Below, one piece after another: positions 1 through 64,000 of a stretch of 64,000 nucleotides of DNA. The first letter of the stretch is position 1, and each line of letters opens with the position of its first letter. The notes under the pieces are model-generated. The model made no database searches. It had not been told where the DNA came from and saw only the letters and a program-made list of their open reading frames with translations. The position numbers and the translations under genes are program-made. The stretch comes from Parabacteroides faecalis (lineage in GTDB: Bacteria; Bacteroidota; Bacteroidia; Bacteroidales; Tannerellaceae), in the NCBI RefSeq assembly GCF_022809355.1, contig NZ_JAKZMM010000008.1, forward strand, positions 1 to 64,000. Reading direction: 5' to 3'.

Positions 1-17
1 TGATAAAATTTTCTCTA

Positions 18-662
18 TTGGGTGAAACAATACTGGAATGGAACGATAAAGATATCGAGCATTACCATGCACGGCGTATGGCAATGGACAGTATGCTCTG
101 CCGTTTCAAGGATTACAAGGAAATATATATCGAAACCGAACGAATTATCATTCGAAATTTCAAACAGAAGGATGCCGAAGGGTTGTTGGAGTATCTTTCC
201 CATCCGCGTGTGAATTGCTTTGCCGGAGACCGCCTTTGTTCCAGAGAGGCGGCATGGGCATATATGCAGTATTCCCCGAAAGACATGCTGCGCTATGCGG
301 TGAGTCTGAAAAAAGATGACTTTATTATCGGTGACGTGTTCGCTTTGCGTGAGAATGAAGACACTTATAATGTGGGGTGGCATTTCAACAAACGTTTTGA
401 AGGCAAAGGATTCGCTTGTGAAGCGGCAGCCGGATTGTTGGATTATCTTTTCCGAGAGGCGGGCGCACGGCGTATCTATGGATTTGTGGAAGATGACAAT
501 ATCCGCTCCAAACGCTTATGCGAACGTCTTGGTATGCGCCGCGAAGGATGTTTCAAAGAGTTTGTGACATTCGTAAACAATCCTGACGGCTCCCCAAAAT
601 ATGAAGATACCTGTGTTTATGCCATTCTCGAAAAAGAGTGGAATACCATCCGTCAGTGGTGA
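18..662 (+). CDS. GNAT-family N-acetyltransferase (possibly 5'-partial)
   Basis: The product transfers an acetyl group from acetyl-CoA to an amine; the substrate cannot be told. From about residue 38 the sequence follows the RimJ/RimL type: a first strand ending in IETERIIIRNF, an acetyl-CoA loop RFEGKGFACEA at residues 126-136, and NIRSKRLCERLGM at 161-173, the usual helix before the last strands. The listed start is a TTG and the frame stays open to the window edge. The first 37 residues do not look like GNAT, so the real start may lie outside the window, or this may be the end of a two-domain protein. The gene ends 43 bp before an RND efflux operon in the same direction. Confidence 0.8.
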   Translation: MGETILEWNDKDIEHYHARRMAMDSMLCRFKDYKEIYIETERIIIRNFKQKDAEGLLEYLSHPRVNCFAGDRLCSREAAWAYMQYSPKDMLRYAVSLKKDDFIIGDVFALRENEDTYNVGWHFNKRFEGKGFACEAAAGLLDYLFREAGARRIYGFVEDDNIRSKRLCERLGMRREGCFKEFVTFVNNPDGSPKYEDTCVYAILEKEWNTIRQW

Positions 663-705
663 CACACCAAACCTATTATGAATTAATACAAAACAAGAAG
701 AAAAT

Positions 706-1827
706 ATGAACAAGCAATTCATTATCACGAATTTCGCAGCATTTGCTCTCATGCTGTTCCTGCCGACCGGATGCAGGCAGGCGGACGGCAAGCAGGATGC
801 GGTGCAGAGTTATCGGGTCATAAAGGTCGCGGCAAGTCCGGTGGAAATCTCCGAGTCCTATTCCGCCGCCATACGCGGACGGCAGGATGTGGACATCCTG
901 CCGCAAATATCCGGGCGCATTATCCGTCTGAAAGTGAAAGAGGGTGAACGGGTGAAGACCGGTCAAGTATTGGCTGTAATTGACCAAGTGCCCTATCGGG
1001 CGGCATTACGCACGGCGCAGGCCAATGTCAGCGCGGCACAGGCAAAAGTGGAAACGGCAAGAATCGAGCTGCGGGGCAAGCAGGCATTGTTTGACGAGAA
1101 GGTCATATCCGACTACGAGCTTTCTCTCGCCCGGAACCAACTGGCAGTGGCGTGTGCTGAACTCGAACAGGCAAAGGCACAAGAATCGGATGCACGCAAC
1201 AATCTCTCCTATACGGAAATCAAAAGCCCGAGCAACGGAGTAGTAGGCACATTGCCCTATCGCATCGGTGCGCTTGTCGGTCCCAATATGGCACAGCCTT
1301 TCACGGTCGTGTCCGACAATGCGGAGATGTATGCCTATTTCTCCATTTCGGAGAATATGCTACGGCGATATTTGGCTCGCTATGGCTCGATTGACAGCAT
1401 GATAGCCGGGATGCCGGAAGTGGGCCTGCAACTCAACGACGGCAGCCTGTACAAGGCGAAAGGACGTATTGAAACCGTAAGCGGCGTGGTGGATCCTGTT
1501 ACCGGAACGGTACAAATCAAAGCCCTGTTCCCCAATCCCGACCGCGAACTGTTGAGTGGCAGCATCGGCAATGTCATCCTTCAAAACCCGAAAACGGAGG
1601 CCGTAACCATTCCCATGACCGCCACCGTGGAACTGCAGGACAAGATTATCGCTTACCGTCTGAAAAACGGACAGGCGGAAGCCGCCTATCTCACGGTGGA
1701 CCGCCTGAACGACGGCAACCGGTTTATCGTAAAAGAAGGTCTTTCGGTCGGTGACACCATTGTCGCCGAAGGCGTGGGACTGGTGAGAGAAGGCATGAGC
1801 ATAACCCCTAAAAACGAAACGAAATGA
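706..1827 (+). CDS. RND efflux periplasmic adaptor (membrane fusion lipoprotein)
   Basis: This 373-residue adaptor links an inner-membrane RND pump to an outer-membrane channel. It starts with a lipoprotein signal ending LPTGC (Cys23). Next come a barrel-sandwich half-motif (about residues 64-94, GRIIRLKVKEGERVKTGQ), a helical hairpin (about 100-165) and the second half-motif (IKSPSNGVVG), followed by beta-barrel and membrane-proximal domains. The order matches AcrA/MexA. Its stop overlaps the start of the pump gene by 4 bp (ATGA), so the two are translationally coupled. Family membership is secure; the drug range cannot be read from sequence. Confidence 0.93.
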   Translation: MNKQFIITNFAAFALMLFLPTGCRQADGKQDAVQSYRVIKVAASPVEISESYSAAIRGRQDVDILPQISGRIIRLKVKEGERVKTGQVLAVIDQVPYRAALRTAQANVSAAQAKVETARIELRGKQALFDEKVISDYELSLARNQLAVACAELEQAKAQESDARNNLSYTEIKSPSNGVVGTLPYRIGALVGPNMAQPFTVVSDNAEMYAYFSISENMLRRYLARYGSIDSMIAGMPEVGLQLNDGSLYKAKGRIETVSGVVDPVTGTVQIKALFPNPDRELLSGSIGNVILQNPKTEAVTIPMTATVELQDKIIAYRLKNGQAEAAYLTVDRLNDGNRFIVKEGLSVGDTIVAEGVGLVREGMSITPKNETK

Positions 1828-4800
1828 ACCTGCGATTTTTTATAGACCGCCCGGTGTTTTCGGGCGTTATCTCGGTGGTGATTGTACTGTTGGGCATGAT
1901 TTCCATGTTTTCCTTGCCGGTGGAACAATACCCCGACATCGCACCTCCGACCATCAACGTATTCGCAACTTATCCTGGAGCAAACGCTGAAACTGTGCAG
2001 AAGGCAGTGATAACCCCTCTGGAAGAAGCCATCAACGGCGTGGAAGACATGACCTATATGACTTCCACGGCATCGAATACGGGCGATGCTTCCATCGACA
2101 TCTATTTCAAGCAGGGAACCAACGCGGACATGGCGGCGGTAAACGTGCAGAACCGCGTGAACGGCGCGCTGAGCCAGCTTCCGGCGGAAGCCACCAAGAC
2201 CGGTGTCACCACTGAAAAGCAGCAGAATGCCGAACTGATGACTTTCGCGCTCTATTCGCCCGATGACCGCTTCGACCAGACCTTCCTGAACAATTACGTG
2301 AAAATCAATGTCGAGCCGAGGCTGAAACGTATCAGCGGCGTGGGAAAGGCACAGATGTTCGGTTCCAACTACAGCATGCGACTTTGGCTGCGTCCCGACA
2401 AGATGGCGCAATACGGGCTTATCCCCGATGACATATCCACCGTACTCGCACGACAGAACATCGAGGCCGCCACCGGCTCCTTCGGTGCCAATCATCCTAC
2501 CGCCAATGAATACACGATGAAATACCGCGGACGCTTGTCCGGCGCGGAAGAGTTCGGTGAGTTGGTCATCAAGTCACTGCCGGGCGGCAATGTGCTTCGG
2601 CTGAAGGAGGTTGCCGATGTGGAACTGGGCGATGAATACTACAACTATTCCTCCGAAGTGAACGGGCATCCGGCAGCCATGATGCTCATCAACCAGAAAG
2701 CCGGGTCCAATGCTTCAAGCACCATCAAGGAGATTCACGAAGTGCTTGACGACCTCAGCCGGGACTTGCCCGAAGGGACGGAATTCGTGGTGCTTACCGA
2801 TACCAACAAGTTCCTGTATGCTTCCATCAATTCTGTTATCCGGACACTTATTGAAGCGATACTTCTGGTTATCGTGGTGGTATATGTATTTTTGCAAGAT
2901 ATTAAGTCCACGCTTATTCCTACGATATCCATTTTCGTCTCCATTATCGGTACGTTCGCCGTGATGTCCATGATCGGCTTCTCCGTCAACCTGCTCACCC
3001 TGTTCGCGCTTGTGCTTGCCATCGGAACTGTGGTCGATGATGCCATTGTGGTGGTGGAAGCGGTGCAGGCGAAGTTCGACGAGGGCTATCAGTCTGCGGT
3101 TCTCGCGGCTGATGATGCCATGAAAGGCGTTTCGTCGGCTATCCTGACCTCTACCATCATCTTTATGGCAGTGTTTTTCCCCGTTGCCATGATGGGCGGG
3201 ACTTCGGGAGCGTTCTACACGCAGTTCGGTATCACGATGGCTGTTGCCGTGGGAATCTCGGCAGTCAATGCCTTCACACTCTCACCGGCACTTTGCGCGC
3301 TGCTGCTGAAACCCTATATCGATGAGCAGGGCAACACCAAGAACAATTTTGCAGCCCGTTTCCGTAAAGCGTTCAATGCCGTCTTCGACCGTCTGAGCCG
3401 ACGCTATGTACGTGGAGTGATGTTCATTATCCATCGCCGATGGCTGTTGTGGAGCATCATAGGCATTTCTTTCGGGTTGCTGGTGCTGCTGGTCAATGTC
3501 ACAAAGACGGGACTTATTCCCGAAGAGGACACCGGGACGGTCATGGTGAGCATGAACACGAAGCCCGGCACATCCATGGCTCAGACAAGTAAGGTGATGG
3601 AGCGTATCAACAGCCGTCTCGACAGCATCGGCGAGATTGAATACAGCGGTGCGGTCGCCGGTTTCTCTTTCAGCGGTTCCGGTCCCTCGCAGGCGATGTA
3701 TTTCGTGACACTCAAAGACTGGGAGCAGCGTAAGGGAGAGGGGCAGTCGGTCAATGATGTCATCGGAAAGATTTATGCCGCCACTTCGGATATTCCCGAT
3801 GCCACGGTGTTCGCCATGTCGCCTCCGATGATTGCCGGGTACGGCATGGGAAACGGTTTCGAGCTTTATTTGCAGGACAAGGCGGGCGGAAACATCGCCG
3901 CCTTCAAGGAAGAGGCAGACAAGTTTGTCGAAGCCTTGTCGCAGCGACCCGAAATCGGCGAAGTCTATTCCTCCTTTGCCACGGATTATCCGCAATACTG
4001 GGTGGATATCGATGCCGCCAAATGCGAACAGTCGGGTGTGTCGCCCGCAGATGTGCTTTCCACATTGTCGGGCTATTATACCGGACAATATGTTTCCGAC
4101 TTCAACCGGTTCTCCAAGCTCTACCATGTGACCATGCAGGCTCCGGCGGAATATCGTGTGAATGCGGAATCCCTGCACCACATGTATGTGCGTGCCACCG
4201 ATGGCGGCATGTCGCCTTTGAGCCGGTTCGTGCGCCTGACCAAGACCAACGGCCCGTCAGACCTCACCCGTTTCAACCTGTTCAACGCCATCTCGATTAG
4301 CGGGTCTCCGGCTCAGGGCTACAGTTCGGGGCAGGTGCTCGAAGCCATCGGCGAGACGGCACGTGAAGTGCTTCCGTCAAATTACACATACGAGTTTGGC
4401 GGCATTTCGCGTGAGGAAAGCAAGACGACCAACAATGCCACGCTTATATTCCTGCTCTGCATGGTTCTGGTCTATCTGATTCTGTGCGCCTTGTATGAGA
4501 GCGTGTTCATACCCTTCGCGGTTCTGTTGTCGGTGCCTTGCGGACTGATGGGCAGTTTCCTGTTTGCGTGGCTCTTCGGTCTGGAGAACAACATCTACAT
4601 GCAGACCGGACTTATCATGATTATAGGCCTGCTTGCCAAGACAGCGATCCTGCTTACCGAATACGCCGGTAAACGGCGGTCGGAAGGCATGACGCTGGCA
4701 CAGGCGGCATACAGTGCGGCAAAAGTCCGCCTGCGCCCCATATTGATGACTGTGTTGTCCATGGTGTTCGGTCTTGTCCCGCTGATGATGGCGCACGGAG

Positions 4801-4937
4801 TGGGTGCCAACGGCAGCCGTTCGCTTGCCACAGGTGTAATCGGTGGAATGATTGTAGGTACTTTGGCTCTGTTGTTCCTTGTGCCGTCATTGTTTATTGT
4901 ATTCCAATATATCCAAGAACGTGTTAAGCATAATTAA
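1824..4937 (+). CDS. RND multidrug efflux pump (AcrB/MexB type permease)
   Basis: This is a proton-driven inner-membrane pump of 1037 residues, the standard length for the hydrophobe/amphiphile RND family. It has a first membrane helix after the RPVFSGVIS start, a large periplasmic loop, a central helix bundle and a second loop. The proton-relay residues are present: the Asp pair in GTVVDDAIVVVEA (about residues 404-405) and the Lys in LLAKTAILLTEY (about 937). The DRPVF start and the EQYPDIAPP segment are typical. It is coupled to the adaptor upstream and abuts the channel gene downstream. The whole operon looks richer in G+C than the genes at the right end of the window, which may indicate acquisition. 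Confidence 0.95.
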   Translation: MNLRFFIDRPVFSGVISVVIVLLGMISMFSLPVEQYPDIAPPTINVFATYPGANAETVQKAVITPLEEAINGVEDMTYMTSTASNTGDASIDIYFKQGTNADMAAVNVQNRVNGALSQLPAEATKTGVTTEKQQNAELMTFALYSPDDRFDQTFLNNYVKINVEPRLKRISGVGKAQMFGSNYSMRLWLRPDKMAQYGLIPDDISTVLARQNIEAATGSFGANHPTANEYTMKYRGRLSGAEEFGELVIKSLPGGNVLRLKEVADVELGDEYYNYSSEVNGHPAAMMLINQKAGSNASSTIKEIHEVLDDLSRDLPEGTEFVVLTDTNKFLYASINSVIRTLIEAILLVIVVVYVFLQDIKSTLIPTISIFVSIIGTFAVMSMIGFSVNLLTLFALVLAIGTVVDDAIVVVEAVQAKFDEGYQSAVLAADDAMKGVSSAILTSTIIFMAVFFPVAMMGGTSGAFYTQFGITMAVAVGISAVNAFTLSPALCALLLKPYIDEQGNTKNNFAARFRKAFNAVFDRLSRRYVRGVMFIIHRRWLLWSIIGISFGLLVLLVNVTKTGLIPEEDTGTVMVSMNTKPGTSMAQTSKVMERINSRLDSIGEIEYSGAVAGFSFSGSGPSQAMYFVTLKDWEQRKGEGQSVNDVIGKIYAATSDIPDATVFAMSPPMIAGYGMGNGFELYLQDKAGGNIAAFKEEADKFVEALSQRPEIGEVYSSFATDYPQYWVDIDAAKCEQSGVSPADVLSTLSGYYTGQYVSDFNRFSKLYHVTMQAPAEYRVNAESLHHMYVRATDGGMSPLSRFVRLTKTNGPSDLTRFNLFNAISISGSPAQGYSSGQVLEAIGETAREVLPSNYTYEFGGISREESKTTNNATLIFLLCMVLVYLILCALYESVFIPFAVLLSVPCGLMGSFLFAWLFGLENNIYMQTGLIMIIGLLAKTAILLTEYAGKRRSEGMTLAQAAYSAAKVRLRPILMTVLSMVFGLVPLMMAHGVGANGSRSLATGVIGGMIVGTLALLFLVPSLFIVFQYIQERVKHN

Positions 4938-6296
4938 ATGAAGAAGACAGTAATATATATCATATTGTCGGGATGGATGCTTGCCGGCTGTGGCACATAC
5001 AGCCGGTATCATCGCCCTGACCTCTCAACGGAGAATCTGTATCGGGACATGCCGGCGGACATTGATACAATGACCATCGCGTCCCTGTCGTGGCGGGAAA
5101 TGTTTACCGACCCGAAACTCCAGTCCTTGATTGAAACCGGACTTGAACGGAACGCAGACCTCAATGTGGCACGGTTACGCGTGGAAGCGGCAGAAGCCGT
5201 CCTGATGACTGCCAGACTATCATATCTTCCATCACTGGGACTGACTGCCGAAGGTAATGCCAATAAACATGACGGAGCAACGGCAAAGACATATAATGTG
5301 GGAGCGTCGGCAAGCTGGGAACTGGACATCTTCGGCAAACTTACGGCGGCAAAGCGTGGCGCAGCCGCCGCATTACAAGGAAGCCGTGCCTACCGGCAGG
5401 CCGTACAGACACAGCTTGTCGCCACTATTGCAGACAGTTACTACACCCTTGCCATGCTTGACGCACAAATGACAATAAGTAACCGGACTTTGGAGAACTG
5501 GCGGACTACCGTACGCACTCTTGAAGCGTTGAAAAAAGTGGGGAAATCAAACGAGGCTGGCGTATTGCAGGCAAAGGCGAACGTGATGCGACTCGAAGCA
5601 TCCCTGTTATCCATACGCAAGAGTATTTCCGAAACAGAAAACGCCCTGTCTGCGATACTTGCCATGCCGTCACACTCGATTGGACGAAGTGATCTGGCCG
5701 AGGCTGCTTTCCCCGATACTGTCTCGATCGGAGTCCCTTTGCAACTGCTTTCCAACCGTCCCGACGTGCGTCAGGCTGAAATGGAACTGGCGCAAGCATT
5801 CTACGCCACCAATGCGGCCCGTGCCGCCTTCTATCCCAATATTACCCTCTCGGGAATTCTTGGATGGACTAATAACGGCGGTGGCGTAATCGTAAATCCC
5901 GGACAATGGTTACTTAATGCCATCGGTTCCCTGACACAGCCGTTATTCAACCGGGGCGTAAACATCGCCAACTTGAAGATAGCCAAAAGCCGTCAGGAAG
6001 AAGCCAAACTGTTGTTCCGGCAATCATTACTGAACGCAGGAAAGGAAGTGAACGATGCTCTGACCGCATGGCAGACGGCAAAATCGCAAATTGAAATCAA
6101 TGCTCGGCAGGTTGAAACATTATGCGACGCTGTGCGAAAGACAGAATCGCTGATGCGTCATTCCAATACCACCTATCTGGAAGTGCTGACCGCCAAACAG
6201 TCTCTTCTCGAAGCGGAAGTGCAACAGTTACAAACTCGTTTTGAACGCATACAAAGTATAATTAAACTTTACCATGCGTTGGGAGGAGGAATGTAA
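4938..6296 (+). CDS. RND efflux outer-membrane channel (OprM/NodT type lipoprotein)
   Basis: This TolC-like channel of 452 residues completes the tripartite pump. It has a lipoprotein signal ending MLAGC (Cys18) and two repeated outer-membrane-factor halves with long helices (for example NADLNVARLRVEAAEAVLM and LSNRPDVRQAEMELAQA). The LLSNRPDVRQAE segment is a hallmark of the NodT family. The ATG directly follows the pump stop codon, so adaptor, pump and channel form one operon. No regulator gene adjoins it within the window. Confidence 0.93.
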   Translation: MKKTVIYIILSGWMLAGCGTYSRYHRPDLSTENLYRDMPADIDTMTIASLSWREMFTDPKLQSLIETGLERNADLNVARLRVEAAEAVLMTARLSYLPSLGLTAEGNANKHDGATAKTYNVGASASWELDIFGKLTAAKRGAAAALQGSRAYRQAVQTQLVATIADSYYTLAMLDAQMTISNRTLENWRTTVRTLEALKKVGKSNEAGVLQAKANVMRLEASLLSIRKSISETENALSAILAMPSHSIGRSDLAEAAFPDTVSIGVPLQLLSNRPDVRQAEMELAQAFYATNAARAAFYPNITLSGILGWTNNGGGVIVNPGQWLLNAIGSLTQPLFNRGVNIANLKIAKSRQEEAKLLFRQSLLNAGKEVNDALTAWQTAKSQIEINARQVETLCDAVRKTESLMRHSNTTYLEVLTAKQSLLEAEVQQLQTRFERIQSIIKLYHALGGGM

Positions 6297-6383
6297 CTTT
6301 ACAAGAATTATAACCTAATACTGAACCATGTTGTGTAATTTTTATATTTCAGTCGTCATAAACTTATAAATAAGTAATTTAGT

Positions 6384-6762
6384 ATGCAAAAACAAATTAA
6401 AAAGTCTTCTCTTTTTTTGAAGAGAAGCAACACCTGACCCACTTCGCTACCGAACAGGATGTAGCAGAAGAATTGTTTGAGTTACTCTTAGAAGCGAGAG
6501 AACTCTATCTTCAGGATGTGATTTTGAATGGCAAGCGGTATGACCGCTATGTGGATGACTTCATCAACAGTCATCGGTATATCAACTGCAACAGTGCAAT
6601 TTGCCGAAACTGCCACGAGATGAACATCCACATCGTCAAGGGACTGCTGAACGAATGCGCCCACCTTATCCAGCCTCTTTTTGAGGCATCCGACTTCTCC
6701 TTTGAGAAGTGTATGGAGTTACAAAGGAAGTATGACCGCTCGGAACCGTTGCCGCCATACAG
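6384..6762 (+). pseudogene. Broken 5' gene fragment joined to a glmS remnant
   Basis: An ATG at 6384 opens a frame that stops after 17 codons. Skipping one base in the run of seven T (about 6412-6418) gives a good reading frame of about 125 residues, including ARELYLQDVILNGKRYDRY and a CNSAICRNCHE segment. I do not recognise the family. At about 6760 the similarity stops abruptly and the sequence becomes glmS in another frame. This looks like a frameshifted gene fragment fused to glmS by recombination. Alternatively it is a partial gene read from the TTG at 6473. Confidence 0.5.
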
Positions 6763-7509
6763 TTGGCACGGAGCAAGGGGGCTTTTGTGTATGGCATCTG
6801 CAACGTCGTGGGTGCCTCTATCCCAAGAAATACGGATTCCGGGACATACATCCATGTAGGACCTGAGATAGGTGTGGCTTCTACCAAGGCTTTTACAGGA
6901 CAGGTAACGGTGCTGATGCTGCTTGCCCTCTGCGTGGGACAGATGCGTGGTACTGTGGATGATGCAACCGTAGAGAGGATTGTCCGGGAGTTGAAGAACA
7001 TGCCCCTATATATAAAAGATGTGTTGGGACTTGCTGACAAAATCAAGAACTTGTCGAAGATATACACCTATGCCCGCAACTTCCTTTATCTCGGTCGTGG
7101 GTACAACTACCCCACCGCCCTTGAAGGTGCGTTGAAGCTGAAAGAAATATCCTATATCCATGCGGAGGGTTATCCTGCTGCGGAAATGAAGCATGGACCG
7201 ATTGCACTTGTAGATAGCGAGATGCCCACGGTGGTCATTGCTCCAACGGACTCGCTGTATGACAAGATAATCAGTAATGTAAGGCAGGTGAAGGCGCGTG
7301 GCGGTACGGTTGTCGCCATCATTACCAAGGGCAATGACGCAATGAAGGACATCGCCGACCATTGCCTTGAAGTGCCCGACGTACCCGAATGCCTTACACC
7401 TCTCGTTGTTTCCGTCCCATTGCAGTTGCTGGCCTATTACATCGCCATCAACAAGGATAGGAATGTTGACCAGCCAAGAAACCTTGCTAAATCAGTTACC
7501 GTAGAATGA
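6763..7509 (+). pseudogene. glmS: 5'-truncated glucosamine-6-phosphate synthase (isomerase end)
   Basis: The 248 codons match the C-terminal 40% of GlmS: the end of the first SIS domain (GAFVYGICNVVGASIPR, GPEIGVASTKAFTGQ) and the whole second SIS domain (ALEGALKLKEISYIHAEGY, MKHGPIALV). The terminal NLAKSVTVE tail carries the catalytic lysine of the isomerase half. The glutaminase domain and the N-terminal Cys are absent, so it cannot make glucosamine-6-phosphate from glutamine. The 3' end is intact and its stop overlaps the next gene by 4 bp. A full glmS should exist elsewhere, because the enzyme is essential for wall synthesis. Residual function as a SIS-domain protein is possible but unsupported. 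Confidence 0.85.
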
Positions 7510-7694
7510 ATAGAATATTATCACTTATTGTTACCATCCTCTTTGCGTTGTGCATTGAGGCTGGCATCTTTATGCTTATTGCCCACTGGTGGGGCATGAC
7601 TGCGGCCATTACCGTGATAGCCATTGAATGTGTGTTAGCCTTATGGACAGTTTACGAAATGAGACATGCGAGTGATGAACCAGTTGATGAATAA
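7506..7694 (+). CDS. Small two-helix membrane protein (paralogue of the one at 26882)
   Basis: This 62-residue protein has two predicted membrane helices (about residues 5-27 and 31-50) and a short acidic tail. It is coupled to the glmS remnant by an ATGA overlap. Aligned by eye with the 60-residue protein at 26882 it shares M-x-R-I-x-S at the start, AG-x-FML in the first helix, and W-x-VYE at the end of the second. Both therefore belong to one small family carried twice by the element. Function unknown. A terminator follows. Confidence 0.6.
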   Translation: MNRILSLIVTILFALCIEAGIFMLIAHWWGMTAAITVIAIECVLALWTVYEMRHASDEPVDE

Positions 7695-7735
7695 CATTGC
7701 AGGCTGTGGTTAGAACGAAAAAGGCTAAAAACAAA

Positions 7736-7765
7736 AGGACGGGTCGATGATTCGTCCTATTTTTG
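7736..7765 (+). terminator. Rho-independent terminator (copy 1 of a repeated terminator)
   Basis: Stem AGGACG/CGTCCT with an 11-base loop, followed by ATTTTT. Apart from two bases in the loop and one in the T-tract, the same sequence recurs at 12581-12608. Confidence 0.75.
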
Positions 7766-7860
7766 TGTCTTTTTGGTGGCAAAATGTAGCGATTTAGCAA
7801 AATAAACATAAATTCCAGTGATATTCAGCATGAAAATTCGCCCATTTAAGTGAAAATGTG

Positions 7861-7868
7861 TAATTTTG
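7861..7868 (+). promoter_or_regulatory. Bacteroides -7 box for the ImmA/PIN pair
   Basis: TAATTTTG fits TAnnTTTG. It lies 61 bp before the ATG at 7929 and overlaps the more upstream TTG start, which argues for the ATG. No clear -33 box is visible. Confidence 0.45.
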
Positions 7869-7928
7869 CAACGCAAAATTGTGCCTAAGCATTTGCATCA
7901 AAACAACAATAGTTCAATCGAGGCTGAT

Positions 7929-9071
7929 ATGAAAGTAGAGATTAACAAGAAACGTTTAGAATACCTGCTGGCATTATACAAGATGTCGGTGGATGACTTG
8001 TTGTCTCTTCTGAACAAAGGCAGGAAACGGATAACAGGAGCCGCAGACATCAGTGGAGATTCTATTGATTTGGGGGTGTTGAAGCGTATAGGTGAGATAT
8101 TCGACAAAGAAGTCAGTTTCTTTCAAGACTATTCTAAGTTGTCAACCAATGCAAGCAGCAGTATCTTCTTCCGCAAGACCTCATTCGGAACAGAGCTGAA
8201 CTTGGAGTCGATCCGTACTGTAAACCGATTCGAGAGTCTGAAAAACGCTTTGGATGCATACAACAAACTGTCGCAACTGGATGTGAAGTTTGACATAGAA
8301 CACTACACCCTACAAGATGACCCTAAGACAGTAGCCGTACGTGCAAGAGATTTTTTTTATCCCGGGGAAACTGTCAATCATAGGCAGTTTCTTGTGAAGA
8401 TGATAGAAAAAATCGCCGATCATGGCATTTTTGTCTTTGAATACATAGAGACATGGAACAAGAAAGAGAAAACCAACATTGACGGTTTTTACCTTAAGCC
8501 CAATGTGATAGTGCTTAAGCATCATAAGCATTACAAGCGAGAAATATTCACTCTGGCGCATGAATTGGGGCATTGTCTATTGGGGATTGAAGAAGTGGAG
8601 TCGGTGGACATGATGGACATCTCGGCACAGACTTCATACAGTGATGTCGAAAGATGGTGCAATGATTTTGCATATCAGTTCATTATGGGACAAGAAGCAG
8701 AAACACTTGCTAACATAGCATGTGTAGATTCCCGTAACGACTACTGCATTGACCTCTTCAAGGCTATCAGTGCACGGACGCACATTAGCCGTCTTGCCTT
8801 ATATACAAGGATGTATATCGACAGGAAAATCAGCTATTCGAGCTACAGCAATGTCAAGAGTGAATTGGCAGAGGAATACAGAAGAAGAGAGGAACAGGAA
8901 AAGTTGAAAAACTCTGAGAAGAGAGGCGGGCGAACACCAAAGCCCATCATTTCTCCGCTATTCTTGAAAACCATGCAATATGCCTATTTCAATGGAGTGG
9001 TCAACGAGACCACTTTCTGTTCGAGACTCAATGTCAAACCAGCAAATTTTGAGAGGGAGTTATGGCGATAG
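7929..9071 (+). CDS. ImmA/IrrE-type metallopeptidase, probable antitoxin-side partner of a PIN protein
   Basis: This 380-residue protein has an N-terminal helix-turn-helix-like segment (EYLLALYKMSVDDLLSLL, then ISGDSIDLGVLKRIGEIF). A DUF955 peptidase domain follows with HELGH at residues 211-215 and an acidic segment after it. Proteins of this class cleave or sense a partner and often control phage or mobile-element genes. The last 10 bp overlap the PIN-like gene downstream, so the two are coupled. ImmA plus DUF4411/PIN pairs are known as toxin-antitoxin-like modules; that this pair acts so is inference. The ATG at 7929 is preferred over an upstream TTG because a -7 box covers the latter. Confidence 0.85.
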   Translation: MKVEINKKRLEYLLALYKMSVDDLLSLLNKGRKRITGAADISGDSIDLGVLKRIGEIFDKEVSFFQDYSKLSTNASSSIFFRKTSFGTELNLESIRTVNRFESLKNALDAYNKLSQLDVKFDIEHYTLQDDPKTVAVRARDFFYPGETVNHRQFLVKMIEKIADHGIFVFEYIETWNKKEKTNIDGFYLKPNVIVLKHHKHYKREIFTLAHELGHCLLGIEEVESVDMMDISAQTSYSDVERWCNDFAYQFIMGQEAETLANIACVDSRNDYCIDLFKAISARTHISRLALYTRMYIDRKISYSSYSNVKSELAEEYRRREEQEKLKNSEKRGGRTPKPIISPLFLKTMQYAYFNGVVNETTFCSRLNVKPANFERELWR

Positions 9072-9619
9072 TTGTTGATACATGCTCATTGGTGATGATT
9101 GCCAAGAATTATCTTCCCTTGGATAAGGACGGACAGTTGTACTCATTCCTGGAAGAGGCGTTCTCCCGCAAGGATTTGATGCTACTTGATGTGATTCTGG
9201 ATGAATCAAAACGCACCTCCAAAGGAATTGCAGTTGAAAAGATGCCTTTCCTCAAAGACAAGAAATTGGTCATTCCGACAAAGGATCTATTTCCATGTGC
9301 CCCAGAGAGATTCAGCAACATGATAGACAACAATTTCTGTGTAAGACTGAAGAAGCAGGAACTGACTGAAGAAGAATACATAGAGCAAAAGGAAGAATAC
9401 CTTAAAACAGGTGATGCTAAGATTATCATTTATGCACTGAATGTACGACACTCGGACGCTATCCATCTGGAAGAGATGCAAGTAATGACGGAGGAAACAA
9501 GGCAGCAGAATGACGGTAAGTTGTTCAAGAAACTTCCTTTGTTGTGTGAGCAGATAGGGATTGGAACACTAACCGTTTCAGAATATCTGCATAGAAACGG
9601 GTTCTTTATTGACAAATAG
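9062..9619 (+). CDS. PIN-like (DUF4411-type) putative ribonuclease toxin
   Basis: This 185-residue protein begins VVDTCSLVMI, with the first PIN acidic residue at Asp6. A later acidic segment, TGDAKIIIYAL (Asp118), fits the second metal-binding position. Such proteins are usually metal-dependent RNases. The start lies inside the ImmA gene (10-bp overlap), typical of a toxin translated with its partner. An IS66 element is inserted 37 bp after the stop, so the gene itself is intact. Confidence 0.7.
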   Translation: MAIVVDTCSLVMIAKNYLPLDKDGQLYSFLEEAFSRKDLMLLDVILDESKRTSKGIAVEKMPFLKDKKLVIPTKDLFPCAPERFSNMIDNNFCVRLKKQELTEEEYIEQKEEYLKTGDAKIIIYALNVRHSDAIHLEEMQVMTEETRQQNDGKLFKKLPLLCEQIGIGTLTVSEYLHRNGFFIDK

Positions 9620-9677
9620 CATAGATATTAGTATCATCTTATGACATCTTTCACGAGTAACCATTCTATTTTCCGCC

Positions 9678-9708
9678 TTGACATAAGTTGTTAGCCGACA
9701 TATCTTTG
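9678..9708 (+). promoter_or_regulatory. IS66 internal promoter
   Basis: TTG at 9678-9680, a 20-bp spacer and TATCTTTG at 9701-9708 fit the Bacteroides promoter. It lies just inside the left inverted repeat, 22 bp before the first IS gene. Confidence 0.65.
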
Positions 9709-9729
9709 CGTCATAACCAAATAACAAAA

Positions 9730-10104
9730 ATGATTATGGCAAAAGAGAAAGTAAACTACCAGGAGGTATATGACCTCTACCAGTTATGCAGCGAGACCAA
9801 GGATCTTCGGGAGTTCTGTGCGGATTATGGAGTAAATTACGACAAGTTCATGAACTGGCAGCGTCACCAGCTGTGGAGCGAGAAGTTAGGCAAGACAGTT
9901 CAGGTTGAGCAGCCCAAGGTTGCCAAAGTCCAGATAACCGGTAAACCTTGCAACAGTCCAACCGTGAAGATGGAAGTGAAACAACCGGAAGTCGAAGCTC
10001 CTATTAAGTGGGTGAAACTGCAATTGACATCCGGCGCGACACTGTTTCTGAAAAATACCACAGTTCTTGATTTGAGCTTGTTGCTTAATAAAATGATAGG
10101 ATGA
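9730..10104 (+). CDS. tnpA: IS66 family accessory protein TnpA (Orf1)
   Basis: A basic protein of 124 residues with an N-terminal helix-turn-helix-like part (YQEVYDLYQLCSETKDLREF, DYGVNYDKFMNWQRH) and a C-terminal segment ending in a hydrophobic strand. It is the first of the three IS66 genes and is needed with TnpB for movement in characterised IS66 elements. The start is an ATG at 9730 downstream of the IS promoter, with a second ATG at 9736. TnpB follows after one base. Confidence 0.85.
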   Translation: MIMAKEKVNYQEVYDLYQLCSETKDLREFCADYGVNYDKFMNWQRHQLWSEKLGKTVQVEQPKVAKVQITGKPCNSPTVKMEVKQPEVEAPIKWVKLQLTSGATLFLKNTTVLDLSLLLNKMIG

Positions 10105-10105
10105 T

Positions 10106-10450
10106 ATGCTTGGACTGAGTGCTAACCTGAACTATTACCTGTTTAACGGTAATGTTGATTTGCGGAAAGGAATTTTCCGCCTGTGTGAGAGTATAAGGGA
10201 AGAGATGTCACTTGACCCGAGCGATGCATCCAATGTATATATGTTCATGTCCCGTAACCGGAAGGTCGTCAAGATACTTCATTACGAACGCGGTTTTTAT
10301 GTGCTTTACGAGAAACGTCCTGTCATGGGTAGATTCAAGAAACCTGTGTTTGACGAGTTGTCAAAATGCTACCGGATACAGTGGTCTGACATGGCTTACC
10401 TGACGGAAAGCATCGTAGTCGACAGGATGTATGTAACTCCTAAAGAATGA
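10106..10450 (+). CDS. tnpB: IS66 family accessory protein TnpB (Orf2)
   Basis: This 114-residue protein matches the IS66 Orf2 family: an N-terminal YYLFNGNVDLRKGIFRLCE segment, then MFMSRNRKVVKILHYERGF and LYEKRPVMGRF. It is an accessory factor for transposition with no known catalytic residues. It lies one base after tnpA and 88 bp before the transposase gene. Confidence 0.93.
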   Translation: MLGLSANLNYYLFNGNVDLRKGIFRLCESIREEMSLDPSDASNVYMFMSRNRKVVKILHYERGFYVLYEKRPVMGRFKKPVFDELSKCYRIQWSDMAYLTESIVVDRMYVTPKE

Positions 10451-10538
10451 ATAATAAGGCGTTGATTTACAAAGGAATAATACAAAAATAATCGATAAAA
10501 AGTTTGCGTAACTGCCTGATTTTTCGTACCTTTATATC

Positions 10539-12326
10539 ATGATTGATGAAAGAGCATACGAGTTACTTTGCTGCCAGCTTGGTCTGGCGAATGAGGAAAA
10601 AGCAGGGCTTCGCAAACAGAATAAAGAACTGATTGCGAGGCTTGAGTCTATTGAAAAATCCAACAGGGAGAACTCAAAAGCTCTGATTGATACAATCAAT
10701 GACCTCAAAGAATCCCTCAAAAAGCAATCGAGTACGGTTGAATATTACAGGAAAGAAATGGAACTTATGAGGAAGCAGCTTGAAGCAAAAGACGAGGTGA
10801 ACATGATGCTGGCAAATGAGATATCCAATCTCAGGCTTCAGCTTGAGGACGGCAGGAAACACCGTTTCGGCCGTACCTCAGAACAAAGAAGGCTGCTGAA
10901 CAACCGTAACATTGACAAGGCTGCAATGGAGAAGTCTGAGTATGACGGTTCTGACAAGACGGATAATGATGGTAATGATAATAAGGCCAATGGTAACGTT
11001 ACCGGCAGCAATACCTCTTCCGGTAGTGTACCTGCACAGAACTGCAGAGCTTCAAGGAAAAAGGAAACCGCACCACGTGCGGAAAAGACCAGGCTGAAGG
11101 TGGACAAGGTAGTGGTACATGAAATAGAAGACTATTACCAACTCCCGGATGGCGCAAGGCTTATGAACCGCAACGGAATGGCTGATGTGTGGGAATACAG
11201 GTTTATAGAACATGTGCGTGCCCATAACGTGGAACATGTGTACAAGGTGGCAAGGGTAAAGCTTGCAGACGGCACTTTCACTAACACGATGGAGCATCCC
11301 TTGAAAAACCTTGGAGGAATCTTCTCTCCTGAACTGCTTGCCCGTCTGCTTTGTCTGAAATATGACTTCAGTATGCCTGAAAACAGACAGATAAGACTGC
11401 TTGCAAGAGAAGGCATCCATATAAGCAATACCACGCTGAACAGCTATATCCACAACGGAATCTCCAGGCTTAGGGAGTTTATGGAAGATGTCTTCAAGAA
11501 GTTTGTACAACAGGCAAAATACCTTATGGTTGATGAGACTACCGAACTCGTTGGAGTTGAAACACCGGAAGGTAAGGCTTACAGGAGAAAGTACTTATGG
11601 GCTTTCTTTGCAAAGCATGTCAAGTTGGTTTATTATCATTACAACAACGGCAGCAGAGCATCTGATGTGGCAAAGACCTTCCTTGATCATTTTATGGGAT
11701 CTATATCTACAGACGGATATACGGTTTACAGGATGTTCGACGGAGAAGGCTCAAAGGTGCTTCATATAGGATGCTGGACGCACTGCAGGAGGTTGTGGGT
11801 TGATGCTTTGCCATCAGACAGGACGGCGATGGACATAATAGATTCTATCGGTGATTTATTCAGGAATGAAGACCTGTTCCGCACAATGAAACTCAGCAGT
11901 GAGAAGATAAAGGAAAAAAGACTTAAACTTACGGGACCTGTTCTTGAACGTATACATCATAAGGTGGTCATGATGATGCAGGATACCAAACTCATGGCAA
12001 ACGAACTGATGAGAAAGGCTGTGAACTATACGTTAAACCAGTGGAAATCCCTGAAAAATATCCTTAAGGACGGTGCGGCGGAAATATCCAACAATCTCTG
12101 TGAGCAAAGAATGAAACCTGTAAAGCTGCTGCTCAAGAACTGTATGAATATAGGAAGTGAGGCAGCCGCAGAAAACTCGGCATTCATCTTCTCCCTGATA
12201 GAAAGCTGTAAGTTGAACGATATATATCCTCAGGATTACCTGAAGCACTTGTTTGAATGTATTCTTCATGGTAAGGACTGCGACAAGAAGGCCCTTCTGC
12301 CATGTTTTTATAAACCGGAATGTTAA
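10539..12326 (+). CDS. tnpC: IS66 family transposase TnpC
   Basis: This 595-residue DDE transposase has a long N-terminal coiled coil (about residues 15-110), a low-complexity linker rich in Asn, Asp and Gly, and then the catalytic domain. Candidate catalytic residues are Asp in YLMVDETTELV, Asp in STDGYTVYRMF and Glu in NNLCEQRMKPVK. A Cys/His-containing IGCWTHCRRLWVDA block is typical of IS66. The reading frame is complete, which agrees with an active element. Confidence 0.95.
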   Translation: MIDERAYELLCCQLGLANEEKAGLRKQNKELIARLESIEKSNRENSKALIDTINDLKESLKKQSSTVEYYRKEMELMRKQLEAKDEVNMMLANEISNLRLQLEDGRKHRFGRTSEQRRLLNNRNIDKAAMEKSEYDGSDKTDNDGNDNKANGNVTGSNTSSGSVPAQNCRASRKKETAPRAEKTRLKVDKVVVHEIEDYYQLPDGARLMNRNGMADVWEYRFIEHVRAHNVEHVYKVARVKLADGTFTNTMEHPLKNLGGIFSPELLARLLCLKYDFSMPENRQIRLLAREGIHISNTTLNSYIHNGISRLREFMEDVFKKFVQQAKYLMVDETTELVGVETPEGKAYRRKYLWAFFAKHVKLVYYHYNNGSRASDVAKTFLDHFMGSISTDGYTVYRMFDGEGSKVLHIGCWTHCRRLWVDALPSDRTAMDIIDSIGDLFRNEDLFRTMKLSSEKIKEKRLKLTGPVLERIHHKVVMMMQDTKLMANELMRKAVNYTLNQWKSLKNILKDGAAEISNNLCEQRMKPVKLLLKNCMNIGSEAAAENSAFIFSLIESCKLNDIYPQDYLKHLFECILHGKDCDKKALLPCFYKPEC

Positions 12327-12356
12327 AACAAAAATATTTTCTTGCGGACATTTTTA

Positions 12357-12390
12357 TTTTATCGGCTGAAAAACAGCCGATAAAATCGTC
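12357..12390 (+). terminator. Terminator at the right end of IS66
   Basis: A perfect 12-bp stem (TTTTATCGGCTG paired with CAGCCGATAAAA, loop AAAAA) lies between the transposase stop and the right inverted repeat. It is A/T-flanked on both sides, so it can work in either direction. Confidence 0.7.
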
Positions 12391-12547
12391 GTGGCGGAAA
12401 ATAGAATGGTTACCTTTCACGAAATCATATTATATTCGTGAATAAAACACTTGTTTTTCAAGAATAGAAATTGTTGAGGATTAGATATTTAAGACATTAT
12501 TGCAATGCGGAAGGGGTGATGTGAACGACAAAAGACAAGGCGTTCTA

Positions 12548-13177
12548 TTAGAGTGGATGCTTGATAAGATTGAGAAGAATGGACGGGTCGATGGCTCGTC
12601 CTTTTTTTGTGTCTTTGAGTGTGAGGTGCAGGTGGGGACCAGTACTGCGACCACTGTTGCCTGTCAGCGCGATGATGATGCCGGGACGGACGTGGGTGCC
12701 TTTGGTGACGAGAGTTTGGGAGAGGTGGCAATAGCTGACGGTGAAGTCGCCGTGACGGAGGGTGACATAGAGGCCTGAACGTTTGTCCTTGCCTACCTTG
12801 ATGACCTCGCCGTGCATCATGGCGTATGTGGGTTCGTAATTTGCCTTCAAATCAAGCCCGTTGTGTAGGGCTTTTCTTTTTGTAAATGGGTCTCTGCGGT
12901 AGCCGAAAGGGCTGGTGACAGAGATATGACGGAGTGGACTGACAAGTGCCGTGTGGCGGTCGGTCTGCTCCGTTTGGGTTTGTAATGGGGCAAAGGCAAG
13001 AGAGTCTCGCCGCTGATGCGGCGAGCACGGAGGCAGTTGTTCGGATGTTGCGGACTGCGTCGTTTTTGGCACAGCCTTGCGGTGTACCTTAGTCTGTGTG
13101 ACGGTATTGAACTGAGCGCATACTGTTGCTGATGAACAGAATATTGCTGCTATTGTGATGAGTAGAAATCGTTTCAT
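12548..13177 (-). CDS. Secreted M23-family metallopeptidase
   Basis: A peptidoglycan endopeptidase of 209 residues when started at the ATG ending at 13177. That start gives a clean signal peptide (MKRFLLITIAAIF to CAQ, about 22 residues), so it is preferred over the upstream ATG at 13246. The M23 zinc ligands are His105 and Asp109 (HNGLDL) and His184, with His182 completing HLH (GPHLHLTL). It probably opens the wall for the transfer apparatus. It is transcribed away from the large operon at 13398, and its 3' end runs over terminator copy 2. Confidence 0.88.
   Translation of the reverse strand: MKRFLLITIAAIFCSSATVCAQFNTVTQTKVHRKAVPKTTQSATSEQLPPCSPHQRRDSLAFAPLQTQTEQTDRHTALVSPLRHISVTSPFGYRRDPFTKRKALHNGLDLKANYEPTYAMMHGEVIKVGKDKRSGLYVTLRHGDFTVSYCHLSQTLVTKGTHVRPGIIIALTGNSGRSTGPHLHLTLKDTKKGRAIDPSILLNLIKHPL
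12581..12608 (+). terminator. Terminator-like repeat (copy 2 of that at 7736)
   Basis: GGACG/CGTCC stem with seven T after it. From GGACGGGTCGATG to TTGTGTCTTT it is nearly identical to 7737-7772. It lies inside the 3' end of the M23 gene on the other strand, so in this place it may be a leftover of duplication. Confidence 0.55.
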
Positions 13178-13338
13178 GGTGCAAAAGTAACAAGCAATTC
13201 TTTGACTGGCATAAAGAACAAAGGGAAGACAAGAAGATTGTAACATAATATAGCAATCGAGTTTGATTTTTGAGCAGAAATCAAACTCAAATAATAATAA
13301 TCGTCAAAAATAACACGCATTATCTTATGCAATTCTGC

Positions 13339-13365
13339 TTGTCTCTGAATAGGTATATAACTTTG
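13339..13365 (+). promoter_or_regulatory. Promoter of the large conjugative-element operon
   Basis: TTG (13339-13341), 16-bp spacer and TAACTTTG (13358-13365), placed 33 bp before the ATG at 13398. No other clear promoter was seen for the rightward gene block to about 29.7 kb. Confidence 0.6.
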
Positions 13366-13397
13366 CATGAGTTTAATTTCAAATTCAAAGTTAAAGT

Positions 13398-14159
13398 ATG
13401 AAGCAAGTACGATTTGAAGAGAGCGAGGTGCCTTATCAGACACTGGCTCGTTTTGGTCTCACACAAGAGAAGATTGAAGACCTGCCCATGTGGGCGTTGG
13501 AAGATATTGGTCAGGGACGACGTTCACCGTTGCTGCCCATTCAGGTGAATAATGATGAGGGCGAGACATTGAAGAGCCGCACCCGATTTGCGTTGGTCCG
13601 TATGGAGGACGGCAAGGTGGATGTGGTCTTCTATCCGCAGTTGGAGAAATCACCATTGGAGGCTTTTACTCAGGAACAGCAGGAGGACTTGCTGGCTGGA
13701 AAGGCTATCCTTGCCGATGTTAAGGATGCTGATGGCAGGAGCAGCAAGGCTTTCGTGCAGATTGACACGGAGACCAATCAGGTGATGTCGGTACCTACGC
13801 CTGTCATCGGGCGCAACTTGGAGGTGCTGAAGGATGAACTGAAACTGAGTTCGGCAGAACTGACCGTGATGCAGAAGGGTGAGCCGCTCACGCTCATCAT
13901 GGAGGACGAACAGGTGACGGTGGGTATTGACCTGAACGATAAGACCGGCATAAGGATTAATCAAGGCGACAGTCAGAAGTGGAAGGAGAACACCAAGCGA
14001 GAGTGGGACAAATACACCTTCGGGTGCTATGGCTGTTGGGTAATGGGCGATGACGGTAATCTTGACTATGTGCCTGAAGAGGAATACACGGAAGAACTTT
14101 GGAATGAGCAGAAGAAGAATGGAGAGCGCAACCGCGCCTCTTTTTCCATGCACAAATAA
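13398..14159 (+). CDS. DUF4099/DUF3945-type conjugative-element protein
   Basis: This 253-residue protein has an N-terminal DUF4099-like part (EVPYQTLARFGLTQEKIEDL, LEDIGQGRRSPLLPIQ) and a C-terminal DUF3945-like part (GRNLEVLKDELKLSSAELTV, then LTLIMEDEQVTVGIDLND). These domains are common in Bacteroidales conjugative elements and plasmids, often beside a Toprim protein, but their role is not known. It is the first gene after the operon promoter. The ending WVMGDDGNLDYVPEEEYTEE is acidic. Confidence 0.75.
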   Translation: MKQVRFEESEVPYQTLARFGLTQEKIEDLPMWALEDIGQGRRSPLLPIQVNNDEGETLKSRTRFALVRMEDGKVDVVFYPQLEKSPLEAFTQEQQEDLLAGKAILADVKDADGRSSKAFVQIDTETNQVMSVPTPVIGRNLEVLKDELKLSSAELTVMQKGEPLTLIMEDEQVTVGIDLNDKTGIRINQGDSQKWKENTKREWDKYTFGCYGCWVMGDDGNLDYVPEEEYTEELWNEQKKNGERNRASFSMHK

Positions 14160-14182
14160 TCTACACATAATATAATAAGTAT

Positions 14183-14407
14183 ATGGCATCAAATAAATAT
14201 TATCCAGAGGATGTGCTCGTCGAGAAGATACAGAGCGGCGAGTACGGTTGGTTGGAGTATGTCAACCATCATTCTGCTGAATGGCAGGAAGAATATGAGA
14301 GCTATTGTCTGAACAACGGACTCTGCATTTGTGAAGAGAGTGCGGAGCAGTTTGTCCATCACAAAGATGAGGAACTGGAGAAGGCAATAGAGAACGGTGA
14401 AGCATGA
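14183..14407 (+). CDS. Small acidic hypothetical protein
   Basis: A 74-residue protein rich in Glu and Tyr with no recognisable motif. It is kept as a gene because it starts 24 bp after the DUF4099 gene, ends 38 bp before the next and runs in the same direction. No competing frame is better. Function unknown. Confidence 0.5.
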   Translation: MASNKYYPEDVLVEKIQSGEYGWLEYVNHHSAEWQEEYESYCLNNGLCICEESAEQFVHHKDEELEKAIENGEA

Positions 14408-14444
14408 TAAATGAAGAGTGAAGAATGAAGAGTGAAGAATAAGT

Positions 14445-16040
14445 ATGGCGATAAGAAAGAATACGAATCCCCAACAGATGGACCTGCAACCAGAGATGCG
14501 TGACTTGCTCATGCGCAATGGTATGCAGGCTCATGTGGTGAGTAATGGCAGCGGCTATCAGCTTGTGGTGCAAGGGCATGACAGTCCGCTGCTTACCTAT
14601 AACATCACCGAGAAGCAGATGTTGGCTCTGACCGACTGGGGTACGAATCATGCCAACAAGTTAGCCTACAATACCTTTACGGGCATTGTGGGCAACGACT
14701 TCTATATGCCCAAGAACTTCGTTCATGCACGCAATGCCAACGGTCGTGTAGCTATGGGGCTGCACGGCTATCGTGTTGGTATCGGCGAGTATGGACGGAT
14801 GGGGCGCATCGATATGCCACCACCCTTTTTAGGTTGGACACCACGCAGTCAGGAGGGATTCCATCTTCGCAGAGTTGGAGGACGATTGTTCTTCCCCGAA
14901 GCCCCGATTGTGCCTGAACGTTGGGACGGCAGAATGAAGCCTGGCGAATTGCAGAGCGGCGGTTATGGGTTCTATTATAAGGGACAGCAACAGAGTTATA
15001 GCCCTCAGCAACAGGATGTGCTGAAAGATTTGGAGGGAATCATAATGCCTTCCATCAGCCGCACGAGAAGCACGGAGCCAGCCAAGCCTTATAAGGAACT
15101 GATTACCTCGCCTGTCTATTTCACCAATGAGAAGTGGCAGGAGTGTCTGGCATCGCATGGCATCATCATTGATGAGAATGCGAAGACGCTGACCATTCAG
15201 TCGAACAGCGTCAATGCCGACATGGTGTATGACCTGACAGATGAGGAACTGAAGAAACTCACCTCCAACTCCATCAAGGAAGTGCCCGTCGTTCAACGCT
15301 TGGAACTGCTGAATGGCATCATCAAGGACGACTTTGCTGACAAAATCCTGATGGACACACTGAATAGCAAGGAGCGCATCGACCTGCATCTGCATCCCGA
15401 ACTTGAACAGGAGTTGCAGCAGCGTCAGCAACAAGACGAGGAACGGTTGCTTCCGTTGGAAGAGGACGAGACTGTCAGACGTGACGTGTTGCAAGGCGAT
15501 GCCATGGTGAGAGGTGAAGACCTTGCCTTGATTAATGAGAACAAGGGTTGGTATCGTGAGGGAGCGCATGGGCGTGAAGTGAAAGTCGGTGACATCATGG
15601 TGGAGAAAGTGCCTCCGATGGAGGGAGATAAGAAAGGCGAAGATAAGTATCGCATGACCGCCATTATCAATGGAGAAGCCATCACGCACGAAATCAAGCA
15701 GAAGGACTACGACAAGTTCTTGGCGGTGGATGACTACCATCGCATGAAACTCTTCTCCAAGGTTTTCAGTGAAGTGGATATGAAGACACGCCCCGAAACC
15801 AACGCCGGACTGGGCACGAAGATATTGGCGGCTCTGACGGCAGGAGCAGTCGTTACAGCAGAGGTGGCGCATGACATAAGCCACCATCATCACCATCCAG
15901 CCCCGGAGTTCTATGCAGAGCATCATGGCGGTCCACGTCCTTACTTCAAACCGGGAGTGGATTCGCCACAGGAGATTGCGGCAAGGTACTTTGAGGCAGA
16001 AGCAAATCATGTTGCCACGGAGATAAGGAGAGGATATTAA
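14445..16040 (+). CDS. DUF3945-type conjugative-element protein with His-rich tail
   Basis: A 531-residue protein whose N-terminal half resembles the product of 13398 in style (NITEKQMLALTDWGTNHANK, YRVGIGEYGRMGRIDMPPP). The centre has DLTDEELKKLTSNSIKEVPV repeats typical of DUF3945. A short hydrophobic stretch (AALTAGAVVTAEVAH, about residues 462-476) is followed by HDISHHHHHPAPEF. The His cluster could bind metal but is not a known site. The Toprim gene follows 30 bp later. Precise role unknown; a DNA-processing or coupling role is only suggested by context. Confidence 0.6.
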   Translation: MAIRKNTNPQQMDLQPEMRDLLMRNGMQAHVVSNGSGYQLVVQGHDSPLLTYNITEKQMLALTDWGTNHANKLAYNTFTGIVGNDFYMPKNFVHARNANGRVAMGLHGYRVGIGEYGRMGRIDMPPPFLGWTPRSQEGFHLRRVGGRLFFPEAPIVPERWDGRMKPGELQSGGYGFYYKGQQQSYSPQQQDVLKDLEGIIMPSISRTRSTEPAKPYKELITSPVYFTNEKWQECLASHGIIIDENAKTLTIQSNSVNADMVYDLTDEELKKLTSNSIKEVPVVQRLELLNGIIKDDFADKILMDTLNSKERIDLHLHPELEQELQQRQQQDEERLLPLEEDETVRRDVLQGDAMVRGEDLALINENKGWYREGAHGREVKVGDIMVEKVPPMEGDKKGEDKYRMTAIINGEAITHEIKQKDYDKFLAVDDYHRMKLFSKVFSEVDMKTRPETNAGLGTKILAALTAGAVVTAEVAHDISHHHHHPAPEFYAEHHGGPRPYFKPGVDSPQEIAARYFEAEANHVATEIRRGY

Positions 16041-16070
16041 CAATGTATAATTTACAATTTATAATTTATA

Positions 16071-17213
16071 ATGAGTAGTGAACTGACATACGATGACTTT
16101 CTGGACAGGTTGAGCATACAGGAAGTACTGGTGGACGCAGGGTATCATCTGAACAAGAGAGATGGCTTGCGTTATCCGTCGTATGTGCGTACTGACAGTG
16201 AGGGCAGACGGGTGCGTGGTGATAAGTTCATTGTCACGCAGAATGGGAAATGTTGCTTCCAACCACCGCAGCAGAAGGTGTATAATGTCATTTCGTTCAT
16301 CAAGGAGCATCCAGAAATGTTTTCAGAGAACAAGGTGGGAATGTCTCCTGACCGACTCGTCAACCTCGTCTGCAACCGACTGCTCAACCAACCCATAGAG
16401 GACAGACCATCGAAGATTACAGAACCAAGAAAGGACGGAAAGCCATTCAACCTGAATGACTACGACATCCACAAGTTCAATCCGCAGGACAGGGAAACGC
16501 AGAAAAGGTTTTATCCCTATTTTAAGTTCCGAGGCATCGACCTCTATACGCAGTATGCTTTTCATCGGCATTTCTGTCTGGCTACTAAGCATCGGACGGA
16601 TGGACTTACCTTTGCCAACCTTGCCTTTCCGCTTGTACTGCCCAAGACACCCGACAAGACTGTGGGCTTTGAGGAACGAGGACGACCGAAGATGGACGGT
16701 AGCGGCGGTTACAAGGGCAAGGCAGAAGGAAGCAACAGCAGTGAAGGACTGTGGATTGCCAACCTCACGGGCGAGCCGTTGGATAAAGCAAGCGAAATTG
16801 TATGGTTTGAGAGTGCCTACGATGCCATGGCAGAGTATCAGATAAATCCTGTAAAGATGGTGTATGTATCTACGGGCGGCACACCCACCGAGGGACAGAT
16901 GCGAGGACTTCTGTCCGTTACTCCCAACGCACGGCACTATTTGGGTTTTGACAAGGACGATGCAGGGCGGCAGTTTGTTGCAAACTTCAGGAAGGTGGCA
17001 GCAGAGATGGGCTTCCGTCACGAGCATGTGCAAGCCTATCATCCATTGGGTTGCTACAAGGACTGGAACGATGCGCTGCTCAACAAGAAATCAGCAGAAC
17101 TGATTGCCAAGGGCGAACCAGATACCTTCGACTATGCCGAGTTTATCGCAGCCGGCAAGGCAGAGAAACAAAGGGAAAAAGAAGAAAAGAACACATATCA
17201 TAGAAGCGTATGA
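16071..17213 (+). CDS. Toprim-domain protein (primase-like)
   Basis: This 380-residue protein resembles plasmid and conjugative-element primases without a helicase domain. The Toprim motifs are visible: WFESAYDAMAEY near residue 245 (catalytic Glu), GFDKDDAGRQF near 285 (Asp pair) and DWNDALL near 328. The N-terminal third may form a DUF3991-like lead-in (GYHLNKRDGLRYPSYVR). It could prime complementary-strand synthesis after transfer. Its stop overlaps the next gene by 4 bp. Confidence 0.82.
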   Translation: MSSELTYDDFLDRLSIQEVLVDAGYHLNKRDGLRYPSYVRTDSEGRRVRGDKFIVTQNGKCCFQPPQQKVYNVISFIKEHPEMFSENKVGMSPDRLVNLVCNRLLNQPIEDRPSKITEPRKDGKPFNLNDYDIHKFNPQDRETQKRFYPYFKFRGIDLYTQYAFHRHFCLATKHRTDGLTFANLAFPLVLPKTPDKTVGFEERGRPKMDGSGGYKGKAEGSNSSEGLWIANLTGEPLDKASEIVWFESAYDAMAEYQINPVKMVYVSTGGTPTEGQMRGLLSVTPNARHYLGFDKDDAGRQFVANFRKVAAEMGFRHEHVQAYHPLGCYKDWNDALLNKKSAELIAKGEPDTFDYAEFIAAGKAEKQREKEEKNTYHRSV

Positions 17214-17695
17214 GACAAGAAGATAATAGCATCATCACCTTGTGCCCCAGCATCGGACAGTTTTTCATCAACGAACTGCCTCTGTTGCTGTTGTGCGTGG
17301 CAATGCTCCTAATCGGAGGATTGCCCGGTTGTGCATATAGTACCCTGTTGCTTGTCTTCAGCCTCCTGTTCTCCCTCTGTTTACTCTACCGATTCATCTA
17401 TCTGAGGAGTATCCGCTACCATATCGGGAGCGAGCAACTCATCTGTGAGCACGGAGTGTTTCAGCGGAGCGTGAACTACATGGAGTTGTACCGAGTGGTG
17501 GACTTTGCCGAGCATCAGACATTGATACAACAGTTATGCGGACTGAAAAGCGTGACCGTGTTGTCGATGGATAGAACGACACCGAAACTGGAAATGACCG
17601 GCATCAGCAACAGCTATGACGTGGTGAGTGTGATACGAACAAGAGTAGAAACGAACAAACGAAGAAAGGGCGTATATGAGATTACGAATAGATAA
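17210..17695 (+). CDS. PH-domain-like membrane protein
   Basis: A 161-residue protein with two membrane helices (about residues 20-65, very Leu-rich) followed by a bacterial PH-like domain: IRYHIGSEQLICEHGVF, YMELYRVVDF, then SVTVLSMDRTTPKLEM. The arrangement matches the YdbT/bPH2 class. It overlaps the Toprim gene by 4 bp and the next gene by 20 bp, so it belongs to the operon. Role in transfer unknown. Confidence 0.65.
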   Translation: MRQEDNSIITLCPSIGQFFINELPLLLLCVAMLLIGGLPGCAYSTLLLVFSLLFSLCLLYRFIYLRSIRYHIGSEQLICEHGVFQRSVNYMELYRVVDFAEHQTLIQQLCGLKSVTVLSMDRTTPKLEMTGISNSYDVVSVIRTRVETNKRRKGVYEITNR

Positions 17696-18377
17696 GATTT
17701 GGTTCATTGTCGTGGCATTGGTACTGAGCGTGCCGTCAGCCCATGCACAGATTGTGACTGCCAACCCTTTGGAATGGATGGCATTAGCAGAGGGCAACGA
17801 AGCCATCAACGGTGAGATAGAGAAGGAAATCAAAGGTCAGACCAAGACTGCCCTGTTGCAGAATACCATCGCCGCAGAGTTCACCAAGATACACGAATGG
17901 GAGAAGAAGTACAACAGTTATCTGAAAACCGCCAGTGGTTATGCCTCTTCCCTCAAAGCCTGTACCTATCTGTACGACGATGGAGTGAAGATATTCATCA
18001 CCTTGTGTAAGATGCGCAAGGCCATCAACAATAATCCGCAAGGCATCGTTGCCACCCTCTCGATGAACAACCTGTATATGGAGACCGCCACGGAATTGGT
18101 GTCCGTCTTCACACTGCTGAAAGATGCAGTCGCCAAAGGAGGCAAAGAGAACATGCTGACTGGTGCGGAAAGGAGCAAGACGCTGTGGGCACTGAACGAC
18201 AAGCTGAGTGCCTTCAGCAAGAAGCTGCATCGTCTTTATCTGTCTATACGATATTACACCATGACCGATGTGTGGAACGGCGTGACGGCAGGGATGATAG
18301 ACCGAAGCAATGGAGAGATAGCCACCCAAGCCCTTAGCAGATGGCGCAGAGCAGGACGTATGACCATCAGTGATTAA
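17676..18377 (+). CDS. Secreted helical protein, probable conjugation component A
   Basis: A 233-residue protein with a signal peptide ending AHAQ (about residue 25). The rest is predicted helical, with LYLSIRYYTMTDVWNGVTAG near the C terminus. The next gene product has the equivalent KYTTMGDVWMEIDEGA, so the two are distant paralogues. They look like periplasmic components of a conjugative apparatus, like TraI/DUF4141 proteins in general style, but I cannot assign a family. It overlaps the gene before it by 20 bp. Confidence 0.6.
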   Translation: MRLRIDKIWFIVVALVLSVPSAHAQIVTANPLEWMALAEGNEAINGEIEKEIKGQTKTALLQNTIAAEFTKIHEWEKKYNSYLKTASGYASSLKACTYLYDDGVKIFITLCKMRKAINNNPQGIVATLSMNNLYMETATELVSVFTLLKDAVAKGGKENMLTGAERSKTLWALNDKLSAFSKKLHRLYLSIRYYTMTDVWNGVTAGMIDRSNGEIATQALSRWRRAGRMTISD

Positions 18378-18394
18378 CGATAAAGGAATCAGTC

Positions 18395-19078
18395 ATGAAG
18401 TATTTCATATCAATTGCCATTTTTATGTTTATATCATCTTTTGCAGGAGTGCGGGCGCAGAACGACCCGACTCTTGCGGGGATGATTCTGATGTACACCA
18501 ACAAGGCGGAGAAAGAACTGAAGAATCAGGAGAAAGTGATGCTGCTACAATCCACCGGCCATATCTGGACCAAGGAGGAAGTGGAAGCCACTACCGACCT
18601 GCAGCGGGAGTTCAACAACTATCTGGACTCCTTCCGTTCCATCGTCAGCTATGCCGCACAGATATATGGTTTCTATCACGAGATAGGTCAGTTGGTGGAC
18701 AATATGGGTGGATTGGTGGCGCAGTTGGATGCCCATCCTGCCAACGGACTTGCCGTAGCCCTGTCAGCCAAGCGCAACAAGATATACCGCGAGCTGATTA
18801 TGAACAGCATCGAGATAGTTAATGACATACGCACGGTATGCCTGTCGGGCAACAAGATGACCGAGAAGGAGCGTGTGGAGATAGTCTTCGGCATCCGACC
18901 CAAACTGAAGAAGATGAACAAGCAGTTGAAGCGACTGACGAGGGCGGTGAAATACACCACCATGGGCGATGTTTGGATGGAGATAGACGAAGGGGCAAGA
19001 CCCACCAAAGCGAACAAAGCCGAGATAGCAGCGGCTGCCAAGAGGCGGTGGAAGCAGGTGGGCAAGAACGTAAACTGA
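18395..19078 (+). CDS. Secreted helical protein, probable conjugation component B
   Basis: A 227-residue protein with a signal peptide (MKYFISIAIF to VRAQ, about 22 residues). It shares with its neighbour the mature N-terminal helix pattern, the KLKKMNKQLKRLTRAVKY helix, the TTMGDVWMEI motif and a basic tail (KRRWKQVGKNVN). It follows component A by 17 bp. Tandem related secreted proteins suggest a structural role in the envelope. Family not recognised. Confidence 0.6.
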   Translation: MKYFISIAIFMFISSFAGVRAQNDPTLAGMILMYTNKAEKELKNQEKVMLLQSTGHIWTKEEVEATTDLQREFNNYLDSFRSIVSYAAQIYGFYHEIGQLVDNMGGLVAQLDAHPANGLAVALSAKRNKIYRELIMNSIEIVNDIRTVCLSGNKMTEKERVEIVFGIRPKLKKMNKQLKRLTRAVKYTTMGDVWMEIDEGARPTKANKAEIAAAAKRRWKQVGKNVN

Positions 19079-19171
19079 TGGAGCAGCGAGAGCAGAGCCG
19101 AACTTGTTCGAGCTATGCCGAGTCGTGACAGAAGAAGACGAAGTCAAACCGTGATTAAAAAACGATAAGAT

Positions 19172-19834
19172 ATGGGATTTTGGAGTTCATTATTGAAATA
19201 TGGTGGCAAGGCGGCACGAGGTACTGGCCATGTCATCGGAGTAACTGGAAAGACCTTAGGCAGTGCGGCACTCCACCCGCAACGCACCCTTATGGGAGCC
19301 GGCAAGGCTATGCAGACGGCCGCAGTGGGTAGTGCCGCAGGCTATGTGACATGGGAGAAGCTGACCACAGACAAGAGCGTGGCACGCATCGTAGGTGATG
19401 CTGTCATCGGCGAGAATGCCACGGAAGCGGTGGCACAAACCGCCAACGATGTGCAACGTCTGACGGGCAAGGCTGGTGAAGCCGTTGATGCGGTGAACAC
19501 TGTAGCCGGAAAGATGGACACCCAGTTCAGCGGCATCAGTGATTTCTTTAGGAATATGTTCGGAGGCGTAGGATGCGACATGATAGGCAATCTCTTTGGC
19601 AATATCGGCAAGGGCAACGTGTCGGGTATGAGCATCGTCGGACTGGTGGCTGCCGCCTTCATGGTATTCGGACGCTTTGGTTGGATGAGCAAGATTGCGG
19701 GTGCCCTGCTTGGAGCGATGATCATCGGGAACAATTCTAAGGTGGCGCAAACTCTGCCTAACAGAGGCGGTACGTCTTCACATGGGCAGAACATGAAAGA
19801 AGCAGAGACCCAAAGCAGAGGGATGAAACGATAA
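19172..19834 (+). CDS. Gly/Ala-rich membrane-associated hypothetical protein
   Basis: This 220-residue protein begins with a Gly-rich amphipathic part and contains helices such as AVDAVNTVAGKM. A probable membrane segment lies at about residues 155-190 (MSIVGLVAAAFMVFGRFGW, IAGALLGAMIIG), with a polar tail. The product at 20986 also has a Gly/Ala-rich helical segment with LLPLASIVAGMFVKNPILK, so the two may share architecture. Function unknown; position suggests the transfer machinery. Confidence 0.55.
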   Translation: MGFWSSLLKYGGKAARGTGHVIGVTGKTLGSAALHPQRTLMGAGKAMQTAAVGSAAGYVTWEKLTTDKSVARIVGDAVIGENATEAVAQTANDVQRLTGKAGEAVDAVNTVAGKMDTQFSGISDFFRNMFGGVGCDMIGNLFGNIGKGNVSGMSIVGLVAAAFMVFGRFGWMSKIAGALLGAMIIGNNSKVAQTLPNRGGTSSHGQNMKEAETQSRGMKR

Positions 19835-19849
19835 CCAATATACAGTGAT

Positions 19850-20671
19850 ATGAGATATACAGAAGAAATGATACTGCGCTCATCGAGCGGCTACTGTATG
19901 CCGTTTGAGGAGCCTATAAAGCAGGACGTGCAGATGTCCTTGGGTTACGGAGAGCAGAAAAATCCCGTGACGGGAGAAACATTCTTCCATCACGGCATAG
20001 ACTTCTCAGTGAACCATTACCTGCTGTCGGCGGTGGCAACGGGAACCGTCTCTGCCATTGGGTCGGACGCGGAGCATGGCATCTACCAGACCATCCGCTA
20101 CGGCAAATACGAAGTGACTTACAGGCATCTCTCCAATGTCTTCGCCAACTTCTCCCAAAGCGTCAAGGCCGGTCAGACCATCGCCATCAGTGGCGACCTG
20201 CTGCACATGGAGGTGAGGTTTGACGGAGAGGAAATCAATCCGTTGGAGTTCCTCACCATGCTCTACGGCAATATCAAGGCATTGGAGCACAATTCCCAAA
20301 TGGGCATCAATGAACTGGACATGAACATCCCTTCACCCTACGACACCGACCGTCAGGAGATAGAGGCATTGATGCTCCGCTTCCTTCCCTCCTACTTCGA
20401 GGACCTTCAACAAGGAGCATACTCTCTGCCCGAACATACGGAGCAGTCGTTGAGAAACATCTTCTCGTTGGGAGCGAGCAAGCATTATTTCTACGAGACC
20501 ATGCCGAGCATGGCTAATCCCTTGGGCATCGGCAACCGCTGTATGCCTTTGGCGACTAAGGTGCAGAACCTGCTCATTGCCGACTTTCTCAACTATCTTG
20601 CCATGCGACATCAGGTATATCTCTCCACGATGGACGAGGTGTTAAAAAAAAACTCCAAGAGCAAGCCCTGA
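19850..20671 (+). CDS. M23-like peptidase, ends at a slippery A-tract
   Basis: This 273-residue protein has an M23 domain at about residues 28-135. The zinc-ligand positions are His47 and Asp51 (HHGID) and His119 (LLHMEV); His93 (YRHLS) fits one catalytic His. The first His of the usual H-x-H pair is Leu117, so activity may be weak or lost. The last codons read through nine A (20644-20652), and translation stops 19 bases after the tract. The -1 frame stays open for another 108 codons. No signal peptide is evident. Confidence 0.75.
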   Translation: MRYTEEMILRSSSGYCMPFEEPIKQDVQMSLGYGEQKNPVTGETFFHHGIDFSVNHYLLSAVATGTVSAIGSDAEHGIYQTIRYGKYEVTYRHLSNVFANFSQSVKAGQTIAISGDLLHMEVRFDGEEINPLEFLTMLYGNIKALEHNSQMGINELDMNIPSPYDTDRQEIEALMLRFLPSYFEDLQQGAYSLPEHTEQSLRNIFSLGASKHYFYETMPSMANPLGIGNRCMPLATKVQNLLIADFLNYLAMRHQVYLSTMDEVLKKNSKSKP

Positions 20672-20976
20672 CGCATGACGGCATCATCGACCCTCTTGCC
20701 GACTTGGACGTGGATATCCAGAGCTTCGACATTCCGAGGATAGTGAGCGTCTATCCCGACCGGGCTGGCGTGAGATGGTGGACAAAGGCATGGTTCAATG
20801 GTAAGGAAGAGGGGGAACCCTCCGTGGAGATTGAGGAACGTATGGCCGTGCAGTTCATCCACTGCCAAGTGGACAAGGACGCATGGTTGGAGGAACACTA
20901 TCCTAAGCAGATGGAGATATATCACAATGCCATCGAGCAGACAAAGGAACAGATATTACAGCAGTATAATATATAA
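20650..20976 (+). pseudogene. C-terminal extension of the M23-like protein in the -1 frame
   Basis: From AAA at 20650 the -1 frame runs 108 codons to 20976, ending 9 bp before the next gene. The product includes DLDVDIQSFDIPRIVSVYPD and a charged C-terminal helix. It has no good start of its own (only a TTG at 20704) but the coding quality is high, so it looks like the natural end of the preceding protein. It would be reached by -1 slippage at A-AAA-AAC (20647-20653). Otherwise the gene was broken by loss of one A. Confidence 0.6.
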
Positions 20977-20985
20977 ACAAGGTAT

Positions 20986-22785
20986 ATGGCAGTTAAGAAC
21001 AGTCAGCGATTCGCAGAGATAGAGCGTCTGATGGGCGACTACTTCGGGTGTCACCTTGCCCCCGTGATGGGCAGGGTGCAACGGGACTTGTCCAACAGAC
21101 AGGCAGACGAGATGCGAGCCTACTCCAACAGTACGGCTGGCATCCTACGCTCATTGGCCACTGCCAATATGCCTGGTGATGACCCATACGCCACGCTGAA
21201 GATTACAGGCAAGTGGAACAGCAAGACCACCGAAGACTATCTGGCGATGTGCAAGGAGGCTATTGTCGGCAACAAGGATATGCAGCGTGACCTTGCCGTG
21301 ATGGCTGAGGAATGGCGCAAGGCGGTGGTGACGGAGATAGGACGAGAGCGGTACGATGCACTCTCTAAACAACTCGGTTGTGATTTGGCATACGCCTATA
21401 TCGATCACCGCATGGAGCAGCTGATGATAGAAAAAATGGTGAAAGACCGTATGCCAACATCTTCTGCCGACTATATCATCCGCAAGGCGGCACAAAGCAG
21501 TCTGTTCGGTCTGCCCTACGAACTGAACAAGTCACCCCTTGCCGCAGAGATAGAAGCCAAAGGAGAGGCAGCCTATAAGCCCTCTCGAACAGAGAAGGCA
21601 GCGGGATGGGCAGCCGGAGCGGGTGCCGATGTCGTGGCCATGGGAGGGATTGGCTCATGGGCAACCTTCGCCAAGTTTGTCGGTATCGATATGGTGATGA
21701 ATGTCGGCATGGAGCACCTAAGCAAGAAAGGTAGCAGCCAAGAGGTCTGTGTCGAGGAGTGTATCAGCAAGGGAGTTTTCGGTACGGGCACCAACGTCTT
21801 CGCCTCATTCCGCAAACAGGCAAAAGTCATCAAGAACCACGAGAACAGCTATATCAAGGCTACCAACAGCCATTTCAAGAACAAGATTCCCACGAGCAAT
21901 ATCACTTTTATGGATTGGACGAAACAAACCGAGCAGACCTCTTTTCCTTGGAACAAAGGTACGTTCCTTGACCCTCAGAGAAACGAAGCAACCAAACGTA
22001 CAGGCAAGTACAAGGATGTGCCCTTGATAGTTGCGCCTGGACAGGAAGACGAGTATCTGGAGGTTAAGGCGAGACTGGATGCAGAGGCTGAGAAGGAGAA
22101 GAAGGCAGAACCGAAAGAAACTCCTGATTCATCGACTGAAGAGGCAACACCATCTGTAGTCCAGCAGGAGGAAACAGCCTTACAAACAAACGAAAATGGA
22201 TGGGACGGGCTGTTGCAGAGTTTTGGACTGAACGGCTTTTCAGACATCGGCAAGAACCTTGGTTATGTGTTGGCGATGCTGCCCGATGTACTGGTGGGAC
22301 TGTTCACTGGCAAGACAAAATCGCTGAATATGGACAATAGCCTCCTTCCTTTGGCCTCTATCGTGGCTGGAATGTTCGTGAAGAATCCTATACTGAAGAT
22401 GCTGTTGATGGGTATGGGAGGTGCCAATCTGCTCAACAAAGCGGGACATGAGGTGCTGGGCAGGAAACAGCAGGAAGGCATTGCACCTACAGTTAGTCCT
22501 GCTGCATCTCGCATTCAGTACCGCCAATATCCTGATGAACCACTCAATCCTCGTATCAGCAACCCGATGCTGCAAGGGCGGTGTCTCGTTGCCAACATTG
22601 ACCATGTGCCTTGTACCATTCAACTGCCTGACAGTGTGATTGGGGCGCATCAGTCGGGGGCATTGCCGCTGAATACATTGGCTAACGCCATACTTGCCAA
22701 GAACGACCAGATGCGACAGATGGCAGCAATGCAGTACGAAGAGCAGGCACGGGAGAGCGTGGTGCGACCGAGGGGAATACAGTGA
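20986..22785 (+). CDS. Large conjugative-element hypothetical protein with membrane segments
   Basis: A 599-residue protein not assigned to a family. Residues about 1-200 are helical and charged. A Gly/Ala-rich segment (TEKAAGWAAGAGADVVAMGG, about 206-225) is followed by likely membrane or amphipathic helices. A low-complexity Glu/Lys/Thr linker lies at about 350-400, then a second hydrophobic region (LGYVLAMLPDVLVGLFTG and LLPLASIVAGMFVKNPILK). It may be a membrane component of transfer. It begins 9 bp after the M23 extension and is followed by a hairpin. Confidence 0.5.
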   Translation: MAVKNSQRFAEIERLMGDYFGCHLAPVMGRVQRDLSNRQADEMRAYSNSTAGILRSLATANMPGDDPYATLKITGKWNSKTTEDYLAMCKEAIVGNKDMQRDLAVMAEEWRKAVVTEIGRERYDALSKQLGCDLAYAYIDHRMEQLMIEKMVKDRMPTSSADYIIRKAAQSSLFGLPYELNKSPLAAEIEAKGEAAYKPSRTEKAAGWAAGAGADVVAMGGIGSWATFAKFVGIDMVMNVGMEHLSKKGSSQEVCVEECISKGVFGTGTNVFASFRKQAKVIKNHENSYIKATNSHFKNKIPTSNITFMDWTKQTEQTSFPWNKGTFLDPQRNEATKRTGKYKDVPLIVAPGQEDEYLEVKARLDAEAEKEKKAEPKETPDSSTEEATPSVVQQEETALQTNENGWDGLLQSFGLNGFSDIGKNLGYVLAMLPDVLVGLFTGKTKSLNMDNSLLPLASIVAGMFVKNPILKMLLMGMGGANLLNKAGHEVLGRKQQEGIAPTVSPAASRIQYRQYPDEPLNPRISNPMLQGRCLVANIDHVPCTIQLPDSVIGAHQSGALPLNTLANAILAKNDQMRQMAAMQYEEQARESVVRPRGIQ

Positions 22786-22787
22786 AG

Positions 22788-22808
22788 CCCGACAACAAAA
22801 TTGTCGGG
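22788..22808 (+). terminator. Hairpin between operon genes
   Basis: Perfect 8-bp stem CCCGACAA/TTGTCGGG with loop CAAAA, directly after the 599-residue gene. There is no T-tract, so it may be an attenuator or RNA-stability hairpin rather than a full terminator. Confidence 0.4.
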
Positions 22809-22867
22809 AACGGTGGCTTGGTAAGCCAATTATAGAATGTGATTGAGATAAACAAAAAGATAAAAGC

Positions 22868-25324
22868 ATGAAAGAGAAATCAGAATTTGAGAAGCGGACG
22901 GCGGAGAAGCAGGTGTCGCTGCTCACTGAGGCACTGACGAGTGCGGTGGATGCCAAGGGACATTGGTTGAATGCAAGCGGCAAACTCTATCCGAAGCTCT
23001 ATCCCAAGGGCTTTTCGGTCAGTCCGTTCAATGCCCTTGTCCTTGCCCTTGACTCCGATGCCAAGGGTTGCAAGAGCAATCTGTTTACGCAGTTCTCCGA
23101 AGCGAAGGCACGGGGTGAGAGCGTGAGGGAGCATGAGAAAGGTGTGCCGTTCCTGTATTACAATTGGAATAAGTACGTCAACCGCAACAATCCCGACGAT
23201 GTCATCACCAAGGAGGCATACGCAGAACTGTCGGAACAGGACAAACAGCAGTACAAGGGAGTGAAAAACCGTGAGATCCGTGTGCTGTTCAATATCGACC
23301 AGACGCTACTGCCTATGGCTAACGAAACAGCCTACACTACGGCATTGAAGAAGGATGGCACGGTGGAGGATAGAGGTTATGGCGACAAGGAGGACAAGCA
23401 GCTGCATGGGTGCGTCAACGGATTCCTTCAGAAGATGAAGGACAACCTCGTGAATGTACGTCAGGACGGCACGGGTGTGGCGCACTACGACACCGAGAAG
23501 GATGTCATCTACCTGCCACGGCAGCGTGACTTCGAGCACTACAATGACTATGTACAGGAGATGATGCGTCAGTTGGTGTCTGCCACCGGTCATCAGCAGC
23601 GGTTGGCACGTGAGGGCATGGTCATGAAGAACGGCAAAGCCCCGTCGGAGGATGCCGTGAAGAAGGAACGACTCATCACTGAGATAGCTTCGGGCGTGAA
23701 GATGCTCGAACTGGGACTGCCTGCCCGTCTGTCAAAGGACAGCCTTAGCATGGTGGACTATTGGACGAGGGAACTGAAGGAAGACCCTTGTCTGATTGAT
23801 GCCATCGAGAGTGAGGTGAACGGTGCGCTGAAGGTGTTGAAGAAAGCCGAACTGGGTGAAAAGGTGGAGTATGCCACCGACCAGCATCAGCGAGAGACGG
23901 CGCAGATACAGGTGCAGTTGCCCAACCACTACTTCGTAGCAGACGAAATCAAGCAGCATCCCAACGAGGAGCAGCGTACTGTGGTCATCGTGCGTGATGA
24001 TGCCAGCAAGACCGCCGATGTGGTGCTGCCACAGGGTGCATCGTTGGAGGTGAACAACGAGATCAAGGGCATGAACAAGCAACGCTTCACCAATGCCTTG
24101 CAGAAAGAGGGTTATGACAACGTGCGTTTCTACAATCCCGACGGAGCCTTGGGCTTCCGTCCCGACGACAGTTATTTCGCCGACAAGAAAATCACGGTAT
24201 CAAGACTGCGCAACTGGTCTATCGAAGACCTATCCTCGTTGGATGCTTCTGAGGCCGTAACCCACAGCCGTGACATCGGTTTCGACAATGTGCAGTTGGT
24301 AAAGGATGACAAGGAGCGGTGGGCATTGTACATCAAGCCCGAAGGTAAGGAGGGCTTTGCCGTCTATCCCGACAAAGGAGACCTCAATCATTTCTTCACC
24401 ACCTTGAAGCAGTCGATGGACAACATCGAGCGTGTGCGTGAGGAACTGGCACAGAAGTATTATGCTATGGCAGAGGCGAAACCCGACCTGAAGGTGGACA
24501 TCTTCGGAGGTAATGAGCAGGAGGTTGATTTGAACCGCATCCAGCGTGTGGCAGTATTCCGTGCCAAATCGGGCGAATGCCTGTGTGCAGCCACTATTGA
24601 CGGCAAGAAGTTGCAGCCGAGAAGTGTCAGTCCGTCACAATGGCAACGATTGTGGGTGGCTCCTGACAGGGATTCCTACAAGCAGAACCTTGCCGCCTCG
24701 CTGTTTGCTGATGTATTGCAGAAAGACAACAATGTCGAGCAAAGTACACAAGAGAAGCAGGAAGAAGCGACGGAGGTGAAGCAAGCGGAGACGGCAATTG
24801 TCGATAAGCATGATGAACAGAAGGAAGTGGTACTTAAGGAAGATAAAAGCTCTGAACAAAGGGAAGAGAAGAAACAAGAGGAAAAGAAAGAAGAAAAGAA
24901 GGATGAAAAGGCTGTCAAGGCTGCTGTCTCTCCCCTTGTCCAACAATATCTTGACTTGAAGAAGAAGCATCCTGATGCCATTCTTTTGTTTCGCTGCGGT
25001 GACTTCTATGAGACCTACAAGGATGATGCGGTGAAGGCATCCAAAATATTGGGTATTACGCTGACAAAGAGCAATGGGCGCAAGGATGATGAAGGCAAGC
25101 CGTTGGCAATGGCAGGATTCCCATATCATGCCCTCGACACCTATCTGCCGAAGCTCATTCGTGCTGGTGAACGGGTGGCCATCTGTGACCAGTTGGAAAT
25201 GCCGAAGCAGACAACATCATCGAAGCGTGGAATTACGGAGATGGTGTCACCTGGAAAAGAGACAGGAAAGCAGATGGCACAGGAAAGTCAAGAAACAGAA
25301 CAACACACCAGTCTAAGGAGATAG
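22868..25324 (+). CDS. ArdC-like protein with lost zinc motif, fused to a MutS domain I
   Basis: An 818-residue fusion. Residues about 25-110 resemble the ArdC N-terminal ssDNA-binding fold ([37 protein letters not shown]). At about 210-245 it follows the zincin pattern ([16 protein letters not shown], then [12 protein letters not shown]). The catalytic HExxH is gone: the residues there read RQLVS. A long DUF3945-like middle and a Glu/Lys-rich linker (about 625-685) follow. Residues about 690-800 are a MutS mismatch-recognition domain with the Phe-x-Glu motif in [16 protein letters not shown]. No MutS ATPase is present. It may bind transferred or mismatched DNA; this is inference. Confidence 0.8.
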
Positions 25325-25328
25325 GCTT

Positions 25329-26885
25329 ATGGGAAAGAACGCAGCGTATGCCGCACAATATGCGGAGGAAGCCAAAGAACAGATGCGGATGTATGGGATT
25401 CCTGCCTCCGTCATCTTGGCGCAAGCCATACTGGAGAGCAGCAACGGACAGAGCCAACTGTCGCGCGAATGCAACAACCACTTTGGCATCAAGGCTACGG
25501 CATCGTGGTTGAAGAATGGCGGAGAGTATGGAGTCTATACGGATGATAGGCCCAACGAGAAATTCTGTAAGTACAAAAGCGTGGGTGACAGTTATGAGCA
25601 TCACTCGCAGTTCCTGAAGCAGAACAAGCGTTATGCGCAGTGCTTCACGCTGTCGCCTGACGACTACAAGGGATGGACGAAGGGCATTGAGCGTGCCGGC
25701 TATGCCACGGGCGGCGGTTATGCTGCAAGTCTGCAGCGCATCATTGAAGCCAACGGACTGGACAAGTATGACAGTGAGGTGATGGCTGAGATGCGGGCAG
25801 AAGGTCGGTCGTTCGGGGTGGAGAATAATCCTCGTAGAGAAATGCCTGCTGCCCATGTACCGCAGTCTGCCGGGTATTCCTTTCCTGTGGAGCGAGAGGA
25901 GTTTCTCTTCATCACCTCGCCTTTCGGCAATCGCCAGGATCCGATGGATGCCACCAAGCAGCAGATGCACAAGGGCATTGACATCAAGACGAACCATGAG
26001 GCGGTGTTGGCCACGGAGAACGGCGGCAAGGTGGTGGCGGTGAACCATAATGCGAACACGGCAGGAGGGAAATCCGTCACCGTGGAATACAGCCGTGAGG
26101 ATGGCAGCAAGGTGCAATGCTCCTACCTGCATCTGTCTGACATAGCAGTAAAGGTAGGTGACGTGGTTAATGCCAGTCAGAAGTTGGGGGTGTCGGGAAA
26201 TACCGGCACCAGAACCACTGGCGAGCATCTGCATTTCGGAGTGAAGAGTGTATCGGCTGACGGCTCAAAAAGGGATATGGATCCAGCCGCTTATCTGGCA
26301 GAAATCGGACAGAAAGGCAACATCAAGCTACAGGCCCTGCATAACGGCAATGACCTGTTGGCAAAATACAAGAGCAATGCGCCACAGGAGCAGAAGGTTT
26401 CGTCGGAGGACTGGATGAAGAAAATCCTTTCCTCGGAGGACAGCGGCGTGGGCATTTCGGGAACGAATGACCCTATACTCGACATGGCGATGACCACCTT
26501 CATGTCGCTGATGATGTTGGCAGCGCAGATTGACAGCAATGATGAGGAACGACAAAAAGGACTTATCTCTGCCATGGCAGCCAACCGGCTCGTAGATTTG
26601 ACCTCGCTTGTTCCAGGCATGAGGCAATGCACCATTACTGTGGGTGAGAACGGCAAGACTGTGCTTCATGCAGAGAGCGGTACGGTGAAGATTGACCGTG
26701 AACTGACCTCCTCGGAGATGAACCGCCTGTCGCTCATTTTGGGCAATGCCAATCTGTCGGAAGAAAGCAAACGGACGAAGATTGCGGGAATGGTGACAGG
26801 CATCGTGGCGACACAGCAGGCTTCGCAGAACTTCGAGCAAGGGATGGAGGCTGAGAGTCAACAACAAAATCTGCAAAGGAAATGA
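25329..26885 (+). CDS. Bifunctional peptidoglycan hydrolase: glucosaminidase plus M23 peptidase
   Basis: This 518-residue protein combines two wall-cutting domains. Residues about 10-145 match the FlgJ/LytG glucosaminidase family, with the catalytic Glu in SVILAQAILESSNGQSQLS. Residues about 195-310 form an M23 domain with all ligands: HKGIDIK and GEHLHFGV, plus YLHLS for the catalytic His. The C-terminal 190 residues are unassigned. It has no signal peptide, as often with hydrolases exported by their own transfer system. It probably makes the opening for the conjugation channel. Its stop overlaps the next gene by 4 bp. Confidence 0.88.
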   Translation: MGKNAAYAAQYAEEAKEQMRMYGIPASVILAQAILESSNGQSQLSRECNNHFGIKATASWLKNGGEYGVYTDDRPNEKFCKYKSVGDSYEHHSQFLKQNKRYAQCFTLSPDDYKGWTKGIERAGYATGGGYAASLQRIIEANGLDKYDSEVMAEMRAEGRSFGVENNPRREMPAAHVPQSAGYSFPVEREEFLFITSPFGNRQDPMDATKQQMHKGIDIKTNHEAVLATENGGKVVAVNHNANTAGGKSVTVEYSREDGSKVQCSYLHLSDIAVKVGDVVNASQKLGVSGNTGTRTTGEHLHFGVKSVSADGSKRDMDPAAYLAEIGQKGNIKLQALHNGNDLLAKYKSNAPQEQKVSSEDWMKKILSSEDSGVGISGTNDPILDMAMTTFMSLMMLAAQIDSNDEERQKGLISAMAANRLVDLTSLVPGMRQCTITVGENGKTVLHAESGTVKIDRELTSSEMNRLSLILGNANLSEESKRTKIAGMVTGIVATQQASQNFEQGMEAESQQQNLQRK

Positions 26886-27064
26886 AAAGGATAGCAAGTC
26901 ATCTGTGTACATTGCTGGTGGGTATGGTAGCTGTGGCAGGACACTTCATGCTTACCCAATGGCTTTTCGGTCAGACCGTGGCCATCATCTATCTCGGCTT
27001 CCAACTTATCATAGCAGCGTGGATAGTCTATGAACTGATACGTGCGCTAGTATATGATGATTGA
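26882..27064 (+). CDS. Small two-helix membrane protein (paralogue of the one at 7506)
   Basis: A 60-residue protein with two membrane helices (about residues 8-27 and 31-54) and the ending AAWIVYELIRALVYDD. It is coupled to the hydrolase by an ATGA overlap, exactly as its relative at 7506 is coupled to the glmS remnant. A small helper such as a holin-like or export partner of the hydrolase is conceivable but unsupported. Confidence 0.6.
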   Translation: MKRIASHLCTLLVGMVAVAGHFMLTQWLFGQTVAIIYLGFQLIIAAWIVYELIRALVYDD

Positions 27065-27136
27065 AAAGAGATTATTGTCATTGCTAAGACATTTCACTTG
27101 GACGATGGATATGTATAATTCAAATAGTATCGAGCA

Positions 27137-27742
27137 ATGATCAAATGTAATGTAACAGTGTGCGGAACGGTCAGCAAGGCTGCGACCTGCCGCACGAACA
27201 AGGAGGGCAAGGCATTCGTGAGCTTTGCCATGAACGTAGTCATTCCAGCGAAGAGCGGGATTAACAAGACCATCGAGGTGTCGGTCATCAAAGATGGGAC
27301 ACTGACGGAGGTGGGCAGCTGCAACATCGGCGAACGCATTGAGGTAGCCGGTGTATTGGTACCAAGAAAATGGGGCGATGTCCTTTATTTCAACCTGTCG
27401 GCAAGCAGCATCAGCCACCAGCCTGACGAGGCAGAGGACTGCATCAAGGGCGTGATGGAGTTCCGCGGCAAGGTGGGCAAGAGCATTGAGGACAAGACGG
27501 ACAAGAATGGTGTGCCGTACTGCCAGTTCTCCGCTTTCAGCGCAGAGAAAGTACAGGACGGATTTGAATACATCTGGGTAAGTTTCTTCCTATTCGATGG
27601 CAAATGCGAGGCATGGCTGCAACCAGGCGTGAAAGCGAACATCAAAGGGGCATTGTCTGTCAGTGTCTTCAATGACAAACTGGACTTCTCCTGCCGAGTG
27701 TCTGAAATGAGCGAATATGTTCCGCAGCCCTATAATGGTTAA
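27137..27742 (+). CDS. OB-fold single-stranded DNA-binding-like protein
   Basis: A 201-residue protein built from two similar OB-like halves: residues about 1-95 (NVTVCGTVSKAATCRTNKEG, AFVSFAMNVVIP) and about 100-195 (MEFRGKVGKSIEDKTDKNG, YCQFSAFSAEKV). Each half starts with a strand-turn-strand and a K-x-G-x-x-(F/Y)-x-x-F segment as in SSB. The acidic SSB tail is absent. It lies directly before an ArdC-type antirestriction gene, consistent with protecting incoming single-stranded DNA. Confidence 0.6.
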   Translation: MIKCNVTVCGTVSKAATCRTNKEGKAFVSFAMNVVIPAKSGINKTIEVSVIKDGTLTEVGSCNIGERIEVAGVLVPRKWGDVLYFNLSASSISHQPDEAEDCIKGVMEFRGKVGKSIEDKTDKNGVPYCQFSAFSAEKVQDGFEYIWVSFFLFDGKCEAWLQPGVKANIKGALSVSVFNDKLDFSCRVSEMSEYVPQPYNG

Positions 27743-27748
27743 TTGACT

Positions 27749-29671
27749 ATGGGAAAGCCTTATGCTAAGGAAGGTCCGAGTGCCGAAGACAAGGCACTCG
27801 ACCTGTTTGCCGATATGATGATTGAGCGTATTCAGTCGCTGTCGGGCAAAGACGGATGGAAAAAGCCCTGGTTTACTGAAGGTGCGTTGCAATGGCCGAA
27901 AAACCTGAACGGACGAGAATATAATGGCATGAACGCTATGATGTTGCTCCTGCATTGCGAGAAGGAGGGTTACAAGATTCCTCGCTTCTGTACCTTCGAC
28001 CGCATACAGCAGTTTAACAAAACTGGCAAGAAAGACGAGGAACAGAAGCCCCGTGTGTCAGTACTGAAAGGTGAGCATTCTTTCCCCGTGATGCTCACCA
28101 CGTTTACGGTGGTCAATAAGGAAACAAAGGAACACATCAAGTGGGAGGACTACAAACTGCTCTCTCAGGAAGAGCGCGAAAAGTACAATGTATATCCAAA
28201 GCTTCAGACTTACCATGTCTTCAATGTGGCGCAGACCAACCTGAAGGAGGTCAGACCAGAGTTTTGGGAGAAACTGGAACAGGAATACTCGATGCCCAAG
28301 GTAGAGAAGGACGAGCAGTTTGCCTTTGAACCCGTGGATAGGATGATAGCGGACAACCGTTGGATATGTCCCATCAAACCGATGTTCGGTGATTCCGCCT
28401 ATTTCTCCATCAGCAAGAATGAGATTGTGATGCCTGAGAAAAGGCAGTTCAAGGATGGGGAGTCTTTCTACTCGAACCTTTTCCACGAGATGGGACACTC
28501 CACGGGTGCGGAGGGACAGTTAGACCGCATCAAGCCCGCTACCTTCGGCTCGGCAGAGTATGCACGCGAGGAACTGGTGGCAGAACTGACGGCTGCGCTG
28601 ACCGCTCAGCGGTATGGCATGACAAAGCATCTGAAAGGAGATTCGGCTGCCTATTTGAAGTCTTGGCTGGATTCGCTGAAGGAGTCGCCGCAGTTCATCA
28701 AGACCACGCTACTCGATGTGAAAAAAGCTACCTCAATGCTCACGCAGCATATCGACAAGATTGCTATGGAGATAGACCAGGAGAAAAAGGCTGAGCAGGA
28801 AAACGGGCAAGGGAAAAGTTATCTATCCATAGATGACGGCGACCATGCAGTCTTGGCATATAATGGTTCTGCTGTATATATCCAGCATCATGAGAAGGAG
28901 GACTCTGTAAAGATTGCTGTGCCGACGAGTAACGGTCTGGAAGTGAAACTCTCTGTTCCTTACGACCACGGCAAAGACCTTGACACCAATTATCAGGAGG
29001 CTTTTGCCCAGTACAAAAGCCTGACAGAGCCTTCACAATCGAAAGAAAACGTCTATTATGCCTCCATCGCCTATCTCCAATCAACGGATGACACATCGGA
29101 ACTGGATAAGCTAAAGGAGAAAGGTGACTATCAAGGACTGCTGACGCTTGCCAAGGAATACTATGACGGGAACGGCATGGACGAGGAGCAGACCTACAGG
29201 AAGCCGTGCCAGAACAGAGGCGATGACCTGCTAATAGAGGACAAGGACTTTGCAGTGGTCTATAACGGGAGTGTCGGCGGTACGTATGAGGTGTTCCTGA
29301 AGCATACGGAGCAAGAAGTGCGTGACCATATCACTCGCTATGGCATAGGACGTGCCAGTGAGGACGTGAAGGCTGTGGCGAGGGAGATGACCGCCGAAGA
29401 GTTTTCGGAATTGGCGCAGCGAAAAATGCCGATATTCCAAATGCCGAATGGTGGTTTGCTGAACCTGCAATATAACAAGGATAAGGATAGCCTGGATGTG
29501 GGGACTGTGACCAATGCAGGACTCTCTGTGAAGCATACCTTCCCTTTCAGCCACAACCATTCTATGGACGCAAACATCAGCTCTGCGTATGAGCAACTGC
29601 TTGACATGGAGGAGTACCAGAAGGAAGAGGTACAAGAGGAGCACGTTGCCAAGTCCGCTTTCCGAAGATGA
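27749..29671 (+). CDS. ArdC-type antirestriction protein with zincin domain
   Basis: This 640-residue protein starts with an ArdC N-terminal ssDNA-binding domain (WKKPWFTEGALQWPKNLNGR, YNGMNAMMLLLHCEKEGYK). A zincin-like metallopeptidase domain follows with an intact site (FHEMGHSTG, then QLDR). The C-terminal 270 residues hold two related beta-rich repeats (DHAVLAYNGSAVYIQHHEKE and DFAVVYNGSVGGTYEVFLKH). ArdC proteins protect transferred DNA from host restriction. The ATG at 27749 is chosen over a TTG two codons upstream. It is the active-site-intact relative of the degenerate protein at 22868. Confidence 0.85.
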   Translation: MGKPYAKEGPSAEDKALDLFADMMIERIQSLSGKDGWKKPWFTEGALQWPKNLNGREYNGMNAMMLLLHCEKEGYKIPRFCTFDRIQQFNKTGKKDEEQKPRVSVLKGEHSFPVMLTTFTVVNKETKEHIKWEDYKLLSQEEREKYNVYPKLQTYHVFNVAQTNLKEVRPEFWEKLEQEYSMPKVEKDEQFAFEPVDRMIADNRWICPIKPMFGDSAYFSISKNEIVMPEKRQFKDGESFYSNLFHEMGHSTGAEGQLDRIKPATFGSAEYAREELVAELTAALTAQRYGMTKHLKGDSAAYLKSWLDSLKESPQFIKTTLLDVKKATSMLTQHIDKIAMEIDQEKKAEQENGQGKSYLSIDDGDHAVLAYNGSAVYIQHHEKEDSVKIAVPTSNGLEVKLSVPYDHGKDLDTNYQEAFAQYKSLTEPSQSKENVYYASIAYLQSTDDTSELDKLKEKGDYQGLLTLAKEYYDGNGMDEEQTYRKPCQNRGDDLLIEDKDFAVVYNGSVGGTYEVFLKHTEQEVRDHITRYGIGRASEDVKAVAREMTAEEFSELAQRKMPIFQMPNGGLLNLQYNKDKDSLDVGTVTNAGLSVKHTFPFSHNHSMDANISSAYEQLLDMEEYQKEEVQEEHVAKSAFRR

Positions 29672-29674
29672 GAG

Positions 29675-29734
29675 TAGTATCGTAGTATATACTAATCGTA
29701 GGCTTTACTACTCATAGTAGGTACTAACAATAGT
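29675..29734. repeat. Phased ACTA-N4/5-TAGT repeats, group 1
   Basis: Two full copies (ACTACTCATAGTA at 29707, ACTAACAATAGT at 29723) and two half copies (29675, 29691) at exact 16-bp spacing. The same motif flanks parA at 45.4 and 46.6 kb, so these may be additional partition-protein sites. Confidence 0.6.
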
Positions 29735-29770
29735 CAGCCGCAAGGAGTAATGTCCCTGCGGCTGATTTAA
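29735..29770. terminator. Terminator between convergent genes
   Basis: Stem CAGCCGCA/TGCGGCTG (8 bp, 14-base loop), then ATTTAATTT. It lies between the rightward ardC-type gene and the leftward DUF2958 gene. Confidence 0.6.
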
Positions 29771-29777
29771 TTTGGGG

Positions 29778-30143
29778 TCATTCCATATTATGAAGGAATG
29801 CTTGTAAATCCTCGTCTGGAATGCTCTTCAGTTTCACCGGCTTGAAGCCGTCCAACTGCTCCACTTGAAATATCTCGTCCACTCCATATTTGGAGCCATC
29901 CACCTTTACGCTCTCCATTTCATTGACGGAGGTATAGCCATACTCCGTTTCATGCAGACCGCATACGATGGTGAACAACGTGGTGTCGTTACCTTCCGGC
30001 TGTCCTTCAAGTACGAACCAACGGACGTGTCCGATGAAGAATATTGCCACACAAACGGCATCCTTGCCTTTGCCGTCCTGTGAATACAGAGGATAGGATT
30101 TCAGTATCTCCTCCAATACGGGTGTAATCAATCTGCTTGCCAT
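29778..30143 (-). CDS. DUF2958-domain protein
   Basis: This 121-residue protein fits DUF2958: LEEILKSYPLYSQDGKGKDA at the N terminus, a central VAIFFIGHVRWFVLEGQ and the acidic GYTSVNEMESVKVD. The family is widespread on conjugative elements next to antirestriction genes, with no known biochemical role. The ATG start at 30143 is preferred to a TTG 6 bp upstream. The gene upstream ends 3 bp before this start. Confidence 0.85.
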   Translation of the reverse strand: MASRLITPVLEEILKSYPLYSQDGKGKDAVCVAIFFIGHVRWFVLEGQPEGNDTTLFTIVCGLHETEYGYTSVNEMESVKVDGSKYGVDEIFQVEQLDGFKPVKLKSIPDEDLQAFLHNME

Positions 30144-30145
30144 AG

Positions 30146-30439
30146 TCAATCGTTGTTAAGTGTTCTGTAATACATTCTGTTCTCTACAAGGTGTTCGATG
30201 GCCTCTGCTGCCAATCGGCACACCCACTCGTCACGCTGGTCATAACGACCTTTTTGATAGTCGTTGGCAAGGCGTTCCAAGAAGGCAAACACCACCTTGC
30301 CCTTTTCGTTGATAAGATAGCGATGGTCATCTGCAAGGGCATTGCCTACCTTGGCGGCTGACCCCATCTGACCGTTTACGAACCGTGAGAAGCACTCGAC
30401 AAATGCCTGCTCGTTTTCTGATAATCTGTGTAATTCCAT
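30146..30439 (-). CDS. Small helical hypothetical protein
   Basis: This 97-residue helical protein is not assigned to a family. It includes NEQAFVECFSRFVNGQMGSA and YDQRDEWVCRLAAEAIEHL. It forms a two-gene operon with the DUF2958 gene. The ATG at 30439 is chosen over a TTG upstream. A conserved hairpin module of the type seen at four other loci lies upstream (30472-30677). Confidence 0.55.
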   Translation of the reverse strand: MELHRLSENEQAFVECFSRFVNGQMGSAAKVGNALADDHRYLINEKGKVVFAFLERLANDYQKGRYDQRDEWVCRLAAEAIEHLVENRMYYRTLNND

Positions 30440-30471
30440 ACGCAAAGAAATTATTTGTTCAACTTGTTTTT

Positions 30472-30677
30472 CTTCCCTCCTTTTGAAGCCTTTCGGCTCC
30501 TCTTGTCGGGAACTGATTTTTCGTGCATCAAAAGACTGCGGAATGAGGGCGATAAGGCAAGAAAACAGACGGAGGAGTTAATGAAATACCCAAATCTTTG
30601 ATTTGCGGAAAGCTGTCGTTCAGTCCTCTGCCTGTTAGCATGGCGGTACTTGACCATTCGCCCGGGCAGTAACTTTG
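30472..30677. ncRNA. Repeated non-coding module, locus A
   Basis: Parts in order: a hairpin near the leftward gene (outer TTCCC/GGGAA at 30473-30477 and 30508-30512; inner AGCC/GGCT at 30487-30490 and 30495-30498, read as a GAAA tetraloop on the minus strand). Next is AATACC (30585) followed by hairpin CAAATC-TTT-GATTTG (30591-30605). A rightward TTG-N17-TAACTTTG (30650-30677) ends it. Transcription direction is unproven. Confidence 0.45.
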
Positions 30678-30764
30678 CAAAGAAAAATGGGCATCGGCAA
30701 GTGGAATAGACACTACAAAACAGGAAAATCATTGATTTTTAGTGCATTTTTCTTTATTTCTTTC

Positions 30765-30793
30765 TTTGATTTAGGATAAAATATATAACTTTG
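30765..30793 (+). promoter_or_regulatory. Promoter of the AAA/DUF4143 ATPase gene
   Basis: TTTG (30765-30768), 17-bp spacer, TAACTTTG (30786-30793), 40 bp before the ATG. A long palindrome follows immediately. Confidence 0.65.
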
Positions 30794-30797
30794 CCTC

Positions 30798-30827
30798 CGA
30801 AAAAGTGTCACAAGTGACAGTTTTTCG
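30798..30827 (+). promoter_or_regulatory. 30-bp palindrome just before a start codon
   Basis: Arms CGAAAAA-g-TGTCAC and GTGACA-g-TTTTTCG around AA, perfect except for one G/G position. It spans the likely transcription start to 7 bp before the ATG at 30834. It could be an operator for a dimeric repressor, or an RNA hairpin hiding the ribosome site. Confidence 0.6.
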
Positions 30828-30833
30828 TAAAAT

Positions 30834-32096
30834 ATGATAGTAAACAGATATAGATACATAGAACAGTTGAGCCGTTCAAAGAACAACGGGCTCATAAAGA
30901 TAATCACAGGATTGCGACGTTCAGGCAAGTCGTTCCTTCTGAAGAAACTCTTTCATCAGCATCTATTGGATGAGGGCGTGAGAGAAGACCATATTCTCGT
31001 CATCGACATGGAGAGTAGGAAGAACAGAGAGTTCAAGAACCCGGACTACCTGTTGGACTGGGTGGAAAAGATGATGATTGACTATGAGACTTATTATATC
31101 ATCATCGACGAGGTGCAGGAGGTGGAAGACTTTGTAGAGGTGCTCTCTTCCTTGTCAGTTACCGAAGGGGCGGATGTGTATGTCACAGGCTCCAACTCGC
31201 GTTTCCTGTCCTCTGACCTGGTGACGGAATTCCGAGGCAGAGGTGACGAGATACATGTGTGGCCACTATCCTTCAAGGAGTTCATGACGGTGTATGATGG
31301 TTCGAAAGAAGACGGTTGGGCTGAATACAGACTGTACGGAGGTTTGCCGCAACTACTTACACAGGTTGGGGATGAGAAGAAGGCTGATTTCCTGCGTCGC
31401 CTTTATCGCACGGTATATCTACGTGACATCTACGAGCGGAACAACATAGAACTGAGACCTGAATTTGAAGAATTGTCGAAGACCGTAGCATCCAGTATAG
31501 GAGCACCTGTCAATGCACTGAATATAGCCAATACGTTCAAGTCCGTAAGCAATGTGCAGAGCATAACCGACAAGACAGTGTCGGCTTATCTGGAATATAT
31601 GCAGGATGCTTTCCTTATCGAAAAATCCGAAAGGTTCGACATCAAAGGACGGAAATACATAGGTTCGTTGTCCAAGTATTATTATCAGGACGTAGGTCTG
31701 AGGAATGCTATTCTGTCGTTCCGTCAGAGCGAGCCGACACATATCATGGAGAACGTCATCTACAATGAGATGCGTATGCGAGGATGGCTCGTGGATGTGG
31801 GTAACGTCTATCATCGAGTGAGGAATACGGAAGGAAAGCAGCAGAGGGTGACATTGGAAGTGGATTTTGTCTGCAACAAAGGGAGCGAGCGGATCTACAT
31901 CCAGTCGGCGTGGCGTATGCCCGATGCAGAAAAGATGGAACAGGAGAAACGGTCGTTGCGTCTTGTAGATGACTCTTTCCGCAAACTGCTGATCGTGGGA
32001 GAACATACCAAGCAGTGGAGCGACGAAAACGGCATACAGATAATGAGTATATATGACTTCCTGCTTGACTGGTCAAGTACTGAGAAACACGGATAA
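30834..32096 (+). CDS. AAA ATPase with DUF4143 domain
   Basis: A 420-residue protein of the AAA_14/DUF4143 family. It has Walker A GLRRSGKSFLL at residues about 26-36, Walker B YYIIIDEVQEVED at about 87-99, a sensor YVTGSNSRFLSS and the arginine-rich EFRGRGDEIHV. A C-terminal DUF4143 part shows nuclease-like residues (LEVDFVCNKGSERIYIQS). Such proteins are common in Bacteroidales and their role is unresolved. The gene stands alone with its own promoter, palindrome and terminator, like a cargo gene. Confidence 0.85.
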   Translation: MIVNRYRYIEQLSRSKNNGLIKIITGLRRSGKSFLLKKLFHQHLLDEGVREDHILVIDMESRKNREFKNPDYLLDWVEKMMIDYETYYIIIDEVQEVEDFVEVLSSLSVTEGADVYVTGSNSRFLSSDLVTEFRGRGDEIHVWPLSFKEFMTVYDGSKEDGWAEYRLYGGLPQLLTQVGDEKKADFLRRLYRTVYLRDIYERNNIELRPEFEELSKTVASSIGAPVNALNIANTFKSVSNVQSITDKTVSAYLEYMQDAFLIEKSERFDIKGRKYIGSLSKYYYQDVGLRNAILSFRQSEPTHIMENVIYNEMRMRGWLVDVGNVYHRVRNTEGKQQRVTLEVDFVCNKGSERIYIQSAWRMPDAEKMEQEKRSLRLVDDSFRKLLIVGEHTKQWSDENGIQIMSIYDFLLDWSSTEKHG

Positions 32097-32140
32097 AAAA
32101 AAGATATGCGCATAGAATATGCGTTAATACATATATGATT

Positions 32141-32181
32141 AAGGGAGGGCCTATCCATCACGGACAAGCCCTCCCTTTCTA
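32141..32181. terminator. Terminator after the AAA/DUF4143 gene
   Basis: Perfect 10-bp stem AAGGGAGGGC/GCCCTCCCTT with a 17-base loop and T-rich ends on both strands. It can serve the rightward ATPase gene and the leftward OmpA-like gene. Confidence 0.75.
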
Positions 32182-32236
32182 AAATTTATCAATGAAAAAA
32201 AAGTTTTAGTGCTCTTGTTCGGAGCTGTATGTCTGG

Positions 32237-33652
32237 CTATAGATACAGCAGGATTCTGGTATGGCGGTTCGCCTCATTGGGCGAGTAATCGTCAATGCCG
32301 CCATCGAAAATCTGAGAGATGGTGCCATTTTCCATACCACGTTTCATCAGTTCCTCTGCAATGAATCTGGCACGGGAACGGCTGAGGTTATCATTGATGG
32401 CTTCACTGCCTGTGGCACTGTCGGCAGCGCCGATGACCTTAACTTTCAAGCCATATTTCTTGGCGATGCGTGCTACTTCGTCGAGATTGACGAGCTGTGA
32501 CCTGTTGAGCAACCTGTCAGTGCCAAGTTCAAAGAAGAAATAGATGGGCGCACCTATGCAAGCCTTTCCTGAGTGGATGAGCGATAGGTAATCGTCTTCC
32601 GGCTCACCTTCAGCATTGCCATATTCTTCTGTACAAGAGGCGGACTCCATGACCTTTGTCTTTTGACCATTACCATACTTGTCTCTCATTCTTGCACGCA
32701 GCGAGTTGAGACCGCTGTAGTCGTTTCGAGGATAGCCATTTGTGACGGAAGAAGCGGCATCGTCAGAAAAGAGGTGGCCGTACTTGTCCAGAAGTCCCTC
32801 GATGGCAAGAATCTTGCGCAGCTGCTCCAGAGTCTGACAATCTCGATCGTGCTGGGCGTGATAGCGGCTGTTGCTGTCAGAAAGGGATGAGGCGTATGCC
32901 GAAAGCCATTCGTTCTGTGCGATGTACGGGCGAGCGTCTATCACTCGCTTCCAGCCAGTCTTGCCGATGCGGACAGAGAGGCCGAGGGATGCGGACAGCA
33001 GATGGTCGCCAAGGCGGTGTGCCTTGCCATAGCCGTCAAAATCCTGCATGGTGGTCATGTTGCCTATCTCTGCCGTAACAGCAATGCGTGGGGAGAGATG
33101 ATACTGCCCCTGTATGCCGTAGGAAATGGCAAAGGGCTTGTGGGCATTCACCTTGTTGTGCAGCATACCCACGCCCACGTATGGAATGACACTCCATCTG
33201 GCAAGAGTGTGTACATCGTCCTTGTAGAGGTTGCCGAGGACATTCCACATGAAATCAGCACGCAGGTACTGGTAGTCCTGCGAGGAGTTGTTGCAGTCGT
33301 TGAACTGCATACCGCCATAGTTCAGACGACCGCCGACGGAAGGTGTGAACCATTTGCCGATCGACACGGAGAATGCCGGTTTCATGCGACCGAATAGGTC
33401 GTTGCATCCGAGCGGTTTGCCGAGGAAGACCGTAGTTCCTCCTGCCGCTTGGACAAACCAGTTGTCCGTCCATGGCGAAGCTACCAATGCCCCTTTCATG
33501 TAGGAAGGTTTAAGCGGACGAAGCATACCGTCTGCCGAAAGTCTGCATACAACGGTGGTGGTGTCCGCCGTGCGGTGATAGTCTTTGGCTTGCGCACCCA
33601 ATGAAAGGGCGAAGCCAAGGGATAGAATAAGTATTTTTCTCATGTTGTTCAA
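32237..33652 (-). CDS. OmpA-family outer-membrane protein
   Basis: This 471-residue protein has a signal peptide (to about AQAK, residue 23). An outer-membrane beta-barrel follows at about residues 50-240 (alternating segments such as FSVSIGKWFTPSVGGRLNYG). A helical linker (245-360) leads to a C-terminal OmpA/MotB peptidoglycan-binding domain (about 365-471, with YGLKVKVIGAADSATGSEA and LSRSRARFIAEELMKRG). It probably anchors a surface or transfer structure to the wall. It follows the mobilisation gene by 45 bp in the same direction, so it may be expressed with it. Confidence 0.85.
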   Translation of the reverse strand: MNNMRKILILSLGFALSLGAQAKDYHRTADTTTVVCRLSADGMLRPLKPSYMKGALVASPWTDNWFVQAAGGTTVFLGKPLGCNDLFGRMKPAFSVSIGKWFTPSVGGRLNYGGMQFNDCNNSSQDYQYLRADFMWNVLGNLYKDDVHTLARWSVIPYVGVGMLHNKVNAHKPFAISYGIQGQYHLSPRIAVTAEIGNMTTMQDFDGYGKAHRLGDHLLSASLGLSVRIGKTGWKRVIDARPYIAQNEWLSAYASSLSDSNSRYHAQHDRDCQTLEQLRKILAIEGLLDKYGHLFSDDAASSVTNGYPRNDYSGLNSLRARMRDKYGNGQKTKVMESASCTEEYGNAEGEPEDDYLSLIHSGKACIGAPIYFFFELGTDRLLNRSQLVNLDEVARIAKKYGLKVKVIGAADSATGSEAINDNLSRSRARFIAEELMKRGMENGTISQIFDGGIDDYSPNEANRHTRILLYL

Positions 33653-33697
33653 TTTAATCTGGTGAATACTATAACAGGTGATACGTGACAGTGCCGC

Positions 33698-35149
33698 TTA
33701 TCGTTTCTTCCTTTTGCCGGAAGAGGGGCGCATCATGCGTGCAGCTTTCATCATGCAACGGCGTGCCCAAGCGCGTTCATCCTCGTCATCGTCACGTCCC
33801 CATTTGAGGTCGGACGAACTGCCGCCACCGCCATGACCTTCGGCAAAGGTGGTGGCATCATCGACGTAGCCGAGGAATAGAAGCGTGGCACAGTACATCA
33901 CCTCCGTTCCATTCTCCGCAAAGGCCTGAAGCAGGGAACCGTCAAACACGTCCTTGCCCTCATTGGAAAGCCGTGCCACACGTTCGGAGAACTCGCTGAC
34001 CATGTTTTCGAGAAGGGCATTTCTGAGAACGGTGTCCGCACCTTGTCGGATAGTATCGGAATATCTGTGTGCCTCCTGCCGCAACTCCTCCGTGCGCTCC
34101 TTCATGGCGGTCATCTCCTCACGCAGGGCATCGAGCTTGCGGTCAGCCTCTGAGAGCTTCTCCTGCTTGTCGTCCAGTTTCGACTGGATAGCGGACAGTT
34201 CCTGCTCCAGCTCTTGGACTTGCTGACGGAGAGCATCAGGATTGTCGTGACCTGCAAGAATCTGCCGATGCAATTCAGCAAGTGCCGCCTCCTTCTCAGC
34301 CTTCTCCTGCAAGAGGTTGTTGACCATTGAGGTGAGTCCTTTTACTCTCCGCTCTGCCAGACGGATGTCCGATTGGAGCGAGGCGAGTGTCCGCTGATGG
34401 GTGGCGACGGACTGCTCAATGGTGGTGCACTGTTCTGACAGCTGGCGGCGGTATTCTTCGGTGGTGCGGTGGCGTGCTCCCGTCTCTGAGACGGAAGTTC
34501 CGCGCTCCATGCCCCAACGCTTGTTGACATCGGCAAATTCGCTGTGCAGGGCTTTCATCCTGGCAGAAAACTCGTACTTGTCCTTTCCGGCGAATATCTG
34601 TTTGTATGCAAACTTGCCGTCCTTGATTGGCAAGAGGGTGCAGTGAACGTGCGGATTGGTTTCGTCCAAGTGTAAGATGAAAGCGACGATGTTCTCCTCA
34701 CCGTATTTGTCCGCAACAAAGCGGTAAACATCCTTTGCCCATTCCTCAATGTCCTTGCATCGGGTTAGATGCGAATTGTCCGCTCCGTGAGTGAGATTCA
34801 CCTTCTGGTCACCGAATGCCAATTCTGTCATACGTTCTCGTGAGCCTCCGAAGATGAAATTGACCACTGTGCGGAAGCGTGGCTCTGCCAGTCCCTCGTT
34901 GGGGTCTTTGATTCCACGGCTCCGCAGGATGTCTGCCATGCGCTCCGGGATGCTTCGGCTCTTGTCTATAGGACAAACCTTGCCGCCCCGAACCTCGAAG
35001 TTGAGCCGCTCACGGCTGCGGTCGTAGTTGCCTGTTGATTCAGCGGATCCCCAACCCTTTTCCGTCCAACGGCGTTGGTGCTCGTTGCTCTGTGCTGTGG
35101 TGATTCCCTTAGATGGTCGGAAATCCATAACCTGTTTTGGTGTTGCCAT
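33698..35149 (-). CDS. MobV-family relaxase (Mob/Pre type)
   Basis: This 483-residue protein nicks DNA at oriT and leads the strand during mobilisation. The signature His motif is clear: HLDETNPHVHCTLLPI near residues 160-175. An N-terminal half follows the Pfam Mob_Pre pattern (NFEVRGGKVCPIDKSRS, FRTVVNFIFGGSRERM). A long coiled coil covers about residues 240-385, followed by a Lys/Arg-rich tail. A candidate oriT lies just upstream at 35215-35278. No coupling protein or mating-pair ATPase is seen in the window. Confidence 0.92.
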   Translation of the reverse strand: MATPKQVMDFRPSKGITTAQSNEHQRRWTEKGWGSAESTGNYDRSRERLNFEVRGGKVCPIDKSRSIPERMADILRSRGIKDPNEGLAEPRFRTVVNFIFGGSRERMTELAFGDQKVNLTHGADNSHLTRCKDIEEWAKDVYRFVADKYGEENIVAFILHLDETNPHVHCTLLPIKDGKFAYKQIFAGKDKYEFSARMKALHSEFADVNKRWGMERGTSVSETGARHRTTEEYRRQLSEQCTTIEQSVATHQRTLASLQSDIRLAERRVKGLTSMVNNLLQEKAEKEAALAELHRQILAGHDNPDALRQQVQELEQELSAIQSKLDDKQEKLSEADRKLDALREEMTAMKERTEELRQEAHRYSDTIRQGADTVLRNALLENMVSEFSERVARLSNEGKDVFDGSLLQAFAENGTEVMYCATLLFLGYVDDATTFAEGHGGGGSSSDLKWGRDDDEDERAWARRCMMKAARMMRPSSGKRKKR

Positions 35150-35214
35150 AACCTATTTCCTTTTATGTGTGTACAACTCTCCTGTCTCCAGCTTGCTGCT
35201 TGTAAGGACAGCCT

Positions 35215-35278
35215 CCCGATGGTCGGAGACCAAGAGGGGTATTAGGCTACCCAAATTCCCTCATTTCCGACCAACGGG
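35215..35278. other. Candidate oriT with nested inverted repeats
   Basis: An outer inverted repeat CCCGATGGTCGGA/TCCGACCAACGGG (12 of 13 paired; 35215-35227 and 35266-35278) encloses a small hairpin GGGTA-TTAGGC-TACCC (35237-35252) and a GAGGG/CCCTC pair. It lies 66 bp upstream of the MobV start, the usual place for oriT of this family. No nick site can be named. Confidence 0.5.
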
Positions 35279-35357
35279 CAAGCCCGATTATTTTACAGCA
35301 ATGGCAGACGTGTAAACACTGTGCCAGTAGAAAAGAAGAAGCGTTGTACGGTGATTA

Positions 35358-36242
35358 TTAGAGGTTAATACAGCCTTTTGATGGACAGGAGCCCTCTTGG
35401 TTGGCTACAATGGCAAGGAACGGTCGGCAGAGTGACTGAAACTGTGACTTGATGGCTGCGCTTTCCTGATGCAAGGCTGGTGAGCTGCCATCCAATGCCA
35501 ATTCTGATATTGCCTTTGCCGCCTCGATGAATGAGAGCCAGTCTCCTCCCAGGTCTTTGTAAAAGAAGGGAAGAAGGGAGGTAACGAGGGCGTTATCTGT
35601 TTCCTGCGAAAGCACCTGATGGAAGGTGGCTTCGCAGACAGCTGTGAGTGCAGTCATACAAAAGGCGTGTCCTACAGATTCGGGAATGTTTCTTACGCAT
35701 GGCACCTTGCCAATTGAATTGCCATTGTCGGCTTTCTGCAAGATAATGGCTACTTCCTCTGTTGCATCTTCGTAGAGTTGTTCACATTCCGAGGCGCAAG
35801 CCGATGCGGACATCTTGCCGCTTCGCCATTCGTCCAATGCGGTACACATCTTCTGGCGGAACACATCCAAGGCTGCGTCAATCGGAGAAACGGCAGGTGT
35901 CTCAGCCAACATCGGGATGGTGATGATTTGGCTCTTCGTGAGACGGGTGACGGAAATCTGGTTCATCTTCTCCAACTGCTCGATGAAGGTGCGGACAGTG
36001 GCGCGGTGCCAATGCCAGCATCCTGCCAGTTCGGTAATGGTGATTACAAACTGCCCGTTGGACAGGCTGAACTCCTGCTTGCACAGATCCTTGGGGATGT
36101 ACTGTACAGAAGCCTTGTCTACAAGGTCAAGGTAGGCTTCGAGCTTCGACAGCCTTATCCCGGACCTCTCTTTCAAGAACTCCAACAGGGACATCCGTTC
36201 AGACATCTTGCCGGAACTCGTTCTATGTTTCTGTTTCTTCAT
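35358..36242 (-). CDS. Winged-helix-like hypothetical protein
   Basis: A 294-residue protein whose residues about 55-115 look like a winged helix (FSLSNGQFVITITELAGCWH, WHRATVRTFIEQLEKMNQIS, then a basic wing). The remainder is helical and unassigned. The layout recalls DNA-binding initiator or DnaD-like proteins, but no family match is certain. It is the last gene of a leftward operon starting at 38833 and ends 208 bp before the relaxase start. Confidence 0.5.
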   Translation of the reverse strand: MKKQKHRTSSGKMSERMSLLEFLKERSGIRLSKLEAYLDLVDKASVQYIPKDLCKQEFSLSNGQFVITITELAGCWHWHRATVRTFIEQLEKMNQISVTRLTKSQIITIPMLAETPAVSPIDAALDVFRQKMCTALDEWRSGKMSASACASECEQLYEDATEEVAIILQKADNGNSIGKVPCVRNIPESVGHAFCMTALTAVCEATFHQVLSQETDNALVTSLLPFFYKDLGGDWLSFIEAAKAISELALDGSSPALHQESAAIKSQFQSLCRPFLAIVANQEGSCPSKGCINL

Positions 36243-36321
36243 TTCAATAATCTGTTTGGTGAATACTGTTGTTTGTCGCCAGCTCCATTATACAAAAGGA
36301 ACGGCATGATACAGGTGATAC

Positions 36322-36816
36322 TTAATAGTAGTATATGATGAGCATTTCTGTGTCTTCGAGGAGCATCTTGCGGTCAGCCTTGTTCTTCCACAGCGATATG
36401 ACTATGCGCGAGGGATAGAACAGTGATGCCAGAAGGACAAAGGAGATGGTGACAGCAAGCGTGAACAGATGAGGAGTGAAGACAAACACCACTGCCGCCA
36501 ACGCGGCGATGCAGAAGGGTGTCCGCTCCTCGTGCAGACGCTGTAGCCACCTCTCCACATCCATAAAGACAAAGAATATGGCAAACGCTATGGTGGAAGC
36601 CACTACGCCTATGTCGTTATAGTGTACACAGAGGTAGAGGAAGTGGAACACGTACAGCAGGATGAGCAGCATCAACCGGTAGAGCTTCCTTGCTGTCACA
36701 AGCGCGGTCATGCGCAGATAGAACCGTGTCATAAACTGTCTGCGGCTTCTGTGCAGAATCATCGTCACAAAGAAGAACGCTGACATCAGGATGAGAAACA
36801 GTATCTTACTTGTCAT
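36322..36816 (-). CDS. Membrane protein of unknown function
   Basis: This 164-residue protein has about four membrane helices (near residues 3-21, 46-66, 68-86 and 101-132) and a basic loop RRQFMTRFYLRM. It ends IIYYY. It overlaps the preceding gene by 11 bp in the leftward operon. No family recognised. Confidence 0.55.
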   Translation of the reverse strand: MTSKILFLILMSAFFFVTMILHRSRRQFMTRFYLRMTALVTARKLYRLMLLILLYVFHFLYLCVHYNDIGVVASTIAFAIFFVFMDVERWLQRLHEERTPFCIAALAAVVFVFTPHLFTLAVTISFVLLASLFYPSRIVISLWKNKADRKMLLEDTEMLIIYYY

Positions 36817-37288
36817 AATATGTATAGCATGTGAATAATGGAAGTGGACTCAGGTCGGGCTGGACGACACCGTGTGTGGCAGTGGATATGATACGCTCCA
36901 CATCCTCCAGTGTCAGTTCTCCCTTGATTATTCTCTGACGGAAAGCTCCGTCGGTTGTCCGAAGGCTCTTGATAGCCTGTTCCAAGTCGTACTCGGCTAT
37001 CTGCCACACTTGCCCTCTCGTGTAGGGGAAATGATGGTGGATGGCCTTGACCACAAGCACACGGCTGAGGATGTCGGTCATTCTGCCGTTCCTGACTATC
37101 GTGTGGTTGCGGACAGTGGCGATGCTCTCAATCTCCAGCCATGTGCGGTGACGGTCGAGAAGATGGATAATCTTCATGTAAAGCGTTTCCTTCATCAGAT
37201 GGTCGGGAGCTTGTGGCATGACTTTGGCCTTTGTTGTGGACAACAGAATGGAGCGTTGTTGCGGTAGAACAGGACTGTCATCTGGCAA
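36806..37288 (-). CDS. Hypothetical protein with a possible helix-turn-helix
   Basis: This 160-residue protein may start at an internal Met around residue 24. Its middle reads HRTWLEIESIATVRNHTIVR and ILSRVLVVKAIHHHFPYTRG, then IIKGELTLEDVERIIS. It has no recognised family. It overlaps the membrane protein gene by 11 bp and follows the 148-residue gene by 9 bp. Confidence 0.5.
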   Translation of the reverse strand: MPDDSPVLPQQRSILLSTTKAKVMPQAPDHLMKETLYMKIIHLLDRHRTWLEIESIATVRNHTIVRNGRMTDILSRVLVVKAIHHHFPYTRGQVWQIAEYDLEQAIKSLRTTDGAFRQRIIKGELTLEDVERIISTATHGVVQPDLSPLPLFTCYTYYDK

Positions 37289-37297
37289 ATGTAACTT

Positions 37298-37744
37298 TCA
37301 AATGAAGTCGAGCAGGACTTCCTCCTTGGGCTTCATGTATTTGAAGAACCCGTTCTTGCAATGCAGACTGAGGTCGAGGCATACATCTGCCGACATGTGC
37401 TCCAGCGAGTCATAGATGGTCACTTTTATCTGGCTGACCATGCCACGCTCATCTGTGGAGCCGTTGACCTTGAACATCCGTCCGAAAGAAGGGTTGGAAT
37501 AGGCACAGCAGCTGTGTCCGAACTCCGTATGACGGCTTGGAATGTGGTGATAGAGGATTATCATTTCCATCTCGTCTTCGAGCATATCCATCACCTCCTC
37601 TATCGTGAAAGGGGTGTTCAACTGGAAAGTAAGAAGCACGTAATCGTCATACTTGACAGGCTTCTCCATCTTGCGCTTGTCCAGCAGTTCTGGCAACTGC
37701 AAAGGCACGACGGCAAGGAAATCATCGCAAAACTGTTCTAACAT
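37298..37744 (-). CDS. Hypothetical protein of the lipoprotein operon
   Basis: A 148-residue soluble protein with no recognised domain. It includes YVLLTFQLNTPFTIEEVMDM and YSNPSFGRMFKVNGSTDERG. It lies 24 bp after the lipoprotein gene in the same leftward operon. Confidence 0.5.
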   Translation of the reverse strand: MLEQFCDDFLAVVPLQLPELLDKRKMEKPVKYDDYVLLTFQLNTPFTIEEVMDMLEDEMEMIILYHHIPSRHTEFGHSCCAYSNPSFGRMFKVNGSTDERGMVSQIKVTIYDSLEHMSADVCLDLSLHCKNGFFKYMKPKEEVLLDFI

Positions 37745-37768
37745 AATCGTATTCTCTGTTTGGGGTGT

Positions 37769-38833
37769 TTATAATCTTGTGACATAAATCTTCATCATGA
37801 GCATGGGCATATCCGACAGGCGTTGCTTGTCGAGGTGCAGTTTCTTGGCCAGACCGTCCATCTCCTTGGGGAGCGCATCGGCTATTTTGTAGAGGTCTGC
37901 CTTGTCCTTGTCGGAGAGCACGCTCACGGAAAGGTCATCCATCGTCATGAACGGCTGCATCATCATCAGGAGGTAGGCGTGCATGGTGTGCTCGTCCTTT
38001 ACCCTGCCACTATTCAGATCCTCGATAGCCGCTTGTGCGTTGCGCAGCAGACGGTGGTTGGTGCGCATGGAGAGGTATATCATTGCATCCTTGTGGGACA
38101 AATCCTTGCGGTCGGCGGCACGGAGTATCTCCCGACAGCAGTGTTCGGTGTTTCGTATGATGTCACCGATGTCATCGTCAGCAAAATCCGGCAGGTATTG
38201 CAGGAAGGATTTGAAATACAAATGCTCTTCCTTGATGAAAGCGAGCAGGTCTTCCTTGCCGTGAATGCCTTGCTTGGCGGATTTTTGCAGGAACAGCAGG
38301 TAACGCTTCAGTACCGCCTGTTTACCACCTTTATTATATATAGGCAGGCTATCCAAGGAAGCGAAGAATGGCTGTGCTTCCTTCACGGCTTGCTGTAGTT
38401 CCTCATCACCAACATGGGAAGAGGTCTGTTCTCTGAGATAGAGCAGGTCGTGAAAGGTGCGTTGCTTAGACATCGCCATACGGCACAGCTCGATGTGGAT
38501 GGAGTCGTTCAACTCATGATATACCGTGAACGGGTATGAGTGGGCTTTCCTGACAGTGTCACGTGAGATGCACGATGTCACGGAATCGTCCAACACGCGC
38601 CATTCGTTGACAATCTTAACTAATGTCTGAATTGAGACCTTGCCGTTCTGTCGAAGAGTGGTCAGAAAGCCATGATACTCTCTGATGGCTTCATCGCTCG
38701 AATGGAACGACTTCGTGCCGTTTCCGTCTGAACATGCTGTCAGCATGACTACGGCAAACGCAGTGGCAATACAAATGGCAAGTCTGATACAGCCATGCGA
38801 GTTTGATTTTGCATTATGCAATATTTGCTTCAT
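37769..38833 (-). CDS. Putative lipoprotein, first gene of a leftward operon
   Basis: With the ATG at 38833 the protein has 354 residues and a lipoprotein signal ending VVMLTACSDG. A start at 38890 would place 19 extra residues before the signal, so it is disfavoured. The body is helical with no recognised domain (ILRAADRKDLSHKDAMIYLS). A -7 box on the minus strand at 38922-38929 gives it a promoter. It heads five leftward genes that include a membrane protein, suggesting an envelope-located accessory complex. Confidence 0.6.
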   Translation of the reverse strand: MKQILHNAKSNSHGCIRLAICIATAFAVVMLTACSDGNGTKSFHSSDEAIREYHGFLTTLRQNGKVSIQTLVKIVNEWRVLDDSVTSCISRDTVRKAHSYPFTVYHELNDSIHIELCRMAMSKQRTFHDLLYLREQTSSHVGDEELQQAVKEAQPFFASLDSLPIYNKGGKQAVLKRYLLFLQKSAKQGIHGKEDLLAFIKEEHLYFKSFLQYLPDFADDDIGDIIRNTEHCCREILRAADRKDLSHKDAMIYLSMRTNHRLLRNAQAAIEDLNSGRVKDEHTMHAYLLMMMQPFMTMDDLSVSVLSDKDKADLYKIADALPKEMDGLAKKLHLDKQRLSDMPMLMMKIYVTRL

Positions 38834-38921
38834 GCAATGGAGGTTGGTTTGTCCTCCGAAAAGTTGGGTTTCATATTTCATTGTTGTCATTATTTTGAGT
38901 CTGATTTTGAAATTGACGGTG

Positions 38922-38953
38922 CAAAGTTAATGCGTTTCAGCGATATATTTGCA
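38922..38953 (-). promoter_or_regulatory. Leftward promoter for the lipoprotein operon
   Basis: On the minus strand, TTG (38951-38953) then 21 bases and TAACTTTG (38922-38929). The lipoprotein ATG lies 89 bp downstream. Confidence 0.55.
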
Positions 38954-38983
38954 AGAATGACAGTAAGTTTAATCTTATTTGTG

Positions 38984-39077
38984 TATCATACTTGCGAGTA
39001 TGATTTTCAATGAAATCAAGTGAAAAGAAAATGGCAAATTATCGTGTTTAAGTATGATTTTTCGTTCAAGTATGATT
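38984..39077. repeat. AAGTATGATT repeats between divergent promoters
   Basis: Three direct copies (38996-39005, with G first; 39050-39059; 39068-39077) are spaced 54 and 18 bp apart, and an inverted copy lies at 38984-38993. The inverted and first direct copy form the palindrome ATCATACT-tgcg-AGTATGAT. The last copy overlaps the -33 region of the recombinase-like gene, so repressor binding is plausible. Confidence 0.6.
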
Positions 39078-39118
39078 GTTTCTCGGAAAAATAGTGTACC
39101 TTTGCACTTGATTTCATT
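39009..39118. repeat. 14-bp inverted repeats around the rightward promoter
   Basis: AATGAAATCAAGTG (39009-39022) and its exact complement CACTTGATTTCATT (39105-39118) enclose 82 bp holding the promoter of the gene at 39136. This could be an operator pair or an invertible segment. Confidence 0.55.
39076..39104 (+). promoter_or_regulatory. Promoter of the recombinase-like gene
   Basis: TTG (39076-39078), 18-bp spacer, TACCTTTG (39097-39104), 31 bp before the ATG at 39136. Confidence 0.65.
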
Positions 39119-39135
39119 TAATAGCGTACAACAGT

Positions 39136-39759
39136 ATGGCAAAAGTAGGTTACATCTTTATCGCCACCAATGGCGAAGAGTATGCAGAAGACAAGGCTTG
39201 GATGCAGCAATACGGCTGTGTTCAGGTGATAGAGGAACTGTCCGAACACGAGAGGCTGCGCCCGATGTGGAAGCAGCTCATATCGAGTCTGGAGCGCGGC
39301 GACGAGCTGGTGGTGTCGAGGTTCAGTAACGCACTGCGTGGCACCCGTGAACTGGCTACATTCATAGAATACTGCCGTGTGAAGGTGGTTCGCATCATCT
39401 CCATCCAAGACCGCATCGATACGTTTGACGAACTTTTCCCCGACACCAAGCCCTCACAGGTCATCCGTATGTTCGGGTCACTCTCTGAGGAGTGTGCCGT
39501 GCTGCGCAAGGCATCGGCACACATCATCCATCTGCAACAGAATATCCGGCCGCCCAAGAAGTCGGAAAGGGCACTGTCGAAACTGGAGCGTGAGAAGAAT
39601 ATCGTGAACATGTACAACGAGGGGCACAGCATAGATGACATCTTTGCCATCAGCGGCTTCACAAGCCGAAGTTCCGTGTTCCGCATACTCAACAAGCATG
39701 GTGTGACGCTGAACCGTGGACCTCATAGTGGACCGCTGAAGAAAAGGAATAAAGAATAA
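39136..39759 (+). CDS. Serine-recombinase-like protein lacking the catalytic serine
   Basis: The 207-residue length and layout match small resolvases/invertases: a catalytic domain (1-130), a long helix and a C-terminal helix-turn-helix (MYNEGHSIDDIFAISGFTSR, SVFRILNKHGV). Active members begin G-Y-A-R-V-S-T; here it reads GYIFIATNGE, so the nucleophile Ser is Ala and the nearby Arg is Phe. The later SRFSNALRGTRELATF block keeps one Arg pair. It therefore probably binds DNA without cutting it, and the repeats upstream could be its sites. A DUF3800 gene follows 16 bp later. Confidence 0.75.
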   Translation: MAKVGYIFIATNGEEYAEDKAWMQQYGCVQVIEELSEHERLRPMWKQLISSLERGDELVVSRFSNALRGTRELATFIEYCRVKVVRIISIQDRIDTFDELFPDTKPSQVIRMFGSLSEECAVLRKASAHIIHLQQNIRPPKKSERALSKLEREKNIVNMYNEGHSIDDIFAISGFTSRSSVFRILNKHGVTLNRGPHSGPLKKRNKE

Positions 39760-39775
39760 ACAAAAAACAGATACA

Positions 39776-40459
39776 ATGAATAAGACATTCAACATCTACT
39801 GTGATGAAAGCACCCACATGGTGCATGACGGTCATCCCTACATGCTTTTGGGATGTACAAGTATAGCATACACACAAATCCGCATGGCAAAAGATGCCAT
39901 AAAAGATATTAAGAAGAAGCACGGCTATAGTGATGAGCTGAAATGGACAAATGTCCACGAGGCCACGTATAAAGTCTATGCAGAGCTTATAGACTGGTTC
40001 TTTATGAATGACATGGAATTTAGGGCTGTGGTTGTTGACAAGAGTCAGATTGACGAGAAACGAGAAGACTATACGTTTAATGATTTCTACTTTCGCATGT
40101 ACTACCAATTGCTGCATCACAAGATGGACATGGATTATACATATAACATATATATGGATATCAAGGACACATGCAGTAGCGATAAGCTGGAGAGGCTCAG
40201 AAAAATAATGGAATACAACTCTTCCATTGGCAGGTTTCAGTTTATACGTTCACACGAAAGTGTCTTCATCCAATTGGCAGATGTTCTAATGGGAGCCATC
40301 AACTACAACCTTAGATATGAAAAGGGAGAAGTTGAAGGAAGGGTGAGAGCCAAAATGAAGCTGATTGAAAAGATAAAAAAACACAGTAATATCAGTCTCA
40401 ACACCACAACTCCCAAATTTAGAAAGAAGTTTAATTTGTTTTTTATCGCACTGAAATAG
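39776..40459 (+). CDS. DUF3800 protein (RNase H-like fold)
   Basis: This 227-residue protein carries the DUF3800 signature: IYCDEST at residues 7-13 (first acidic pair), ELKWTNV near 57-63, YNIYMDIKD near 122-130 and QLADVLMGAINY near 166-177. These residues form a putative metal-dependent nuclease site. DUF3800 genes are frequent in defence islands and mobile elements. It lies between the recombinase-like gene and a possible RNase gene that starts 3 bp after it. Confidence 0.85.
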   Translation: MNKTFNIYCDESTHMVHDGHPYMLLGCTSIAYTQIRMAKDAIKDIKKKHGYSDELKWTNVHEATYKVYAELIDWFFMNDMEFRAVVVDKSQIDEKREDYTFNDFYFRMYYQLLHHKMDMDYTYNIYMDIKDTCSSDKLERLRKIMEYNSSIGRFQFIRSHESVFIQLADVLMGAINYNLRYEKGEVEGRVRAKMKLIEKIKKHSNISLNTTTPKFRKKFNLFFIALK

Positions 40460-40462
40460 CCA

Positions 40463-40999
40463 ATGAGCAGTTTGAATATTATCAAGAAATACCCTGAGCT
40501 GCTGGAACTGGCATATCTCAGTGAACGAGAAAGAGAGCATGATCTTCATGCAATATTCAAGCGTGATATAGAAGATAACTGTCAATTCTCATTCAGAGGG
40601 TGGCGCATCTATCCTATAAAGACAGATGGCGAGATTGACATGGCAAGATTGTTCAAGCATCTTACCTGTGAAGAAATCATGGTTGAGAACGAAGACGGTA
40701 CGACTTATCCAAAGCGAGTATTCGAGATGGCTCGTTCACAAAGGCTTCATTGGATAAATCACCATGTGAGAGAATTGACACCAGACAATCTGGATGTATT
40801 TACCATAGAAGAGAGGGACGGCAAAAAGCGTAAGGTCAAGAAAACATACATCTATGATAAAGTGGAAAAGTATGTTATTGTCTTGGAACAACAACGTAGC
40901 AACGGATTCTATCTGTTGACAGCATACCATCTTAACAAAGAGTATGGACTAAAGGCTTTGGAAAAGAAGATGAAAAAGAGATTGCAGACACCACTATAA
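40463..40999 (+). CDS. Possible BECR-fold RNase paired with DUF3800
   Basis: A 178-residue protein. Its C-terminal half (FEMARSQRLHWINHHVREL, TYIYDKVEKYVIVLEQQR, NGFYLLTAYHLNKEYGLKAL) follows the pattern of Barnase/EndoU/ColicinE5/RelE-like nucleases in phages and mobile elements: a WI-x-x-H helix, a Tyr-rich strand, then FYLLTAYHL. The assignment is by pattern only. It is translated directly after DUF3800 and may form a functional pair with it. Confidence 0.45.
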   Translation: MSSLNIIKKYPELLELAYLSEREREHDLHAIFKRDIEDNCQFSFRGWRIYPIKTDGEIDMARLFKHLTCEEIMVENEDGTTYPKRVFEMARSQRLHWINHHVRELTPDNLDVFTIEERDGKKRKVKKTYIYDKVEKYVIVLEQQRSNGFYLLTAYHLNKEYGLKALEKKMKKRLQTPL

Positions 41000-41005
41000 A
41001 ACGCA

Positions 41006-41037
41006 AGACCCGAATTGCATCAAAGGCAACCGGGTCT
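41006..41037. terminator. Weak terminator-like hairpin
   Basis: AGACCCG/CGGGTCT stem (7 bp, 18-base loop) just after the 178-residue gene. There is no T-tract on the plus strand; on the minus strand it is followed by TGCGTTTTA. Confidence 0.35.
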
Positions 41038-41193
41038 CGAAACTCCTTCTATCTATAGATGAGCGCTGCAAAGGTACGAATATTCTTTGAAATAACGAAG
41101 GTTTTTCATTGAATTCTTCTCGATTTTAACATTTGCAGGGCAGTATTGTAAGATAACAGGAAAGAAAATAGCATAATTTTACAGAAAATCGTA

Positions 41194-41493
41194 ATGGAAA
41201 CATTCAAAGACGTTATATCAAGTGACCAACTTGTCTTGGTCGATTTCTTCGCCACCTGGTGCCAGCCATGCAAGATGATGCACCCCATCCTTGAGCAGGT
41301 GAAGGAAGTGTTGGGTGACAGAATCCGCATCATCAAGGTAGATGTGGACAAGTATGGGGTGACTGCAAGTCAGTATGGCATACAGTCTGTGCCCACATTG
41401 ATGCTGTTCAGACGCGGCGAAGTGTTGTGGAGGACGAGCGGTGTGATGCAGAAATCAGAGTTGCTGGCAACGATTGACCCGTTTTTAAGATAA
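41194..41493 (+). CDS. Thioredoxin-family protein
   Basis: This 99-residue single-domain thioredoxin has VDFFATWCQPCKMMHPILEQ with active site Cys-Gln-Pro-Cys, where most thioredoxins have Cys-Gly-Pro-Cys. The cis-Pro is in SVPTLMLF. It has no signal peptide, so it acts in the cytoplasm. As part of the rightward cargo operon it may supply reductant for a neighbour; none is identified. Confidence 0.92.
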   Translation: METFKDVISSDQLVLVDFFATWCQPCKMMHPILEQVKEVLGDRIRIIKVDVDKYGVTASQYGIQSVPTLMLFRRGEVLWRTSGVMQKSELLATIDPFLR

Positions 41494-41503
41494 AAGAGCA
41501 GAA

Positions 41504-42079
41504 ATGTCAAAATCTAAATTAAAGTCTGTCCTCATGTCCATGGACAAGAGTGAAATAATAAAAATGGTATTGGAACTTTATTCTGCACGGAAAGAGGCAA
41601 AGGAATATCTTGACTTCTATGCAGAGCCGAATGAGGGCCAGAAGCTGGAAGAGTATAAGCACATCATACGGGAAGAGTTCTATCCGAGCAGAAACAGAGA
41701 GCCAAAGACACGCTTCTCAGTGTGCCGCAAGGCATTGTCCGACTTCAAGAAACTGAAGCCTTCGGAAGATTCAGTCGCAGAATTGATGGTGTTCTATATG
41801 GAGAATGCCTGTCAGTTCACTTATGACTATGGAGACATGTGGGAGCAATTCTATGATTCTGTTGAGAGTAATTTCGACAAGACATTGCGCCACATCGTGC
41901 TTTATGACCTTTGGGACAAGTATGATTCCCGAATCAAGCAATGCCTTCGTTGGGCAAGCCCTTGTGGATGGGGATTTCCTGACGCACTGAATGATATGTA
42001 TGAGGAAATGAAGGCGCAAAATGAGGAACTCCGAAAGAAATACAGGAATTTCAAGATGCCCATCAACGCTGATTATTAA
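41504..42079 (+). CDS. DUF6155-type hypothetical protein
   Basis: This 191-residue helical protein begins MSKSKLKSVLMSMDKSEIIK and has EYLDFYAEPNEGQKLEEYKH, resembling the DUF6155 family known only from genome surveys. It starts 10 bp after the thioredoxin gene. Function unknown. Confidence 0.6.
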   Translation: MSKSKLKSVLMSMDKSEIIKMVLELYSARKEAKEYLDFYAEPNEGQKLEEYKHIIREEFYPSRNREPKTRFSVCRKALSDFKKLKPSEDSVAELMVFYMENACQFTYDYGDMWEQFYDSVESNFDKTLRHIVLYDLWDKYDSRIKQCLRWASPCGWGFPDALNDMYEEMKAQNEELRKKYRNFKMPINADY

Positions 42080-42093
42080 ACGAATATACTCAA

Positions 42094-42339
42094 ATGGGGA
42101 AACCAAAGAAAAAACATAAGAAAGCGAAACAACTGCCCTTAAGCAAAGAAGAGCAGATTTTTCAAGCGGCAAGAGACCTTGCAGCTGAAATTGGCATATC
42201 CTATTCTGAGGCATTTGGGTTTACTTTGGGCATAAAGGACGTAACGTATGGTTGGGAAGAAGACTATACGGAAGAAGAGTTTCAGGCACTGATTGACCAC
42301 GCTGTGGGAGACACTGATTATGAGCACACCCTCTATTGA
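42094..42339 (+). CDS. Small Lys/Glu-rich hypothetical protein
   Basis: An 81-residue protein with a basic start (GKPKKKHKKAKQL) and an acidic end. It starts 14 bp after the DUF6155 gene and overlaps the next gene by 20 bp. No family recognised. Confidence 0.5.
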   Translation: MGKPKKKHKKAKQLPLSKEEQIFQAARDLAAEIGISYSEAFGFTLGIKDVTYGWEEDYTEEEFQALIDHAVGDTDYEHTLY

Positions 42340-42523
42340 ATCATCTACACGAGAGGAACGTTTGGATTACGTTCTGAATGAATGGAGATGTCTGCACAAC
42401 TGTGAGCTGTGCGGTAAGTGCCATATTCTGAAAGGCAGAAGCGAAGAAATACTCTATGCAGACTATATAGACGGCAAGCGGTCATATATGGATATAACAT
42501 TAGAAATCAGAAGCAACAGATAA
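42320..42523 (+). CDS. Small Cys-rich protein, possible metal binder
   Basis: With the ATG at 42320 the protein has 67 residues and contains C-x-x-x-x-C-x-x-C (RCLHNCELCGKCHILKGR), which could hold zinc or an iron-sulphur cluster. The last base of its stop is the first base of the next ATG, so translation is coupled. An upstream ATG at 42293 is less likely because it deepens the overlap with the previous gene. Confidence 0.5.
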   Translation: MSTPSIESSTREERLDYVLNEWRCLHNCELCGKCHILKGRSEEILYADYIDGKRSYMDITLEIRSNR

Positions 42524-42960
42524 TGATGTCACAGAAATACATATATCCATCGTTGTTCCAAGAGGAAGAGCCGCAAGAAAGCGTTCCTGGTGATAAGAAA
42601 GAGTATGACCTGACGAATCTCTTTGAGAGATTGGCAAAGTCTGATTTTCGCAGCCGGTTCCATCTGTCCAAGCAAGACAGGGAGTATGTAATGGAAAAGG
42701 GATTGCCGACGATACGAAAACACGCAGAGGACTTTGTGGCAAAAAGACTTGCTCCGGCTGTCATACCGAACGACGGCAAGCAGACTCCCATGCGTGGGCA
42801 TCCTGTTTTCCTGGCTCAACATGCCACTGGCTGTTGTTGCCGGGGATGCTTCTTCAAGTGGCATCACATCTCAGCAGGCAGGGCACTGACCAAGGAAGAA
42901 CAGGAATATGCTGTTGCCGTATTGATGGCATGGATTGAAAAACAGATGAATAAAGGATGA
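42523..42960 (+). CDS. DUF4186 protein
   Basis: This 145-residue protein matches DUF4186: LFERLAKSDFRSRFHLS, KHAEDFVAKRLAPAVIPNDG, TPMRGHPVFLAQHATGCCC, RGCFFKWHHI and MAWIEKQM. The conserved His and Cys residues in HATGCCCRGC and KWHH suggest a metal site. Function unknown. Two ATG codons stand at 42523 and 42526; the gene before ends in the first. It overlaps the next gene by 4 bp. Confidence 0.85.
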   Translation: MMSQKYIYPSLFQEEEPQESVPGDKKEYDLTNLFERLAKSDFRSRFHLSKQDREYVMEKGLPTIRKHAEDFVAKRLAPAVIPNDGKQTPMRGHPVFLAQHATGCCCRGCFFKWHHISAGRALTKEEQEYAVAVLMAWIEKQMNKG

Positions 42961-43163
42961 AGATAGAAGAAGCCATAGTATATGTGATGGTAAAGCGAAA
43001 TGGCGGCATGACAACCGACCAGATTGCCGATGCCATCAATCGTCATAGGCTGCACCTGAGAAAGGACGGTCAGCCTGTGACAAGCAAGCAGGTGTATGCA
43101 ACAATCTGCCGTTTCCCTGAAATGTTCACAAAAGAAGCTGGCAGAATCATGTTAATGATATGA
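42957..43163 (+). CDS. Small winged-helix-like protein
   Basis: This 68-residue protein reads as a single winged helix: IEEAIVYVMVKRNGGMTTDQ, IADAINRHRL, then TSKQVYATICRFPEMF, as in HARE-HTH and related small domains. It overlaps the DUF4186 gene by 4 bp. Possibly a DNA-binding regulator of the operon. Confidence 0.5.
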   Translation: MKIEEAIVYVMVKRNGGMTTDQIADAINRHRLHLRKDGQPVTSKQVYATICRFPEMFTKEAGRIMLMI

Positions 43164-43172
43164 CGTAACGAT

Positions 43173-43409
43173 ATGACAATAGATACAACCAACATGTGCT
43201 CACACCTTCAGAAGAAGTTGTTTGAACCAGAAGGTGTGTATTATCCTATATGGCAAGCCATGCAGGATGATGAGACCTTGACAGCAGTGGTACGAAGCAG
43301 ACAGCTGCACATCTACAGAAACGGGAAGAAAATTCTCGTTCTGGCAGGTAAGGCACAACCGAAGATTATAAGGGAAGACAAAATACAAGAGTTAATAACA
43401 AGATTATAA
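43173..43409 (+). CDS. Small hypothetical protein
   Basis: A 78-residue protein with SRQLHIYRNGKKILVLAGKA, a beta-rich stretch, and no recognised family. It lies between two small winged-helix genes (9 and 24 bp away) in the same operon. Confidence 0.5.
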   Translation: MTIDTTNMCSHLQKKLFEPEGVYYPIWQAMQDDETLTAVVRSRQLHIYRNGKKILVLAGKAQPKIIREDKIQELITRL

Positions 43410-43433
43410 ACAAAACATCAAATCATCAAAACA

Positions 43434-43613
43434 ATGGACGCAAAAGAAAAAGTATTGGCAACAATGAAAGAGGCTGGTCAGCCTCTCAACGCAGGTAAAA
43501 TCGCAGAACTCAGCGGTCTCGACCGCAAAGAGGTAGATGCAGCCATGAAGCAGCTGAAAGCAGAGGGTGCAATCGTCTCTCCTGTGCGTTGCAAATGGGC
43601 ACCTGCAGAGTAA
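43434..43613 (+). CDS. 59-residue winged-helix protein
   Basis: This short gene encodes a compact winged helix: [55 protein letters not shown]. The pattern (helix 1, helix 2 at [10 protein letters not shown], recognition helix at [12 protein letters not shown], wing at GAIVSP) is very clear for its size. It ends the rightward operon and is followed by a strong terminator. It may bind DNA and regulate the element. Confidence 0.75.
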
Positions 43614-43616
43614 GGT

Positions 43617-43660
43617 TTATACTGCTGTCTTGAAATATAGGCAGCAGTATCTTTATTTTT
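43617..43660 (+). terminator. Terminator of the rightward cargo operon
   Basis: Stem ATACTGCTG/CAGCAGTAT (9 bp, 14-base loop) followed by CTTTATTTTTAT, just after the winged-helix gene stop. Confidence 0.8.
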
Positions 43661-43778
43661 ATCAAAATGTTAAGGTGAGGAATCTGAATATCCTTGCCTA
43701 CGGACACAATTATCCGCTGCATCTTTTTGGGGTAAGGTGCAGACGTATGGCTGTCAGCGTATCTTGGTTTAAAGACGC

Positions 43779-43898
43779 TTAGCGGTCACGGCGGAAGTCG
43801 TTTCGTCTCTCTCCGCCGAACAAAGCTCTGAGCACATTGCCCAAAGCTCCGAACACGAAGTAGCAAACGATGATTGCAACAATATCGTCCATAAGCAT
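43779..43898 (-). CDS. 39-residue membrane peptide
   Basis: A short leftward gene gives one hydrophobic helix (DIVAIIVCYFVFGALGNVLR) and a strongly basic tail (FGGERRNDFRRDR). It starts 15 bp after the SLOG gene stop in the same direction, which supports expression as the third gene of that operon. The single-helix, basic-tail form is shared by many small inhibitors and toxins, but no function can be given. Confidence 0.45.
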   Translation of the reverse strand: MLMDDIVAIIVCYFVFGALGNVLRALFGGERRNDFRRDR

Positions 43899-43913
43899 TT
43901 TCTGTTTTATGGG

Positions 43914-44405
43914 TTATACACTATTATGAAGATTCACTATGTCCAATCCCTGCCTCTTGGCTTCTCTGACGGTGTAGAACGTGCCGCCCTTGGGATTGCC
44001 ATCGAAGTAGGCTATGAGACGTGAACTGCGGTTGACCATATAGTCGTTGCGCCTCAGAAGGCAGCCATTGTAGTATTGCTCGCTCAATACGACCACGTCA
44101 TCCACGATGCGCAGGATGGCATCATACTTGGCTTGCTCTTCCTTGCTCCACCGGTCAGACTGACCACGGAACGGCACAACGGCTATCACCTGCAAGTCCT
44201 TCAACTCGCATTGCAACGAAAGGGCGGCTTCTGCCGCCAGCAGGTCAAATCCCATTGCCATGCCACAATAGAAATACCGGTAGCCGTCGGCATACGCCTT
44301 GGCTATCTCCGATTTGAGACATTGCTTCAACTCCCTCCGCTTGGCGAAAGGTACGCTGCGGTGTCCGCTGAAGCATACGGACACTGCCTTGTCGTACTTT
44401 GTCAT
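43914..44405 (-). CDS. SLOG-family (DUF1273/YpsA-like) nucleotide-binding protein
   Basis: This 163-residue protein has the SLOG marks: CFSGHRSVPF at residues 9-18, a Rossmann-like YRYFYCGMAMGFDLLAAEAA (the G-x-A-x-G-x-D nucleotide loop) and LIAYFDGNPKGGTFYTVREA. SLOG proteins bind or process nucleotides and several take part in defence. The gene lies 3 bp after a phosphoribosyltransferase gene, which suggests a nucleotide-handling pair. Confidence 0.8.
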   Translation of the reverse strand: MTKYDKAVSVCFSGHRSVPFAKRRELKQCLKSEIAKAYADGYRYFYCGMAMGFDLLAAEAALSLQCELKDLQVIAVVPFRGQSDRWSKEEQAKYDAILRIVDDVVVLSEQYYNGCLLRRNDYMVNRSSRLIAYFDGNPKGGTFYTVREAKRQGLDIVNLHNSV

Positions 44406-44408
44406 ACT

Positions 44409-44975
44409 TTACCTTACTTTATAATGTGTGCGTGCGAGGAACATACCGCCAATAACACATGCCCCGAGCCTTTCGAGTTGGTTGGCATACTTGGCATAGC
44501 TGAGACCCTTGGTTATCACATCGTCAAAGACCAACACCATTTTGTTGTCGAAGAACGGCTCATCAAACTCAACGACATTCGCCTTGCGGACTTCATCCTC
44601 GTTCTTGCGGTTATCGTGGATGGTCTTACGCTCTCCGCATACCCTCACGTGCTCGTAGCCGTTTTCCGCTCCTGTCAATTCACACACCCTGTGGCAGAAA
44701 GCCTTGTAGCGGAGTTCGTTGCTCTCGCTTGTGGATGCTGGAACGGGGGCGAAGACGATGTTCACGCAACCCTTGCCGTAGAGTGTCAGCATATTCTCTG
44801 CGGTGCGCTGCGCCACTTCCTCGTAGGCTCTTCCGTCCTTGAAGTCAAACACTAATTGTCTGTCGGCAATCTCCTTCTCACCCACATTGCGGATGCGTGC
44901 GGGATAGTATTTGCAGAACCAAGTCTGAGGCTTGTCTAACTGCTTTTGGATTTGATAGTCATTCTTGTGTGCCAT
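44409..44975 (-). CDS. ComF-like phosphoribosyltransferase
   Basis: With the ATG at 44975 the protein has 188 residues. The PRPP-binding motif is LVFDDVITKGLSY, and APVPASTSESNELRYKAFC with FCHRVCELTG resembles ComF proteins. The extra 62 codons upstream fall in a region of conserved non-coding structure and look non-protein, so the shorter form is chosen. It is paired with the SLOG gene and preceded by conserved hairpin module B. Confidence 0.8.
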   Translation of the reverse strand: MAHKNDYQIQKQLDKPQTWFCKYYPARIRNVGEKEIADRQLVFDFKDGRAYEEVAQRTAENMLTLYGKGCVNIVFAPVPASTSESNELRYKAFCHRVCELTGAENGYEHVRVCGERKTIHDNRKNEDEVRKANVVEFDEPFFDNKMVLVFDDVITKGLSYAKYANQLERLGACVIGGMFLARTHYKVR

Positions 44976-44990
44976 TGCTCTTATGTTTTT

Positions 44991-45169
44991 TCTTCCCTTA
45001 TTTCGGAGGCTTTTCCTGCCTGCCCAAGGGATATTTTTTGCTTTCCAAGAGTGATGGCGATCAAAAAGCCAAATCGGGAGCGAAAAATACGCTCTGCACG
45101 CAGAGGAAGATTTTTCGGTCAAATGCAATGGACGATTTGGTGTTTGAACAATCGCCAGCATTACCTTTG
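44991..45169. ncRNA. Repeated non-coding module, locus B
   Basis: Hairpin TCCCTT/AAGGGA (44994-44999 and 45026-45031) encloses AGGC/GCCT (45007-45010 and 45018-45021). Next is AATAC (45086) with hairpin CTCTGC-ac-GCAGAG (45092-45105), then GAAGAT. A rightward TACCTTTG lies at 45162-45169, with TTTG at 45136 or 45143. The conserved end motif GTGGGGCGAAGC appears at 45243-45254. The module starts 16 bp before the leftward phosphoribosyltransferase ATG. Confidence 0.5.
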
Positions 45170-45395
45170 CAAAACAATATCCGCAGCGGCAAGGCAGGCG
45201 AAAAGAAATCTGTTATGTAAAAGAGGAAACGGGCGGGATGGCGTGGGGCGAAGCTGTATATGGGGAAGGACGATAGTTGATATGAGGGAAAAAGAGAAAA
45301 TCTTGTAATAGGGAACGACATTGCCTTTTATCAGCATGGAGACAGTCCTACAAGCAGAGAAAACTATTGCCCTAAAAATGAGTTGGATAGTATTT
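45170..45395. other. Non-coding stretch with possible RNA downstream of module B
   Basis: No gene-like frame is visible. It follows the rightward TACCTTTG box and ends its conserved part with GTGGGGCGAAGC (45243-45254), which is also at the end of units in the 48.7-49.8 kb array. The rest shows nothing else recognisable before the partition repeats. Confidence 0.35.
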
Positions 45396-45411
45396 TCTAA
45401 AAGTAGTATCG

Positions 45412-45464
45412 ACTACGAATAGTATAATAGTCGAATAGTTTTTACTACCATACTACGGATAGTA
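45412..45464. repeat. Phased ACTA-N5-TAGT repeats, group 2
   Basis: ACTACGAATAGTA at 45412 and ACTACGGATAGTA at 45452 are full copies; half copies lie at 45428 and 45444. All start points differ by multiples of 8 bp. The group lies just beyond the 3' end of the ribbon-helix-helix gene. Confidence 0.65.
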
Positions 45465-45526
45465 AAGTCTGTTTATAGAAGAGATAGCGGTATCATCGTC
45501 TGTTCGGCGATGATACCGCGCGGCAC

Positions 45527-45805
45527 TCATGTGTCATGCCGCTTTAGGTATTCTGTCATTGCCTCATTGACAATATCACGCAAGGACATCCCTTTCTTGA
45601 TGGCGAGGTACTTCATCCTCGTGTGGATGCTCTTGTTGATAAGGAAATTGCAATGCACCGGCACTTCGGTAGTCTCAGAAACAGACACAGGTGGTGCTGG
45701 TGTAGTTTCTGTGACTATCTGCTCCTTACTCGGCTTCTTTGTGGAAGAAAGGAGTCCGTTGAGACCGCCTTTCATTCCCTCTTTCAACATACTGCTCTTG
45801 CTCAT
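45527..45805 (-). CDS. Ribbon-helix-helix DNA-binding protein, probable partition partner of ParA
   Basis: This 92-residue protein has a disordered N-terminal part (SSTKKPSKEQIVTETTPAPP) and a C-terminal ribbon-helix-helix (VPVHCNFLINKSIHTRMKYL, AIKKGMSLRDIVNEAMTEYL). It has the size and layout of ParG/Omega-type centromere-binding proteins, which use a flexible N terminus to stimulate ParA. It lies 7 bp after parA and is bordered by phased repeats that would suit it as a binding site. The partition role is inference from this arrangement. Confidence 0.75.
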   Translation of the reverse strand: MSKSSMLKEGMKGGLNGLLSSTKKPSKEQIVTETTPAPPVSVSETTEVPVHCNFLINKSIHTRMKYLAIKKGMSLRDIVNEAMTEYLKRHDT

Positions 45806-45812
45806 GGCTATG

Positions 45813-46568
45813 CTATTTTAAGTTTAACACTTCTTTTGCCAAAGACATATAATCACTGGCACCATTGGATTTGGGATTATACTCAAAGATAGTCTTGCCG
45901 TTGATGGGTGCTTCTGCCAAAGCCACATTATCACGGATGACGGTCTTGAAAACCTTCTCGTGAAAACTGTCATTGACGATTTCCCTCACGCTTCGGTTCA
46001 ACGTCTTGCGGCGATCGAACTGGGTGATGACGATGCCGCCCACTTTAAGGTTGGAGTTGAGCCGCTCCTGAACGATGCGGATGATGTCCATCAACTTTGC
46101 CATACCTCTCATGGCAAGGTATTGCGCTTGAACAGGGATGATGATGTAGTCGGCTGCGGTGAGGGCATTCAAGGTCAGCAAGCCCAATGACGGTGGACAG
46201 TCGATGATGATGTAGTCGAAATGCTCTTTGGCGATGGCTTTGGTGATAAGTCCCTTCAAGATAAGCTCCCGTCCCGGCTCGCTGATAAGCTCTAACTCAG
46301 CCGCAGACAGGTCAAGGCATGAGGGTGAGACGGTGATGCCGTTGTGCAACTTGACCAACGGCAAGGTGTACTGTCCACACATTGCGCCATAGACTGTCTG
46401 TTCTTCCTCGATGGACAATCCCAAGGCTTCCGTGAGGTTGGCTTGTCCATCCATGTCAATAGCCAAGACGTTCTTCTTACTCAGTTGCAGAGCTGCCGCA
46501 AGGCTTACTGCGGTCGTACTTTTCCCTACACCACCCTTGTGATTTAATACTGCAATTATCTGTGTCAT
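45813..46568 (-). CDS. parA: ParA-family partition ATPase
   Basis: This 251-residue protein has the deviant Walker A NHKGGVGKSTT at residues 9-19, AIDMDGQANLTEALG (switch I) and YIIIDCPPSLGLLTLNAL (Walker B). It lacks the N-terminal helix-turn-helix of plasmid ParA type Ia, as in short ParA proteins that work with ribbon-helix-helix partners. Together with the next gene and the flanking repeats it forms a partition locus, so the element may be kept as a plasmid-like form. It could also be a maintenance gene of an integrated element. Confidence 0.92.
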   Translation of the reverse strand: MTQIIAVLNHKGGVGKSTTAVSLAAALQLSKKNVLAIDMDGQANLTEALGLSIEEEQTVYGAMCGQYTLPLVKLHNGITVSPSCLDLSAAELELISEPGRELILKGLITKAIAKEHFDYIIIDCPPSLGLLTLNALTAADYIIIPVQAQYLAMRGMAKLMDIIRIVQERLNSNLKVGGIVITQFDRRKTLNRSVREIVNDSFHEKVFKTVIRDNVALAEAPINGKTIFEYNPKSNGASDYMSLAKEVLNLK

Positions 46569-46576
46569 AACATGAT

Positions 46577-46661
46577 ACTACTATTAGTGAATACTACTTT
46601 ACTATTCTACTACTGATAGTACATACTAACCATAGTAAAAGCGGATTTACTACGATTAGTA
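46577..46661. repeat. Phased ACTA-N4/5-TAGT repeats, group 3, upstream of parA
   Basis: Four copies: ACTACTATTAGT (46577), ACTACTGATAGTA (46609), ACTAACCATAGTA (46625) and ACTACGATTAGTA (46649). Spacings are 32, 16 and 24 bp, all multiples of 8. They fill the gap between parA and the SSB gene and could act as centromere and operator. Confidence 0.7.
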
Positions 46662-46687
46662 CGTACTACTCTCAGTTGATACTACCC

Positions 46688-47113
46688 TCAGAAGGGAAGG
46701 TCTTCGCTCTTGTCCTGCGGTGCATCGGCTGGCGGTACGGGAGCCTCGCCCTCTGCCTTGGCTGCCTTGCGTGCCTTTGTTGCAGGTGTGTCGGTTGCAT
46801 CCTTCTTCCCTGCATTGACAAAGGCGATGGAGTCAGCTATGATGCTATGCTGTATGTGGTTCTCTCCGTTGCGGTCTGTCCAAATGGAAGAAGTCAGTGT
46901 GCCTTCCACAAGCACCATACGACCCTTGGTGAGGTATTCAGCCAAACGGATATGGTTCTCCTTGCTGCTCTTCACCCTTACCCAAGTGGTGATTTGCTTG
47001 CCCTTACTGTAGTCGTCCACTGCGATGTCAACAGCCATGAATGTTCCGTGTGTACCTGTGATGACGCGGCAATCCTTTGCTCCGATGCGTCCGATAGTGT
47101 GAGTGTAAATCAT
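46688..47113 (-). CDS. ssb: Single-stranded DNA-binding protein (acidic-tail SSB)
   Basis: This 141-residue SSB has an OB-fold (IGRIGAKDCRVITGTHGTFM, TTWVRVKSSKENHIRLAEYL, GRMVLVEGTLTSSIWTDRNG). A disordered Ala/Pro/Lys-rich linker leads to the acidic tip SEDLPF that recruits repair and replication proteins. SSBs are typical of the leading region of conjugative elements, where they coat incoming DNA. It follows a small excisionase-like gene and precedes parA in the leftward block. Confidence 0.92.
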   Translation of the reverse strand: MIYTHTIGRIGAKDCRVITGTHGTFMAVDIAVDDYSKGKQITTWVRVKSSKENHIRLAEYLTKGRMVLVEGTLTSSIWTDRNGENHIQHSIIADSIAFVNAGKKDATDTPATKARKAAKAEGEAPVPPADAPQDKSEDLPF

Positions 47114-47130
47114 AATGTGAAAATGTTATA

Positions 47131-47167
47131 GTGGCAAGTTGGTTAGACTTGCCGTTACCTTGTTATT
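47131..47167. repeat. 37-bp direct repeat, copy 1
   Basis: It differs at one base from 47536-47572. It contains the hairpin GGCAAG-n9-CTTGCC. The two copies flank the gene at 47167, separating it from its neighbours on each side. Confidence 0.7.
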
Positions 47168-47523
47168 TAAATGACTTTTCTTGTTGATTGAACATAAGCT
47201 ATTGCTTCATTCATAATTTCTGCTCGTGACCTACTCTTGTTATCTTGCATCCACTCATCAATTTCAGATTTGAGGAACATGATACGTTTCCCCTTCTTAT
47301 GGAATGGTATTTGTTTATTGCTTGTCCAACAATAGATTGTGTGTTCAACTGGATGGGTAGGGAGATACTCACTCAATTCGGAAACACTAAGCCATTCCAA
47401 TCCCTTATCGGGCTGAATTTGAGTCATTAGTGTGGAAAACTTTTCTTCTAAAATCTCCAGCTTGTTTATTACTAATGACAATGCTGATGGCAAGTCATTA
47501 AAACTCAATATTTGCTTTTCCAT
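47167..47523 (-). CDS. Excisionase-like helix-turn-helix protein
   Basis: This 118-residue protein has a helical N-terminal part (LSLVINKLEILEEKFSTLMT). A MerR/excisionase-type winged helix follows (LEWLSVSELSEYLPTHPVEH, TIYCWTSNKQIPFHKKGKRI, MFLKSEIDEWM), the Pfam HTH_17 pattern. Such proteins control excision or gene expression of mobile elements. The gene is bracketed by nearly identical 37-bp repeats, as if it had been inserted or duplicated as a unit. No integrase is seen nearby. Confidence 0.8.
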   Translation of the reverse strand: MEKQILSFNDLPSALSLVINKLEILEEKFSTLMTQIQPDKGLEWLSVSELSEYLPTHPVEHTIYCWTSNKQIPFHKKGKRIMFLKSEIDEWMQDNKSRSRAEIMNEAIAYVQSTRKVI

Positions 47524-47535
47524 ATCAATATATGT

Positions 47536-47572
47536 GTGGCAAGTTGGTTAGGCTTGCCGTTACCTTGTTATT
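47536..47572. repeat. 37-bp direct repeat, copy 2
   Basis: Second copy, 405 bp from the first, with one G/A difference that lies in the hairpin loop and leaves the stem intact. Confidence 0.7.
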
Positions 47573-47822
47573 AATATCCTTTCTTCGTCTGCCTTGTATT
47601 GGCGACAAAAGACTTGTTGCTGCCTGTGAGACTGATAGAGCCGCAATTAACAAACTCTCCGTCGGAATAGACTCTGTACTTCTGTCCGCTTACCTCATGC
47701 TTCTGTTTGATGCGCTCTCGCATCCACTTCTTGGCTGCGGTCAATGAGCAAAAGGTCTCGCTCTCCTTGGTCGTCTCGTCATATACGATGCACTGGGTCA
47801 TACATGCTCCTACTTCATCCAT
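47571..47822 (-). CDS. Small hypothetical protein
   Basis: An 83-residue protein with TAAKKWMRERIKQKHEVSGQ and a Lys/Arg-rich end. It overlaps the end of the upstream gene by 13 bp, so the two form an operon. No family recognised. Confidence 0.5.
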   Translation of the reverse strand: MDEVGACMTQCIVYDETTKESETFCSLTAAKKWMRERIKQKHEVSGQKYRVYSDGEFVNCGSISLTGSNKSFVANTRQTKKGY

Positions 47823-48364
47823 GCACCTATACTCGACGTGACATAGTCCAACTGACCGCCAAATATGTCGCTTGGCTCTATGTCGTATTGTCCATCCCTC
47901 ACTTCCTTGTCCTCTCCAAGAAGCGACAAGTTTCCGTCGGCATCCAAACGTGCTGCGTCTATGACGATGTCACGAGGCTCGTCAAAGAGATAACCTGCCA
48001 CGATGGGCTGCTCTCCCTCGAAATGCACCTCAAAGCCTCCGTCCACCTCCGTGCCGTACTTGCGAAGAGCCGCTTTCAGCTCGTCCTGCTCCCGGTGCTG
48101 CAATGCCTGGAGTTGTCCGTGGATAGTGAGGTCTTGCAGTTCTGCCTCTCGTTTGGTGTGGGTTGCCTCGCCGGTCTTGCAGTCGATGTCATACTTGTGG
48201 TAAACCACTGGGATATGGTCTGCCGATGTGACAAGCCATGTGATGTTGTTCACTGAGAAGCCCTGTCTGGTGAGGAACTCCTCGATGTCTGAGCCGAGAA
48301 GGTGGTCGGCTACGTCAAGATACTCGATGCGTGCGTCAGCATCATGCAGGATGATAATCTTCAT
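47810..48364 (-). CDS. Hypothetical protein
   Basis: With the ATG at 48364 it has 184 residues: a beta-rich start (KIIILHDADARIEYLDVADH) and a charged middle (GQLQALQHREQDELKAALRK). It ends LDYVTSSIGAWMK. I do not recognise the family. A start at 48406 would add 14 poorly coding residues. The conserved hairpin of module C is upstream, about 130 bp away. Confidence 0.5.
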   Translation of the reverse strand: MKIIILHDADARIEYLDVADHLLGSDIEEFLTRQGFSVNNITWLVTSADHIPVVYHKYDIDCKTGEATHTKREAELQDLTIHGQLQALQHREQDELKAALRKYGTEVDGGFEVHFEGEQPIVAGYLFDEPRDIVIDAARLDADGNLSLLGEDKEVRDGQYDIEPSDIFGGQLDYVTSSIGAWMK

Positions 48365-48490
48365 TGCCTTTCTATTTTTAGTGATACAAATAAGTTTGTC
48401 GCCCATGTCGCTGGACTTGTTTAACTACGTTGAAGAAACTTACGCTCAGCATAGTGAATAAATTCCCTCTGCGTTCGCTTAACCGTTTCT

Positions 48491-48676
48491 TTCTCTTCCC
48501 TCCTTTCGAGACCTTTCAGCCTGTGGAGGGATATTTTCTGCTCCCACAAGCCGCAAGAAAAGACATAAAGACAAATTATGTGTGAAGAATACTCTTTTCC
48601 GAGGAAAAGGAAGATTGTTCACAGTCACAAGACCTCAAGCAGAATTTGACGATTGTCTCAGACGCGGCTAACTTTG
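48491..48676. ncRNA. Repeated non-coding module, locus C
   Basis: Hairpin TCCCTCC/GGAGGGA (48497-48503 and 48525-48531) has an inner stem that on the minus strand closes a GAAA loop. Next is AATAC (48588) with hairpin CTTTTCC-ga-GGAAAAG (48594-48609), then GAAGAT. A textbook rightward promoter follows: TTTG (48645-48648), 20-bp spacer, TAACTTTG (48669-48676). It directly precedes the structured array. Confidence 0.55.
48645..48676 (+). promoter_or_regulatory. Rightward promoter leading into the structured array
   Basis: TTTG-N20-TAACTTTG is an excellent Bacteroides promoter, yet no protein gene follows on this strand for 4 kb. The product is therefore probably RNA. Confidence 0.6.
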
Positions 48677-48779
48677 CAGGAAATATGCCTACCACTGCGC
48701 TGATTGGAAGAAGATTATTGATATTGGCTGCAAGAGGAATGATGTGTTATATATAAAGAGGTAAGAAGAAAGATTGAAA

Positions 48780-49024
48780 CAGTAAGGGTGGGCAGTGAAG
48801 TGTTTGCAGGTCTGCTGTACCGACATAAAGCGAGTGTGTTGGCTGACCGGGATGCAAGTCATCAAAGCTTCAGCCTTGATAGCTTGTAGCACGGACAGAC
48901 AATTCTCTCGCGTCGGTACTTCGGCATACTGTCAGCTTTGGCTAATAGCAACGTGTTGCCATCAGCCAAGGATGTCTGTATGACGACAGACCATGTAACG
49001 CTTCGCAAAGGCGTGGGGCAAAGC
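48780..49024 (+). ncRNA. Structured unit U1 of a non-coding array
   Basis: Long-range stem GTACCGAC/GTCGGTAC (48817-48824 with 48912-48919) encloses a hairpin ATCAA/TTGAT with a CAAG/CTTG extension. After it stands TTGGCT/AGCCAA (48938-48943 and 48964-48969) enclosing GCAAC/GTTGC (48948-48952 and 48955-48959). It ends GTGGGGCAAAGC. U3 has the same architecture with different paired bases, the expected mark of selected RNA or ssDNA structure. Confidence 0.6.
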
Positions 49025-49083
49025 AGTATAATTTAGAAGTAGATAGTAACGTATATCAGGCAAGAAGAGACAGTTGCGCAACG

Positions 49084-49208
49084 GACAAATCGGGCACTCC
49101 TGTCAGCATGACAAATGTGCCTTGTCCTTGCCGCAGGACACTGAGGCAGATTGGACGTAGCAGACATGTCTGCCACATTCAATATGCCTGAGTGGACAAG
49201 AACTGCCT
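49084..49208 (+). ncRNA. Hairpins between array units U1 and U2
   Basis: One compound hairpin pairs GGACAA with TTGTCC, GGCAC with GTGCC and TGTCA with TGACA (49084-49127). A second region pairs GAGGCAG with CTGCCTC (49143-49208) around the palindrome GCAGACATGTCTGC. No protein frame fits. Confidence 0.45.
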
Positions 49209-49254
49209 CTTGTATAGCAGAAGAGAAATTGTAAAACAGTTGATTAGTGGTAAA

Positions 49255-49440
49255 GGTGGTATGGGTGGGCAGAATGGCATTACACGGACATTGCCGAAGC
49301 CCGATAATGGGACAGCCAGACAGCAATAAAGGCAGTTATCAGAAGTGTCAGTTTCTGATAGTGACATTGTTGGCTGCCTGTCACATGGGATTCGTGCGGT
49401 GTCCGTACAGTAATGCCGTTCTGAAGGTGTGGGGCGAAGC
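49255..49440 (+). ncRNA. Structured unit U2 of the array
   Basis: It shares GTGGGCAG at its start and GTGTGGGGCGAAGC at its end (49427-49440) with the other units. Stems: GGCATTA/TAATGCC, CGGACA/TGTCCG and a hairpin TATCAGAA-n7-TTTCTGATA. The middle differs from U1 and U3, so it is a divergent or shortened member. Confidence 0.45.
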
Positions 49441-49517
49441 GATACAACGCACTTGGACGAAACCACCGCTTATAACAGAAAATATTTTGCAGTCAAAGAG
49501 AAGAAGAATAGTAAAGC

Positions 49518-49766
49518 AGGTGTGGGTGGGTAGTGAAGCTGTCGCAAGATTGACGGTCTGAATATCAAGGCGAGTGGATAGCCAGTAAAGGACACAATTA
49601 TCAGAAGCCTCGGCTTCGGCATCTTGTGGCATAGATGGCAGTCCTCTCGCGTTCAGACCTTGGCATACTGTCTTTCTTGGCTAATAGCGACTTTGTCGCC
49701 ATCAGCCGGGAATATCTGTATGCCAACCATCTTGGTGACGTTTCGCAAATGGTGAGGGACGAAGTG
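49518..49766 (+). ncRNA. Structured unit U3 of the array
   Basis: Same order as U1: stem GGTCTGAA/TTCAGACC (49555-49562 with 49652-49659), CTCTCGCGT, GGCATACTGTC, then TTGGCTAATAGC with GCGAC/GTCGC (49687-49691 and 49695-49699), TCTGTATG and TTTCGCAAA. Both stems differ from U1 by paired changes. It ends GTGAGGGACGAAGT. Confidence 0.6.
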
Positions 49767-49869
49767 GTTAGAATAAAGGAAGACGGCGTTGCCGTTATGG
49801 TTAATAAATGCACATGGTTGTTATTAGAGAAGATTATCACACGCTATAACAGCAGATTGATGTCCCTGA

Positions 49870-49900
49870 GCAAAACAAAAGCGACCCGAAGGTCGCCTTG
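49870..49900 (-). terminator. Terminator of the second SSB gene
   Basis: Stem GCGACC-cgaa-GGTCGC (49881-49896); on the minus strand it is followed by TTTTGTTTTG. It lies 20 bp past the stop of the gene at 49917. Confidence 0.75.
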
Positions 49901-49916
49901 TTATGGAGAGGAAAGG

Positions 49917-50303
49917 CTATTTCTTGCCTTTCTTGGTTGCTGGCTTGGCCGGCTCTTCCGCAGGAGTCTCCTCCTTGTCGGGACACTCGTAGAACTTGGT
50001 TGCAACCATGATGATTCTGGAGTGCTTCACGCCATCCTTGTCTGTCCACTCCTCTGGCTTGAAGAAACCCTCGACGGTGAGCAACGTGCCCTTGGTGAGC
50101 TTGTCGAATGATTCGGTGTGCTCGTTCTTGCGCCATGCCTCCATATTCATGAAAGCCGATACGCGGTTGGTTTCCTCGCCGTTCTTCTCCTGACGGCCTA
50201 CTGCCAATGAGAAGCGTGCTACGCTGGCGTTTGCGAACTGACGGATTTCTGCATCCTTACCTACGAAACCTGAAACTGTGAAGTTGTTCTCGATCTTTTT
50301 CAT
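49917..50303 (-). CDS. ssb: Single-stranded DNA-binding protein (second SSB)
   Basis: This 128-residue SSB has an OB-fold (NFTVSGFVGKDAEIRQFANA, VARFSLAVGRQEKNGEETNR, FMNMEAWRKNEHTESFDKL, GTLLTVEGFFKPEEWTDKDG). It ends in a basic Lys tail (AKPATKKGKK) instead of the acidic tip, so it may not recruit SSB partners. It is a stand-alone gene with its own terminator, lying between two non-coding blocks. Two different SSBs on one element are consistent with protection of transferred single strands. Confidence 0.92.
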   Translation of the reverse strand: MKKIENNFTVSGFVGKDAEIRQFANASVARFSLAVGRQEKNGEETNRVSAFMNMEAWRKNEHTESFDKLTKGTLLTVEGFFKPEEWTDKDGVKHSRIIMVATKFYECPDKEETPAEEPAKPATKKGKK

Positions 50304-50396
50304 TTTGAATTGAATTTAAAAGTGAAACTTAATTTTTACATGCATTCAAAAGCAGGGATGTGGCACCATGTGGGAAGCACCATGAAAATCGTTCGC

Positions 50397-50517
50397 AATA
50401 CTCTTTTTGTCGTTGGCGGTAAGGGAGAAAAAGGAAGATTACGCACTATTTTATTGGTCACAGCGATAGCGGCCACACAAGAAGGAGGAAGTCCTTCGCA
50501 GCATCACGCTACCTTTG
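50397..50517. ncRNA. Repeated non-coding module, locus D
   Basis: AATAC (50397-50401), a weaker hairpin CTTTTT/AAAAAG (50403-50408 and 50428-50433), GGAAGAT, then a rightward TACCTTTG (50510-50517). The first hairpin seen in the other loci was not found here. The gap from AATAC to the -7 box is 113 bp, longer than the 76-85 bp elsewhere. Confidence 0.4.
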
Positions 50518-51072
50518 CATGGTAAAAATAAGTGGCTTTCAAATAGCTCAATTCAGAAAAAGACGGGGCCAAACAATGGAACAAAGGTTGTAAGCAAGGA
50601 GGCAATCCGTATGCAACAGACAGGGGCACTGCTATGGCTGTATGCCTGGAGAAACGAAGCGGGAAATCCGACCTTACAGCTGTATCATCAGAAGAGTGAG
50701 GAGCATGAACACTGATGCACGATGAACGACAAGCCTAAGGGTCAGCTTAGCAATAGAGGCATCAAGCCAAAAGAGGACAGACATCAGAGGATTGGCGATA
50801 GCACTGTCATCATGCTAAGACCAAGTTCTGTGTCCGACAAGGAAGAGTCGCAAAAGACAGACGAGTAAAACCAAAAGGCGAAATGACCATTCCTATAACA
50901 AGGTACAGAGACGCTTAAAACGGCGAAGGGACTTTGGCGACGTATCGCTATACAGGTGTCGAAGCATCGCTTCTATAACAGGACTGGAGCAAGTGAGCAA
51001 ACCGCACAACTTGCTCCCAAGGTATTTCAGTTACAACAGCCATAACCTCATTGGAGGATTGTCCTAAAAGAG
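50518..51072. other. Long non-coding stretch after module D
   Basis: No convincing protein frame is present. Short hairpin-forming pieces occur (for example around GGGTCAGCTTA, a string seen again near 52370). The block TTTTGCAGTCAAAGG at about 51074 recurs near 52226, shortened (TTTTGCAGTCAAAG) near 49486, and inverted near 52430. I cannot say more about its function. Confidence 0.35.
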
Positions 51073-51132
51073 TTTTTGCAGTCAAAGGAAGAAAGAGTCT
51101 GCAAGCCACATAGCCAACAGACTCTCTCCTGA

Positions 51133-51315
51133 TTATTCACAGATGACAACATCATCCTTGTACTCCGTCACTTCCTTGCCGTTGATGAGCTGGACAATGA
51201 CCTCACAACCCAAGTCCTCGACAATCGTTCCCTCTGTCTGACCTCTTCGGGGATAAAGCAAGGTGCAGAAACACCCTACAACGCCGTCCAACTGCTCCAT
51301 GTCTATCGTTGCCAT
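51133..51315 (-). CDS. Small hypothetical protein
   Basis: A 60-residue beta-rich protein (GQTEGTIVEDLGCEVIVQLI, NGKEVTEYKDDVVICE), which may form a small barrel. It follows the 194-residue gene by 15 bp in the same direction, so they are likely an operon. No family recognised. Confidence 0.5.
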   Translation of the reverse strand: MATIDMEQLDGVVGCFCTLLYPRRGQTEGTIVEDLGCEVIVQLINGKEVTEYKDDVVICE

Positions 51316-51330
51316 ATCCGTTCCTCCTTG

Positions 51331-51915
51331 TTAGCCGAATGTGATTGGATTGATGCAGAAATTCGTGTCCTCTGCCTCATACTCGTATTCATTGATGAAG
51401 TCAATCATCTTCTGTTCGCTTCTTCCGTCCTGTGAGACACCAGTCTTCTCACACCACAACTTGATAGCATCACCAAAGGTGGAGTAAGCACCCTCACAAT
51501 CCTCAAAGAGTTCTCCGTATGCAGTGACGTAGCACTCTTCGGGGAAGAAGTCGTTCTCATCGTGCGTATAGAAGATGTCGCAACCTGGCTCAACCTCTCG
51601 CCAACTGATTGAAAGTTCATCGCCAAGTGCCTTGTTCACCTCCTCAAAGAACAAGTCGCATGAAGACCAAGCACTTTCGGTGTCAAAGGACAAGAGGGCA
51701 TAATCGTCTTCCACGTTCTCCTCATACTCTGCCCAATAGATGTGTCCTCTCACCGAGATGCCTTTCTTCTCGTAGTCAATGCCATAGTGTTCTGCCAAGA
51801 GATACAGATACACATTATTACTGTTCACCTCCAACTCTTGGAGTGTGTTCCAAAGGTCTGCCACGGCTTTGCGTGAGCCTGTCACCTTGTACTGAGTGTC
51901 GCAAATGTTAGCCAT
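51331..51915 (-). CDS. Acidic hypothetical protein
   Basis: A 194-residue protein starting MANICDTQYKVTGSRKAVAD, a ferredoxin-like beginning seen in several uncharacterised proteins, and continuing with many acidic and aromatic residues (YTHDENDFFPEECYVTAYGE). Its high acidity recalls DNA-mimic antirestriction proteins, but that is a guess. Hairpin module E lies directly upstream. Confidence 0.5.
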   Translation of the reverse strand: MANICDTQYKVTGSRKAVADLWNTLQELEVNSNNVYLYLLAEHYGIDYEKKGISVRGHIYWAEYEENVEDDYALLSFDTESAWSSCDLFFEEVNKALGDELSISWREVEPGCDIFYTHDENDFFPEECYVTAYGELFEDCEGAYSTFGDAIKLWCEKTGVSQDGRSEQKMIDFINEYEYEAEDTNFCINPITFG

Positions 51916-51930
51916 AAGATAAAATTTTTA

Positions 51931-52123
51931 TTTTCTTCCCTTATGTAGAACCAACTACCATCGGGATTGATTAAAGAATTATGTTGCCCCAAAAGGTGTT
52001 ATGGCTCATCAATGCAAGGTTTTGCCGTCAAATACTACCTCTGCCACAATCAGAGCGTGGAGATTTCACGGACAAACCACAGGCACCGACCTTGCAGGAT
52101 GAACGCCATGACAGGTACCTTTG
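51931..52123. ncRNA. Repeated non-coding module, locus E
   Basis: Hairpin with outer TCCC/GGGA (51937-51940 and 51963-51966) and inner GTAG-n6-CTAC (51945-51958). Next is AATAC (52031) with hairpin CTCTG-n7-CAGAG (52039-52055). A rightward promoter TTG (52092-52094), 21-bp spacer, TACCTTTG (52116-52123) follows. It is 22 bp upstream of the leftward 194-residue gene. Confidence 0.5.
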
Positions 52124-52742
52124 CAACACAATTCTTATCAAAGCCCGATGGGGTGGTACATGGCAGACTGCATGGTACAGCAGTGTGAAGTGACGTTATA
52201 GGTGGAGATAAGGCTATAAGAGGTTTTTGCAGTCAAAGGAGAAAAGAGTCCACAAAGTGCAGTATCTACAGGACAAAAACACTTTAGTTTACCTTGGTTA
52301 GCTCTTATATATATGCTAACCTAAAGTAAACTGTATATATGTCCGTCTAAAACCCGAAAACCGTACGGGTCAGCTTACGTCAGAAACAGAAGTATAGAAC
52401 CATAGAAGTGGTTCAAGAAGTCTTTCTTCCTTTGACTGCAAAATATTATCTTTGCACGAATCATAATTGCCCTGTAGGATTTAATATAATTTAACACTCT
52501 TTGTTGAATGCAAGGAAGAACAGCTTCAATATGCTGAATATCAGTAGTATAACATTGTGTTAACCCTTAATCTGTAGAAAAGGATGTTATCATACAAAGT
52601 AATGTCCATTTGTACTTTTTCTATATGGTTTTATACTTACATTTGCATATCATTTGTATCTTGATAACAGTAACTAACTGATTATCAATATACTTTATAT
52701 TTGAGGAGGTCAAGTAAGTAAACATTCATAACCGATAATATA
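52124..52742. other. Non-coding stretch before the right chromosomal part
   Basis: No gene seen. It holds the TTTTTGCAGTCAAAGGA block (about 52224), a large imperfect palindrome (52286-52332), an inverted copy of the block (about 52430) and A/T-rich sequence. The right end of the mobile element probably lies here or just beyond, but no repeat proving it could be found. Confidence 0.4.
52286..52332. repeat. 47-bp imperfect palindrome
   Basis: Arms AGTTTAC-n3-GGTTAGC (52286-52302) and GCTAACC-n4-GTAAACT (52315-52332). Both 7-bp segments pair perfectly. It could be an integrase or regulator site, or an RNA hairpin. Confidence 0.55.
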
Positions 52743-52787
52743 AAATAGGGTGTAACTTAATTACGGAGTTACACCCTATTTTTTTTG
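52743..52787 (+). terminator. Strong terminator with no protein gene upstream
   Basis: Perfect 15-bp stem (AAATAGGGTGTAACT paired with AGTTACACCCTATTT, 9-base loop) followed by more than six T. No plus-strand protein gene precedes it, so it probably ends an RNA started at the 52116 or a nearby promoter. Confidence 0.8.
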
Positions 52788-52947
52788 TATTGTGGTTTTC
52801 ATAGTTCTGAATAAGGATAAGTGTAAAACCACAATTCGGGTAAATCAATCCGTAATTCGTTTAAGTTGCCTGTAAATAGAGTTTTTTATTTTTACCCCGT
52901 AAAAACAGTTTGTGAAAATGATGCATTAGCGACTAATAACTTTCGTC

Positions 52948-53787
52948 ATGAAAAAAGATAGTGTTATTTGGATAGGAGCCGGACAAATCGGGCTTGCTAT
53001 CGTACGCCGGATTGCTTCCGGTAAGAAAATAATTATTGGAGATAAAAATATCGTGAATGCGCAGGCTGCAGCCGAGGTATTGAACAATACGGGATTTGAT
53101 GCGGTAGCGATGGAAGCCGATCTTTCATCACGAGATTCTATCCTTTCACTTATATCAGAGGCTCATAAGTATGGTAACATCCGTCATCTGGTAAATTCAG
53201 CTGGAGTATCACCAAGCCAGGCTTCAATTGAAACTATCTTGAAGGTGGATTTGTATGGCACTGCTGTTTTGTTGGAAGAAGTGGGCAAAGTGATTGCTCA
53301 AGGTGGAGCAGGCGTAACAATTTCCAGTCAGTCTGGGCATCGTATGCCGGCTCTTACGCCTGAAGAAGACAGACTGCTTGCCACTACACCAACAGAAGAA
53401 CTTCTCTCTTTGGAAATGCTTCGTCCGGAAAATATCCGGGATACATTGCATGCCTATCAAATGGCCAAGCGATGTAATGTGAAGCGAGTAATGTCTGAGG
53501 CCGTGAAATGGGGAGAACGAGGTGCCCGTATCAATTCTATTTCTCCAGGTATCATTGTTACTCCGCTGGCCATCGATGAGTTTAATGGTCCACGTGGAGA
53601 TTTCTACAAGAATATGTTTGCCAAATGTCCGGCCGGACGTCCGGGAACGGCAGATGAGGTGGCACATGTAGCAGAACTTTTGCTGGATGATAAGGCAGCC
53701 TTTATTACCGGTTCTGATTTTCTGATTGATGGTGGGGCAACAGCTTCTTATTTCTATGGACCTTTACAACCTGGGAAAAATGGATAA
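52948..53787 (+). CDS. Short-chain dehydrogenase/reductase
   Basis: A 279-residue SDR oxidoreductase. It has a nucleotide-binding loop WIGAGQIGLAI at residues 8-18, VNSAG for the N-x-A-G motif, catalytic Tyr170 and Lys174 in AYQMAKR, and ISPGIIVTPL after it. The C-terminal segment FLIDGGATAS is typical. The first loop is G-x-G-x-x-G rather than the classical T-G-x-x-x-G-x-G, a variant seen in divergent SDRs. Substrate unknown. It stands alone and seems to belong to the chromosome. Confidence 0.88.
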   Translation: MKKDSVIWIGAGQIGLAIVRRIASGKKIIIGDKNIVNAQAAAEVLNNTGFDAVAMEADLSSRDSILSLISEAHKYGNIRHLVNSAGVSPSQASIETILKVDLYGTAVLLEEVGKVIAQGGAGVTISSQSGHRMPALTPEEDRLLATTPTEELLSLEMLRPENIRDTLHAYQMAKRCNVKRVMSEAVKWGERGARINSISPGIIVTPLAIDEFNGPRGDFYKNMFAKCPAGRPGTADEVAHVAELLLDDKAAFITGSDFLIDGGATASYFYGPLQPGKNG

Positions 53788-53927
53788 TTGAGAAATACCT
53801 ATATTTTATGGGAGCTGTCCGAAATAAACCAGAAATAGCTTGTAAATCAGCTTATGTTTAGCTATGCAACAGATTCTTAGATATGAGGATATAAAGCAAG
53901 CATCCGTGATGTTATTGATATTTCCCT

Positions 53928-56900
53928 TTATGTATTTTGCATCCTGTTGAGTACTAAATCTGCCAAGAGAACAGCTGTCTCAGGTTCGTCCTTTGTTGCT
54001 TCTTTGGGTTTCCAGGCTACGATAAAATGAACGGACGCTGTTTTCACTTCATAGCCTTTTTCTTTCCAGTCGGATATTGTTTTCTGCATATTGGCCGACA
54101 GCTTGGCAACGGCTTTGTTTTGGCTATTGAATAAAACACAGTCTTTATACTTCAATGGTTCTCCACTCCGCAATGATAAGATTTCCCGCTTGAGTCCTTT
54201 GAAGAAATCAAGATAAACATCTTTGAGGGAAAGTTGCAGAACGATTTCTTCGGGTAAGGCATATTGTCGCTGATCAATCAGGTATTGATCTGTACTCTGC
54301 TGCTTAAAGCTGTTTCCGTTTGTATGGATGAACAATCGGTTCTTGGCCCGGGTGATTCCCACATAATACCGGCGCATCAGCTGGTCGGTTTTCGAATAAT
54401 TGTCGGCAATAAGCATATAGACGTCGTCGAATTCTTTTCCTTTGGCTTTGTGAATGGTTGATACTACCACTTCGGCATCGGCGATATCACAGAAATCTTC
54501 TATTGACGACTCGAATACAAATTCGTTGAAGTCGCCCACATATTTGGCTTTGTTGGTTTGCTCAAACAATGTCACGCAATGTTTTACGTACGGCAGATTT
54601 CGGCTATTGGCATAGGCTGAGCAAGTTGCCTGTTTGGCTGCTTCCCATACTTCGTCCGGAATTAGAGGCGTGTTTACCCGTTGGTCGATATATTTGAGGA
54701 AGTACCTCATCTCTGCTAAGTTCCGGAAATGAAAGCCATCCATTGACTGTATGAGTTTGCTGTTGATTCCCTGCTTCCTCAAGAGAGCTACTAGGATTGC
54801 TGCCTCTTCATTTGTCTGGGTAAGAATACACGACGTGCCATTCTTCCTGTGTTTCATCAGATTTTCTACGAGAGGCTGGTACATATACTTAGACAAATGA
54901 TAAGTCACTTCTACCCATCCTTCCTCTTCTCTCATGGAGATAATCGGAGCGGTTTTCATCCTTTTATGGATGTTTTGAGTGAATTCGTTGGCGAAATCCA
55001 CCAAATGCCGGGCACTGCGGTAATTTTCGGTCATTTCGATAAAGCGGCTTCCGGGTTCTTGGGCGAGTTGGAACAGACATCCGGAATCAGAACCTCTGAA
55101 TTCGTAGATATTCTGATCATCGTCGCCCACGGCAATCACGCGCATTTCTTCGTTTTGAGTCATCAATGCTTTCACGAGTGCATACTCTTCTGTGCCCATA
55201 TCCTGAGCTTCATCGATGACTAACACCGTTTTGCTGATTCTGTTGGGCTCAACTTCTCCCTGATTAATCATATCGGCCGCTTTGGCTACGATGTTTTTGG
55301 CATCTTCCAGATTGCCGATCCGTCCAAGCAGATCGAAACAATAAGAGTGGAAGGTTTTGATATCCACAAAATGGGCCGCATTTCCAATCAGTTCCATCAG
55401 TCGTTGCTTGAATTCGGTGGCGGCTGCGCGTGAGAATGTCAGCATCAGCAGTTGTTCGTGTTTGACATCTTCCAACAGCAGGAGCGAAGCGAGCTTGTGG
55501 ACCAATACACGGGTTTTTCCACTGCCCGGACCGGCTGCGACAACAATGCAGCAGGATTCTTTATCCGTGATGATCTCCATTTGCCGTTTGGATAACTGGC
55601 CAAACAACTGCTTGTATTTTCCGGGTGTCAGATTCCTTTGTATTTCGTTTCCTCGTTCTCCTTTAAAATATTTGGAGATGAATTTCCGATAATCCATCTG
55701 GAAATAATCTTGTACATATTGCAAAGCCGCGTTATAATCGCGGACCATCAGATTGGCATATTCCCCAACGATATGTACCTGCTGAATCTTTTGTTTGTAG
55801 AATTCATTTAGCATCCGGTAGTCTTCTTGCTTGTATCGGGCCTTGTTGTCTTTGATTCGTTTGATGTCCATGGCATTGTAGAGAACCAGGAATCCGCCTT
55901 CCAGCTTGAGTGCGCCGATCTTCGATAAGTACAGAAGAGCTTCTTCCACATCTTCCAGCTGAATATCCTTCAGTTCGCCGAAAAGAGATTGCTGACTTGC
56001 CTTAATCTGGTTCAACAATTCGACAACGGAAAACTGTATCGACTTGCTTTCTTCGTTCTCTCTCCTGGTTTCTGTCGCTAATTTATACAGCCACTCTACA
56101 GCAAAACGACTTATCTCCAATCGTTTCTCAAAACGTCTGATGGTTGTATCCATGTCCAAACGGCGCATAATCTCCATGTTATGAACGGCATCTTCTTTCT
56201 TCCGGGTATAACCTTTGATTGTGAGGAAGTAAAGCAGTGTTCGAATGTCTTTTTCTTTAGAGGTAGTGATTCCGTCGTTTACGGCATTATCATTGAGCTG
56301 TTTGCAAGAGATTTGCAAAGACTCGTCCGGAATATGGCTGAGGATATATTGTTCCAGTTTGGCAAAACGCTCGAGCAAGGTTTTTGATTTCCGTTCGGAT
56401 TCACCTGAATCCAGCAGATGTGCAGAAATATCCTTGCTGTCGGCCAATATGCCTTCCTGCCGCATCCGTTCTACAGCCGATACGACTTCACTTTTACTCA
56501 TTCCTAAAATATCTGCCAGATAATCGATTCTCGATTCTGCTTCCGAATCCTGTGCCTTGGCGATATGCTTCTGCGAAATCAGTGACTTGATGATTCTGAC
56601 AGCCTTCTCGATTTCATCGTTACCGAATAAGATGGAAGCTGATATCCGTTTTCGGGCTTCTTCCATGTTTTTTACGGTGATGCCGGTGGCATATACATGA
56701 GGCACATTGTTTCCTCTGACGAGATATCCGCTTTGTTCCAACGTCGATAAAGCGGTTCGCACACGGGTTTCTATGTCGGATACAGAATCATCCCAGCCGG
56801 CTTGCCGGGCAATTTCCAACGCCGAACAGCAAACCCGCATCCGTTGTCTGGTAAGATCTTTTACGGCTTTCCAAACCTGTTGTATTTCACTGATGCTTAG

Positions 56901-58814
56901 TTTGGTCTGGTTGAGTAATATAAAATGCTTGTCGAGGTCGTTATCACTGTAAAGAACGTAGCAACGTGCGTTCAGATGTGGATCTCTTCCCGCTCTTCCG
57001 GCTTCCTGTACATAGTTTTCCAACGAATCCGAAATGTCATAATGGATCACCAACCCGACATCTTTCTTGTCTACTCCCATCCCAAAGGCTGATGTTGCTA
57101 CGATGATGCGTACCTGATCGTTCATGAATGCCTCTTGATTGGCAATCTTTTCGTCTGCTTCCATCTGTCCGTTGTAGGGCAATGCCTTGTAACCATCGCG
57201 AGTTAATTTGGAAGCTAGCTCTTTGGTCCGTCTGGTCCTCGATACATAGACAATCGTCGGGCAATCAGATACCACCACCAGTTCCCTTAGTTTTGAGTAT
57301 TTATCATCATCCGTCTCCGTATGAATGACGGAATAGTGAAGATTTGTTCTGGATGCTGTTGATGCGAACAGTTCCAATTCCAGATTCAGCGTCTGTTTGA
57401 AGTAGTCGCAGATATCCTGTATGACTTTCTGCTTGGCTGTTGCCGTAAAACAGGATACCGGAATCGGTGTTTTGCATCCTTTTTTCTGCTGATACTCGCG
57501 GATGAATTTACCGATATAGAGATAATCTACCCTGAAATCTTGTCCCCATGAAGAAAAACAATGGGCTTCGTCGATGACAAACCTTACGACATGGCGCGCC
57601 ATCAGAATTCTCTCGATGGTTTTGGAACGGAGCATTTCGGGAGCTATGTATAAAAGTGAGGCTTCTCCTTCCAGAACTCTTTGGATGGATAACGATCTCG
57701 TAATCGGATCCAGCAAACCATTAATAGTAACTGCATCTGTAATTCCCCGGTCTGCCAGGTTGTCTACCTGATCTTTCATCAGCGATTGAAGAGGAGAAAT
57801 AACCACGGTCAGTCCATGTACGGAAGAACCTTCCATAAGTGCTGGCAATTGAAAGGTAAGCGACTTGCCTCCGCCAGTAGGAAAAATGGCAAGTAACGAT
57901 TTTCCCTGCACGGCCGCCAGGGCTGCTTTCTCCTGAAGTGGTTCTCCTTCGTAGGTACGGAACTCATCGTATCCGAAGAAACGTTTCAGGTTATAGTGTA
58001 CATCCAGCTGGATGTTGCAATACGGACAACCTTCCTGACAACGCGTGTGCCGCAAAAGCTTCATCACATATTCTACTTCCGGATAGTTCCGAAGTACCCA
58101 GCCTGGAGTGATGGAACGATGATCGGTTGTATCGACCAGAGCCAAAGCATACGCCAGTTCGACAGGATATTTTTCAATGAGCATATGCAGGTCTGCCTGT
58201 TGACAGATTCTCCCTTCATAAAAATCCCTGATCAGTTCAACCGGATCCATATATACCGGGGAAATAGCTTGCACCAGCTGTAAAAATCCTGTAAATTCTT
58301 CCTGATCTTTGAGCAAATAAGCCCAAATCTGCTGTTTCTTTTCGGGTAAGGCGTTCCAGCGGGCTATTTCGTCGAGCAACAAGTCCTTGGCTTTCTCGCA
58401 GTCGTTTACCGGATTATTCAGTTGCTCACTAACCAGTTTGTCGTCTTTCACCAGTCTGTGATACGGGCGTTCGGGGAATAATAAAGGAGATACATATAGC
58501 GTATCGACCAATGGCCAGCGGCAAGTGCGGCCGGCAAACAAATATTGGGCATCATGATGGATGATGTTGTGTCCGCAGAGATAATCGCTGTCGCGCAGAA
58601 AGTCAAATAGTTCTTCTTTGGATGCTTTATGAAAGATGGCGCCGTCAAAGCGGAGTGCTCCGATGTCATGGATCTTATGATCCTGCAAACCGATTTCAAC
58701 ATCTACAAAGGTATAGCGCGATGTATCGGTTGATAGAGATGCAGTATCTTTATCGACCTTATGATTCGTCTCATCTGTTTGCTTAAATCCTAAAAGTTTA
58801 CTCCATATCGACAT
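53928..58814 (-). CDS. Exonuclease-RecQ-UvrD fusion helicase
   Basis: A 1628-residue protein with three enzyme units. Residues about 34-145 form a DEDD 3'-5' exonuclease (TFVDVEIG, CGHNIIHHD, HRLVKDDK). Residues about 290-700 form a RecQ helicase (Walker A FPTGGGKS, DEAH in VIDEAHCFSSWGQDF). Middle winged-helix parts extend to about 1080. The C-terminal 500 residues form a UvrD/Rep superfamily 1 helicase (AAGPGSGKTRVL, LVIDEAQDM, VGDDDQNIYEFRG). The combination suggests repair of complex DNA ends. It is read leftward from 58814 with a 481-bp gap to the divergent efflux operon. Confidence 0.9.
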   Translation of the reverse strand: MSIWSKLLGFKQTDETNHKVDKDTASLSTDTSRYTFVDVEIGLQDHKIHDIGALRFDGAIFHKASKEELFDFLRDSDYLCGHNIIHHDAQYLFAGRTCRWPLVDTLYVSPLLFPERPYHRLVKDDKLVSEQLNNPVNDCEKAKDLLLDEIARWNALPEKKQQIWAYLLKDQEEFTGFLQLVQAISPVYMDPVELIRDFYEGRICQQADLHMLIEKYPVELAYALALVDTTDHRSITPGWVLRNYPEVEYVMKLLRHTRCQEGCPYCNIQLDVHYNLKRFFGYDEFRTYEGEPLQEKAALAAVQGKSLLAIFPTGGGKSLTFQLPALMEGSSVHGLTVVISPLQSLMKDQVDNLADRGITDAVTINGLLDPITRSLSIQRVLEGEASLLYIAPEMLRSKTIERILMARHVVRFVIDEAHCFSSWGQDFRVDYLYIGKFIREYQQKKGCKTPIPVSCFTATAKQKVIQDICDYFKQTLNLELELFASTASRTNLHYSVIHTETDDDKYSKLRELVVVSDCPTIVYVSRTRRTKELASKLTRDGYKALPYNGQMEADEKIANQEAFMNDQVRIIVATSAFGMGVDKKDVGLVIHYDISDSLENYVQEAGRAGRDPHLNARCYVLYSDNDLDKHFILLNQTKLSISEIQQVWKAVKDLTRQRMRVCCSALEIARQAGWDDSVSDIETRVRTALSTLEQSGYLVRGNNVPHVYATGITVKNMEEARKRISASILFGNDEIEKAVRIIKSLISQKHIAKAQDSEAESRIDYLADILGMSKSEVVSAVERMRQEGILADSKDISAHLLDSGESERKSKTLLERFAKLEQYILSHIPDESLQISCKQLNDNAVNDGITTSKEKDIRTLLYFLTIKGYTRKKEDAVHNMEIMRRLDMDTTIRRFEKRLEISRFAVEWLYKLATETRRENEESKSIQFSVVELLNQIKASQQSLFGELKDIQLEDVEEALLYLSKIGALKLEGGFLVLYNAMDIKRIKDNKARYKQEDYRMLNEFYKQKIQQVHIVGEYANLMVRDYNAALQYVQDYFQMDYRKFISKYFKGERGNEIQRNLTPGKYKQLFGQLSKRQMEIITDKESCCIVVAAGPGSGKTRVLVHKLASLLLLEDVKHEQLLMLTFSRAAATEFKQRLMELIGNAAHFVDIKTFHSYCFDLLGRIGNLEDAKNIVAKAADMINQGEVEPNRISKTVLVIDEAQDMGTEEYALVKALMTQNEEMRVIAVGDDDQNIYEFRGSDSGCLFQLAQEPGSRFIEMTENYRSARHLVDFANEFTQNIHKRMKTAPIISMREEEGWVEVTYHLSKYMYQPLVENLMKHRKNGTSCILTQTNEEAAILVALLRKQGINSKLIQSMDGFHFRNLAEMRYFLKYIDQRVNTPLIPDEVWEAAKQATCSAYANSRNLPYVKHCVTLFEQTNKAKYVGDFNEFVFESSIEDFCDIADAEVVVSTIHKAKGKEFDDVYMLIADNYSKTDQLMRRYYVGITRAKNRLFIHTNGNSFKQQSTDQYLIDQRQYALPEEIVLQLSLKDVYLDFFKGLKREILSLRSGEPLKYKDCVLFNSQNKAVAKLSANMQKTISDWKEKGYEVKTASVHFIVAWKPKEATKDEPETAVLLADLVLNRMQNT

Positions 58815-58973
58815 ATTTCCTGGTATTATGATAACGCCATGCTTATCACAAAGATAACGTAATCCGATAGATTTTATTGAATTTATCGCGCTCTTTTGAC
58901 ATTAAGAAATATCGGAAACGGATAAATGGGTAAGTATATTCTTGCATAAATCCTATGACTTTTTAATTTTTTG

Positions 58974-59054
58974 ACAGCTGTCGAAAAGCTTTACTATATT
59001 TGTCAAAAATCTTTATTACATATATGGAAAAGCTTTATCACATCTGTCAAAAAT
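58974..59054. repeat. TGTCAAAA direct repeats and a nearby palindrome
   Basis: Two 28-bp direct repeats (58983-59010 and 59027-59054, 24 of 28 identical) contain GAAAAGCTTTA and TGTCAAAAAT. A GACAGCTGTC palindrome precedes them (about 58974). They lie between the divergent helicase and efflux genes and could be operators. Confidence 0.55.
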
Positions 59055-59152
59055 ATAAAAGGATACGAAGTTTGGACCACTTGTTCACGGGATTGATGGA
59101 AATACCACCTTTTGTTTTATCCTCCTTATTGCCGAAAACCGGCTAAAAATAA

Positions 59153-59198
59153 CTTTACACCGTCAATCTATTTTACACCTTTTGTAAAGAAACTTTAC
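59153..59198. promoter_or_regulatory. Candidate enhancer sites upstream of the sigma-54-like promoter
   Basis: CTTTACACC (59153), TTTTACACC (59171) and the palindrome GTAAAG-aaa-CTTTAC (59184-59198) share a TTTACA core. They lie 55-100 bp upstream of the -24 box, where NtrC-type activators bind. Confidence 0.5.
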
Positions 59199-59252
59199 AG
59201 TTCTTGGAAATGATAAAATTATAATCTGTTAGAAACAAGCTTGTTATAATTC

Positions 59253-59268
59253 TGGCATGGTCGTTGTA
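59253..59268 (+). promoter_or_regulatory. Sigma-54-like promoter of the efflux operon
   Basis: TGGCATGGTCGTTGTA fits TGGCAC-N5-TTGC with one change in each box. It lies 27 bp before the TolC-family ATG. The palindrome AACAAGCTTGTT (59234-59245) is directly upstream. Confidence 0.6.
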
Positions 59269-59295
59269 TTTTTCTTGGTGTAAGATGTTTGCTTT

Positions 59296-60651
59296 ATGGA
59301 AAGAAAGATAATAATGACTTTGGTTTTAGGATGCTCCATCCATGCGGCTTGTCTGGCTCAGGAAGCGATGTCGTTGTATGCCTGTATGGCGTATGCGGTG
59401 GAAAATTCCTCGAAGAAGAAGATACAGGATGCCGACAATGCCGATGCGCTGGTGAGCCGGCGGGATGCGATTCTGAAAGCTTTTACACCGAAAGTGTCGG
59501 CCGGAACGTATGCTTATAGTAACTTCGGGCGTGCGGTCGACCCCGAAACCAATACCTACATCAGCAGTACTTCCTTTAATAATGGGTATTCGGTAGATGG
59601 AAGTATTACGTTGTTTGATGGTTTCTCGGCTCTCAATAATATCAAGATCTCGAATATTGCGGTGAAGATGGGAATCTCTCAGGAACAGAAGTTGCGGGAT
59701 GAGATTTGTCTTTCCGTGATGGAGGCTTATTATAATGTCTTGTTCCATACACAGATGGTAGAGGTGATGGAATCGCAGATCGAGGCTGCCCGTTCTAATC
59801 TGATTTTGGTAAAGAGACAACTGGAACTGGGACAGAAAGGACGAGCTGATGTGGTACAGATGGAAGCCGACCTGGCGGATCGCGAATACCAGCTGATCAA
59901 TTCCCGGAATCAGAAGGACGAAGCTGTTCTGACATTAAAGGCTCTGATGCTTTGGCCCGTAGAAGAAGTACTTCCGGTAGATATGTCGGCTGTAAGAGAT
60001 TCTTTCGAGTTGCCGGAAATTTGTATGGAATCGGCGGCCGAGATTACCAGCTTTGCGCACGAGAATAATCCGGCTGTCCGGATTGCCAAAGGGAAAATGG
60101 ATCAGGCCCGGTACGAATTGAAGACGGCCAAGTGGCAGTTTCTTCCTTCCTTGTCGTTGAATGGCGGATGGTCAACCAGTTATTATACCTATCCCGGCCG
60201 GAAAGATTATCAGGCGATTCCTTTTGGTACGCAGTTCCGGAACAATGGAGGTGAATACATCCAGTTGAGTCTGTCGATACCGATTTACGATCGCCTTTCC
60301 CGTCATTCCAATTTATCGAAGAAGAAAAACGACTGGCGGCGTGCTCGGGCGGAATATGAACAGACATTGCATGATGTGGAATCCGAGATTTCCCGGGCGA
60401 TACAAGACAGCAAAGGTGCTTTAGCGGCGTTCTTTCAAGCCGAGAAACGTTCGGTTGTACAAGAAGAAGCCTATCGGTTGGGCGAACGGAAGATGTTGCA
60501 AGGGCTGATTTCTCCGATCGAGTTTCAGACAGTCTCCAACGATTACCTGAATGCGAAGGCCGAACAGCTGAATGCCCGCTTTCAGTATTTGCTGAAGAGC
60601 AGTGTCGTTAGTTATTACAAAGGAATTAGTTATTTGGATCAATATAAATAG
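59296..60651 (+). CDS. TolC-family outer-membrane channel
   Basis: This 451-residue protein has a signal peptide (MERKIIMTLVLGCSIHAAC to LAQ) and two TolC-like repeats with long helices (MVEVMESQIEAARSNLILVK, QLELGQKGRADVVQMEADLA and the matching QTLHDVESEISRAIQDSKGA). The mature N terminus lacks the lipobox of the channel at 4938. It heads an operon with an HlyD-type adaptor and an FtsX-like permease, so it is the outer part of an ABC export system. The ATG at 59296 follows the sigma-54-like promoter. Confidence 0.92.
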   Translation: MERKIIMTLVLGCSIHAACLAQEAMSLYACMAYAVENSSKKKIQDADNADALVSRRDAILKAFTPKVSAGTYAYSNFGRAVDPETNTYISSTSFNNGYSVDGSITLFDGFSALNNIKISNIAVKMGISQEQKLRDEICLSVMEAYYNVLFHTQMVEVMESQIEAARSNLILVKRQLELGQKGRADVVQMEADLADREYQLINSRNQKDEAVLTLKALMLWPVEEVLPVDMSAVRDSFELPEICMESAAEITSFAHENNPAVRIAKGKMDQARYELKTAKWQFLPSLSLNGGWSTSYYTYPGRKDYQAIPFGTQFRNNGGEYIQLSLSIPIYDRLSRHSNLSKKKNDWRRARAEYEQTLHDVESEISRAIQDSKGALAAFFQAEKRSVVQEEAYRLGERKMLQGLISPIEFQTVSNDYLNAKAEQLNARFQYLLKSSVVSYYKGISYLDQYK

Positions 60652-60661
60652 AAATAGAATC

Positions 60662-61921
60662 ATGGATAGAAAAATAGAACCGAAGAAAGGTTTTTTGCTT
60701 GTACTGAGCAAAAAGGCAATGCCGTACTGGCTGGGTGCGCTGGTCGTGGTGTTTGTGATTTACTTGTTGCTGCGGGATGACGTGCGTACGTTTCGTGTCA
60801 ATGCGGATACGGTGTCTGTCAGTGAAGTGATATCCGGCGAGTTTAACGATTATATTCGGGTGAGCGGACAAGTACAGCCGATGACAACCATTCAGATCAG
60901 TCCGCTGGAGTCGGGCGTGGTGCATGATATCTTCATCGAAGAAGGTGCGAAGGTGAAGGCGGGCGATAAGATCCTCGAACTGAAGAACGAGAATCTGGAT
61001 ATGCAGATCCTTAATTCGGAAGCCGACCTGGCAGAGAAAGAAAACCTCTTGCGTAATACTTTGATCTCGATGGAGCAGGAAAAGCTGAACGTGCATCAGG
61101 AAATGCTTCAGTTGCAAATGGAAGTCAAACGGTATCGTCGGGCGTATGAAGCACAGAAAGAGCTTTATCAGGAAGACCTGATTGCGAAAGAAGTCTATTT
61201 GCAGGCGGAAGAAGATTATGAACTGGCAGAAAGTCGTCTGGATCTGGTCAAGAACCGGGCTATCCAAGACAGTCTTTATCGTAGCGTACAAGTCAAGCAG
61301 ATGCAGGAAAGCCTGAATAACATGCGGGTGAACATGCAGATGATCCGCCGGCGAAAAGAACATCTGATGATTGTGGCACCGATCGACGGAGAGCTGGGCT
61401 TACTGGATGCGGTGCTGGGGCAATCGGTTTCTTCGGGAGCGAAGATCGGACAGATTAACAACTTGGGCAGTTATAAGATCGAAGCACAGATAGATGAACA
61501 TTATATCGATCGGGTGATGCCCGGACTGGAAGCACAGTTTGAGCGGCAAGACGAATCGTATTCGGCCATGATTCGGAAAGTCTATCCCGAAGTGAGGGAC
61601 GGGAAGTTCAAGGCCGACTTCAAGTTCAACGGCGCTCATCCGGAAAACATCCGTACCGGACAAACATATAACCTGAATTTACAGTTAGGACAACCCGAAG
61701 AAGCCGTGATGATTCCTCGTGGAACCTTCTATCAGAAAACCGGTGGCAAATGGATTTATGTCCTTACGCCTGAAGGCGACAAGGCTTTCAAGCGGGAAAT
61801 ACATATCGGCCGTCAAAACCCGCAGTATTACGAAGTACTGGATGGCTTGAACCCGGGCGAGAAAGTCATTACTTCCGGATACGATAACTTTGGCGATAAT
61901 GATTGTCTGGTGTTGAAATAA
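60662..61921 (+). CDS. HlyD/MacA-type periplasmic adaptor
   Basis: With the ATG at 60662 the adaptor has 419 residues: one N-terminal membrane helix (about 17-38, WLGALVVVFVIYLLL), a barrel-sandwich half (SGVVHDIFIEEGAKVKAGDK) and a long coiled-coil hairpin (about 120-230). The second half is MIVAPIDGELGLLDAVLGQS, followed by a beta-barrel domain. It links the TolC-like channel to the ABC transporter. The ATG lies 10 bp after the TolC stop; a start at 60602 would overlap that gene and is disfavoured. Confidence 0.92.
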   Translation: MDRKIEPKKGFLLVLSKKAMPYWLGALVVVFVIYLLLRDDVRTFRVNADTVSVSEVISGEFNDYIRVSGQVQPMTTIQISPLESGVVHDIFIEEGAKVKAGDKILELKNENLDMQILNSEADLAEKENLLRNTLISMEQEKLNVHQEMLQLQMEVKRYRRAYEAQKELYQEDLIAKEVYLQAEEDYELAESRLDLVKNRAIQDSLYRSVQVKQMQESLNNMRVNMQMIRRRKEHLMIVAPIDGELGLLDAVLGQSVSSGAKIGQINNLGSYKIEAQIDEHYIDRVMPGLEAQFERQDESYSAMIRKVYPEVRDGKFKADFKFNGAHPENIRTGQTYNLNLQLGQPEEAVMIPRGTFYQKTGGKWIYVLTPEGDKAFKREIHIGRQNPQYYEVLDGLNPGEKVITSGYDNFGDNDCLVLK

Positions 61922-61939
61922 AATAAAAGCGATTTTACC

Positions 61940-64000
61940 ATGAAGAGTTATTTTAGATTTCTCAGTAAGAATAAATTATATACGACCATAGAAGTGACAG
62001 GAATGGCAATTGCCATCGCATTTGTCCTTTTTATAGGTTCTTTTGCCATACAGGAGATAAAGACGGACTCGGCCATTAAAAGACAAGGGAATATATACGT
62101 AGGGCATTCAGAGAGAATGTTTATCGGATGTGCAACCGTAAAAGAGCAGTTGGAAGGGAAATTCCCTGAAGTGGAAGCTATGTGTCGCGTTATCGGTACA
62201 CATATATTTGGCGGAATTGAAATGGATATGATTGTAGATGGTCAAAAGGAAAGACAAAATTCTCTTATTACAGACGAAAACTTCTTTGAATTTTTCCCTT
62301 TTGAATTGGTCGAAGGAAACCCGGAAGCTGTGTTGAAGGAAAAATATGCAGTTGTAATTTCACAAAGTTGTGCCAACCGATTGTTTGGAGACGAAGAAGC
62401 CTTGGGTAAGAACATAGAAATTGTTGTCAATGGAAGTCGTGCGGATTTGCATGTGACAGGGATTTATAAAGATTTTTCCCAGACGATCTTCTTTGTACCA
62501 GACATCATCTATCGTGTTGACTTATTGTCTGAATTGGATCAGTCCATGACCGTTAATGGCAGCGGAATCGCGGTGTTATTTTATCGGTTGGCGGAAGGAA
62601 CAGATGTCAAAGCCTTGGAAGACAAGATTGAATCCGTCTTAAAGAAAGAAGATATGCTGTATGTCCATCAACTGTTTAAGGAATATCATTTGACTTCGTT
62701 TGCGGACATAAGTAAGTTGGACCTTGAAGCAACGATTCCTTTTGAAGGCATTGTCCGGGCCGATTTCACCAACCTGTTTGCCAGTGCCGGCTTGTTCCTG
62801 CTATTGTTTGCCGTATTCAACTATATTTCTCTCACGGTGGCTCAAACCGGATTCAGAGCCAAGGAAATGGCTTCGCGCCGTTTGTTGGGAACACAAATAG
62901 AGAATATCATATTCCGGTATATAGGTGAATCTTTCATTCTTACCTTGGTCTCGTTTGCCTTTGCTTTGTTGATTGTTGGTTTTATTTCGCCTTATTTGTC
63001 GATGTTGGTCGGAAAAGAAGTGTCTCCATTCAGCTCGTTTGGTTGGCGCGAGTCGGTGTTTTTCTTATCCGTACTTATTCTTTTGTCTTTGTGTTCCGGA
63101 ATTATTCCTGCCTTGATCGTTTCGAGATACAAGCCCATAGATGTGGTAAGAGGAAACTTTACCCGGACCAGCAAGATGACTTTGGGGAAAATACTGATTG
63201 GTTTTCAGAGTTTCATCGCTTTTATCTCTTTGTCTGTCGCAGGTGTAATCTATTTGCAGATTAATTATATGATTCATAAACCGATGGGGTATGAGAAGAA
63301 TGGTATCATCAGCGTGCAAAATGCTGCTAAACCGTCGGACTATCATGTTGATGAACTTCGTTCATTGTCGTGTGTTGAAAATGTAGGTTGGCTTCAGTTT
63401 GATCCAATGACGTTGGGATCTTCTGTTGTCAGTGTATTTAAGAACGGAGGAGAATTAAAATTTGATGTAATCAATGGTACGCAATCTGCCTTTGAAATAC
63501 TGGGCTTTAAAGTAATTCGCCAGAATGCCGAGCCTTTACCTTATCGTATTTGGCTGACGGAATCGGCCTTGAAAGCCTTGGGTGTGGATTATGATTGTAC
63601 AGAATTGGAATTTGATAATACCCGTTTTTCTGTTTGTGGTATTATTGAGGATTTCCATAAAGGGAGTGCCGTTACCCCGATGAAAACAGAGTTCCTTAAA
63701 ATTCTTCAGGTCATGGATATGGAGAAAGATGAAGATTTCCGCGTACTTAGAAAGTTGGCTGTAAAGGTTCATGGAGATGAGCATGAAGCTTTAAATGAGA
63801 TCAAGACGTTTTACCGGAATAAAGGTCTCACAGAAGATGATATAAAGGTTAAGACGTATAACGAGATCAATTATAGTTTGTATGATGCCGAAAACAAGAG
63901 TTTGAAGCTCTTGATGATTTTCACTGCTTTGATATTACTGCTTACGTCGATGGCCATGTTTGCCATGAGTACTTATTATGCTCGTCAACATGCCAAGGAA
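61940..64000 (+). CDS. FtsX/MacB-like ABC transporter permease (3' end outside window)
   Basis: The ATG at 61940 opens a frame with no stop up to the window edge (687 codons seen). A first membrane helix (about 17-37) is followed by a MacB-PCD periplasmic domain (VEGNPEAVLKEKYAVVISQS). Three helices lie at about 275-385 (FTNLFASAGLFLLLFAVFNY). A second helix near 425 (IALIVSRYKPIDVV precedes it), another periplasmic domain and a further helix (LLMIFTALILLLTSMAM) follow. This duplicated FtsX layout is common in Bacteroidales, where several such permeases follow an HlyD gene. The ATPase gene is probably downstream. Confidence 0.85.
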   Translation, partial: MKSYFRFLSKNKLYTTIEVTGMAIAIAFVLFIGSFAIQEIKTDSAIKRQGNIYVGHSERMFIGCATVKEQLEGKFPEVEAMCRVIGTHIFGGIEMDMIVDGQKERQNSLITDENFFEFFPFELVEGNPEAVLKEKYAVVISQSCANRLFGDEEALGKNIEIVVNGSRADLHVTGIYKDFSQTIFFVPDIIYRVDLLSELDQSMTVNGSGIAVLFYRLAEGTDVKALEDKIESVLKKEDMLYVHQLFKEYHLTSFADISKLDLEATIPFEGIVRADFTNLFASAGLFLLLFAVFNYISLTVAQTGFRAKEMASRRLLGTQIENIIFRYIGESFILTLVSFAFALLIVGFISPYLSMLVGKEVSPFSSFGWRESVFFLSVLILLSLCSGIIPALIVSRYKPIDVVRGNFTRTSKMTLGKILIGFQSFIAFISLSVAGVIYLQINYMIHKPMGYEKNGIISVQNAAKPSDYHVDELRSLSCVENVGWLQFDPMTLGSSVVSVFKNGGELKFDVINGTQSAFEILGFKVIRQNAEPLPYRIWLTESALKALGVDYDCTELEFDNTRFSVCGIIEDFHKGSAVTPMKTEFLKILQVMDMEKDEDFRVLRKLAVKVHGDEHEALNEIKTFYRNKGLTEDDIKVKTYNEINYSLYDAENKSLKLLMIFTALILLLTSMAMFAMSTYYARQHAKE

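Follow-up and report, generated by a model that had tools for sequence, protein, structure and literature searches.

Long hairpins before leftward genes of a Parabacteroides faecalis mobile element: a candidate Bacteroidota family of single-stranded-DNA promoters

In a stretch of 64,000 nt from Parabacteroides faecalis (contig NZ_JAKZMM010000008.1; hereafter the window), a non-coding module occurs at five separate places, A to E, each beside genes that are read leftward while its promoter-like box points rightward. What can a box that faces away from its neighbour contribute to it? An earlier note on this DNA had suggested either single-stranded-DNA promoters that fire upon entry into a recipient, as Frpo does in F-like plasmids, or a family of structured RNAs. 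From the sequence, the predicted folds, covariation, strand bias and gene layout taken together, we conclude that A–E are probably Frpo-like single-stranded-DNA promoters, the transferred strand, transcription of single-stranded DNA, its timing and the role of the module being the parts of this reading that we infer. The wider set of related hairpins is best read as a Bacteroidota family of such promoters.

Five long hairpins with a box at the base

The positions given in the earlier note are correct for the boxes and AATAC motifs of all five loci, for the stems it listed and for the motif-to-box gaps of 85, 76, 81, 113 and 85 bp (Table 1). The small hairpin it described is real but forms merely the tip of an imperfect hairpin of 150–210 nt, and the box, taken there for a separate rightward promoter, is present but lies within this long hairpin and would be aimed at the leftward gene in single-stranded DNA. 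In the predicted folds of all five loci the box is found close to the base, on the 3' arm, and is directed at the leftward gene. TAnnTTTGC points to the hairpin base, and the 5' arm, which adjoins the leftward gene, pairs with the DNA just 3' of the box, so that the nominally rightward box sits inside the hairpin. Folding would let the + strand supply both a duplex promoter and the template for the leftward gene, which is the geometry of Frpo in F. The arrangement that marks an Frpo-like promoter, a box in duplex on the folded strand and directed at the gene, is thus found by prediction, from folds, covariation and box position.

Table 1. Positions of the hairpin elements, their adjoining genes and the predicted transfer functions in the window
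Feature	Position	Strand	Description
Genes downstream of A	29778..30445	-	99-aa uncharacterised protein, DUF2958 protein
Element A	30516..30688	+	predicted ssDNA hairpin, weakest of five; box TAACTTTG 30670-30677; AATAC 30585
MobV-family relaxase	33698..35149	-	NF041497, E 7e-55
Predicted oriT core	35213..35248	+	imperfect hairpin 35213-35239, then conserved TATTAGGCT 35240-35248
Gene pair downstream of B, whole span	43914..44975	-	
ShosA-like SLOG protein, downstream of B	43914-44405	-	
ShosT-like phosphoribosyltransferase, downstream of B	44409-44975	-	
Element B	45029..45182	+	predicted hairpin; box TACCTTTG 45162-45169; apical module 45072-45127
Leftward series downstream of C	45527..48406	-	uncharacterised (47810-48406), small ORF, HTH_17, SSB, ParA, ParG
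Element C	48523..48695	+	predicted hairpin; box TAACTTTG 48669-48676; apical module 48574-48631
SSB gene downstream of D	49917..50303	-	
Element D, upstream of SSB	50327..50533	+	predicted hairpin; box TACCTTTG 50510-50517; apical module 50383-50446
Genes downstream of E	51133..51915	-	194-aa uncharacterised protein, 60-aa ORF
Element E	51964..52146	+	strongest predicted hairpin; box TACCTTTG 52116-52123; TGGAGATT-type apical module 52017-52081

The window has 46 TAnnTTTG boxes, counting both strands, and in a ranking by the pairing of box and flank with upstream DNA A–E took ranks 1, 3, 4, 5 and 6. Dinucleotide shuffling gave z values of -2.2, -3.3, -2.9, -2.9 and -8.1 for A to E, against +0.17 for the box at rank 2 (48391, +); the box at rank 7 (13358, +; z -1.9) had a score nearly equal to that of D. 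A fixed rule (TAnnTT[TC]GC, with arm at least 26 and down at least 13) returned A–E and nothing else from the whole window; A and B were lost at 28/14, and D as well at 30/14. The base duplex of A, the weakest of the five, gave p = 0.085 against shuffled upstream DNA. A box at 39097 with a 30-nt inverted repeat nearby was set aside; it directly precedes a rightward recombinase gene.

Recurrence and covariation of the hairpins

The design recurs about 80 times in 62 sources, nearly all Bacteroidota, a few chance matches included. Among 79 fetched loci with an SSB gene, 78 were examined (L051 was left out) and 60 had distinct upstream DNA; long-range pairing was present in 56 of these, the other four lacking the design or not being judgeable (L012, L044, which is cut off, L056 and L076). 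The scan covered 62 of 81 sources, 19 having been dropped beforehand with more than half of their sequence shared, and 177 of 639 boxes passed, against 34 with shuffled upstream DNA. Reduction of 164 expected-strand elements by shared 9-mers gave a non-redundant set of 80; chance matches remain in both the 177 and the 80. With SSB elements excluded, 101 elements were antisense to SSB and 12 sense, a skew already apparent (377:203) in the boxes alone before the pairing test. In the non-redundant set the A of the box is unpaired in 65% and the following GC paired in 96–99%. The -7 box is present in these elements by the search rule itself, and no conserved or clear -33 motif was found among them.

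One source, L088, had 17 boxes passing a loose rule, 12 on the + and 5 on the - strand. About eleven + elements were accepted, nine of them directly before an annotated leftward gene; box 37551 and the five - strand boxes, four of these within coding sequence, were set aside. In two megaplasmid stretches (L089 and L090) a few boxes passed the loose rule. Copies of C, D and E (and B) stood out among the best nine per stretch in OY726012.1 (48,001-162,777) and NZ_OY725908.1 (bases 1-40,000 and 60,000-105,428), where other scorers among these nine, such as 75030 (+) and 85129 (-), were judged not convincing. By blastn, D matched two records only among 72,556 plasmids, both Bacteroidota, and E had no match in E. 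coli genomes; in this indirect test, D against plasmids and E against E. coli, no membership of the Frpo/ssi sequence family emerged.

About half of the roughly 80 elements carry an apical module of the form AATAC.../...GGAAGATT, at a median of 50 nt from the box (quartiles 49 and 51.5, n = 43). A covariance model, R1, was trained on the modules of B, C, D and 19 others; it detects neither A nor E, the latter carrying the other (TGGAGATT) module type. Over 22 sources (18 of the 79 SSB loci, the window and L088-L090) all 54 matches of R1 had the expected orientation, 41 of them at an E value no higher than 0.01, and 12 of the 54 came from the training set; none lay in L089 or L090. The earlier note had proposed a covariance model of the five loci and a search of Bacteroidales genomes. 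A covariance-model search of the order, under strict filters, yielded 17 of 237 genomes, that of the window included. A search of 296 genomes across the phylum, also strictly filtered, found only the window's own genome. The conserved module may be what polymerase, primase or some other factor recognises.

R1 also located the same module, with a TAnnTT-type box equally far away, in further mobile elements of Bacteroidales, next to integrases and a relaxase (18 of 22 counted among loci L094-L115; L114 and L115 not located, L096 and L112 placed off the model match). Several of these related hairpins have no gene close after the base, as would suit elements that are mainly single-strand origins (sso), whose fold recruits RNA polymerase or primase for a second-strand primer and for which gene expression is secondary. 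Precedent exists in F and many rolling-circle plasmids, where RNA polymerase is described as recognising a folded sso as a promoter and priming from it (Wright 2015, PMC4595007). Priming alone, however, needs neither five hairpins in the window's element and about eleven in L088, nor a placement in which the base is mostly followed, after a short leader, by an ORF (of at least 80 aa in 159 of the 177; median leader 47 nt). We therefore regard a mainly priming role as unlikely; the promoters proposed here would perhaps prime second-strand synthesis as well.

The compensatory pairing expected by the earlier note was significant in larger sets, by arm permutation, in the apical module and in the outer stems. 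Across 22 elements, own arms paired at -13.8 kcal/mol compared with -9.6 (sd 0.46) for permuted partners (0/20,000), and for A–E alone the true pairing of arms outdid every other of the 120 possible assignments. Because arms are shared among relatives, the own arm ranked first among 22 for only 7 elements and third or better for 16. In 22 apical modules 88.1% of cells were paired, versus 71.5% when shuffled (0/500), and the covariation score was 0.419 versus 0.161 (0/500), slid versions reaching at most 0.211; two of the five measures were weak, namely double-change pairs (29/500 shuffles) and further pair types (95/500). None of 5000 shuffles did as well as the outer stems, and the inner stem of the TGGAGATT-type module was not significant in the register tried (2230/5000). 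RNAalifold gave no consensus structure for the mixed alignment of 22 elements (A1), possibly because their middles do not align, and sub-family and apical alignments were used in its place; double changes were seen at 7 of the 41 pairs of A2 and at one of the 69 of A3.

Such covariation fits RNA equally as DNA, and regulatory RNAs of these genes, whether 5' leaders or antisense transcripts, would produce it too. An enriched box to transcribe such RNAs is lacking, however, on the gene strand (13/80; random 0.19) and on the other (11/80; random 0.12), and the best conserved sequence is the -7 box near the hairpin base. Nor does the balance of G.T over A.C mismatches favour the mRNA strand: it leans weakly to the + strand (139 vs 115; p 0.034 by cell, 0.18 by element; 135 vs 82 in the redundant set). 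Rfam had no match at gathering score in the whole window, and at E up to 1 in 44000-52500 a single chance-level miRNA match (46612-46677) outside the elements. The alternative of structured RNAs raised in the earlier note is accordingly disfavoured, and we consider it very unlikely.

Predicted transfer, adjoining genes and proposed role

The polarity of the predicted oriT was judged by eye against the layout of the pMV158-type oriT. From this layout the + strand would be cleaved and transferred, with the leading region to the right; B–E would then lie in the leading region if the predicted layout is right. Element A is situated to the left of the relaxase and so would enter last, on the lagging side, whence an Frpo-like entry position is predicted for B–E but not for A. 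An alternative inverted repeat (35215-35227 / 35266-35278) surrounds the TATTAGGCT motif. Of 24 loci with a match, 23 carry MobV downstream of SSB and in the same orientation; in a plasmid with a pMV158-type oriT, the oriT reads toward mobV and the gene arrangement is the reverse of the window's.

The leftward genes that had been noted beside the modules (SSB, DUF2958, phosphoribosyltransferase and unknowns) were all found downstream of A–E, and the 194-aa protein family follows element E in 12 sources, the window counted. ORFs to the right of the box are few (53/177; random 325/531). This speaks against double-stranded control sites, that is, long regulatory repeats before establishment operons, operators or cruciforms, each combined with ordinary promoters, even though the boxes of A–E match the ordinary -7 consensus. 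In pLS20, long repeated sequences that can control establishment genes (EGeRS) were judged by their authors not to be single-stranded-DNA promoters (PMC8708921), a precedent for such sites. Both grounds for that judgement are reversed here, the -7 box being inside the predicted fold and the predicted strand fitting. The arms of A–E are moreover long, mismatched and divergent in sequence between loci yet complementary, and we deem double-stranded control highly improbable.

Frpo-like promoters are thus favoured by geometry, covariation, strand bias, gene position and the predicted transferred strand, while the predicted lagging-side position of A and its weak fold, and the lack of a clear -33 motif, count against them. 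We propose that in conjugation the + strand would enter the recipient and each stretch fold into a long hairpin, whose 3' arm would bring the Bacteroidota -7 box TAnnTTTG, its A often unpaired, into a local duplex with the 5' arm as template. Host RNA polymerase would start just past the box, proceed to the hairpin base and continue into the gene templated by the DNA 5' of the hairpin, so that leftward genes (SSB, the Shos-like pair and uncharacterised proteins) could be expressed before a second strand exists. At the double-stranded stage the hairpin would be lost and the box would face away from the gene, and expression should consequently drop. A bolder version, which we entertain only tentatively, is a phylum-specific cassette: a promoter active in folded DNA only, with its own apical module 50 nt from the -7 box and a dedicated or repurposed factor, serving Bacteroidales as early promoter and second-strand primer.

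Bacteroidales swap conjugative elements in the gut, and among the literature matches listed we found no description of protein production from the incoming single strand, nor of such promoters in Bacteroides; the matches on fragilis ArdA cover the protein and not its promoter. If the proposal is true, the hairpins mark the genes made first after entry, including SSB, a Shos-like toxin-antitoxin pair and many uncharacterised small proteins, and the known range of single-stranded promoters extends to another sigma-factor box and another architecture. Searching for the hairpins would then also help to locate leading regions and new anti-defence candidates.

Relation to known single-stranded promoters and origins

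The virion RNA polymerase of phage N4 uses promoters that are hairpins active in single-stranded DNA. The elements described here would likewise be hairpin promoters in single-stranded DNA, but are long and carry a host-type -7 box, whereas those of N4 are short and served by a phage polymerase. Frpo or ssi promoters of F, ColIb-P9 and relatives were reportedly described by Masai and Arai in 1997 and by Nasim in 2004.

The EGeRS of the pLS20 family resemble our elements as repeated non-coding sequences ahead of several operons in one element; according to their authors the fold holds no promoter and the transferred strand is the wrong one (PMC8708921), and on both counts the prediction here is the opposite. 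RNA-polymerase-dependent sso of rolling-circle plasmids and sso1 of ICEBs1 are orientation-specific and active in single-stranded DNA, some as folds read by RNA polymerase, as predicted here; their role is described as priming, for which no gene is required (PMC4595007), while hairpins of the A–E type stand mostly just before an ORF.

The likeness to Frpo/ssi is a transferred strand that on folding restores a duplex promoter ahead of genes of the leading region, SSB included (PMC9849209, PMC11541004), here by prediction and several times per element. A search by Samuel 2024 is described as using known Frpo/ssi and the TTGACA/TATAAT consensus as queries, with which hairpins of the A–E type would be expected to be missed. 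In place of the -35/-10 promoter of Frpo/ssi, the A–E family has a TAnnTTTG box and an apical AATAC/GGAAGATT module at a nearly fixed spacing of 50 nt, and it differs further in residing in a Bacteroidota element with a MobV relaxase and in reaching about eleven hairpins in a single element (L088).

Predicted long hairpins at the five loci and their recurrence

Folding of the plus strand with DNA parameters predicted one long imperfect hairpin of 150 to 210 nt at each of the loci A–E (see table), with TAnnTTTGC on the 3' arm and the bases past this box paired with the 5' arm near the leftward gene; in element B, for example, GATATTTTTTGC pairs with GCAAAACAATATC. Such thermodynamic folds leave proteins out of account. 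AATAC motifs, boxes, stems and gaps were all as the earlier note had them, and the small hairpin it described was present, but only as the tip of the longer fold. When the 46 boxes of the window were ranked by pairing, A–E were five of the first six, the seventh-ranked box (13358) following close behind, and a fixed hairpin rule was passed by A–E and no other box; A and B were lost first when the rule was tightened.

Relatives of the SSB behind D were found in 79 loci, mostly of Bacteroidota. Among the 78 examined, 60 had distinct upstream DNA, and the same fold was present upstream in 56 of these. Across 22 elements, pairing with the own arm averaged -13.8 kcal/mol as against -9.6 kcal/mol with the arms of other elements (0/20,000 permutations), the own arm ranking first in 7 elements and in the top three in 16, and among A–E alone the true arm assignment was better than the other 119. 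In 62 non-redundant sources the hairpin rule was passed by 177 of 639 boxes, compared with 34 when upstream DNA was shuffled. With 48 SSB elements left out, the count relative to the SSB gene was 101 antisense hairpins to 12 sense ones; boxes were already skewed (377 vs 203) before the rule was applied, and chance hits are still present in the hairpin sets. A mismatch test for which strand folds gave a weak result. One Parabacteroides distasonis record held eleven accepted hairpins on one strand, flanking a MobV gene on both sides, nine of them directly before an annotated leftward gene. Hairpin and SSB relative were also seen on contigs labelled Roseburia, Firmicutes, Lachnospiraceae or Clostridia (L073, L080, L081, L082, L040); these contigs may belong to Bacteroidota and be misbinned, or they may reflect spread of the element across phyla.

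Coordinates of predicted hairpins and associated features
Feature	Position	Strand	Remark
Hairpin A	30516-30688	+	
Hairpin B	45029-45182	+	
Hairpin C	48523-48695	+	
Hairpin D	50327-50533	+	upstream of SSB gene
Hairpin E	51964-52146	+	
GGGAAGARAA leader string, A	30466-30480		
GGGAAGARAA leader string, B	44986-45000		
GGGAAGARAA leader string, C	48490-48503		
GGGAAGARAA leader string, E	51930-51943		
MobV relaxase	33698-35149	-	in element with A–E
Candidate MobV oriT	35213-35248	+	hairpin then TATTAGGCT, upstream of MobV
ShosT-like and ShosA-like genes	43914-44975	-	adjacent, behind B
L094, second apical-module hairpin of the window's genome (G000)	C14:48435-48487	+	R1 match

Box, leader and apical module

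TAnnTTTG is the Bacteroidota -7 consensus. Past the hairpin base, an ORF ≥80 aa started in 159 of the 177 cases (median leader 47 nt); rightward of the box, 53 of 177 had one, compared with 325 of 531 random windows. In the predicted folds of 80 elements the second base of the box was unpaired in 65%, its terminal GC paired in 96–99% and positions +14 to +17 paired in 89–95%, and the frequency of A at +14/+15 was 0.81/0.85 as opposed to 0.39/0.36 after 296 hairpin-less boxes. No -33 element was prominent. Ordinary gene-strand boxes showed no excess over chance (13/80 vs random 0.19), and in the window the 900 bp ahead of each of the five first genes contained none. In the leaders of A, B, C and E, the stretch from hairpin base to start codon holds a common mRNA-sense string, GGGAAGARAA, perhaps a ribosome-binding site.

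The hairpin tip carries an apical module, AATAC being followed by a GGAAGA-like string in 43 of the 80 distinct elements (200 shuffles averaged 1.05, maximum 6). A slightly different pattern found 44 elements of two types: AATAC, mostly [T/G]C, a stem and GGAAGATT in 31, and AATAC[T/A/G]ACC, a stem and TGGAGATT in 13, E included. Selection on folding, as the earlier note proposed, predicts covarying stems, and covariation was present: in both types the outer stems paired far better within than between elements (0/5000), and 22 aligned module sequences, with 88.1% of cells paired, scored 0.419 for covariation as against 0.161 when shuffled. The inner stem likewise paired better within elements in type 1; type 2 had no such excess in the register tried. 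Less telling measures were double-change pairs, reached by 29 of 500 shuffles, and pair types, reached by 95 of 500. The distance from module to box was almost constant (median 50 nt, quartiles 49 and 51.5, range 38–71, n = 43). R1, a covariance model of the module only, gave 54 matches in 22 sources, 12 of them its own training sequences, all 54 on the expected strand and 41 with E ≤0.01. Its matches within the window were B, C and D, each a training sequence; A and E gave none.

Carrier element, candidate oriT and predicted entering strand

Contig C8 of genome G000 contains the window. Its 20-kb stretch 28000-48000 is identical in Phocaeicola massiliensis record OY726012.1, and 58% of it is identical to Bacteroides finegoldii NZ_OY725908.1. 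The latter is named a plasmid; since its element part adjoins polysaccharide-use and housekeeping-type genes, it looks like chromosomal sequence instead. ArdC-like proteins and cell-wall hydrolases are encoded in the left part of the element, and the leftward genes of the right part encode SSB (twice), ParA, ParG and proteins without known identity.

A MobV relative was found by tblastn with 10-kb flanks in 24 loci, in 23 of which, several being near copies, it shared the strand of the SSB gene and lay downstream of it; the exception, L062, had a weak match on the opposite side. When coordinates alone were matched by hand, 31 of 36 loci had such a same-strand, downstream MobV match, at a distance of 6 to 22 kb. 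The nonamer at the candidate oriT was exact in 14 of 18 stretches upstream of MobV, 13 at the aligned position; it differs in L022, L023 and L069 and is absent from L083. The accompanying hairpin, identified by eye, is imperfect in the window, where an alternative inverted repeat surrounds the motif. In pMV158-type systems the relaxase cleaves shortly past the hairpin, a few bases to its 3' side, and by that layout the plus strand would be cleaved and the leading region would lie to the right. In a plasmid whose origin is of the pMV158 type, this origin points toward mobV, a gene order unlike that of the window, so that the strand assignment derives solely from the hairpin-motif layout. A right-side leading region agrees with the usual lagging-side position of the relaxase, noted by Samuel 2024. 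If the plus strand enters, B–E would lie in the leading region with their hairpins on the entering strand, and the gene of A would enter last; the entering-strand model gives no full account of A. In six other loci the hairpin is followed by a DUF2958-like protein (17.9 bits, below the Pfam cut-off).

Relatives outside the window and known single-stranded promoters

A covariance-model search, as the earlier note had suggested, gave R1 matches in 17 of the 237 genomes taken from the order, the window's own among them; in a spread sample of 296 genomes of the phylum the window's own was the only one with a match. Among 18 outside loci placed at the model match, several of them near copies, TAnnTT[TC]G followed 30–110 nt past the module in 10, where chance would give 0.069 per 80 nt, and 15 had a less strict TAnnTT box at 47–56 nt. 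Nine that were folded gave -32 to -66 kcal/mol; their neighbours included tyrosine integrases (five) and a MobA-type relaxase (one), and several had no gene close past the base. Nine outside matches shared their contig with a relaxase no more than about 12 kb away, the hairpin being antisense to the relaxase gene in six, one of these with the relaxase on the other side, and not so in three. These loci resemble single-strand origins more closely than promoters, and the cassette may therefore have both functions. L094, which adjoins a tyrosine integrase and lies 3.6 kb from a MobA-type relaxase, is a candidate single-strand origin.

For A–E the most economical model is that of Frpo of the F plasmid, whose folded strand, as PMC9849209 describes, acts as a promoter and is silenced once duplex; the steps from folding on are inferred. 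Host polymerase would use the folded entering strand as promoter, SSB and further establishment proteins would be made at once on entry, and duplex formation would switch transcription from the hairpin off. Judged from sequence, the Shos-like genes behind B (PADLOC: ShosT-like 8.6e-13, ShosA-like 2.5e-5) would be a toxin-antitoxin pair expressed at entry, which fits the toxin-antitoxin genes that PMC11541004 reports from leading regions. For the EGeRS repeats of pLS20-family plasmids, a single-stranded promoter was rejected by the authors of PMC8708921 because the fold held no promoter and the wrong strand was transferred; for A–E both questions come out, by prediction, the opposite way, which favours a single-stranded promoter.
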